Source: a virus. Taken from it: a DNA stretch of 31,352 nucleotides. Of the stretch, positions 1 to 31,352 are shown piece by piece. A model generated the notes under the pieces. It saw nothing but the letters and a program-made list of their open reading frames with translations, did not search any database and was not told where the DNA came from. The stretch is from IMG/VR virus record IMGVR_UViG_3300044858_000928, positions 1 to 31,352 of that record. The stretch is one strand, 5' to 3'. Position 1 is the first letter of the stretch. The number at the start of each line of letters is the position of its first letter. Made by a program: the position numbers and the translations under genes.

Positions 1-30
1 GTCTGCCGCCTTAGGGGTTTGGAGAGCCAT
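1..30 (-). CDS. N-terminus of the gene after the protease, probably major capsid protein (partial)
   Basis: An ATG at 28-30 reads MALQTPKAAD and runs off the left edge. It is preceded by a good ribosome binding site (CGAAAGGAAAACA, minus strand) in the 17-base gap after the protease stop. In siphoviruses the gene after the maturation protease/scaffold is usually the major capsid protein, so that is the positional guess. Ten residues cannot confirm it. Confidence 0.55.
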   Translation of the reverse strand, partial: MALQTPKAAD

Positions 31-47
31 TGTTTTCCTTTCGTGAG

Positions 48-2129
48 TTATTTGGTCAATTCGGCTTCAGCCGCGGTAGCAAATTTCTCTGCTAATGCGC
101 GATAGCCCTTGACTAATAGTGGGTCTGTGGTTGCATTTGCTTTTGCCTTATACATAGCGGCTTTAGTGAGGTTGTCACTAATCTTGCTATCTACTGGCTT
201 CGCGGTTCTCTTAGGACCGCCAGCAACAGCCAAAGACTTTGCTACTGCTAACTCAGACTCCAAGGACGCCGCTTTCGTTTCTGCCGCCTCTTTTGCGGAT
301 AGAAGTGAAGCGACCTCTGTCCTAATGGACTCGGTAGCACTCTTAACAGCCTTTTCTACTATTGCTTCTACATCTGAAGGAACATCTGTTTCTTCAGAAA
401 CCTCTGCGTCAGCGGGTTCGGTTGTTTCTTCCTCAACCTTTTCTTCCGCTGGGGCTTCGTCTGCTTCGGCAGACTTAGGTGTTTCTCCTGGCGCATACAT
501 TTCAGCCGTGGAAACATTTGATGGCTTTTCAACATTAGCGAAATCATTTGTAGTCTTTAGACCATGGTCAGAACCAGGTTGTGCGCATCCGCATTCTAAA
601 CACTTCTCAACATTAGACGACTTCTCTACATCTTCCTTATCGTCTTTGTGGTGCGACTTCTTCTCATCGTCTTCGTGTTGTGACTTAGCCGCCATGTATT
701 TATCCCAGCACTTAGTCGCTTCTTCATCATTCATACCAGCGTCCTTACAACGCTTCATGAAGTCAGGTTTTTTTTCGCCGTCTTTAGGAGTCATTTCTTT
801 ATCCTTGTGGGCGGCAAGTTCAATGTTTTCTTCCATTACTTCTCCTTCTGCTTCCTCTCCCTCATACCATGCAAAGAGGTGGTGGACTGCGGCGATTAGG
901 TGAGAGAGCGAGGATTCTTCGTTATGCCCTTCGCCCATTTCTTCTGCTTCGATAGCGATGAGTTGCGCCAATGCTTGTCGGGCATTGTCGTAAGTCTTCT
1001 TATCAAACTTTACAAGGTCGCCATTGGCATACGACTTAGACATGTCAATAATGTCCTCTGCTAGTAAGTCCATGGCTTTCCTCTCGGTTACTTCCTCTAA
1101 TTGTAAGGTATCCGCCGCCTTCTTGGTCTTTTTCTTGTATGTGCCACCGCGCTTCTTGTATTCGCGGACTACCCAAGCGTTAGCGACAGCCGAAGGGTAC
1201 ACATCAAACTTCTTTTTGGCTTCTGCCTTAACGCGGTTATAGAGTTCTTTATCGGCTGGTTCTGAACCGCCGCCGCCAGCATTGATAGCCTCGTAATTAG
1301 GCTTCTTTTCTTCCTTCTCAATGAGTTCTTCTACCTTCCACCAGCCATTCTCACCTTCGGCAGACTTCGCAAGAACTAACTGGCAGTTAGGGTTAGCAGG
1401 TCTATCTACAAGGCTAACCTCTACGATTTGCCCGTCAATAATTCTTCCGTTCGCCGCCTTTTGGTCACGGACTACGCGTGGGTTTTTAATGCCAATGCTA
1501 AAACCTTTGAGAACGCCAGTATCTACTTTCTTGACCGAAACTGGGTCCACGACAAGAGCATGTATGTAATGCCCATCCGCCTTCTTCTCATACTCCTTCG
1601 CAACACCCGCCGCAATATTGCTGTGCTGTTCACGAATGTTCCCTCCTGACTTAAACCAGTCAGGCATTGCGGTATCAAGCCATGCTGGGTCACAGATTTG
1701 TTGGTCAATATCTAATGAGTCATCTGTCGCCTTGCCATAAACCAGCATTGTGCCGTCAGGATTTCGGTCTGCCTTAACAATGTCGAAGAAGGCTGTCGTT
1801 AGATTAGTCATTGTGGATTTGTCCTTTTTCTTTTCTCGTTGAGCAATACCATTCGCCCAGGATTTCCCTGCGTCACCGCCCCATAGTAACCATGCTATGT
1901 AGCCAGCACTATCTTTGCCCCAGCCTTCGCCTTTCTTATCTACTTCATGGCGGGCGAAATAAGAAACCATGCGGTTGATAGTAGAGAGCGAAATTGCTTT
2001 GCCGTTAGATAGGTCGCGAGCGCGAGCCACACCTACGGCTGTTCCCCCGCGTCCATGCTTCTCACGAAGTTCAAGACCGCGCTTCGCATTATTACGAACC
2101 GCTTGGGGTGGAACAAATCCATCTGCCAT
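48..2129 (-). CDS. Capsid maturation protease fused to an N-terminal phage domain and a C-terminal scaffold-like region
   Basis: A 693-residue protein. Residues 1-100 form a compact domain (FVPPQAVRNNAKRGLELREK ... YIAWLLWGG) found in other phage head-region proteins. About 108-255 is the prohead serine protease (XkdF/HK97 type), with a candidate histidine at 169 (REQHS), a serine at 211 (LKGFSIGI) and the terminal strand EVSLVDRPANPNC. Residues 290-332 resemble DUF5872 (LYNRVKAEAKKKFDVYP). The remainder is charged, helical and low in complexity, with a CLECGC cluster and a coiled coil ending before 693; this is typical of a fused scaffold cleaved on maturation. It would process the capsid during assembly. 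It begins at a TAATG overlap with the previous gene. Protease call strong; exact catalytic residues inferred. Confidence 0.88.
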   Translation of the reverse strand: MADGFVPPQAVRNNAKRGLELREKHGRGGTAVGVARARDLSNGKAISLSTINRMVSYFARHEVDKKGEGWGKDSAGYIAWLLWGGDAGKSWANGIAQREKKKDKSTMTNLTTAFFDIVKADRNPDGTMLVYGKATDDSLDIDQQICDPAWLDTAMPDWFKSGGNIREQHSNIAAGVAKEYEKKADGHYIHALVVDPVSVKKVDTGVLKGFSIGIKNPRVVRDQKAANGRIIDGQIVEVSLVDRPANPNCQLVLAKSAEGENGWWKVEELIEKEEKKPNYEAINAGGGGSEPADKELYNRVKAEAKKKFDVYPSAVANAWVVREYKKRGGTYKKKTKKAADTLQLEEVTERKAMDLLAEDIIDMSKSYANGDLVKFDKKTYDNARQALAQLIAIEAEEMGEGHNEESSLSHLIAAVHHLFAWYEGEEAEGEVMEENIELAAHKDKEMTPKDGEKKPDFMKRCKDAGMNDEEATKCWDKYMAAKSQHEDDEKKSHHKDDKEDVEKSSNVEKCLECGCAQPGSDHGLKTTNDFANVEKPSNVSTAEMYAPGETPKSAEADEAPAEEKVEEETTEPADAEVSEETDVPSDVEAIVEKAVKSATESIRTEVASLLSAKEAAETKAASLESELAVAKSLAVAGGPKRTAKPVDSKISDNLTKAAMYKAKANATTDPLLVKGYRALAEKFATAAEAELTK

Positions 2130-2410
2130 TAGTTATCGTTTCCTGTGGTCATAATTGAAACCGCTATATTCGTTGTGCTTACAGCATACAGTTCTTCGCC
2201 ACCATAAATCTCAAAGACTGTGCCAGTATCTTTTGGCACTTTGTAACCTAAATCCGCACCAGTATTAGATACTGTAGGGTCGCCTACCCACATATTTGCC
2301 GAAGCGTCATTATTAAAGACATAGACCATCACCTTTTGGACACCATCTTCGGCTTGCGCAATTCGGATAGGAGTGGTGCTGATGTTAATTGTTTGGTGAT
2401 AGATAGCCAT
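2129..2410 (-). CDS. Small head-region structural protein, unknown
   Basis: A 93-residue beta-rich protein (KVMVYVFNNDASANMWVGD ... GGEELYAVSTT) with no signal peptide or membrane segment. The strand-rich pattern with a GEELYAV motif near the end resembles small virion surface or decoration proteins, and it lies between the Mu F-like gene and the protease. The ribosome binding site is TAGGAGAAAT. Its stop overlaps the protease start by one base (TAATG), which implies coupled translation. Structural role is inferred from context only. Confidence 0.72.
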   Translation of the reverse strand: MAIYHQTINISTTPIRIAQAEDGVQKVMVYVFNNDASANMWVGDPTVSNTGADLGYKVPKDTGTVFEIYGGEELYAVSTTNIAVSIMTTGNDN

Positions 2411-2447
2411 TATTTCTCCTAGTCAGAGCCTTTACTTTATCAGTTTT

Positions 2448-3278
2448 CTAAAAGTTAGTAATAACATTTATTACCCCGTTGTCGTCTGTAATCTGTTCAT
2501 CATCAGGAATGACGGGCAGGAGTGCGCAACGACAATTAGGATGTTGCGGCGGTTGGGTAGCCCCGCTGTTAAATGACGAACCGATATTGACTACTTGCCC
2601 TTCGTTCTGTGCGCACTTATCGCAAGGGCTAGAAGTCGCCCATTCCATCTGCTCTAATCCGTAGTTTTGGTATCTCTCTACTGTTGCTCTACTGATAGCG
2701 CGATTTGTTTCTGTAATGGCGATAGTTAAGGCGCGGGCTGGGTCAGAAACCGCGTCTTGGATTAGTTTGGCGGCTCTGCTAGGAGATAGACCCAGGGCAA
2801 TAGAGTCAGATAGGGCTGTGCCTAAACGCTCAAAACCAGTTTGGTCTATACCGCGGATAGTAATGCCAAACATCTCTAGTAATCTAAGAAATGCTTTGGT
2901 TGGTTTGAGCAACAATGCCGCCGCCGCGTCACCAGGCTTCCAGTTCTTCCAGTCCACATAATCAGTATCGTCAGCCTTCTTCAGTTCTCGCGCTCGCCGT
3001 ACTGCGTCATCTGCCGCGGTTATACCCAGGGCAAATCCATCCGCCCAAACACGGCGTAGCGCCGCGCCTAGCGCTTCATTATCAAACTGGACATTTAACA
3101 TAGCCCAGGCTCTTGCTCGCGCTCTGTCTTGGGCAGGGTTGTTGCTTACTGCGGGCTGTGTGCGTTGGTATGCCTCAAAGATACGCCGCCAGTTAGCAGA
3201 GCCTCGTAAAGCCGCCCTTATTTTTAATGCGTTCTTTGCCGCCAAGCGCCCATCAACTTCATGAGCGCCCCATTTCAT
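2448..3278 (-). CDS. Phage Mu F-like head morphogenesis protein
   Basis: A 276-residue minor head protein of the Mu F / SPP1 gp7 family. The C-terminal half carries the hallmark: TETNRAISRATVE, then CDKCAQNEG, then QPPQHPNCRCALLPV, which is the family's Cys/His cluster. The N-terminal half is helical. Proteins of this family bind the portal and act in DNA packaging or ejection. The start overlaps the portal stop by four bases (ATGA), as is usual for portal and Mu F pairs. Confidence 0.93.
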   Translation of the reverse strand: MKWGAHEVDGRLAAKNALKIRAALRGSANWRRIFEAYQRTQPAVSNNPAQDRARARAWAMLNVQFDNEALGAALRRVWADGFALGITAADDAVRRARELKKADDTDYVDWKNWKPGDAAAALLLKPTKAFLRLLEMFGITIRGIDQTGFERLGTALSDSIALGLSPSRAAKLIQDAVSDPARALTIAITETNRAISRATVERYQNYGLEQMEWATSSPCDKCAQNEGQVVNIGSSFNSGATQPPQHPNCRCALLPVIPDDEQITDDNGVINVITNF

Positions 3279-5137
3279 GATAGATAGGCTTTTGCTATTG
3301 ACCTAGCCGTTTCCAGGTCGCCCTCGTATGCGCAACGATTAAGGGCTTCTGCCACGACTGTATCTAGTTTGAGGAACTCAAATTGGCGGTTGCGCTTCCC
3401 TTTATTCGCCCATTTCATAAACGCTTTGACCTCGGCTTGAACCTCAGCGTCTATCTCTAGTTCTTCTGCTTCTTCTTCGCTCTCTGTTTCGGGCGCGGGT
3501 GTGCCGTTCTCTGCGATATTCAAGCCATCACCTTGGGCGTTGCCGTCTTCATCAAGTGTTGAAGCGGTCAAAACTTCTTTAGCGTTGATGATTCCATCAG
3601 GAGAGAACAAGAGAACCTCTGCTCCTGCCACCATAATCGGCATATCTGCCTGTGGGGTATCTAGGAGAGGCAGACCTAGTTCAGAGCGGCGCTCATTAAT
3701 AGTCTTGCCCGCGCTTGTGACCTCTATCTGTGACTTACGGGCGTTAGCCTCATCATCAGAACGGCGAGATGTAAGCAACTTGAACTCTAGTTCGCGTGGC
3801 ATACCGAGATAGGTATAAGAAATATTTGTGAGCATTTTGTTTATCCATTGGACAAGTGGCTCAACACCTACGGCTTGTGCGTTAGCCGCTTTTCCTGCCT
3901 CAAACCCTGCGCCGCCTAGTCCGCCCTTAGGGTTGTAGCCGATTTCAGTTGGCTGAACGCCGAAGTGTCCGCAGATAGAAGCAATTAGGAACTCATCAAG
4001 AGTGTCCTTAAACTTTTCGCCGTATCCATCAGGCTGGAATGGCTTTAGTCCAGCAGGGAGAATGCGAGCGCGCATACGCTGGTTAGTCTGTCCAGCAAGG
4101 TCGTCATTTAGGATGTTTTCGTAGTCACGAATGAGTTGTGCGTTTGAGCCAAAGTTAATGTCTGACTCAAAGAATAGTTCAGGCACTACGCCATCTGTGT
4201 ATTCGGCTCTAATCCATTGCTGTCTGCGTAGGTAAATATCCGCAAGAGGCAAGGCTCTTTCTACGGGGCTAAATCCATACACAGAAATAGTGCGGCGGTT
4301 GCGAACCATGTATTGAAGGTCGTCTGAAGTGAACTCACCATCAGCATTTGGGTCATCATCATTTGCTGTGAATTCAGAGCGTGGGAAGCCGTAAAGGATT
4401 TGCTGATACGCAACATTCGGCGGCATAGGGCGCATACCGCGGTCATCAAGGAGTGGCTTAATAGTTCCGCCATCTAAGATTTGTAGTCCGTAGAGTTCGC
4501 CGCCCACAGTCCTCTGAGGCCATACTGCCCATGCGTCAATAACGAGGATTTCTTCTAGCGCAATGTTTATCCAGTCAGCGAAGGTCAAACCATTTGAGCG
4601 GTCAGGGTTCTCCCAAAAACTGCGAACGCGGTCAATGTCTTCTGTGAACTTCTTGCGGGCTTCTGCCATCGCTCTGATGTGGTCTTTGCCTGAGTCAGCA
4701 ATAATCTTTTCAGAAGCGTCTTGTCCAAGCACAATATCAAATTCAAGAGAAATGACTTTGCTCTTAATAACTTCAATACAACGGCGAAGAATATCTATTT
4801 GGTCTGCGCTCGCTCGCAGGGTCTTAAATGGGATAAAGCGTGTTTCGGTTACATTTATGTTCTGCGCTACTTGATATTCATAACGGCGTGGGTCAGGGCG
4901 ACCATCTTCACGGACAGGGTTAATAGCGCCAGGAGTAATCGGCATACCTGGTCCGAAGGGAACAGTTGCCGAGAATGGTGCGCGTGGTAGCGGGTTGCTA
5001 TTGCCGTAAGTTTGTTGTGCGACAAGTCCTGCTTGGCGCATGTCTGCTTCCGTCATAGCGACAGCGCCCGCTGGTAGTCGGGGAGCCTTCTCTATCTCAT
5101 TGGCTACTCGTTTAGCGAAACGGTCAATTAGACCCAT
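3275..5137 (-). CDS. Portal protein
   Basis: A 620-residue portal, the dodecameric ring through which the terminase pumps DNA. Seen: an N-terminal region ending in a proline-rich linker, a wing/stem section (VTETRFIPFKTLRASADQ, then a long acidic helix), the glycine-rich stretch YNPKGGLGGAGFEAGKAANA typical of one siphovirus portal family, and a C-terminal acidic tail (about 535-570, ESEEEAEELEIDAE) before a final helical segment. Size and position next to the Mu F-like gene and protease fit. The start has a good site (AAGGAGAAACAC ATG). Confidence 0.93.
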   Translation of the reverse strand: MGLIDRFAKRVANEIEKAPRLPAGAVAMTEADMRQAGLVAQQTYGNSNPLPRAPFSATVPFGPGMPITPGAINPVREDGRPDPRRYEYQVAQNINVTETRFIPFKTLRASADQIDILRRCIEVIKSKVISLEFDIVLGQDASEKIIADSGKDHIRAMAEARKKFTEDIDRVRSFWENPDRSNGLTFADWINIALEEILVIDAWAVWPQRTVGGELYGLQILDGGTIKPLLDDRGMRPMPPNVAYQQILYGFPRSEFTANDDDPNADGEFTSDDLQYMVRNRRTISVYGFSPVERALPLADIYLRRQQWIRAEYTDGVVPELFFESDINFGSNAQLIRDYENILNDDLAGQTNQRMRARILPAGLKPFQPDGYGEKFKDTLDEFLIASICGHFGVQPTEIGYNPKGGLGGAGFEAGKAANAQAVGVEPLVQWINKMLTNISYTYLGMPRELEFKLLTSRRSDDEANARKSQIEVTSAGKTINERRSELGLPLLDTPQADMPIMVAGAEVLLFSPDGIINAKEVLTASTLDEDGNAQGDGLNIAENGTPAPETESEEEAEELEIDAEVQAEVKAFMKWANKGKRNRQFEFLKLDTVVAEALNRCAYEGDLETARSIAKAYLS

Positions 5138-5155
5138 GTGTTTCTCCTTAGTTTT

Positions 5156-5902
5156 TTACAAGCAACCCATTAGGTTAAGTGTCTGATAATCCTTTAGATT
5201 ACCGAATCCGCCAGTCGCCGTCATGTTGATAATACCGCTTGCCGTTACTGTATTAGAAAGAGTTGGACTATCTAAGGTTAAACCAGCAATAGTCGTGACT
5301 GTTGCGCCTGAGGCGATAGTGGTTGAACCAAGTGTTGGTGCTGAATAACTGGCTACTGTTCCCCAGGATGTGTTAGAGCCATCTGTGGTCAGATACTTTC
5401 CTGCGTTGCTTCCCTGAGAAGGAAGGATAGCGTTCGCCGCTCCTGCTTGTGTGGTTGCGCCAGTTCCGCCATTACCTAGTGGCAATGTGCCAGTAACATC
5501 ATTAGCAAGGCGTACAGTTAAAGTGTTATCTGCGCCCGCAATAGTTTTATTTGTAAGAACCTGATTATCTGATGTGCCTACAACAGTTCCCGTTGGAATT
5601 GCTTTTTGTGCGGCAGAACCATCAATGTATCCTGATGAATTACTTACTACAAAACTAGAAGCCGCAACGCCCGAAATAGTGTTGTTGTCTGCGCTAATTG
5701 TTTTGTTTGTAAAGGTCGCTGTGCTGTCCGCTGTAATGCCGTTGAGGACAAGCAAAGCATTCCAAGCAGTTGAACCATTACCTATCTTAAAGTTGCCTGT
5801 ATCGGTTTCGTAGCCTAGTTCGCCCGCTGAAAGAACAGGATTTGTGGAAGACCATTGTGCGGCAGTTCCTCGTCTAAATTGAATCTGTGTAATGACTGCC
5901 AT
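5156..5902 (-). CDS. Tail fibre-type protein with an Mtd-like N-terminal domain
   Basis: A 248-residue virion protein. Residues 1-55 match the N-terminal domain of the major tropism determinant family (ITQIQFRRGTAAQW, then GELGYETDTGNFKIG, then TAWNALL), a trimerisation and attachment module at the head of many receptor-binding proteins. The rest is Thr/Ser/Gly/Asn-rich fibre sequence (NGGTGATTQAGAANA; KYLTTDGSNTSWGTV). It ends in DYQTLNLMGCL, which recurs in the fibre gene at 30130-30879. It lies between terminase and portal, an odd place for a fibre gene. Confidence 0.82.
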   Translation of the reverse strand: MAVITQIQFRRGTAAQWSSTNPVLSAGELGYETDTGNFKIGNGSTAWNALLVLNGITADSTATFTNKTISADNNTISGVAASSFVVSNSSGYIDGSAAQKAIPTGTVVGTSDNQVLTNKTIAGADNTLTVRLANDVTGTLPLGNGGTGATTQAGAANAILPSQGSNAGKYLTTDGSNTSWGTVASYSAPTLGSTTIASGATVTTIAGLTLDSPTLSNTVTASGIINMTATGGFGNLKDYQTLNLMGCL

Positions 5903-6159
5903 TATGGAGTTCCCCCTGTGACTATTTGTGTGGCTAGTGTGTCAGGATATGCGCCGCTGTAACCATTAAATGCGTCAGGCTGTCCGCCATCTACATCACT
6001 AATTGTATTACTGCCTACCGCCGACCATGCGCTTCCCGTATAAACAAACAAACTACTCGCTGTTGTGTCGTAATACAAGTCGCCAGCGACCAGCGTTGGA
6101 ACACTTGGGGGTGTTGCTAACGCTGGAACATTTGTCGGTGTTAGTGCTAGGCGGCTCAC
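5902..6159 (-). CDS. Small tail-fibre-associated protein
   Basis: An 85-residue protein with one copy of a short module, GDLYYDTTASSLFVYTGSAW (residues about 26-45), which recurs in varied form in the next fibre gene (6174-7670) and at 27367-27597. Such modules occur at the N-termini of phage fibre and baseplate proteins. The stop overlaps the start of the Mtd-like gene by one base (TAATG). Fibre accessory or adaptor is the best guess. Confidence 0.7.
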   Translation of the reverse strand: MSRLALTPTNVPALATPPSVPTLVAGDLYYDTTASSLFVYTGSAWSAVGSNTISDVDGGQPDAFNGYSGAYPDTLATQIVTGGTP

Positions 6160-6173
6160 GCGCTTACCCTATC

Positions 6174-7670
6174 TTATCCGTGAACGACTACGCGATATTG
6201 GTTGCTTGTAGGCGCTACTGAGAAGAGAAGCGTAATTGCGGATGTGCTTGTATGTTGAACATCGCAGATAACTTCAGCGTATGGGCTGGAATTGTCATAA
6301 ACCGCAACAGTCACATCTCTTGTGTTAAGGCTGTGCGTTACTGTGTATGAGGTATTTGTTCCGTCACCGATACTTGCCGCATACTTGCGGACAGCGATAG
6401 CGGTATCAAGAGCGAAGCCTGTTGAGCCAACAGTCAAACCACCGCTTGCTACGACTACGCCAGTAAAGTTATTTCCAGTTAGAAGGACACCATCAGAAGC
6501 GGTATAAGTTCCAGCACCGCTGAACTGTTGGAATACAACAGGGTCAGTTCCAACAGTTGTGACTTCATCAACCATTACCCAGCCAGTATTGGCTAAAGTT
6601 GAGCCAGCATCAACGAAAGTAAAATCTCCGCCAGCCATTTCTGCCGCTGTATCAAAGTCAGTAGCGCGAGTCAGTACCCAGTTAGTTGAAACGCTACCAA
6701 CAGTTGTAAGTGTATAAATACCATTTTGTGCTGTTGCTGTTTGGTTCTTTACAAGGATACGAGAGTTGATAGGTGGAGTAACGCCATCTGTGCTAAATGC
6801 GGCTTGTGTGCCAGCATTAGTAAGTGTCGCACCTACACCGCTTGTTCCGTTGTCATAAGTTGCGTTAAGGTTCGCAGTAGTCGCGGCGTATGAAGCGGCG
6901 TGAATATTTAGACCCTGCGCTACATCATCTACATACTGCTTGTTTGCCGCGTCTGTGGATACAGTTGGCGTACCAAGGTTTGTGATTTTGTAAGTAGCAA
7001 AAGATACATCCGCTGTTGGAACTGCGAGCGCAGAAAGATTAATTGTGGAGTGTGCCGCATTGTCGTGCGTTGGTGTTCCGTGTGTATGGTCAGCGCGAGC
7101 AATATTCGCCGAAGAACCATTACCACTTGAAGCACCGAAAGATGTTTGTGCGGTAACGCTACCGAATGACGGCATAGCGTGTTTGTGGTCATCACGGGCT
7201 GGGGCTGTTCCAGTTCCAACAGTTGCGGTATCGCCAATAGCCTGAGTGCTTGCGGCGTTACTTGTTAGCGGTGGTGTGCCGTGAGTGTGGTCGGTGCGAG
7301 CATAGAAATTGCTAGAGCCATTTCCGCTTGACGCGCCGTAAGAAGTTTGTGCTGTGACTGAACCAAATGGAGAAACCTGTGACCATGACGCACCATCATC
7401 AAAATAAAGTAGTGCTTGGTCTGTTGCGTAATAGAGCCTTCCAGCCGTTCCAGCGGATGGGCGAGAAGCAAAAGTTCCGTAGAGAACTTCAGACTCAGCC
7501 TGTGTAGATTCCCATGCGCTTCCGTTATAGAAGTAAAGTTCGTTGTCGCCTGTGTTGTAGTAAATCTGACCAGCGGTAGGTGACGATGGCGCTGTGCCTA
7601 GATTCTGAATTACCGCATTCTGAAGTTCATTCTTGTTGAGGTCAATGCTTACTAAAAACTTACGCGCCAT
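6174..7670 (-). CDS. Tail fibre / receptor-binding protein with HxH repeats
   Basis: A 498-residue fibre. Residues 30-100 hold two copies of the Y-Y-x-T ... N/D-G-x-x-W module (GQIYYNTGDNELYFYNGSAW; GRLYYATDQALLYF). Two 32-residue repeats follow (102-133 and 169-200), each ending in ARxDHTHGTP, with a third His pair DDHKHAMP at 160-167. HxH pairs coordinate metal ions in several trimeric phage fibres (T4-type). Residues about 250-400 have the pattern common in fibre shafts (ANKQYVDDVAQGLN; RILVKNQTATAQNGIYTL). The C-terminal 70 residues form a beta domain (YTVTHSLNTRDVTVAVYDN) often used for host binding. Confidence 0.85.
   Translation of the reverse strand: MARKFLVSIDLNKNELQNAVIQNLGTAPSSPTAGQIYYNTGDNELYFYNGSAWESTQAESEVLYGTFASRPSAGTAGRLYYATDQALLYFDDGASWSQVSPFGSVTAQTSYGASSGNGSSNFYARTDHTHGTPPLTSNAASTQAIGDTATVGTGTAPARDDHKHAMPSFGSVTAQTSFGASSGNGSSANIARADHTHGTPTHDNAAHSTINLSALAVPTADVSFATYKITNLGTPTVSTDAANKQYVDDVAQGLNIHAASYAATTANLNATYDNGTSGVGATLTNAGTQAAFSTDGVTPPINSRILVKNQTATAQNGIYTLTTVGSVSTNWVLTRATDFDTAAEMAGGDFTFVDAGSTLANTGWVMVDEVTTVGTDPVVFQQFSGAGTYTASDGVLLTGNNFTGVVVASGGLTVGSTGFALDTAIAVRKYAASIGDGTNTSYTVTHSLNTRDVTVAVYDNSSPYAEVICDVQHTSTSAITLLFSVAPTSNQYRVVVHG
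7071..7367 (-). repeat. Two tandem 32-residue coding repeats in the fibre gene
   Basis: The copies are at 7272-7367 and 7071-7166, with a period of 67 codons. They encode FGSVTAQTSYGASSGNGSS and FGSVTAQTSFGASSGNGSS, each followed by a DHTHGTP motif. The unit is likely a fibre-shaft repeat that can expand or shrink by recombination. Confidence 0.8.
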
Positions 7671-7680
7671 TAGTTATCTC

Positions 7681-7962
7681 CTAAATCACATACGCTGTGC
7701 CAGCGAACGCACTCGTAAAGGTTATCACCATTTGATTCTTTGATGGGTAAGAAAAAGTGCCTTCGCATTGTGTTCCAGCACTATCCAAGACTACGGCGGT
7801 TGGTTCGCCATTAAGGTTGTGGTTGATAGTCCAAACCGCTGAGGCTACCGCCTGTGTATGGACATAAAAGACATTGACGCTTGCCGATACGCCCTGTGGA
7901 CCAGGGGTTTGTATGGTTACTTGCGGGATATTCGGAACTACAATTATTGCTTCTTCTGCCAT
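7681..7962 (-). CDS. Small fibre/baseplate-type structural protein
   Basis: A 93-residue protein. After a short N-terminal segment with a TPGPQG turn it has a beta domain (VWTINHNLNGEPTAVVLD ... FTSAFAGTAYVI). This domain resembles the C-terminal end of the 6174-7670 fibre (YTVTHSLNTRDVTVAVYDN ... APTSNQYRVVV), so the two may be the same fold. It sits in the five-gene fibre block and overlaps the next gene's stop/start by one base. Virion protein by context and composition. Confidence 0.72.
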   Translation of the reverse strand: MAEEAIIVVPNIPQVTIQTPGPQGVSASVNVFYVHTQAVASAVWTINHNLNGEPTAVVLDSAGTQCEGTFSYPSKNQMVITFTSAFAGTAYVI

Positions 7963-8507
7963 TATCTAGTCACCTCGGGAGATACAACCACTTGACCTTG
8001 TACCAAGCGGGTCACGATACCTGCGGGAGAAGTAATCTCGCAGTCATAATAATAAACGCCGTCATCTATTGCCGCGGTCTGTGCCGCTGTCGCATGGACG
8101 GATACTTTGCCCTGTGCGCCTGTGACTGTAATGCCAGCACTTGTTGAAAGACTTAGCGCGGCAACAGGGTCACTAGGTAAAGAACGAAGTTGTAAAGCCG
8201 CTGAGTAGCCTGTGATATTCGCAGGGCTTGTAGCAAGACCGCCTGAGATGTATGTGCCTGTTGCGCCATTAGTCACAGTAAATTGTGAAGCCGTTACAGT
8301 TGCGATAGTAACATCTTGAAGGTTATAGATACTTGGAATAACTCCGTTGATAGAAACCTTCTGCCCCGCTGTAAAACCATTTGTTGCTGTGAATGTAACA
8401 GTCGTGCCATTACCGACAATGTTAGTAATAGTGGCGGGTTGTGTATAGAGAAAATCTATATACCAGTCCGCGCCCTGGTCTATCGTAGTGTTATATACAA
8501 CTGCCAT
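7962..8507 (-). CDS. Phage structural protein with an inserted Ig-like/beta module
   Basis: A 181-residue protein. The ends (VYNTTIDQGADWYIDFLYTQPA and SPANITGYSAALQLRS ... IVTRLVQGQVVVSPEVT) form one unit seen in phage structural genes next to terminase. Residues about 28-93 look like an inserted beta module of the type NGTTVTFTATNGFTAGQKVS ... YNLQDVTIATV, common in fibres and secreted proteins. The stop/start junction with the terminase gene is TAATG. No enzymatic motif is seen; attachment or neck function is inferred. Confidence 0.75.
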   Translation of the reverse strand: MAVVYNTTIDQGADWYIDFLYTQPATITNIVGNGTTVTFTATNGFTAGQKVSINGVIPSIYNLQDVTIATVTASQFTVTNGATGTYISGGLATSPANITGYSAALQLRSLPSDPVAALSLSTSAGITVTGAQGKVSVHATAAQTAAIDDGVYYYDCEITSPAGIVTRLVQGQVVVSPEVTR

Positions 8508-9931
8508 TATGCTCCCAGGCTAGTTCCGCAATGAGGACATAATAGCGTTTTTCTTGGTGACGGACGCTTACAAGAAGGACAGAATACGGCGAGCGCCCCA
8601 AGTGATAATGACGCAATAGAGCCTTCGTTTAGTTCCGTCAGCGCCCACACAAGTGCGTCCATGCGGTCAGGAGATTTTGCTACATCGGGTGTCCAAGTAA
8701 CCATTTGGTCTTCTAGTTCAGGGAATGCGCCTATGTGATGAACCCTGCCCTGTTCGTATAAAGCACTAATGGGTTCTGCTCTTACTCTCTTGCCGCGAGA
8801 GGCATTTACCTTTTTGACTGGCACAAGTCCGTCAATAGTTCTGATGAGTTGTGTAATCATGTCGCCGCCATTATTGGCTTCAGCGATTATGCGGTCACAT
8901 TTCCAGGCATGGTATTCCTCAACCGCTTTACGCGCCCATTGGTCAGGAGTGCCGCGCATAGATTTATCGCTCAGTATGTAGAAGTGTCCGTCTGTTCCAG
9001 CGCCCGCTACCACAATGCCAGTTTCGTCAGATTCCTCTCCTGAAGTAACGGCTGGGTCAATGGCTACGACTAGGCGGACTAGATTTGGTGCGAAATCTGG
9101 TGCTACCCGACTGTTCTCTATCATGTTGCGGTTCCATAGTGCGCCCTCAACATCTTCCAAGAGTTCGCCGTAGAGTTCCTGGCGACCTGTGCGAGTTCCT
9201 GCGTATCGTGCCTGAAGTTCTGTAAGCGCCGCCGCAGAGAGGTTTGCGGCATTGTCGAATGTTGAACCCCTGGTGGTATAGACAGACCCATCCTCACGCC
9301 CCACCCACTCCCGCAAGATACGGATAGGTTTAGGCGTTGTCGTCACAACAGCCTTGGGGTGTTTTCCAATACGGAGAGCAGGGGCAATACCTTCGTGCCA
9401 GGTTTCATACGGGTATTTCCATTTTGCGATTTCGTCAGCCCATACGCCCGCCAGGTTAAAACCACGACCAGCGTCAGGATTATCTGCGCCGAACATGTGT
9501 ATCTTCTGCCCGTCCTTGAAATTGACCTGCCATGACGAGCGGTTATAGGTGAAATCAACAAGGTTCACTAAGCCCTTACGCTGTAACACTCGCAAGATAC
9601 CGCTTGGACCCTCCACACACATCACACGGGTATCGCTGAATGTTTCGCCGATAATCGCCCACTCAGTAGGCGCACCATCAGGAGCCTTGGGGTTAGCAAG
9701 CACTTTGTCTATAAGCCACTCTGCGCCTGTCCTGGTCTTGCCCCAGCCACGCCCTGAAAGAATGAGCCATACGCCCCAGTTACCCTCAGGCTCTTGTTGT
9801 TCAGGTCTGCCAATAAACCACCAAGGCAGAAACTTCATCTCCTCCGCTTTTTCTTCGGGGAGAGCCTCAATGATTTCCTGAGCCTTCTCTAGGGGCATGG
9901 CGGCTAGTTCGTCAAACAGACTAAGCGCCAT
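8507..9931 (-). CDS. terL: Terminase large subunit with a C-terminal zinc ribbon
   Basis: A 474-residue packaging motor. The ATPase has Walker A SGRGWGKT (59-66) and Walker B GVWADE (162-167). The RNase H-like nuclease shows VAIDPAVTSGEESDE (D292), IIAEANNGG (E351) and SPDRMDALVWAL (D422/D425). Unusually, the protein ends in CPSCKRPSPRKTLLCPHCG (C451, C454, C465, C468), a complete zinc ribbon that a minimal terminase lacks. It cuts and translocates DNA into the prohead, using the neighbouring small subunit to find DNA. The start follows the small subunit stop by four bases. Confidence 0.96.
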   Translation of the reverse strand: MALSLFDELAAMPLEKAQEIIEALPEEKAEEMKFLPWWFIGRPEQQEPEGNWGVWLILSGRGWGKTRTGAEWLIDKVLANPKAPDGAPTEWAIIGETFSDTRVMCVEGPSGILRVLQRKGLVNLVDFTYNRSSWQVNFKDGQKIHMFGADNPDAGRGFNLAGVWADEIAKWKYPYETWHEGIAPALRIGKHPKAVVTTTPKPIRILREWVGREDGSVYTTRGSTFDNAANLSAAALTELQARYAGTRTGRQELYGELLEDVEGALWNRNMIENSRVAPDFAPNLVRLVVAIDPAVTSGEESDETGIVVAGAGTDGHFYILSDKSMRGTPDQWARKAVEEYHAWKCDRIIAEANNGGDMITQLIRTIDGLVPVKKVNASRGKRVRAEPISALYEQGRVHHIGAFPELEDQMVTWTPDVAKSPDRMDALVWALTELNEGSIASLSLGALAVFCPSCKRPSPRKTLLCPHCGTSLGA

Positions 9932-9934
9932 AAA

Positions 9935-10351
9935 TTACTCCTGTTGTTGTTTCGCTTTGATGAGTTCTACTAATGTCTGCTTTGCGTCTAGTTGGACATT
10001 GATGGGCGCGCCATTCGTTCCTGATAGTTCCACCTTAGACTGTCTGCCCCAGCGTTGAGGGAACGAACGCTCTAACCACCAAGAGGCGGCTTGCCAGGTT
10101 TCATCAGCGGCTTTCTGAACCCGAAGCACATTTCTCATCTCTGCTTGCGCTCTTGCCTGGGTTACTGTGTCGCTTAATTCTCTTAAAATAGGTTTTGCGC
10201 CTGGTTTCTCTGCTTCCGCCATCCATTTGTAGAAGGTTGCCCTATTTATGTTCGCATAATCGCATGCTGTTTCTATGTAATTACCCGCAAGTAGGGCTTC
10301 TTCTAGTCGTTTTATGACCATTTTGTTCAATTTTGGCTTACGACCCGCCAT
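9935..10351 (-). CDS. Terminase small subunit
   Basis: A 138-residue protein with an N-terminal helix-turn-helix (VIKRLEEALLAGNYIETACDYANINRATFYKWM) and a helical oligomerisation region ending in the family-typical ASWWLERSFPQRWGRQSKVEL. This is the DNA-recognition subunit that loads the large terminase on the genome. It lies directly upstream of terL in the same operon and overlaps the preceding small gene by 14 bases. Confidence 0.9.
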   Translation of the reverse strand: MAGRKPKLNKMVIKRLEEALLAGNYIETACDYANINRATFYKWMAEAEKPGAKPILRELSDTVTQARAQAEMRNVLRVQKAADETWQAASWWLERSFPQRWGRQSKVELSGTNGAPINVQLDAKQTLVELIKAKQQQE

Positions 10352-10526
10352 CTGAACCCCCTGATTTTAGAAAGTCCAGTAATTGTTCCACAATAATTAC
10401 ATCTCTGCCATCTACATGATGATGATAGTCATTGGCAAAAGCCTCTATCTCCATGATGACTCGTTGGCGAGTTGTGGCGGCAACCATTTTCATCAAGGAA
10501 GCATTGAAAGAGATTTCGGCAGTCAT
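10338..10526 (-). CDS. Hypothetical 62-residue protein
   Basis: A 62-residue protein, mostly helical, with a central NDYHHHVDGRDVIIVEQLLDFL segment; no membrane segment. It overlaps the small terminase start by 14 bases and begins directly after the stop of the ParB-like gene (TAA then ATG). Helical size and position would suit a packaging accessory factor, but I recognise no family. Confidence 0.7.
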   Translation of the reverse strand: MTAEISFNASLMKMVAATTRQRVIMEIEAFANDYHHHVDGRDVIIVEQLLDFLKSGGSDGGS

Positions 10527-11099
10527 TTAGATATCCCAGTTCTTAGCCTTTACTAAATCCTTCTTCAGTAAAGTAATTTCTTCTAGGCAGTTCGGGCAGG
10601 GGATAGTGATGTGTGGCTCTCCCTGGCGTTCGGCGCTTGCCTTCTCAAATTGGGATTCTAACTTTGCGGCGATTTCGTCAATGTTCTCTTGCTTGTTTGG
10701 TTCGGCGAGCGCGGCAAAGTCAGGGTCTAACTTTATGTCGGGGAAGAATATGTCCAAGAACTCAGGGCTTGTGAACTCTTTGAGTTCTAAGGTTAGGTCA
10801 GCCGTCCATTGAGCATACTCAGATGTGCGGTTATCTATAATTCGGAACTCTTTAGCCTTCTTGGCTGGTAGGTCTGTAATCACAACATCTACTTCTGTGT
10901 AGCCTAGTTCTTTGAGGGCGCGATAGCGGGTGTGTCCAGCCACGATAGTCAAAGAAGTATCTACGATTATGGGCGCTTGGTATCCGAACTCTTGGATAGA
11001 CGCTTTGACTTTCTCGATAGCCACATCATTCTTGCGCGGATTACGCCAATACGGAATAAGCCTATCAATAGCGACTTTCTGAACAACAAGGTTACTCAT
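10527..11099 (-). CDS. ParB/sulfiredoxin-like nuclease-domain protein 1
   Basis: A 190-residue protein. Residues 6-95 are a ParB/Srx domain: AIDRLIPYWRNPRKNDVAIE, then ASIQEFGYQAPIIVD, then the nucleotide-binding signature VAGHTRYRAL (53-62) and FRIIDNRTSEYAQW. The C-terminus carries IPCPNC, possibly half a zinc knuckle. Phage proteins of this type are nucleases or CTPase-type DNA-binding proteins, often near terminase or methyltransferases. It is second to last in a run with another ParB-like protein, a PP-loop ATPase and a methyltransferase. Confidence 0.88.
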   Translation of the reverse strand: MSNLVVQKVAIDRLIPYWRNPRKNDVAIEKVKASIQEFGYQAPIIVDTSLTIVAGHTRYRALKELGYTEVDVVITDLPAKKAKEFRIIDNRTSEYAQWTADLTLELKEFTSPEFLDIFFPDIKLDPDFAALAEPNKQENIDEIAAKLESQFEKASAERQGEPHITIPCPNCLEEITLLKKDLVKAKNWDI

Positions 11100-11101
11100 G
11101 C

Positions 11102-11791
11102 CTACTTCCTTTGACTAGGGATAGCCTCGCCAGCGGCGTAAGCCTTCCGAATTTCTAATTGCCTGTCCGTTTCCCACGACTTCCCGTATTCCGCATTCTC
11201 AAAGAGTCTAGCGAAACCTGTAACATACTTTAGTCGGGCTAGTTCCTCAGGTTCAAGTCCAACCTCATTACAGATGGCTTCGTCTGTTGCGCCATTTCTC
11301 AGCATGTTAAAGACTATCTGCCCCATACCCGCTACGGAGTGCTTACCGCGAGCGCGGTTGTGACGAACAGTTGCCGCCATACGCTCGTTCATAGATTTAT
11401 CCAGGACTACGATAGGCAAGCGACCTTCGTTCTTGTCGTATAAATCTTTGTTACGCCGCATGGTTGTATAGCGGTGAAAGCCATCTACGATTACATACTT
11501 GTCTATCTCAGGGTCATAGACTGTAACAACGGGCTGAGTGTATCCATCATGGGAGATAGATACATACAGAAGGCGCATTTCGTTGCTTGCCACGCTATTC
11601 GGGTTGTAGTCGTTTGCCTGGACTCTCTCTACTGGAACCCATTGGACATTGGCTATCGGCTGGTCGTTGCGTGGGTGTAATGTCTGATAGACAAAAGTAT
11701 TGAGCGCGTTTAAGAAATCTAATTTGTCTTCCGCGGCATTGTAAGCCTCGGTCAGATTATCCCTTAAAGTGTTCGGCAAGTTTATGCTCAT
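11102..11791 (-). CDS. ParB-like nuclease-domain protein 2 (IbrB-like)
   Basis: A 229-residue protein. The ParB/Srx domain spans about 48-150, with WVPVERVQANDYNPNSVA, GYTQPVVTVYD, the signature VDGFHRYTT (102-110) and RHNRARGKHS (143-152); a helical domain follows (EVGLEPEELARLKYV). This arrangement and the adjacent PP-loop gene match the IbrB/IbrA pair, originally named as regulators of immunoglobulin-binding genes in E. coli and now seen in many phages. It overlaps the PP-loop gene by 35 bases and has its own site (AAAAGGAAGCGC ATG). Biochemical activity is unknown; a DNA-directed role is inferred. Confidence 0.85.
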   Translation of the reverse strand: MSINLPNTLRDNLTEAYNAAEDKLDFLNALNTFVYQTLHPRNDQPIANVQWVPVERVQANDYNPNSVASNEMRLLYVSISHDGYTQPVVTVYDPEIDKYVIVDGFHRYTTMRRNKDLYDKNEGRLPIVVLDKSMNERMAATVRHNRARGKHSVAGMGQIVFNMLRNGATDEAICNEVGLEPEELARLKYVTGFARLFENAEYGKSWETDRQLEIRKAYAAGEAIPSQRK

Positions 11792-12884
11792 GCGCTTCCT
11801 TTTCTGCCAGTTGGTCGTCAGTATATTGACGGGTTTCCCAATTCCGTAGTTTAGTCATCTCAACATCATTACATAAAATTGAGTTTATCTGAGTCTTGTA
11901 TAGGTCTTCGCCTACCGAGCGGGAGTATCGGCGTTCAATACTCTCAAAGAACTTAGCGAAGTCGGTCTTTACCTTGGGGTCTTCGATAAGGTGTTCAAGG
12001 AGATAATCTCGGTATTCAGTCCAGGAACTAAACATAAAGGGCAGTTCATACACAAACCAGTCGTCTTTGCCCATTTTCCCTGCGGTATCAATGCCCGAAA
12101 TGCGTTGCGTAGCCTTTTCGTAGGTTTGTGGCTCAATTTCTTGGAGCAAGAACAGGCTGTGGACAGCGGTTTCGTGATGGTAATTTGATACTCGCATTTT
12201 ACGGACTGGCGTTCCGTAACGGAATAACTCGTCATAGTGAGTGTTGTATAGCCACTTGTGGTCATAAATCGCCTTCCATACATCTATGTAAGTCCAGTCG
12301 TATATCGGGTGGAAATTGTATATGCCCTTTTTCTTGTTGATGGTGTTGCCCCATGTAATCCATTTATAGGTCACATCACCAGTCGCACCCATAAATCGGG
12401 CAGGACTTTCTTCTGTGCGCACACCCGTCAAGACGGCAACAGGGTGGTCAAAAGTCTTATCTACGATTTTCTCCATTAGTTCAACGAAGCGGTCTGTGCC
12501 GTAGATATTCTCTTTGATAGAGATAGGGTCTTTCTCTCGCACCCATTGTTCTCCCTCGCCCCAAACATTGAGCCAGGTTTCTTTGCCGCTAGTCGCATTA
12601 AGCAGACGGAACGGAACCTGAAACCACATTGGTTCTACTTCAGGGTCATACATAACTTTTTTTACATACTCAACAGTAGCCTCAAACTCACACTCCTGGT
12701 CTAACCACATCACTTTGACGGGCAAAGCGTTGCGCTCGCGGGCTACTATCTTTGTGAGTTCCAGGATTACTGTGCTGTCCTTGCCTCCCGACAGGGATAC
12801 CATAACGAGAGGAAACTCATCGTAAAGGAGGCGAATGCGGTCTAATGCCTCGTCATAAACATTCTTGTTTTTATAGACCTTCAT
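11757..12884 (-). CDS. PAPS reductase-like PP-loop ATPase (IbrA-like)
   Basis: A 375-residue adenine-nucleotide alpha-hydrolase. Seen: the PP-loop VSLSGGKDSTV (29-39), WLDQECEF (60-67), TGVRTEESPARF (153-164) and HPIYDWTYIDVWKAI (192-206), all standard for PAPS/DndC-like enzymes. The C-terminal catalytic ECGLH of true PAPS reductases is absent, and only two cysteines exist (65 and 338), so neither sulphate reduction nor a DndC-type 4Fe-4S cluster is supported. It likely adenylates a substrate for its ParB-like partner. I use ATG 12884 over TTG 12887: GGAG lies upstream. Confidence 0.87.
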   Translation of the reverse strand: MKVYKNKNVYDEALDRIRLLYDEFPLVMVSLSGGKDSTVILELTKIVARERNALPVKVMWLDQECEFEATVEYVKKVMYDPEVEPMWFQVPFRLLNATSGKETWLNVWGEGEQWVREKDPISIKENIYGTDRFVELMEKIVDKTFDHPVAVLTGVRTEESPARFMGATGDVTYKWITWGNTINKKKGIYNFHPIYDWTYIDVWKAIYDHKWLYNTHYDELFRYGTPVRKMRVSNYHHETAVHSLFLLQEIEPQTYEKATQRISGIDTAGKMGKDDWFVYELPFMFSSWTEYRDYLLEHLIEDPKVKTDFAKFFESIERRYSRSVGEDLYKTQINSILCNDVEMTKLRNWETRQYTDDQLAEKEAHEHKLAEHFKG

Positions 12885-13749
12885 CAAAAATCTCCATGTT
12901 CGTTGCGACTAGGTAGTTTCCGAATTGTCCGAGTGTGGGGAAAGTTGCTCGTATTTTTTCATAATCTGTGCGCACATCTTCCAACGAGGTGTAGTAATTG
13001 GGGAGATAGCCTTCGTTATAGAACATGAAGAAATACTTAGTTCCTGCTTCCATCAAGCGTGGATAGAAATTGTGGTCTATGTATGACGGAGTTCCGAATA
13101 AAGAAATCGCAATATCAAACGGGAATGTGTGACCCCACTTAATTGCGTAATCTTCAAACGAGGACTGGAAGAAGTTGTAGTAATAATGCTTGCGCAGAAA
13201 CTCGTTCATCATGCCCTGGCTTGGGTCAATACCAACATAATAACCGCGGGGCAGTTTGATGTAGTCCAGGAGTAGCCCTGTGCCGCAACCTATGTCTAAT
13301 ACAGAACCGAATAAGTGTGGGCTAAGGCGTTCAAAGAGTTCTGTGTTCTCTAAGAGATACATTGGGTCGGAGTAACGCTTATCGTATTGAGGCGCTAATC
13401 GGTCATAAATTGTTTCGGGAATTGTGCGGTCCACTATCGGCGCTTTCTGTTCTCCGTAAAAATTGCCTGACGGAGCGCGGTTGATAATTATGGTGTTGTC
13501 TATCAAATCACCCATAGTCCAGTATTTGTAGCCATCAACATGGAGATAAATGTAAATCTTGCTAAAGAAATTCTCAGGGTGTCCGAATGTTCTGATGAGT
13601 TCTACGGCATGAACGAAGTCGCTGTCCTGTGCTGGTCGCCATTCTCTGACTGTATAAGCGTGGGTAGCCTTCTGTTTAGATGGTTTCCAAAAACAAGCAC
13701 CGATGTAATCACGGAACCACTCTAAATCTTGGTCAATAATAACTGGCAT
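12871..13749 (-). CDS. Class I SAM-dependent methyltransferase with an uncharacterised N-terminal domain
   Basis: A 292-residue protein. Residues 1-100 are a separate domain (REWRPAQDSDFVHAVELIR ... YLHVDGYKYWTMG ... IIINRAP), which I have no name for. Residues 110-292 are a Rossmann methyltransferase: YDRLAPQYDKRYSDP, motif I VLDIGCGTG (150-158), YVGIDPS (171-177) and IAISLFGTPSYI. No DNA-methyltransferase motif IV (DPPY or similar) is visible, so the target may be a small molecule, protein or unusual base. It leads the IbrAB/ParB cassette, overlapping the next gene by 14 bases. ATG 13749 (GGAAGG upstream) is preferred over 13767. Confidence 0.84.
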   Translation of the reverse strand: MPVIIDQDLEWFRDYIGACFWKPSKQKATHAYTVREWRPAQDSDFVHAVELIRTFGHPENFFSKIYIYLHVDGYKYWTMGDLIDNTIIINRAPSGNFYGEQKAPIVDRTIPETIYDRLAPQYDKRYSDPMYLLENTELFERLSPHLFGSVLDIGCGTGLLLDYIKLPRGYYVGIDPSQGMMNEFLRKHYYYNFFQSSFEDYAIKWGHTFPFDIAISLFGTPSYIDHNFYPRLMEAGTKYFFMFYNEGYLPNYYTSLEDVRTDYEKIRATFPTLGQFGNYLVATNMEIFDEGL

Positions 13750-13769
13750 TCCCTCGCCTTCCCGCATGC

Positions 13770-13943
13770 TTATTCCGTCAGATTCAAGCGGGCATCTAAT
13801 AAATCATCAATGCTCGCCTGTAACATTTCGCGCTTCTTCCAATTCATACGATTTCCGTATTCATCGGTCTTCAGCATGGAACTGATGTGCTTAATTGCCT
13901 CATCAATATCCGCGACTGTTACCTCTTCGTCTATCTGTAACAT
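13770..13943 (-). CDS. Small helical hypothetical protein
   Basis: A 57-residue reading frame fills the gap between the methyltransferase and the HTH gene. It reads MLQIDEEVTVADIDEAIKHI then a helical, charged segment and ends DARLNLTE. No motif or membrane segment is seen. The ribosome binding site is weak. Its filling of the gap and protein-like composition support it. Confidence 0.6.
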   Translation of the reverse strand: MLQIDEEVTVADIDEAIKHISSMLKTDEYGNRMNWKKREMLQASIDDLLDARLNLTE

Positions 13944-13962
13944 GGCAATACTTTAGCCATAA

Positions 13963-14139
13963 TTACGACAGATTTTCTTTTCGTGCCTTTCTCTTGGCGT
14001 GATAAGCCTCAACATCTGCCACAGCGTAATAAACTTTGCGACCCTCTTTGCGCCCATAAACTAGGTTCTTACGGAATTGAATCTGCCGTAGGTTGTTCAA
14101 AGTAACGCCTAGATATTTAGCGGTGTCTTCCGCGCTCAT
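13963..14139 (-). CDS. Small MerR/excisionase-type helix-turn-helix protein
   Basis: A 58-residue DNA-binding protein: SAEDTAKYLGVTLNNLRQIQ is the helix-turn-helix, followed by the wing YGRKEGRKVYYAVADVEAY and a basic tail. It matches the HTH_17/excisionase fold, used by phage transcription regulators, Xis and terminase helpers. ATG 14139 (ATGA overlap with the ssb stop) is preferred to an upstream GTG. No integrase is present, so Xis function is not favoured. Confidence 0.8.
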   Translation of the reverse strand: MSAEDTAKYLGVTLNNLRQIQFRKNLVYGRKEGRKVYYAVADVEAYHAKRKARKENLS

Positions 14140-14501
14140 CCATTCCACGGGAAAGGTTCCTCTGCTTTCTTTTTAGGTGTTGCCCTCGGAGTTTTAGAAA
14201 TGCTAGTCGCATTTACTTCAAGCCCCATTTTCTCTTTGCCGTCTTTACCCGTATAAGTTGAGGGCTTTAGAGTTCCAATGACGACAACATTATCGCCTTT
14301 GCCTAAAAAGTCCATGTAGGACTCAGCCTTTTCTCCAAACATGGCTACCTTGACCCACACAGTTTCACCATCAACCCATTCATTACCCCTGCGAGTGCGT
14401 GGAGTATGGGCAAGCGGGAATGTGATAAGCGGTAGGTGTTTGTCCGTGACGAACTTTAGTTCGGGGTCAGCACCGAGATTACCTTTTACTGTTATTTCCA
14501 T
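14136..14501 (-). CDS. ssb: Single-stranded DNA-binding protein
   Basis: A 121-residue OB-fold SSB: ITVKGNLGADPELKFV, then TPRTRRGNEWVDGETVWVKV, then AMFGEKAESYMDFLGKGDNVVVIG and LEVNATSISKTPR. The C-terminal tail is short (KKKAEEPFPWNG) and keeps the aromatic/proline tip used to dock replication partners. It coats ssDNA in replication and recombination, acting with the annealing protein at 22857 and RusA at 18653. It starts at a TAATG overlap with the HNH gene. Confidence 0.95.
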   Translation of the reverse strand: MEITVKGNLGADPELKFVTDKHLPLITFPLAHTPRTRRGNEWVDGETVWVKVAMFGEKAESYMDFLGKGDNVVVIGTLKPSTYTGKDGKEKMGLEVNATSISKTPRATPKKKAEEPFPWNG

Positions 14502-14818
14502 TATTCACCTTCCATCAGTAGGATTACATTACCATCATCTTGTAATAAAACAATGTCACCGCCAGGGCGTGTCATGGGAACTTCATGCGGTTCTTGCCAT
14601 GAGCCAACCATCCAGCCCTTAGTCGTAGCGTATTCGGGGTTGTTATGAATGCTATGGGTTCCGAGGTTGTGGCATGAGTGATGAACCCAAATAAGGTTTG
14701 ATACGGAGTCTTTGCCGCCCCTGGACTTTAACTTTCTGTGATGTAGTGCCATAGAGGGCTGGGCTACCTTCCCGCATACTTCGCAGTAGCCGCCCGCCCG
14801 TTCTACAACTTTATCCAC
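14501..14818 (-). CDS. HNH endonuclease
   Basis: A 105-residue HNH nuclease. The core is at residues 10-52: GGYCEVCG, MALHHRKLKSRGGKDSVSNL, then VHHSCHN, giving four zinc cysteines/histidines and the catalytic HH-N-H pattern. The C-terminal half is an acidic extension. Many siphoviruses carry such HNH proteins next to terminase and need them for packaging; here it lies before ssb, so a repair role or a free-standing homing nuclease is also possible. It starts with GTG. Confidence 0.88.
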   Translation of the reverse strand: MDKVVERAGGYCEVCGKVAQPSMALHHRKLKSRGGKDSVSNLIWVHHSCHNLGTHSIHNNPEYATTKGWMVGSWQEPHEVPMTRPGGDIVLLQDDGNVILLMEGE

Positions 14819-14828
14819 AATGGATTTT

Positions 14829-14918
14829 TTAATCGTCTTCTTCTTCCTCTATCTCATAAACATCTTCATCGTCTAGGTGAGGAAGGACGCGTTCGATATG
14901 TACAGGCAGAATAGGCAT
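14829..14918 (-). CDS. 29-residue acidic peptide
   Basis: ATG at 14916-14918 directly follows the stop of the wall-hydrolase gene (TAA ATG), and it ends in a run of acidic residues (DDEDVYEIEEEEDD). Strongly acidic tails like this occur in DNA-mimic inhibitors, but that is speculation. It fills the gap before the HNH gene. No family is recognised. Confidence 0.5.
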   Translation of the reverse strand: MPILPVHIERVLPHLDDEDVYEIEEEEDD

Positions 14919-15344
14919 TTAATACCACTTATTCCTTTCCCAAAATTTCCAGGCACGGCAAGGAGTGTCGTACCGCGCTGTAATGTATTTTAGTCCTGCT
15001 TCTATCTGAATCATTGGGTTCTTAGGGCGTACGGGGTATCCGTAATTTCGCCAGGTTGAGTCAAGGAACTGGGGTATGCCAAACGCCGTAGATTTGGGAT
15101 TTGCGGCTCTTGGATTCCAGGCGGACTCTTTACCCCATAATTTAGTCAAACAGGCGTATTGCGCCCGCTCGCCCCACATTTTCGCCACTAATACATAAGC
15201 GTAGTCGCGGGGGTGTAAATCAACATGCTTAACCTTTGGGATTATGACCTGAACAGGTTGAGCCTCGTATGATGGGGTGGGGAATAGGAAAAGAAGTCCA
15301 ACCACAAAAGTGGCTACTAAGAGGACTTGCTTACGAAGGCTCAG
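14919..15344 (-). CDS. Secreted lytic transglycosylase-like wall hydrolase
   Basis: A 141-residue protein if started at CTG 15344. It then has a textbook signal peptide (SLRKQVLLVATFVVGLLFLF, cleavage near SYEA). The mature part is a lysozyme-like muralytic domain: CLTKLWGKESAWNPRAANPK with the catalytic glutamate at 73, AFGIPQFLDSTW, IEAGLKYITARYDTPCRAW. This pattern is common in secreted actinobacterial proteins. Cysteines 65 and 129 may pair. A GTG at 15305 would remove most of the signal peptide. CTG lies 3 bases after the previous stop, with AAAGG upstream. It is separate from the endolysin gene, so a late-release or infection role is open. Confidence 0.82.
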   Translation of the reverse strand: MSLRKQVLLVATFVVGLLFLFPTPSYEAQPVQVIIPKVKHVDLHPRDYAYVLVAKMWGERAQYACLTKLWGKESAWNPRAANPKSTAFGIPQFLDSTWRNYGYPVRPKNPMIQIEAGLKYITARYDTPCRAWKFWERNKWY

Positions 15345-15347
15345 ACT

Positions 15348-15443
15348 TTAGCCTTTCGTTCCTTTCATACAGACCCCGCATACAGGAGCGAAGTGAGTCC
15401 AAGCGCCACATTTAGCGCACCTTGTTATATCTCTGTCGTCCAT
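15348..15443 (-). CDS. Mini zinc-ribbon protein (31 residues)
   Basis: ATG 15443 follows a strong site (GAAAGGGGAAATA). It encodes RCAKCGAWTHFAPVCGVC, a four-cysteine ribbon of the CxxC...CxxC type with almost nothing else. Its own end carries the ribosome binding site for the wall hydrolase downstream. Function unknown. Confidence 0.7.
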   Translation of the reverse strand: MDDRDITRCAKCGAWTHFAPVCGVCMKGTKG

Positions 15444-15470
15444 TATTTCCCCTTTCGGTTGTTTCTCGGA

Positions 15471-15662
15471 CTAGTTAAGGATACCTTCATTTTCAATACT
15501 GAATCGCTCACTTGCTAGGCGGGCTGGGGTCACTAATCTATCTGCTTGACTAGCGAGAATAATCATAATTTCGTACATGTCTTTTGCGTCACCATGTTCA
15601 GCGATAGCGGTCATGGTACTGCCCATAGTTCCGAGCCATGCTTGTATTGACGGGTCTATCAT
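15471..15662 (-). CDS. Hypothetical helical protein (63 residues)
   Basis: Starting at ATG 15662 (ATGA overlap with the previous stop) it reads MIDPSIQAWLGTMGSTMTAI and continues helical to ERFSIENEGILN. Amphipathic helices but no clear membrane segment. An upstream in-frame TTG at 15674 is less likely because of the ATGA junction. No family is recognised. Confidence 0.66.
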   Translation of the reverse strand: MIDPSIQAWLGTMGSTMTAIAEHGDAKDMYEIMIILASQADRLVTPARLASERFSIENEGILN

Positions 15663-15922
15663 TTGCTCTTCCAATCGTTAGGTTTGAACTCCCACATCAT
15701 TTCGTTGAGTGACTTGTAATCCAAGTCTTTCCCCGCCCACGCTACGCGGTCAGGGGTGCGCTGTCCATCTAAGCCACAGTCCTGGATAAAGTCTTTGTAG
15801 GGCGAGCGCCCTTTGTAATCTGCCATAAAATCTACCGCGCCTTGATAAAGCGGATACTCGTTGTTAATCCACAAGGCTACATTCCAAGTGGCGTAATTCT
15901 TCCAGCCCTCGTATTCGCTCAT
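15659..15922 (-). CDS. Conserved phage protein of the GWxNYATWNVALW family
   Basis: An 87-residue protein that begins SEYEGWKNYATWNVALWINN. This motif marks a small family found in phages, plasmids and bacteria; I think it is named DUF7249, but I am not certain of the number. The rest is helical with SPYKDFIQDCGL. No catalytic motif is seen. Function unknown. Confidence 0.78.
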   Translation of the reverse strand: MSEYEGWKNYATWNVALWINNEYPLYQGAVDFMADYKGRSPYKDFIQDCGLDGQRTPDRVAWAGKDLDYKSLNEMMWEFKPNDWKSK

Positions 15923-16071
15923 GGGAACATCACATCTAGACAGAATTGCGACATTTGTTCAACGGGAACCTTGCATTCGTCAGGCGTAGTAGCGTCAAAA
16001 GCCCACCATACGGCGAGCGCAATTAGAATCCCTACAACTATCTTGCCTCTGCGAGTCAGCCTAGTCGCCAC
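15919..16071 (-). CDS. Small single-pass membrane protein (50 residues)
   Basis: GTG 16071 starts MATRLTRRGKIVVGILIALA then VWWAF: a basic N-terminus, one membrane helix (residues 10-25) and a short outward tail with two cysteines (DECK ... QFCLD). Its stop overlaps the next start by ATGA. It overlaps the upstream zinc-ribbon gene by 11 bases. Topology resembles a spanin-like or holin-accessory peptide, but this is not near the lysis genes. Confidence 0.65.
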   Translation of the reverse strand: MATRLTRRGKIVVGILIALAVWWAFDATTPDECKVPVEQMSQFCLDVMFP

Positions 16072-16204
16072 AAGCCACCACCGCATTCATGCGCATACCA
16101 GCGGCGCACCACTCGCAGATTATGATTCCGTCACCCGTATCGTCAAGGTGGATTTCTAACTTGTTAGCGAACCCGCCCTTAGTGCTACATACCCAACACT
16201 TCAT
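16061..16204 (-). CDS. Mini zinc-ribbon protein (47 residues)
   Basis: ATG 16204 forms an ATGA overlap with the preceding stop. It encodes MKCWVCSTKGG ... IIICEWCAAG: two CxxC knuckles separated by a 24-residue acidic beta hairpin, the layout of a minimal rubredoxin-type ribbon. It probably binds one zinc. Function unknown. Confidence 0.72.
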   Translation of the reverse strand: MKCWVCSTKGGFANKLEIHLDDTGDGIIICEWCAAGMRMNAVVACGD

Positions 16205-16392
16205 GACTGGCGTTTCCTAACATTGAGGATGTTGGGCTTATAGCCCTGACCCTTCATCGCGATTTCTACGCGACTGGTAACAGCGTCCTTGATAAGAACA
16301 TTCTTCTTGCTTTGACTGGCGTTCAAGTCTTTGCGAAAAATATACGGCGTTTCGTCAAAGTCAAACTCCATGGTCACGACCATCTTAGGCAT
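16201..16392 (-). CDS. Hypothetical 63-residue protein
   Basis: ATG 16392 has an excellent site (AAGGAGAGCAA) and gives MPKMVVTMEFDFDETPYIFR ... NILNVRKRQS. An upstream extension to 16449 would run into the zinc-ribbon frame and is rejected. Acidic beta start with a basic C-terminal part (KKNVLIKDAVTSRVEIAMKG). No family is recognised. Confidence 0.72.
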   Translation of the reverse strand: MPKMVVTMEFDFDETPYIFRKDLNASQSKKNVLIKDAVTSRVEIAMKGQGYKPNILNVRKRQS

Positions 16393-16546
16393 TTGCTCTC
16401 CTTCTCTTAGTGGATTCAGCATGGCGGTCTGCGCATGCCGTACATACAAAAGTCAGTTCTTGCTCGCCGTTGTCGTACTGATACCAGCGCCCGACTAGGC
16501 GTTTAGCGGGGTTTCCGCACATAGGACAGTCTGTGAGTGGATTCAT
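16385..16546 (-). CDS. Mini zinc-ribbon protein (53 residues)
   Basis: ATG 16546 is in a TAATG junction with the previous stop. It reads CPMCGNPAKRLVGRWYQYDN ... FVCTACADRHAEST: CxxC-24-CxxC ribbon and a basic tail (KRRRANA). It resembles small zinc fingers that coat or escort nucleic acids. Its end overlaps the next gene by 8 bases and carries that gene's ribosome binding site. Confidence 0.75.
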   Translation of the reverse strand: MNPLTDCPMCGNPAKRLVGRWYQYDNGEQELTFVCTACADRHAESTKRRRANA

Positions 16547-16782
16547 TACACCCACCCGTTAATCTTGCGAATTGCCTCTGCGACTGCGCCAATGTGATGT
16601 TTAGCCGCGTCTTGGTTTTTACCATCGCGAACTAGGTAAGTGCGTAATGCGCCTGATATAAATGAGTAATCCCATAAATGCTTGGGGTTAAATACTGGCG
16701 CAATTTCGTGCGCCATTAAGATAACGAGTGGGTCTGATACAAGTGTTGTGACGGCAACATCATAATCTTTAGTGCGTAACAT
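16546..16782 (-). CDS. Hypothetical 78-residue protein
   Basis: A helical protein (LVSDPLVILMAHEIAPVFNP ... AVAEAIRKINGWV) with no cysteines and no clear membrane segment. Both ends are in TAATG-type junctions, so it is translated with its neighbours. No motif is recognised. Confidence 0.75.
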   Translation of the reverse strand: MLRTKDYDVAVTTLVSDPLVILMAHEIAPVFNPKHLWDYSFISGALRTYLVRDGKNQDAAKHHIGAVAEAIRKINGWV

Positions 16783-17102
16783 TATGCTACCTGCTTTACA
16801 TACAAGTAGTCGCCACTTGGCGAAAGTGTTACATTAAAACCAGCCTCGCTAAGGGCTGTGAGCATACGACCCATACGCTCTGTATGGCGTGGTTGAAACT
16901 TATCCCAACCTAAATAACTACTGCTTGCTTTGGTGTATTCAAGAATTACTACATCGTTATCTTGCTGTCCGTAAAACTCTACATATTGAAAACCCTCAGT
17001 CATGCCGCTAATGACGCGACCACGGGTTACAACTGACTTGCTTAATCCTGCATTGCTGAGGATTTTGGTTAGGTTGCCTTTGGTTAGTTTAACTGCCTTC
17101 AC
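16782..17102 (-). CDS. Hypothetical protein, first gene after promoter P1
   Basis: A 106-residue protein started at GTG 17102, which has the GAAAGGCAAGCAA site shared by the other promoter-proximal genes. An ATG-type start at 17174 would place the promoter and leader inside the protein and is rejected. The sequence has a lysine-rich start (VKAVKLTKGNLTKILSNAGL) then SYLGWDKFQPRHTERMGRML and SGDYLYVKQ. Probably an early gene; function unknown. Confidence 0.78.
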   Translation of the reverse strand: MKAVKLTKGNLTKILSNAGLSKSVVTRGRVISGMTEGFQYVEFYGQQDNDVVILEYTKASSSYLGWDKFQPRHTERMGRMLTALSEAGFNVTLSPSGDYLYVKQVA

Positions 17103-17121
17103 TTGCTTGCCTTTCGTTGGG

Positions 17122-17134
17122 GGGCTGTCTGCCC
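17122..17134 (-). promoter_or_regulatory. Leader hairpin after P1
   Basis: Minus strand GGGC-AGACA-GCCC, at the expected 5' end of the P1 transcript and just before the CCCCAACGAAAGGC ribosome binding site. It matches the hairpins of the other two promoter cassettes in place and form. Confidence 0.6.
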
Positions 17135-17145
17135 TGTTACTCCGT

Positions 17146-17208
17146 ACCATACGCCCGTTGGTATGCGGTGTCAAGAGTATTTACCAAAGTTTTTGTCACT
17201 ATTTTTGT
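17146..17208 (-). promoter_or_regulatory. Promoter P1 with upstream dyad
   Basis: Minus strand -35 TTGACA (17169-17174), a 17-base spacer and -10 TATGGT (17146-17151). Upstream lies an imperfect 17-bp dyad (17182-17198, TGACAAA-AAC-TTTGGTA) and a second ACAAAAA block 12 bases further. The same arrangement is found at 18582-18644 and 24490-24551. It drives the block beginning at 17102. Confidence 0.85.
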
Positions 17209-17216
17209 GAAGTCCG

Positions 17217-17693
17217 TCACCATTCAGGTTCGCTACCTACGAACACTTCTTTGGTTGCTCCGACAGTAAAGAATCCACCATCGCGAGGCCAAAGATAAGG
17301 AAGGTCTGTTGGTGGCATGTAGTGGCGGAAGTATTGCCCGTAATAAACTGGGTCTTTGCGGAGCAAATTACTGCGATGAGAAAGATGAAATGGTTGATAG
17401 CCGAACCACCACGGAATGCGATGTAGCGGTTTGATGTATTCCAGGAACTTATCGGCGAGCGCGTCTTCGAATCCGCGTCTGCGCCATTCCTGGCACATAG
17501 TCCAGCCGTATTGAGCCAAGGCGGGTATGTGTCCTTTCCACATAAGAACCGCAGGGTGGCGTGTCCAGCCCTTGTATTTACCTTCTAATGCTTGGATAAC
17601 TTGGTAAGCCTCAACGCGTTGCTTACCTAAGCGTTTGTTGTCTAAACAGTATGCTGATTCCTGCGCTGATGGGAATGGTAAAAAGGTTTGCAT
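17217..17693 (-). CDS. MSMEG_6728-type pyrimidine-dimer glycosylase-like protein
   Basis: A 158-residue protein: MQTFLPFPSAQESAYCLDNK RLGKQRVEAYQVIQAL, GWTRHPAVLMWKGH, then LHRIPWWFGYQPFHLSHRS. This matches the actinobacterial MSMEG_6728 family within the T4 endonuclease V (Pyr_excise) superfamily. In T4 enzyme the N-terminal Thr2 amine is catalytic; here Thr is the third residue. It would act on UV-damaged DNA. ATG 17693 has a strong site (AGGAGGCGTG); GTG 17696 is less likely. Confidence 0.82.
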   Translation of the reverse strand: MQTFLPFPSAQESAYCLDNKRLGKQRVEAYQVIQALEGKYKGWTRHPAVLMWKGHIPALAQYGWTMCQEWRRRGFEDALADKFLEYIKPLHRIPWWFGYQPFHLSHRSNLLRKDPVYYGQYFRHYMPPTDLPYLWPRDGGFFTVGATKEVFVGSEPEW

Positions 17694-17701
17694 CACGCCT
17701 C

Positions 17702-18154
17702 CTAGTGATGGTTGTAATCAACTTGTGGTTTGCCGTTCCATAAATGCATGTCTGCGTAATCTGTGAGTAATGCGTATTCGCCACCATCTCGGTATTGCTT
17801 GACCATACGGCGGAACTTGATAGGTTCTCCGTCTTGGCGCTCGCTAAAGTTCCATGATTCGCGGTCTGCCCACAATGAATAGTTCTTCCAAGTAGTGCCT
17901 GGTTGGACATAGCGTCCGTCATAGATTCCTGTATCGCCAGGAACATACTCAGCATTTAGTTCTGCGACCTCTACAAACTTAGCGGTGCGCTTTAGAACCT
18001 TGAAGTAATTAACATTATTGGCTTCGTAACCCCATTGGGCTACAAGAATGTCGCCTTCTTTGATGGTGCGGATTTCTTTGGGTGCTGGTTCTTCAATGAC
18101 TGGTGGTATCCAGTTTTTTAGAAAATCTGCGAATGTTGGGTTGATGTTTGACAT
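17702..18154 (-). CDS. Hypothetical protein with a GDILVAQWGYE motif
   Basis: A 150-residue protein. The segment GDILVAQWGYEANNVNYFKVLKRT (about 34-57) is a small beta-barrel type motif recurring in phage and plasmid proteins of unknown role (GD-I-x-x-x-W-G-Y). The C-terminal half has YSLWADRESWNFSERQDGEP. No enzyme motif. It is coupled to its neighbour by TAATG. Confidence 0.75.
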   Translation of the reverse strand: MSNINPTFADFLKNWIPPVIEEPAPKEIRTIKEGDILVAQWGYEANNVNYFKVLKRTAKFVEVAELNAEYVPGDTGIYDGRYVQPGTTWKNYSLWADRESWNFSERQDGEPIKFRRMVKQYRDGGEYALLTDYADMHLWNGKPQVDYNHH

Positions 18155-18534
18155 TAGCGAACTGCTTTTTGACGGATTGAATCATCAGGATTTACTGCCA
18201 TCCATCCGTTGCCCATCGCTACATACGCTGTAACTTTGAGTGTGTCGCGGTCAATTAGATACAAATACTGGTGGTCAATGTCATCGCTTTCGCTATACCA
18301 GGTTTGGTTATGGCTGTGTGAATCTGCTATGTGTTCTGATGAGTTAAATGAACGCCAGTGATTACCGCAAATGTAAGCAACTGGGTCTAGGTCTTGCTTA
18401 CCAGCGGCTACATAATTTTTAATAACGCGATTTAGTGCTGGCAACATGGCGCTTGGATATCCATCAAAGTGGACATACTTTGCCTTGAAACCATCTATTG
18501 AAGTCCTTACTCCGACTAGGGCGTGTGTGGACAT
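18154..18534 (-). CDS. Hypothetical protein, first gene after promoter P2
   Basis: A 126-residue protein with VRTSIDGFKAKYVHFDGYPSA near the N-terminus, the beginning of a small phage family (xYVHxDGYPS), and later YLYLIDRDTLKVTAYVAMG. No catalytic residues are recognisable. ATG follows the GAAGGAAGGCACAAA site shared with other promoter-proximal genes. Confidence 0.78.
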   Translation of the reverse strand: MSTHALVGVRTSIDGFKAKYVHFDGYPSAMLPALNRVIKNYVAAGKQDLDPVAYICGNHWRSFNSSEHIADSHSHNQTWYSESDDIDHQYLYLIDRDTLKVTAYVAMGNGWMAVNPDDSIRQKAVR

Positions 18535-18557
18535 TTTGTGCCTTCCTTCTGTTTGGG

Positions 18558-18571
18558 GCGCTGTGTTGCGC
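18558..18571 (-). promoter_or_regulatory. Leader hairpin after P2
   Basis: Minus strand GCGC-AACACA-GCGC, in the same position relative to promoter and ribosome binding site as the GGGC/GCCC hairpins of P1 and P3. The stem sequence differs while the stem itself is kept, which suggests structure matters. Confidence 0.5.
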
Positions 18572-18581
18572 TGTTAGTCCA

Positions 18582-18644
18582 AACATACGCGCATAAATTA
18601 CGCGTGTCAAGGATATTTCACAAAGTTTTTGTAACTATTTTTGT
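18582..18644 (-). promoter_or_regulatory. Promoter P2 with upstream dyad
   Basis: Minus strand -35 TTGACA (18605-18610), 17-base spacer, -10 TATGTT (18582-18587). The upstream dyad TTACAAA-AAC-TTTGTGA spans 18618-18634, and a further ACAAAAA copy 12 bases away. It drives the 18534-17217 genes. Confidence 0.88.
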
Positions 18645-18652
18645 GGCGTTGC

Positions 18653-19033
18653 TTACACTAATTCTTTTTCTGCGATTTGGATTTTTACACCAGGAACTAA
18701 TCCATAATTCTTTTTTGCGTATATCTCAACCACTTGCGCGTCATCTAAATAAGCAATAGCAGTTAATGAATCTAAGACAGCACGAATTAACTTATCTAAA
18801 TCAGGTGGCACACTTGGAAAATCTCGTTTGACTGTTTTGGGTTTCTGAAGAATAAATTGCATTGTAATTGTTACTGGTTCGCGTGTGGGTCGAGCGCCCG
18901 CCTTCCTGGCGGCGAAGGCAATAGAAGACCGCCAAGCCGCGAGCGCCGACCCCTGACTATGAATGATGTGACCATTAATCACTTTCATAGAACCCTGGGA
19001 GATGGGTTGTCCTTCTACGCGAAATTCAATCAC
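18653..19033 (-). CDS. RusA-type Holliday junction resolvase
   Basis: A 126-residue endonuclease. The family signature is PPDLDKLIRAVLDSLTAIAY (76-95) with D78, D80, K81, D88 and the following LDD (96-98). RusA cuts four-way junctions formed during phage recombination and replication. It starts with GTG in a GTGA overlap with the previous stop. Its partners here are the annealing protein, SSB and the Cas4-like nuclease. Confidence 0.9.
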   Translation of the reverse strand: MIEFRVEGQPISQGSMKVINGHIIHSQGSALAAWRSSIAFAARKAGARPTREPVTITMQFILQKPKTVKRDFPSVPPDLDKLIRAVLDSLTAIAYLDDAQVVEIYAKKNYGLVPGVKIQIAEKELV

Positions 19034-19221
19034 ATAATAATTGTAACTGGTTCAGTAGTTATGGTCGCAGTATGGTGTCCTTCATTATCAGATAAAAATA
19101 AATCATAAGTTCCGATTCTGTCAGGACCAAGGACGGATTGTAATGTCCAGGTTTTGTTGGCTACTACTACTTGGTCGCCCATCTGTAATAGTGACGGGTC
19201 AATTTTGACTGCCTTAGACAT
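19030..19221 (-). CDS. Small hypothetical beta protein
   Basis: A 63-residue protein from ATG 19221, preceded by AAGGAGTGGTT. The sequence (QMGDQVVVANKTWTLQSVLG ... LFLSDNEGHHTATI) suggests a small beta barrel. No motif is recognised. An upstream GTG at 19227 is less well placed. Confidence 0.7.
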   Translation of the reverse strand: MSKAVKIDPSLLQMGDQVVVANKTWTLQSVLGPDRIGTYDLFLSDNEGHHTATITTEPVTIIM

Positions 19222-19263
19222 AACCACTCCTTTCGTAATGATTATGAATAATTGTAATCCTTT

Positions 19264-20064
19264 CTAGTGATTTACGCCACGCAATTTCGCCATGAGTTCC
19301 GCCTTCACACTTGGGTCAAGTCGCCCTGCTTTTTCTTCGCGCTCGCGAAGTTCTCTCTGCCACTTCTCATGTTGCTCCCGTTCTAGTTCCCGTCTTGCTT
19401 CGGCTTCTGCCTTAGCCTTTGCCGCTTTTTCCTCAGCGGTCAGGGTTCTAACGGGTAGCGGCTCATCTCCCCAGCGCCCCTGGTTAAGCCAGGTTGAAGG
19501 GTGAGGGGTGAACTCATCTACCCGATTAGGGTCACTAGCAAACCGCCTCGCGCCCTCAATAATGTCTTCGGGTGTTGCGCCCTTGACCGCCTTCTCAAAC
19601 GCCGCCTTAGCGACTATCTTGCCCACTTTTCTTGGATAGATTTTCCAAAACACATCAAATGACTGGGTGGTTATGGGTGGTTCAACAGGATGGTTCTTGG
19701 GGCGTTGTTGTCGCCCCGTGACTGGCGTTGTTGTCGCCCCGTCTGTTTCTCCTTGTCGCCCCGTCACGCTGTCGCCCCGTAATCTATACAGGTTAATTGT
19801 GTATCGGTGCGGTCTGCGGTCTTCCCTACATGTGGCTGAACCGCCCGCATGTTTCTCCATACGCACATACCCCAGCCTCACAAGGCTATTGACGCAACGC
19901 TGTACAGTCCTAATGGACACACTTGCTTTGTTCGCAATAGTCGCCTGAGAAGGCCAAGCCTCTGTGCCATCATCACTTGCGTGGTCAGCGATAACCAAAA
20001 GAATCATCTTCTCTGTCGTAGGTAAGTTTGTTCGCCATACTTCCGCCATAACCCGAATGCTCAT
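19264..20064 (-). CDS. Replication initiator-like winged-helix protein
   Basis: A 266-residue protein. The N-terminal part is a HTH_36-type winged helix: MILLVIADHASDDGTEAWPS, then TIANKASVSIRTVQRCVNSL, then YVRMEKHAGG. A Pro/Thr linker follows, then FDVFWKIYPRKVGKIVAKAA ... PHPSTWLNQGRW, the conserved block of phage replication proteins. The last third is a charged coiled coil (about 195-255). It likely recognises the origin or loads a host helicase. ATG 20064 (GGGAGGCTT upstream) is preferred over 20085. Confidence 0.85.
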   Translation of the reverse strand: MSIRVMAEVWRTNLPTTEKMILLVIADHASDDGTEAWPSQATIANKASVSIRTVQRCVNSLVRLGYVRMEKHAGGSATCREDRRPHRYTINLYRLRGDSVTGRQGETDGATTTPVTGRQQRPKNHPVEPPITTQSFDVFWKIYPRKVGKIVAKAAFEKAVKGATPEDIIEGARRFASDPNRVDEFTPHPSTWLNQGRWGDEPLPVRTLTAEEKAAKAKAEAEARRELEREQHEKWQRELREREEKAGRLDPSVKAELMAKLRGVNH

Positions 20065-20386
20065 AAGCCTCCCATACCTGGTCAAATGTTATGCCGTATT
20101 GCTCCAAATCAAAGCGGGCGCGCCGAAGTTGGGCAGGATATTTTTTTGGTTGGGATAAGGAGCGGCGTTCCATACTGGTCATGCCACCCCAAACCCCATA
20201 GTCTTCATGCGCGAACGCATACGAAAGACATTCCTTCCAAATCGGGCAAGCCGCGCAAATGCTTCTTACGGCGTTGATGTAATCGTAAGCCTTAATACTT
20301 CTTTCTTCTTCAACTGCGTAAAACAAATCGGTGTTTGAGCCAAAACATGCTCCCGATTTCCAATTTACTTCGCTGAACTTGGGCAT
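19985..20386 (-). CDS. WhiB-like Fe-S transcription factor
   Basis: A 133-residue WhiB protein. Cluster cysteines are C14 (GACFG), C44, C47 and C53 (CAACPIWKEC), followed by the beta-turn GVWGG (64-68) that contacts sigma factor. The family is restricted to actinobacteria and their phages (for example mycobacteriophage TM4). It binds the principal sigma factor region 4 and could govern the three repeated promoters, but no AT-hook is evident. The last 80 bases overlap the start of the replication initiator. ATG 20386 (GGAG upstream) is chosen. Confidence 0.92.
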   Translation of the reverse strand: MPKFSEVNWKSGACFGSNTDLFYAVEEERSIKAYDYINAVRSICAACPIWKECLSYAFAHEDYGVWGGMTSMERRSLSQPKKYPAQLRRARFDLEQYGITFDQVWEAYEHSGYGGSMANKLTYDREDDSFGYR

Positions 20387-21039
20387 CCAATTTCTCCAGT
20401 CGGGTCGTAGTATCCGCAATACTTTGCGCAAAACGAAACCCGCTCGGTTGGTTCGGGCGCTGGGTCGTTGTTAGCAACTATCGCTCGAATATCATCTAAC
20501 CATGCCAGCCCCTCTAAAGCAATAGCCTCAGAGTATGGTTCTAAGTGAACTCTAATGTCTGCCATTTCTCCATCCCTGGGGATAGCGACTAGAGAAACAT
20601 GATTTACTGTGTAACCCTCCTGGGCTAATAACCAGCCGTATAGGTGAACCTGATACAACTGAGCGGCGCTTGGGAAATACCGAAGGCTCTTGACCTTTGT
20701 AGTTTTCCAATCCACAACTAGTCCAATGTCTTTGATAAATAAATCCACATTGCCAGTAATCTTTGGGTTACTGACCTTGTGTTCAATAAGAAAGTTATCG
20801 CCAAATGGGTCTTCGCGCACTATGGCTTCTTGAATACCATGATGAATAAAAGTTCCCATAATTGCGGCTAGGACTTCGGTGTTTGGATTAGTCGCGGGGG
20901 TGCGCGAAATCATGTGCCAAACTCGCCGCCTACAACCGCCTACGGCACTTGGACCCACATCAACCTGTTTAGACCGCTCCCGCTGTCCATCATGCGCTGT
21001 AAGCGCCGTAGATAGCATTTTGTGTAAGTCTATGTTCAT
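20365..21039 (-). CDS. Cas4/RecB-like Fe-S exonuclease (PD-(D/E)xK)
   Basis: A 224-residue nuclease. Motifs: a lone Cys36 (GGCRRR), H66/H67, GNVDLF (D99), VVDWKTTK (D110, K112) and QLYQVHLYG (QxxxY, 127-135), with C204, C208 and C219 at the end. One early and three late cysteines are the 4Fe-4S pattern of Cas4/AddB-type nucleases. It would process ends to single strands for the annealing protein. There is no CRISPR locus, so this is the phage recombination version. ATG 21039 is in an ATGA junction. Confidence 0.9.
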   Translation of the reverse strand: MNIDLHKMLSTALTAHDGQRERSKQVDVGPSAVGGCRRRVWHMISRTPATNPNTEVLAAIMGTFIHHGIQEAIVREDPFGDNFLIEHKVSNPKITGNVDLFIKDIGLVVDWKTTKVKSLRYFPSAAQLYQVHLYGWLLAQEGYTVNHVSLVAIPRDGEMADIRVHLEPYSEAIALEGLAWLDDIRAIVANNDPAPEPTERVSFCAKYCGYYDPTGEIGCPSSAK

Positions 21040-21215
21040 GCCTCTCCCTTGATAGTTTCGATAATTCTTTCGACCATAGCACCTGTGGCAATAGTTCCAC
21101 AAGGCTCACACACACAAATTGGCATGTGACTTTGCCTAACTTCTTCCGCGATTTTGTTTCGCCAATAAACTTCCCAACCTTTGTCGGTCAATAAATATCC
21201 AACATCATCTACCAT
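21036..21215 (-). CDS. Small CxCxxC-containing protein
   Basis: A 59-residue protein from ATG 21215. It reads MVDDVGYLLTDKGWEVYWRN then ICVCEPCGTIATG and a helical end. CVCEPC may bind zinc. The N-terminal 30 residues resemble a winged-helix wing (LLTDKGWEVY). It overlaps the preceding gene by 7 bases. Confidence 0.68.
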   Translation of the reverse strand: MVDDVGYLLTDKGWEVYWRNKIAEEVRQSHMPICVCEPCGTIATGAMVERIIETIKGEA

Positions 21216-21823
21216 TGAACCCACCACCCTGCGAACCATGCCCAAATCGTTTCTAAATACAAAGCCCATTCTTTTTGCCATTCTGCCCAATAGTCAATGA
21301 CTTCTTCTTCTTCGGGCGTAGGCTCTACTGGAATCGCCGTAGGCTTAGGCGCTGGCGGGGTTACAACTGTTTCCGCGGTTACAACAGCCTTTTGTTCTAA
21401 CGGTGTCGCTACGGGCGCAATAGGGTTAATTCTTTCAATGACTGTGGTTTGAGCAGTCACTTCTATCTTAGGCTCTGCTACTGGTTCGGGAAGTGTAACT
21501 TTCACTTCGTTCTTAGTAGTAATTGTCCATTCGTTCGTTGGTATATCCACTTTGACTTCAGTATTGGCTCGTTGTCCAGCACCGATACCAGCAACATTTC
21601 CGTTTGTGTCTGCATTAGTTTGTAGAACAAAACGCTGTCCTGGTTTTAGTAGGTCTTTACTGACCGCGCTGTTTGGGTCGCCACATACAGAAGGCGTACA
21701 TACAATGGCTTGGCTTACTGCGTTGCCTGATGAATCAACAATTACCCATGCGCCAGGTTCTTCTGCCTGTGCGGGCATTGGTATAGCAATTAGTATGGCT
21801 ACTAATATCAGTATTCGCTTCAT
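21209..21823 (-). CDS. Secreted protein with a tryptophan-rich C-terminal tail
   Basis: A 204-residue protein. Residues 1-20 are a signal peptide (MKRILILVAILIAIPMPAQA). The mature part begins EEPGAWVIVDSSGNAVSQ, carries two cysteines (CTPSVC) and beta segments, then a long Pro/Val/Thr linker (about 110-170), an acidic stretch (EEEEVIDYW) and a tail with eight tryptophans in about 28 residues (AWFAGWWVQW at the end). The tail could sit at the membrane. Export of a phage protein in a non-lysis region suggests alteration of the host surface or superinfection exclusion. Confidence 0.8.
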   Translation of the reverse strand: MKRILILVAILIAIPMPAQAEEPGAWVIVDSSGNAVSQAIVCTPSVCGDPNSAVSKDLLKPGQRFVLQTNADTNGNVAGIGAGQRANTEVKVDIPTNEWTITTKNEVKVTLPEPVAEPKIEVTAQTTVIERINPIAPVATPLEQKAVVTAETVVTPPAPKPTAIPVEPTPEEEEVIDYWAEWQKEWALYLETIWAWFAGWWVQW

Positions 21824-22191
21824 AACACATCCAAACTTGTCCGAACGCTTGTTCCAATAGAACGAGCGATATCTACTTGGGTTCTAATTCTTTGAGCGTT
21901 GGCTCTAGCACCACGCACTAAGGCTTCAGCCGAAGCCATGCGCAGATGTAATTCCTCGTTTTCAACTATCGCAATATCCTCGCGCTCGCCGACTGTGTAG
22001 TTCTTGCCATTAGGGGCAGAACGACCAGCCCTGCTAAGGCGTGACTTTGCCAAAGCAATTTCGTATTGCGCTTTGATAGATAAGTAATGGCTCTCAGCCT
22101 CAACGAGTTCTGAATGCGAGTCATCTATTTCGCGGGATAAATCTTTTAGACGGCTCTCAACCATCTGTGGAGTTAGAACGACATTACTCAT
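21820..22191 (-). CDS. Helical coiled-coil hypothetical protein
   Basis: A 123-residue protein, helical throughout (ESRLKDLSREIDDSHSELVE ... QIRTQVDIARSIGTSVRTSL) with a basic mid-section. Similar small coiled-coil proteins accompany recombination genes in actinophages. No enzymatic motif. It starts with ATG and overlaps its neighbours by 4-8 bases. Confidence 0.78.
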   Translation of the reverse strand: MSNVVLTPQMVESRLKDLSREIDDSHSELVEAESHYLSIKAQYEIALAKSRLSRAGRSAPNGKNYTVGEREDIAIVENEELHLRMASAEALVRGARANAQRIRTQVDIARSIGTSVRTSLDVL

Positions 22192-22402
22192 TCTTAGCCT
22201 CCTGGATTTTCATTACCTTTGCCGCGTCAGCGGATAAATCCATAATGTCGGGAACTACCGCAAACCCAGCCTTCTCCATAGCGAGCGCCAGTTCTATTGG
22301 ACTCTCGGTTAAATATTGGGATATTGCTTTGATTCCCATAATGTTCAGATGAACGCCAACCACAAAACCAGCGGGCGGCTCAAAGCGTTTGTTTTTACTC
22401 AT
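22184..22402 (-). CDS. Hypothetical 72-residue protein
   Basis: A small helical protein (NIMGIKAISQYLTESPIELA ... MDLSADAAKVMKIQEA) between basic ends. No cysteines or membrane segment. It overlaps its neighbours by 8 bases at both ends, in a recombination cluster. Function unknown. Confidence 0.75.
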   Translation of the reverse strand: MSKNKRFEPPAGFVVGVHLNIMGIKAISQYLTESPIELALAMEKAGFAVVPDIMDLSADAAKVMKIQEAKNE

Positions 22403-22547
22403 GTCGCTCTCCTATTGGTGCTAGATGTTCGTCACTACTGATGATTTTTAGACGAGTGTGAATCCGAATTTCGCCATCTGTGTCTTCAGATACTTCGGCG
22501 TTCGGAGCAACTTTTAAGATGTATTCCATAAGGTCAGCAAGAGTCAT
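22395..22547 (-). CDS. Hypothetical 50-residue protein
   Basis: From ATG 22547 (ATGA junction) it reads MTLADLMEYILKVAPNAEVS ... RLKIISSDEHLAPIGERHE. A helix followed by two or three strands. The upstream ORF start at 22577 would run through the previous gene and is rejected. Function unknown. Confidence 0.7.
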   Translation of the reverse strand: MTLADLMEYILKVAPNAEVSEDTDGEIRIHTRLKIISSDEHLAPIGERHE

Positions 22548-22864
22548 AACAACATGTCGCTTCCTGCGATACGCCACACGATACAGTCGTGACCTTTGGC
22601 GTTTTTACGGGTTACACCTGTGTCTATTAGATAGCCGTCTTTGACCAGCGAGCCTCTTGTGGGTCGCATAGTGTTGCCGTCTATGTTGAGGTTCGCCTGT
22701 GCTTCCTCATCTGTCGCGCCATTTAGCCCACGCCTTACAAAGTATTCATACACTTGACGGCGTAATGTGCCTGTCCTGGGTAAGACTTGTTCAGCGGCTT
22801 GGCGTGATGTGCGTTGTGCGTTAGCCGATACAACGGCAATGTTGCGGTCTATTGGGTTACGCAC
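22544..22864 (-). CDS. Winged-helix DNA-binding protein
   Basis: A 106-residue protein. Residues 35-95 form a winged helix: LRRQVYEYFVRRGLNGATDE, QANLNIDGNTMRPTRGSLVK, then the wing YLIDTGVTRKNAKG. The family occurs in phage recombination clusters. It might regulate the recombination operon. It begins at GTG, overlapping the annealing gene by 8 bases. Confidence 0.8.
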   Translation of the reverse strand: MRNPIDRNIAVVSANAQRTSRQAAEQVLPRTGTLRRQVYEYFVRRGLNGATDEEAQANLNIDGNTMRPTRGSLVKDGYLIDTGVTRKNAKGHDCIVWRIAGSDMLL

Positions 22865-23426
22865 TTGCCGTCAATTCTTTGACGCGGGTGTTAATGCGGT
22901 CTTTAAGAGTGGTCTTATTGACCTTGGCTTCTAACAATTCGTTATGTTCTGTCCAAATCGCACGAAGAACATCAACCTCGGTAATATCCTTAATTGAGTC
23001 AATGACTTGGCTTGCCGTTGCTAATTGCTCAGGCGTGAATTCGGGAGCCTTAGCGACTGGTGCTGGGGCGGCTGGTTTCCGCGGCTCACTCTGATACCGC
23101 TCCACCTTTTCCATCTCTTGACGGCTTGGGCGCTTGCCCTCTGAGGCAAAACCGCAATTCGCTAATGCGCGACCTATCGCGGAGGTTTCTCCATTTTCTA
23201 GGGCTGAGGTGCGGTTGACGGGGCTTGCGCCTACGATTTCTTCGGCATACCCAGTCGCGACTGGTTGAAGGTCTGTGCGGTCAAAGAAGACTTCTGCCTT
23301 CACGATGAAGCGGCGCTCATCATGAAAGACCAGTTCTGTGAGAACACGCCCTTCGGGGTGCTTTTTCCAAAAACGAGCCAGCCTGACTTCGACTGTTTCG
23401 TAATCATCTAGGTTGAACTTTGCCAT
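22857..23426 (-). CDS. ERF/Rad52-like single-strand annealing protein
   Basis: A 189-residue protein. The core is VTELVFHDERRFIVKAEVFF, ATGYAEEIVG, then NRTSALENGETSAIGRALAN (the signature of ERF/Rad52-type phage annealing proteins). A Pro/Ala linker and a helical tail (FTPEQLATASQVIDSIKDIT) follow. It anneals complementary single strands made by an exonuclease such as the Cas4-like protein. It is the first gene of the recombination operon, with a GAAAGGCAATAGC site. Confidence 0.85.
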   Translation of the reverse strand: MAKFNLDDYETVEVRLARFWKKHPEGRVLTELVFHDERRFIVKAEVFFDRTDLQPVATGYAEEIVGASPVNRTSALENGETSAIGRALANCGFASEGKRPSRQEMEKVERYQSEPRKPAAPAPVAKAPEFTPEQLATASQVIDSIKDITEVDVLRAIWTEHNELLEAKVNKTTLKDRINTRVKELTASA

Positions 23427-23446
23427 GCTATTGCCTTTCGTTTGGG

Positions 23447-23458
23447 GGGCTTGCGCCC
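23447..23458 (-). promoter_or_regulatory. Leader hairpin before the annealing gene
   Basis: Minus strand GGGC-GCAA-GCCC, a GNRA tetraloop hairpin, just upstream of the CCCCAAACGAAAGGC site. It is the same form as the leaders after P1 and P3, though only a weak promoter (TGGACA, 23492-23497, with a poor -10) is visible upstream. Confidence 0.55.
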
Positions 23459-23464
23459 TTTGGG

Positions 23465-23488
23465 TGTAATGTTCGGGGAAGAATTACA
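23465..23488. promoter_or_regulatory. Inverted repeat TGTAAT-N12-ATTACA
   Basis: The arms are 23465-23470 and 23483-23488. It lies in the gap between the leftward annealing gene and the rightward gene at 23543, and overlaps the weak minus-strand promoter. Operator-like, but short; no protein is assigned. Confidence 0.45.
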
Positions 23489-23542
23489 TTTTGTCCAGCA
23501 CCTCGCTCGGCGTGGCGCGGAAGAAAGTGAGAAAATGGTTCT

Positions 23543-23767
23543 ATGAATCCCGTTGTGAATACTCCGAAGGCTTCGGTCACTATAAGCCTTCATAAGTTGT
23601 ATGTTGAAGTCGTTCACGAAGCCTCGTATCCCGACCAAATAACGGACATTTCTAATCGTGCCAAAGAACTTTTTGAGTCAGTATTAAAGTTAGCCCAGGA
23701 ATCCAAAGTGGATATCCGCTCCTTTGACTATGACGAAATTGAAGACGAGTTTGAGGATGAGGACTGA
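23543..23767 (+). CDS. Only rightward gene: acidic 74-residue protein
   Basis: A 74-residue protein, NPVVNTPKASVTISLHKLYV ... with a helical middle (NRAKELFESVLKLAQ) and a strongly acidic end (DYDEIEDEFEDED). It reads like a real protein, while the minus strand here has no credible frame. The ribosome binding site (GAAAGTGAG) is rather far from ATG. Divergent from the recombination operon, it might be a regulator or an acidic DNA mimic. Its end overlaps the minus-strand zinc-ribbon gene by 40 bases. Confidence 0.6.
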   Translation: MNPVVNTPKASVTISLHKLYVEVVHEASYPDQITDISNRAKELFESVLKLAQESKVDIRSFDYDEIEDEFEDED

Positions 23768-23880
23768 CCGCAAGTTCCACATACTAGGTCGTAGTCGTGG
23801 GTCGCAATTAGTCGGCGGTAAGAACTAGAGAATCTAAACCCGCTGTTAATGTGGTAATCACCACCGCAAGGGCATTTCAT
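23728..23880 (-). CDS. Mini zinc-ribbon protein (50 residues)
   Basis: ATG 23880 (ATGA junction) gives MKCPCGGDYHINSGFRFSSS, then DLVCGTCGQ and a serine-rich tail. CxC and CxxC knuckles form a ribbon. The serine tail is the antisense of the acidic end of the rightward gene, so both termini are constrained by the same 40 bases. Confidence 0.65.
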   Translation of the reverse strand: MKCPCGGDYHINSGFRFSSSYRRLIATHDYDLVCGTCGQSSSSNSSSISS

Positions 23881-24062
23881 AAGTCACCCATTTCCATATC
23901 AACGGAACGCTGAAACGCCATATCGTTGTGTCGCCAAAATGGGTCGCTACGAAATCCGCGAGCGGCGAACGCGTCTAAACATGGCTCACAGATAGGGCGT
24001 GGGTCTTGGGTATCGGCTAAAACTTTCTCTCCGCAGTCGTGGCATTTCTTCCAGCGCATCAT
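23877..24062 (-). CDS. Zinc-ribbon protein (61 residues)
   Basis: Started at ATG 24062 in a TAATG junction with GGAGGACTATC upstream. It reads MMRWKKCHDCGEKVLADTQD, RPICEPCLDAF, a clear CxxC...CxxC ribbon, then a helix and FWRHNDMAFQRSVD. Basic N-terminus. Function unknown. Confidence 0.75.
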   Translation of the reverse strand: MMRWKKCHDCGEKVLADTQDPRPICEPCLDAFAARGFRSDPFWRHNDMAFQRSVDMEMGDL

Positions 24063-24262
24063 TAGATAGTCCTCCAAGGGGCATTAGGGTTTGGAATGTA
24101 ACGCTTTAAGATTTGTGGTTTCTCGCGGTGTCCACAGAAGTCGCAATACAACGCGATGAGGTCACGATTCTCTAAGGGGTAGATGACCCATTGTGAGCGC
24201 TTACCGCACTCGCATTCAATGTTGTCTAAGTTTGAATACTTTTTGCCGTTGATGAGATACAT
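24062..24262 (-). CDS. Zinc-ribbon protein (66 residues)
   Basis: ATG 24262 in a TAATG junction gives MYLINGKKYSNLDNIECECG, WVIYPLENRDLIALYCDFCG, then a basic C-terminus. The CxC...CxxC layout is a ribbon with a beta core. Two in-frame starts upstream are rejected in favour of the junction. Function unknown. Confidence 0.75.
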   Translation of the reverse strand: MYLINGKKYSNLDNIECECGKRSQWVIYPLENRDLIALYCDFCGHREKPQILKRYIPNPNAPWRTI

Positions 24263-24450
24263 TAGTTGTTCTCGCTTCCGTATGGAACCTGGAACACAAA
24301 CCAACCTGTCATGTCTTGCTCAAAAATCCAAATGCCGTTATCTGAATCTGTTTCGTTTAGACGGCTTGCGGCGTTCCATGCGGTTTGATAACTGGCGTAA
24401 TACTTGACCTCGCCATTAGCCTTAGTGTGTTGCTTTAGTATCTTATACAT
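24262..24450 (-). CDS. Hypothetical protein, first gene after promoter P3
   Basis: A 62-residue protein MYKILKQHTKANGEVKYYAS ... GIWIFEQDMTGWFVFQVPYG, a beta-rich small fold. ATG follows the GGAAGGCAAAG site shared with other promoter-proximal genes. It leads a block that includes two zinc ribbons. Function unknown. Confidence 0.78.
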   Translation of the reverse strand: MYKILKQHTKANGEVKYYASYQTAWNAASRLNETDSDNGIWIFEQDMTGWFVFQVPYGSENN

Positions 24451-24467
24451 CTTTGCCTTCCGTTTGG

Positions 24468-24479
24468 GGGCTTCTGCCC
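24468..24479 (-). promoter_or_regulatory. Leader hairpin after P3
   Basis: Minus strand GGGC-AGAA-GCCC, placed just after the expected transcription start of P3 and before the ribosome binding site, as in P1. Confidence 0.6.
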
Positions 24480-24489
24480 TGATAGTCCA

Positions 24490-24551
24490 AACCTACGGCA
24501 TACGCCTACGCGTGTCAAGAACTTTTACAAAGTTTTTGTAACTATTTTTGT
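24490..24551 (-). promoter_or_regulatory. Promoter P3 with upstream dyad
   Basis: Minus strand -35 TTGACA (24513-24518), 17-base spacer and -10 TAGGTT (24490-24495). A perfect 17-bp dyad TTACAAA-AAC-TTTGTAA (24525-24541) lies 6 bases upstream of the -35, with a second ACAAAAA block 12 bases on. This is the clearest member of the three cassettes. Confidence 0.88.
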
Positions 24552-24566
24552 GGCGTTGCCCACACT

Positions 24567-24682
24567 ATTCGTATGCTCTATACCAATATACGAATGTTAA
24601 ATACTAATCAAAATGCCATTGGTATCAAAAAATCTACGCGTATATTCTTATGATTCGTATGGGTCTATACCAATATACGAAT
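24567..24682. repeat. Two AT-rich inverted repeats (possible origin or operator)
   Basis: Unit A is ATTCGTAT (24567-24574), 13 bases, ATACGAAT (24588-24595). Unit B is ATTCGTAT (24653-24660), 14 bases, ATACGAAT (24675-24682). Both loops contain TCTATACCAAT, and an inverted copy ATTGGTAT lies between them (24618-24625). The region is AT-rich and non-coding and lies just upstream of P3. It fits iterons of an origin or binding sites of a phage repressor or activator. With P3 it fills the 236-base gap 24451-24686. Confidence 0.8.
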
Positions 24683-24686
24683 ATTC

Positions 24687-24839
24687 CTAGATACTCCACC
24701 AACCCTGTGATGTGGCTTTACCGCTCGCTATCCAGTCACGATGTAGTTCGGCTTGAAACTGCCAATCCGTTTCATGCGTATCTCTACCGCAATACGGGCA
24801 GATAGGTTCGCCAACATTCTTGTAGATGTGGCGGCACAT
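24687..24839 (-). CDS. Mini zinc-finger protein (50 residues)
   Basis: ATG 24839 (TAATG junction) reads MCRHIYKNVGEPICPYCGRD, THETDWQFQAELHRDWIASG, ending QGWWSI. CPYCG plus early Cys/His and a later H could bind zinc (CxxH...CxxC). The stop lies 5 bases from the repeat unit B. Function unknown. Confidence 0.72.
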   Translation of the reverse strand: MCRHIYKNVGEPICPYCGRDTHETDWQFQAELHRDWIASGKATSQGWWSI

Positions 24840-25876
24840 TAGTCAAGCCATACTTTGTATGCGGCTGTGACCCTTCCTTTATCGGGGTCCACAAAATGTA
24901 GTCGCTGTGAAGGAGTTGCGCTCGCCGCCAGCATTACTCCCGCATATCTGTTATCGCTCTCGGTGCTACCAGTTTGATACACGCTACCTAATCCGTTAGC
25001 CATCGCCCATTCGTTGTGCGTGTGATAGTGACCAATATAAACATCACGAAACTCCCAAGGGTAAGAGCCTGAACGCCAGCGGTTGATGTGTTGGACTATT
25101 GCGCCAGGACTAGCGAAGCCGTTGCGACCAACTTCGTCACCATGAATTAGTAGCGCTCGGTAGTTTCCTATCTCAACGCGCTGAATATCCTCAGGGCTTT
25201 CGTGCCAGGTCAAACGCTTTTCTCCTGAGAGTAATTGGCGCGCCAGTTCGTAGCACATGCGGTCAAAGTTATCTGAGCGCGGAACAGCGTCACGCTTGCT
25301 ACCTATACGCCCGTGGTTGCCCCACTCAGCCACTACTGTGACTCGTTCATAGTTAGAGAGGGCATAGCGCACTACATCCACCATAAGGCGGGATACAGTC
25401 ACATACTGCTCAAAGATAGTCGCGTCTATCTCAAACGCTTGGGTTGGGAAGTTAAATAGACCCTCAACCATGTCGCCGCCAAACATAATCACGCAATTCT
25501 TTACTGGGTGGTCAGCCCTCTGTATTTCTGTGATTCGTACTGCCTTTGCCGCAAACTCTAAAACACGCTTGCGCATTACTTCGCTGTTATAGGTTGTAGT
25601 CTTCTTAGCCCCTTGCCAGTCCGTCATGTGCCAAAGTGCGACCTCAGGTTTCTTTTTGTTACCTTTTGTTACCTCAGGAACATCCGCTGGTTTAATTGGT
25701 CCGTAAGACAACATCGCGTCATAGGCGGCTTGATGAGTTGCCTCTACTAAATCTTCATTACGGGTCTTGGCTTTAATGAGTTGTTTCTGTAAGCGAAAAA
25801 GTGCGTTGCGCAATTCCTTTACATCTGACGACTCAATACCCTCAGGCAGATTCTTTAGATTATCTTCCAGGCTCAT
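24839..25876 (-). CDS. Calcineurin-like metallophosphoesterase (SbcD/Mre11-type)
   Basis: A 345-residue protein. After a helical N-terminal region (residues 1-70) come the metallophosphoesterase motifs: HMTDW (83-87), FGGDMVEG (132-139), WGNHGR (185-190), LIHGDE (243-248) and GHYHTH (282-287). The first motif is unusual: D-x-Q where most family members have D-x-H. It is likely a DNA exo/endonuclease in phage DNA processing. No SbcC-like partner is in the window. Overlaps its neighbour by 17 bases. Confidence 0.88.
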   Translation of the reverse strand: MSLEDNLKNLPEGIESSDVKELRNALFRLQKQLIKAKTRNEDLVEATHQAAYDAMLSYGPIKPADVPEVTKGNKKKPEVALWHMTDWQGAKKTTTYNSEVMRKRVLEFAAKAVRITEIQRADHPVKNCVIMFGGDMVEGLFNFPTQAFEIDATIFEQYVTVSRLMVDVVRYALSNYERVTVVAEWGNHGRIGSKRDAVPRSDNFDRMCYELARQLLSGEKRLTWHESPEDIQRVEIGNYRALLIHGDEVGRNGFASPGAIVQHINRWRSGSYPWEFRDVYIGHYHTHNEWAMANGLGSVYQTGSTESDNRYAGVMLAASATPSQRLHFVDPDKGRVTAAYKVWLD

Positions 25877-26123
25877 TGAACCACGCTTTCATTCCGTGTT
25901 CTGTATAGCCTTGTTTATCTAACCAGTTATCTCTGTGATTAGGGTTTGCTAAACATCTAATAGTCTTAAATGAGTCCATCATTAAGGCTACTTTCCATGC
26001 TGGTATAGGCGTGTCCAGGTTCAACATAATTGCCCACATCTTGCCTATTTTTTCAAAGTTATTCTCAGCGTTGCCGTGAGTGTTTTGTCGGTTTTTTAGA
26101 ATGTCTTTTAATTCTTCGGACAT
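25860..26123 (-). CDS. DUF6378-like phage protein
   Basis: An 87-residue protein: DILKNRQNTHGNAENNFEKI, WKVALMMDSFKTIRCLANPN, HRDNWLDKQGYTEHG. The R-x-x-x-H-G, FK and NP-H-x-DNW-D-x-x-GY pattern recurs in many phages and I associate it with DUF6378. Helical; the function of the family is unknown. It overlaps its neighbours by 16-17 bases. Confidence 0.82.
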   Translation of the reverse strand: MSEELKDILKNRQNTHGNAENNFEKIGKMWAIMLNLDTPIPAWKVALMMDSFKTIRCLANPNHRDNWLDKQGYTEHGMKAWFNEPGR

Positions 26124-26350
26124 TTACAAACACCCCTGCGGTGCGCTCTGATGGATTCGGCTGTTGCTTTGTGTCCTTCTGCCCGCAAGGCTTTTACAAT
26201 TATGTTCGCCGAAAATCCTTTTGCCCATGCTTCTTCTAATGCTTTGCGGTCTTTCTCGTTTAAGTTATTCAGGGTCATTTGATACGAACAATATGGACTA
26301 AACCCTTTTTGTTTAGAAGCCAATTCTGAAAGCGTTTTTTCTAAACTCAT
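26108..26350 (-). CDS. Hypothetical HTH-like protein
   Basis: An 80-residue protein from ATG 26350, which has a very strong site (AGGAGGTGGGT). It reads MSLEKTLSELASKQKGFSPY, NEKDRKALEEAWAKGFSANI, VKALRAEGHKATAESIRAHR. The last part looks like a helix-turn-helix (SANIIVKALRAEGHKATAESI). DNA binding is inferred. The 79-base gap before it (26351-26429) holds a weak stem (TGAGCA/TGCTCA) and a possible TATAGT -10 box. Confidence 0.75.
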   Translation of the reverse strand: MSLEKTLSELASKQKGFSPYCSYQMTLNNLNEKDRKALEEAWAKGFSANIIVKALRAEGHKATAESIRAHRRGVCKCPKN

Positions 26351-26429
26351 ACCCACCTCCTGTCATAGCGTAACATAACTATAAATGAGCAGTTTAGACT
26401 CATGCTCAGGAGTTCCCATGGAGGCGGGA

Positions 26430-26672
26430 TTACTTCTTCTTCTTTGCGTCCTTTTTTGCGAGTTTATCTAGTTCAACAACAACCCAGTCAGATACTCGTC
26501 CAAAAGCAGGGTCATTCTTGTCTATTCCGCGAATTGCTGGACCAGCGATAGCCGCGGCAGTTGCGAGCGCAAGAGCCTTTAGGTCAGTTACTCCACCAAG
26601 ATAAAGTGCGAGCGCGGTTAGCGCAAAGTGGCGTAGTCCTGATTTAAGCGCTTGTATGTGTTGTGGCTTCAT
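26430..26672 (-). CDS. Putative holin
   Basis: An 80-residue protein with hydrophobic stretches (HFALTALALYLGGV; LKALALATAAAIAGPAIRGI), a short turn and a lysine-rich tail (KKDAKKKK). This is the topology of small actinophage holins. It follows the endolysin gene and overlaps it by 29 bases, with an AAGGAGAAAA site. It would set the time of lysis by opening the membrane. Confidence 0.82.
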   Translation of the reverse strand: MKPQHIQALKSGLRHFALTALALYLGGVTDLKALALATAAAIAGPAIRGIDKNDPAFGRVSDWVVVELDKLAKKDAKKKK

Positions 26673-27135
26673 TTTTCTCCTTTACGGGGCGGGCGACTGC
26701 CAATACATACTTGTATGGGCGTTTTCTTCTATAAACTCCATCCCCATTAGCCTGTGAGCCTACCTTACCGCTTGATGTATTGCCCTCAATACAGACCAAT
26801 ACCTTTGTGCGTGGGTTATTTCTAATCACAATGCCCACATGGTCAGGTTCAGCGTCATCATCAAACTGAAAGAACGCTATGTCGCCAGCCTTGGCTTGCC
26901 CAATGGGTACAAGTTTATTCTTCTTAGTGAACCAGGTTAATCCAGCGGCACATGAGGCAAAGCCTTTCTTACCGCTTGCCGCGATGTGTTTGACCAGCCC
27001 AGCCTCGTTATAGACCCAGGATACGAACATAGCACACCACGGGTTGTTGTTTAACCCGTACCACTTGCCGTATTTTGTATTGTTGTTTGCGCCCTCTACA
27101 TAACCAATTTCTTGCTTGGCTATCTCAATAATCAT
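26644..27135 (-). CDS. Endolysin (CHAP-type peptidase)
   Basis: A 163-residue endolysin. The CHAP fold has C34 in NPWCAMFVSWVYNEAG, KAGDIAFFQFDDDAEPDHVG with H99, and CIEGNT with E117 as the third active residue. It cuts peptide bonds of the host wall. No signal peptide is seen, so the holin must release it. The C-terminal tail is Lys/Thr-rich and lacks a recognised binding domain. It overlaps the preceding gene by ATGA. Confidence 0.93.
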   Translation of the reverse strand: MIIEIAKQEIGYVEGANNNTKYGKWYGLNNNPWCAMFVSWVYNEAGLVKHIAASGKKGFASCAAGLTWFTKKNKLVPIGQAKAGDIAFFQFDDDAEPDHVGIVIRNNPRTKVLVCIEGNTSSGKVGSQANGDGVYRRKRPYKYVLAVARPVKEKNEATTHTSA

Positions 27136-27350
27136 TTTCTCTCCACTAATAGTCGGTAAATTTCATCTACACGATTCTCTAACTTAGTGACCTTATCATC
27201 AATATCTTTGACTTTGTCTTTGATACTAGACCCGCCGTTTGGTTTGAGTTCGGCAAGGTAATACTTGACTAGATGGCGGACACCCATAGCCGCCGCTCCC
27301 ATAAGTGTAGTAATCCCAACACTTAGACCAACCCATTCATTTACAGACAT
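27132..27350 (-). CDS. Membrane-anchored coiled-coil protein (second lysis-region protein)
   Basis: A 72-residue protein: one membrane segment (WVGLSVGITTLMGAAAMGV), a basic/aromatic turn, then a coiled coil (KDIDDKVTKLENRVDEIYRL). The layout resembles the XhlA/DUF2746-like proteins found next to holins in Gram-positive phages. Role as a holin partner is inferred. Confidence 0.78.
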   Translation of the reverse strand: MSVNEWVGLSVGITTLMGAAAMGVRHLVKYYLAELKPNGGSSIKDKVKDIDDKVTKLENRVDEIYRLLVERK

Positions 27351-27366
27351 AGCGAGAAGTATAACC

Positions 27367-27597
27367 TTATGGATAATTTGATTCGGTTATTTTTTTCCAG
27401 GCTGTGCCATTCCAATACACAAGCCGAGAAATAGATGTGTCAAAGAAAATATCCCCTGTCCTGGGGTTAGTAGGCATATCCGTAGCAAAATTGACATTAG
27501 GCGCGGTAAAGCGCTGGGCGGTTTCTAATTTACGAAGGCGGGATTCTAGGTCGGAAAAGATAATCCGTAAATCAGGCGGCTGGTTAATGTATGCCAT
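27367..27597 (-). CDS. Small tail protein with the GDIFFDT...NGTAW module
   Basis: A 76-residue protein. A coiled start (IIFSDLESRLRKLETAQRF) leads to TGDIFFDTSISRLVYWNGTAW, a copy of the module found in the fibre proteins at 5902-7670. It lies 6 bases after the Gp37-like tail protein. Probably a fibre or baseplate adaptor; the coiled coil suggests trimerisation. Confidence 0.75.
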   Translation of the reverse strand: MAYINQPPDLRIIFSDLESRLRKLETAQRFTAPNVNFATDMPTNPRTGDIFFDTSISRLVYWNGTAWKKITESNYP

Positions 27598-27603
27598 AAC
27601 GCC

Positions 27604-28698
27604 TCAATTCGTAGTAATTGTTAGGGTAATAGTAACCCGTTCAGGACCATCTTCGCCTGGTTGGACATTTAGACCAACAATGCGATAAACCTGGTCAAGA
27701 CCAGTCGGGAAGCGTGGGTCAGTAATACGAAGTCGTGCGTCATCACCAATGTTGTATGTGCCAAATTGTGGTTCGGCAAATGCTGGAACAACCAGTTTAA
27801 TAATTGGCGGCGGCTCAGAAAGAGCCAAGACTTGTCCAAGTGCTAATTCGTTTAGGAGTGTTTGGTCAGTTGTATCTGAGTAATTTGCTTGGTCTTCAAG
27901 AAGCGCCCAGCCCGCGGTTAATTTAGATGTGTCTTGCGCGGTTGCGCTTAGACGACCTTCGTTAGAACCAGCCCCCAGGACATACAAAGTATTCGCAACA
28001 ATAGAGCCGTCTTCAGGGTATTCATACTCCACAACATTGCCAGCGGGGAACTCAAAGACAGGAATAGCAGGATTACTAGGTGAATAGACTGTACCTGTGC
28101 GGGGATAACCTAAGATAAGGGTTTTAGTCGGTACGCCATTTATGTCGTATGCAACATCAATAGTAAAATCAAACCCATCATCTGCGCGTGATAAATCCTG
28201 GATAGCGCCATACACAGTTTTTAGTTCGTAGTCATAATAAACGCGGTCCACAAGAACGCCTGAGGTTTCTGAGCCTGTAATAACGCCAATGTCGCCGCTC
28301 GCTATTGCCTGTGCGTTATCTATAAGGGTGCGGGCTATAACTAATTGGTCTGTGTTTGTAAATGCCGTAGTGGTTGAGATACGGCGGCGCTCAAAATAAG
28401 ACTCAAACTCTCTAGCGGTAAATGTGAATTCCTGGCTCGCTGAGTTATAGGTTCTGCCCCATACAACGCCGCCCCAAATAAGGGTTCCGTTTCTATCTAC
28501 ATACAGAGCAACGCGCCCTGGCTCTGTGCCGTCAGCAACATTAAAGCCAAATGAGTTAATACCCGACAGGAGTATGCGCGCTTGAAATGTGCCAGCCTGA
28601 TTTAACTGTTGCGTAAAAGATACGCCAGTTAAAGGCAATTCAGCGATTATCTCGTTTGTGAGCAGGTCAGCAAAGAGATAGCGGTATGTTGTAGTCAT
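27604..28698 (-). CDS. Minor tail protein of the ReqiPepy6 Gp37-like type
   Basis: A 364-residue protein. Features are the beta-rich start (YRYLFADLLTNEIIAELPLT GVSFTQQLNQAG), RVALYVDRNGTLIWGGVVWG, FTAREFESYFERRRI, and NTLYVLGAGSNEGRLSATA later. These occur in the tail-tip proteins of actinophages (Gp37-like, related to tail hub domains). It likely forms the tail tip next to Dit. Ends ERVTITLTI. Confidence 0.85.
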   Translation of the reverse strand: MTTTYRYLFADLLTNEIIAELPLTGVSFTQQLNQAGTFQARILLSGINSFGFNVADGTEPGRVALYVDRNGTLIWGGVVWGRTYNSASQEFTFTAREFESYFERRRISTTTAFTNTDQLVIARTLIDNAQAIASGDIGVITGSETSGVLVDRVYYDYELKTVYGAIQDLSRADDGFDFTIDVAYDINGVPTKTLILGYPRTGTVYSPSNPAIPVFEFPAGNVVEYEYPEDGSIVANTLYVLGAGSNEGRLSATAQDTSKLTAGWALLEDQANYSDTTDQTLLNELALGQVLALSEPPPIIKLVVPAFAEPQFGTYNIGDDARLRITDPRFPTGLDQVYRIVGLNVQPGEDGPERVTITLTITTN

Positions 28699-28708
28699 AC
28701 CGCCTCAC

Positions 28709-29080
28709 TTATTCAACAGACTTTGTTTCCCACTCACCTTTTAGCGAGTTCCAAGTGTGAACTCCCTCAGTAGTAGGTTCAGGTACGGGTGTTTTCCACA
28801 TCCAAGTTGTTTTATCAAATACATGCCATTCATCAACGGCACAAGGGATAAAAGCATCTTCAATAGGGTCATAAGAGCCGTCTTTATGAGCAAAAATCTT
28901 GCGTATTTTTCCGTTGTAAGAAGTTTGAACCCATTTTGTATCTTCACCAAAAAGTGATTTACAAAACGCAATTCCTATTTCTTCTTTTTCTACGCCTTTA
29001 TCGTCTGCGGTATCTGAGTCCGCAATAACGATAATGCGTAAGACTTTATTGTTTTTATCTAATTCTGCGAAATGTGCCAT
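28709..29080 (-). CDS. Conserved aquatic-phage structural-region protein
   Basis: A 123-residue protein: MAHFAELDKNNKVLRIIVIA, CKSLFGEDTKWVQTSYNGKI, then DPIEDAFI and W-rich end (TTWMWKTPVPEPTT). The pattern MAHFA ... QTSYNG ... YDP is common in phages of marine and freshwater bacteria, generally among tail-fibre genes. Function not known to me. Confidence 0.8.
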   Translation of the reverse strand: MAHFAELDKNNKVLRIIVIADSDTADDKGVEKEEIGIAFCKSLFGEDTKWVQTSYNGKIRKIFAHKDGSYDPIEDAFIPCAVDEWHVFDKTTWMWKTPVPEPTTEGVHTWNSLKGEWETKSVE

Positions 29081-29089
29081 TGTTTTCTC

Positions 29090-29809
29090 CTATTGATACC
29101 ATTCAATAATACAAACACCTGAACCGCCTGCTGGTCCAGTACGAGTAGAATTATCTGCACCTGTACCACCAGCACCGCCGCCTGTATTTGCTCTGCCTGC
29201 TTGTGGCGCTACACCACCGCCGTAATTGCCGCCACTACCGCCGCCGTTAGACCCTCTTGTAAAATAATTTCCTATGTTTGTGCCTGTAGCACCACCACCG
29301 CCGCCACCAAGACCATACGCGCCTGGGGCGCCCGGTACATAAACAGCGTTTGCTGCGCCAGCAGTATCATGTTGTCCTGGTCCTGAACCAGCACCTGAAC
29401 CTTCACCTGAAGCCGCCATAGTAGGTGTACCACCTGCTTGCGCTGCCACTCCGCCTAATCCTCCAATAGCAGTAATCAAACCGCCAAAAGTTGAATCAGA
29501 ACCACTTGAACCTGGTCCTGAACCACCCGAACCGCCACTTCCGCCAGCACCAATAGTTACTGTGAGAGAAGAACCAGCCGATAATTGAACAATTCTGCGA
29601 ACAACTCCGCCACCGCTACCAGCACCAGCGCACTGATAACTATTATTAGGAGTTCCGCCACCGCCGCCACCGCCAGCCGCTAAAATTACCTCAACCCAAC
29701 CATTGTAAGTTGAAGCAGTTGGAGCAGTAAAAGTTTGTGTTGATGTAATAGTTTGTGACTGTTTTCCTGTTATCCCACCGCCAGCGGCAGGAAATACTGT
29801 GCTACCCAT
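29090..29809 (-). CDS. Glycine-rich tail adhesin-like protein
   Basis: A 239-residue protein. A short N-terminal beta part (QTITSTQTFTAPTASTYNGW) is followed by dense Gly runs (AAGGGGGGGTP, GAGGSGGSGGSGPG, GGGGGATG, GGGSGGNYGGG), ending VCIIEWYQ. This resembles the glycine-rich (polyglycine II-type) receptor-binding tips of T4-like and other phages. It may contact the host surface. The glycine codons make the DNA repetitive and GC-rich compared with neighbours. Confidence 0.82.
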   Translation of the reverse strand: MGSTVFPAAGGGITGKQSQTITSTQTFTAPTASTYNGWVEVILAAGGGGGGGTPNNSYQCAGAGSGGGVVRRIVQLSAGSSLTVTIGAGGSGGSGGSGPGSSGSDSTFGGLITAIGGLGGVAAQAGGTPTMAASGEGSGAGSGPGQHDTAGAANAVYVPGAPGAYGLGGGGGGATGTNIGNYFTRGSNGGGSGGNYGGGVAPQAGRANTGGGAGGTGADNSTRTGPAGGSGVCIIEWYQ

Positions 29810-29820
29810 TATCTACTCCT

Positions 29821-30126
29821 TTAGGAAATCTCTACGCCTGAAATATGAAAATTAACATCTGTTGCGCTTGCGCCGCCAGTAATTACTTGGGTTGCGGTAA
29901 GAACTTGTTTAATATCAAAAGTCGCAATACTGTTCGCCGCTATTGTTGTAGTAGTAGCGAAAGAAGTTCCTGCTAATCCTAATGTGAATGTGCGCGATGA
30001 ACTTGATGTGTTAGTAACAACAATATTAGAAACTACTGTTGTTGTTGAGGCTGGAACTGTGTAAAGAGTAGTTCCTACAGTTGTAGTAGCCGCTCCGCGG
30101 AATAGTGCTTTTGTTGTCGTTGCCAT
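29821..30126 (-). CDS. Small Thr-rich tail structural protein
   Basis: A 101-residue protein, Thr/Ser-rich and beta (LYTVPASTTTVVSNIVVTNT; TFTLGLAGTSFATTTTIAAN; VNFHISGVEIS). Like the small head protein at 2129-2410 it looks like a compact virion beta sandwich. No signature. It lies between two fibre genes. Confidence 0.75.
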   Translation of the reverse strand: MATTTKALFRGAATTTVGTTLYTVPASTTTVVSNIVVTNTSSSSRTFTLGLAGTSFATTTTIAANSIATFDIKQVLTATQVITGGASATDVNFHISGVEIS

Positions 30127-30129
30127 AAT

Positions 30130-30879
30130 TTACAACGCTCCCATCATTAGTAGTGTGAGGTAATCAGGTATAGAGCCTACACCATTCGTACCCGTTTGGA
30201 CAAATTCAGTACCGCTAAAAGTAGTGCCTGTATAGGTGGTTCCTGAATAGGTTTTATTGCTTAGAGCCTGTGAGCCTGTAAGGGTCACAACGCTAGAGTT
30301 AATGGCAACAGAAGGTATTGGACCCGTGCCGTTTGTGACTGTTATGCCTGTTCCGCCTTGGACTTCTGTAATGTCACCAATAGGTAACTGTGTAGTAGCG
30401 GTTACGCGGGTATCCGTAATGTTGCCTGAGTTAATCTGTGTGACTGCCGCGCCTACTGTTACAGTCGCAATAGAAATTGAATTAGTCGGTGTCGCTGGGG
30501 CTACTGGCGAACCTGATGGAGTTCCCGCGACTACTTGGAAAGTCACATTGTCTAATACGCCTGTGTAATAAGAGTCGTTAATTGTGACCACAATTTTGTC
30601 AATGCGAGGATTAGTTGGGTCAGCAATACCAATAGGTAAGACTACTGTCGCGTCATTGTAAAAATTATAGACACCCATGTTGGCTTGGTAGTTACCAACG
30701 ATTACTCCCCAACCCTGAGCCACTTCAACAGTCATGGCGGCTGGACTACTTGCGGATACGGCTAATGATGATGTGCCGATAATTCCTGTGGTCGCCCAAA
30801 TGGCTTGCATTGTGAGTCGGTCATTCTCGGCAGGGTGGAGTGCGTTCTGAAGCCAAGAAGGCGGGGTGCGTAGTGCCAT
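30130..30879 (-). CDS. Tail fibre-type protein
   Basis: A 249-residue protein from ATG 30879 (CTAGGAGAATC upstream); the longer upstream start has no good site. N-terminus: ALRTPPSWLQNALHPAENDR LTMQAIWATTG, then beta segments (DKIVVTINDSYYTGVLDNVT), a collagen-like region (PSGSPVAPATPTNSISIATV), and shaft repeats of the GGTGITVTNGTGPIPSVAIN type. The end DYLTLLMMGAL echoes the end of the Mtd-like protein (DYQTLNLMGCL). Confidence 0.83.
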   Translation of the reverse strand: MALRTPPSWLQNALHPAENDRLTMQAIWATTGIIGTSSLAVSASSPAAMTVEVAQGWGVIVGNYQANMGVYNFYNDATVVLPIGIADPTNPRIDKIVVTINDSYYTGVLDNVTFQVVAGTPSGSPVAPATPTNSISIATVTVGAAVTQINSGNITDTRVTATTQLPIGDITEVQGGTGITVTNGTGPIPSVAINSSVVTLTGSQALSNKTYSGTTYTGTTFSGTEFVQTGTNGVGSIPDYLTLLMMGAL

Positions 30880-30886
30880 GATTCTC

Positions 30887-31352
30887 CTAGATGTAAGCCG
30901 AGTTCCAAGTAATTGTAACACTCGTATCGCCAGCGGCAGTTCCCGTGCCATCAACAGTAAAAGTGTTATTGCCAGGTTGTGCGTCAAACCATTCGCCCGA
31001 AGTCAATAGATTACGCGCTGGTTGTCCATTGAGCGTGACGAGTTTGTTATACAAATCCACAATTAAGTGGTCGGTGCTTATGAGCGTAGTAGTAAAGTTT
31101 AATTGTTTATTTTGAGTCAGATTACCCAATTCAGGGTTAATAATTGGACCCTTTAAGTCAATAGTTGGGTAGGTTGTAGCCCAGCCTGAGTTATTGACTG
31201 TGGTTGTTTTATACGAAGTGCCGCCGCCGTAATCTAAATCATAGGTGCGGTCATAAGCACGACCCTGGTCAGCACTATAAGTGAATACCGCTGTCTGAGT
31301 ATTGCCGTTATAGATGTTTGGGTCAGGGCAGAAAAAAGTCACTTGGGCAACG
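30887..31352 (-). CDS. Distal tail (Dit-like) protein, 5' end missing
   Basis: The frame is open to the right edge (VAQVTFFCPDPNIYN ...), so the first visible GTG at 31342 is not a real start. The fragment shows FTYSADQGRAYDRTYDLDYG, a beta core and the C-terminal domain LTSGEWFDAQPGNNTFTVDG ... VTITWNSAYI. This last part, with a CPDP segment earlier, is characteristic of siphovirus distal tail proteins. Confidence 0.85.
   Translation of the reverse strand, partial: VAQVTFFCPDPNIYNGNTQTAVFTYSADQGRAYDRTYDLDYGGGTSYKTTTVNNSGWATTYPTIDLKGPIINPELGNLTQNKQLNFTTTLISTDHLIVDLYNKLVTLNGQPARNLLTSGEWFDAQPGNNTFTVDGTGTAAGDTSVTITWNSAYI

Follow-up and report, generated by a model that had tools for sequence, protein, structure and literature searches.

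Why should a viral contig of 31,352 bases lack three palindromic tetramers altogether? This contig alone makes up its record, and we refer to it, at its full length, as the window. The initial annotation, made from the letters alone, had reported GATC, AGCT and ACGT as missing, CCGG as occurring once and GGCC a few times, and had pointed to restriction by the host. Exact counting gave zero copies of each of the first three on both strands, a single CCGG (29332..29335) and three copies of GGCC (4518..4521, 17287 and 19952), with the positions reported earlier correct within one base. A first-order Markov model predicts 89 copies of GATC, 136 of AGCT, 108 of ACGT, 89 of CCGG and 107 of GGCC, and a second-order model 76, 100, 65, 81 and 118, respectively. 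When synonymous codons are permuted genome-wide, which alters neither the encoded proteins nor the overall pool of codons, the corresponding expectations are ~89, ~112, ~83, ~64 and ~86; the lowest value in 300 such shuffles was at least 43 for the five tetramers, in a run with a smaller gene set, which makes the expectations slightly lower. The second-order Markov and codon-shuffled models, proposed earlier for comparison, thus leave dozens to more than 100 copies to be accounted for, and the absence is real.

It had even been understated. Among the palindromes listed earlier as present, CATG, GCGC and CTAG occur close to expectation, as does CGCG, but TCGA (12 copies against 97 expected) and TGCA (11 against 95) are both depleted ~8-fold and GTAC is partly depleted (28 against 100). 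No non-palindromic tetramer falls below about two thirds of its codon-shuffle expectation. Some words neighbouring the eliminated ones show mild depletion.

Longer words, including non-palindromic and degenerate ones, are missing as well. The window has no copy of GAGAC, GGGAC or CGWCG, for which codon shuffling predicts 33, 27 and 50 copies, and none of the degenerate hexamers CTYRAG, GTMKAC and GTWWAC (25, 25 and 26 expected). By codon shuffling, CCAGA (1 copy against 56) and GGYRCC (1 against 27) are close to zero, GCWGC, ACSGT and CASTG retain two copies each (61, 50 and 50 expected), and CAATC and GATGC are partially depleted. According to the elimination rule of Rusinov et al. 2018 (PMC6286503), i.e. 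an observed/expected ratio below 0.1 with more than 15 copies expected, but with the codon shuffle as the null in place of their compositional-bias formula, 23 sites from the Biopython REBASE list, some of them overlapping, are eliminated in the window. Counting out overlaps with shorter eliminated words leaves ~17 independent motifs. ACSGT and CAATC are specificities missing from the enzyme list used.

The eliminated words are not a random sample. Of the eight eliminated pentamers of the window, seven lie in restriction sites of five bases that are already known; of the 480 other pentamers, 56 do so (Fisher p = 3e-6), the base rate of such membership among pentamers being 13%. In 35 contigs of the family described below, which are related and not independent, the proportions are 148/216 and 1870/16013. 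With known Type II sites over-represented to this degree, restriction by hosts, as suggested at the outset, is well supported as the probable cause of the missing words. In the window, CTCGA is missing as a consequence of the loss of TCGA.

The gene content of the window (Table 1), with terminase, portal and tail genes, is consistent with a tailed dsDNA phage. It also encodes RusA-like and Cas4/exonuclease-like proteins and replication genes. Among the reading frames scanned in this partial contig no integrase was seen and no DNA methyltransferase was recognised; the window has no Rfam match and no tRNA, and no plasmid matches or near matches in phages were obtained. The window, from a freshwater virus, probably represents ~31 kb of a genome of 38-42 kb.

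Table 1. Annotated features of the window
Feature	Position	Strand	Match
Major head protein-like structural protein	48..2129	-	PHROG 617 E=9e-9
Portal protein, family marker	3275..5137	-	PHROG 2662 E=1e-56
Head decoration protein	6174..7670	-	PHROG 2647 E=5e-47
Terminase large subunit	8507..9931	-	PHROG 979 E=2e-41
Terminase small subunit	9935..10351	-	PHROG 4102 E=1e-38
Stand-alone ParB-N domain protein	10527..11099	-	PF02195 E=8e-10
General methyltransferase-fold match, not DNA methyltransferase	12871-13767
HNH protein	14501-14818
WhiB-like transcription factor	19985..20431	-	PF02467 E=5.6e-15, over Pfam cut-off
Minor tail protein, used in G002 site-loss comparison	27604..28698	-	PHROG 1885 E=2e-58

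A search with the terminase large subunit returned 30 relatives and one with the portal protein at least 80 IMG/VR relatives (70-100% identity), nearly every one of which is cleanly devoid of a tetramer set of its own. If a tetramer is called absent at less than 20% of its Markov expectation, and only members with enough expected copies are considered, then among the 61-63 members of the portal tree ACGT is absent in 61, AGCT in 39, CCGG in 25, TCGA in 22, GGCC in 21, GATC in 19, TGCA in 15, AATT in 11, TTAA in 10, and GTAC and ATAT in 9 each. ATAT is the site of no enzyme in the list used; likewise, CATC is an avoided word of some relatives that lies outside that list. On the tree, in which 33 of the 55 inner branches have strong support, the missing sets require a minimum of ~50 changes in total, a figure that depends on the threshold and on short contigs. 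The sets differ even among phages from a single metagenome, 3300042691, the source of L002, G002, L163 and the window-like contig L125: CCGG is found in 259 copies in G002 and in none in L002, while GGCC has 23 copies in L002 and four in the 11.5 kb of L125. The missing sets therefore differ among lineages and turn over. By the REBASE rule given above, other family members have 4-25 eliminated sites, and 14 control loci with terminase relatives 0-1, apart from two exceptions with 3 and 7. In control loci around terminase relatives in cellular genomes, avoidance is rare except for CTAG; 23 control loci contain two eliminated tetramers and six eliminated pentamers in total, as compared to ~4 and ~6, respectively, per family contig.

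Comparison of the window with G002 reveals how the sites were lost. At positions with identical residues, the window retains none of 41 CCGG sites and one of 21 GGCC sites of G002, whereas non-palindromic tetramers are retained in 46% of cases. Of 63 sites at which both phages encode the same residues, 58 differ in exactly one base; this count includes the MuF gene pair (26% identity), which was excluded from the preceding comparison. Thus, sites were lost mostly via single synonymous base changes. Of the two arrangements initially suggested, several enzymes or one enzyme with degenerate sites, only the former stands: no single degenerate site covers all the words, and the words are lost and kept independently in the relatives.

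Which hosts could have carried these enzymes? WhiB is an accepted marker of actinophages (PMC10202952, PMC6802176), and the window's WhiB gene therefore indicates an actinobacterial host. The WhiB motif of the window is also present in nine other loci of the family, some of which are overlapping pieces of one phage. A cyanobacterial host was considered on account of the high numbers of restriction-modification systems in bloom formers and of a Microcystis phage among the terminase matches, but WhiB speaks against it; the Microcystis phage itself (72% GC) shows no comparable avoidance.

Below the phylum the assignment is presumptive. A terminase scan of genome contigs for prophages gave 57% identity at best, to a Frankia record, and G375, a single-contig genome of 1.34 Mb with ~48% GC in the class of that record, led to a candidate order with genomes of 0.7-2.2 Mb, 196 of 241 of which have a rhodopsin gene. 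We infer that this order corresponds to 'Ca. Nanopelagicales' (acI), which would presumably be the host of the phage. The 251 genomes searched in the presumed order contained no relative of the portal protein, nor did searches with this protein in the L076 phylum and the L033 class reveal anything close. Nanopelagicales have no CRISPR (PMC10202952), so a link via spacers is impossible.

The search for matching enzymes in candidate hosts, recommended in the initial annotation, succeeded in part. C5 methyltransferases score over the cut-off in 43, N6/N4 methyltransferases in 23 and D12 methyltransferases in 9 of the 241 genomes of the presumed order, usually none or one per genome. In three cases a C5 methyltransferase gene adjoins that of an endonuclease: an HpaII-type (L256, E=1e-71), an NgoPII-type (L241, E=5e-49) and an EcoO109I-type enzyme (L242), whose families suggest the predicted sites CCGG, GGCC and GGNCC-like, respectively. 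The HpaII-type and NgoPII-type systems are in separate genomes. Enzymes for AGCT, ACGT, GATC and most of the other sites were not identified in the presumed order.

Considering the near-zero counts, how often the missing words coincide with known sites, the synonymous changes behind the losses, the turnover and the HpaII-type and NgoPII-type endonucleases of the presumed order, we find it very probable that the window comes from a tailed actinophage in whose lineage selection has removed the recognition sites of numerous Type II restriction enzymes, with host enzymes as the presumed agent. A phage genome with a given site would be cut upon entry into a host with the matching enzyme, and variants without that site, arising mostly by one synonymous base change, would spread until the site was gone. 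As the enzymes of the host population changed, selection would end on some sites and start on others, so that each lineage would come to lack a different set. As the candidate hosts have few methyltransferases of the three families tested, and their CCGG and GGCC systems do not share a genome, the avoided set may be the union of the enzymes of many strains rather than those of one cell. A more specific version, which we put forward only tentatively, is that the missing words of this lytic family represent the pooled repertoire of microdiverse, streamlined hosts with few restriction-modification systems per cell; since the words include specificities outside the enzyme list, it predicts restriction enzymes not yet described.

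Or perhaps a single host species with ~17 or more Type II systems per cell imposed the whole set? Steady exposure to one such host would give many near-zero sites at once, and genera of this kind exist, e.g. Microcystis with ~16 systems per genome (PMC8262939). Yet WhiB indicates Actinobacteria and not cyanobacteria, and a multi-enzyme host is made doubtful by the few DNA methyltransferases of the tested families in the likely host order, which do not by themselves explain ~17 eliminated sites; allowing for the host being presumptive below the phylum, we regard this as unlikely. Examples of very large Type II sets are known from bloom-forming cyanobacteria and Helicobacter.

It is very improbable that the phage destroys host DNA with site-specific nucleases of its own and spares its genome by lacking their sites. 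Candidates are encoded in the window, namely the HNH, RusA-like and Cas4/exonuclease-like proteins, but so few ordinary phage nucleases could not account for ~17 specificities, and the sets turn over among close relatives. We give hardly any credence to a bias in composition or mutation, to codon usage or to the phage imitating the composition of its host. The mild depletion of neighbouring words would agree with such causes, as would a codon usage that correlates with that of presumed acI genomes at up to r = 0.89 (one unrelated locus correlates likewise); however, both types of null model expect the missing tetramers in quantity, non-palindromic tetramers are largely maintained, and in the presumed host genomes most of these sites are near expectation and none near zero, which excludes mimicry of that order. 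An artefact of library preparation or assembly, e.g. enzymatic fragmentation, is just as implausible: the relatives are all metagenome contigs, but G002, L002 and L125 from the same metagenome differ in their sets, and the losses are synonymous substitutions within continuous genes.

Selection for the loss of restriction sites has precedents. Their avoidance is established for non-temperate dsDNA phages, and a survey (PMC6286503) put outright elimination at ~7% of the pairs of a Type II site and a phage. The window resembles these phages in that orthodox Type II sites have almost wholly disappeared, as judged with the survey's observed/expected criterion; unlike them, it has lost ~17 independent motifs, non-palindromic ones included, and belongs to a whole family with lineage-specific sets. 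Moreover, that survey tested the sites of known host enzymes, whereas here the sites are read without such knowledge. What is unusual in this known kind of phenomenon is how many sites are gone, that non-palindromic ones are among them and that the sets turn over from lineage to lineage. By description, Planktophila phages E7 and F5 and their metagenomic relatives (PMC10202952) are similar to our family in whiB, in size (38-42 kb, estimated here from the longest relatives) and in GC content (mid-40s-50%). For those phages an ArdA-like protein and glycosyltransferases, not site loss, were proposed as possible anti-restriction means, and neither gene was recognised among the frames scanned in the window. 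No description of such avoidance in freshwater actinophages was found in open papers, and a search for papers that name six of the metagenome numbers gave no result.

Should the missing words be what host enzymes recognise, the genome of an uncultured phage would list the restriction systems of its hosts, which possibly rank with the most abundant bacteria of fresh water, with no need for the host itself or for CRISPR spacers, and could be read as a record of the bacterial defences met by the ancestors of the phage. The words that match no listed enzyme are specificities to seek. The turnover among close relatives allows gains and losses of site avoidance to be timed, and collective defence in streamlined bacteria, with a different enzyme in each strain, to be tested.

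To judge from predicted domains, a further means against restriction in this family may be methylation. As in methyltransferase-carrying phages, and unlike in the window with no DNA methyltransferase recognised in the scanned frames, an N6/N4 methyltransferase scores over the cut-off in 7 of 44 family records. L190/G051, in which few tetramers are avoided, encodes a pair of proteins resembling a split C5 methyltransferase and another resembling N6/N4 methyltransferases. This is suggestive of a trade-off between methyltransferases and site loss, but is confounded with phylogeny, and we make no such claim. In several relatives a ParB-N domain is fused ahead of the N6/N4 DNA methyltransferase. 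The ParB-N protein of the window exhibits 31% identity to the N-terminus of one such sequence (L206:3589-4776), and its stand-alone gene, upstream of those for the terminase, seems to occupy the position that the fusion has in the relatives.

The tetramer ATAT is lost entirely or almost entirely from eight relatives of the phage family, with no copy against 29–65 expected in L190, L189, L173, L175, L176, L179 and L187, and 8 observed against 82 expected in L136. A search of the Biopython REBASE list of restriction enzymes did not find an enzyme cutting ATAT. CATC is likewise eliminated in L190. CCGG is about twofold in excess (259 against 134 by Markov expectation) in G002 (L113, L114 and L115), the same close relative whose CCGG sites are lost from the window.

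Another relative, L208, has two adjacent frames that resemble a single C5 methyltransferase from the presumed acI genomes (candidate hosts), with 39% and 46% identity; this methyltransferase-like gene is split or broken. The window itself encodes a PAPS-reductase/DUF3440 protein with weak likeness to BrxP and DndC; together with its ParB-like neighbor, this protein resembles the IbrB/IbrA pair, and the putative pair could have a bearing on DNA modification.

Features of the window and of L208
Feature	Position	Strand	Remark
ParB-like and adjacent PAPS-reductase/DUF3440 proteins	11102-12887	-	
Pyrimidine-dimer DNA glycosylase	17217-17696	-	PF03013, E=3e-26
45-nt repeat, three copies	17180-17224, 18616-18660, 24523-24567		mostly within gaps between minus-strand genes
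Two adjacent C5 methyltransferase-like frames	L208:6274-7559		

The presence of a pyrimidine-dimer DNA glycosylase gene would fit a sunlit habitat. The copies of the 45-nt repeat are 73–93% alike when compared with the reference copy, are directly adjoined by related sequence, and are candidate phage promoters or operators.
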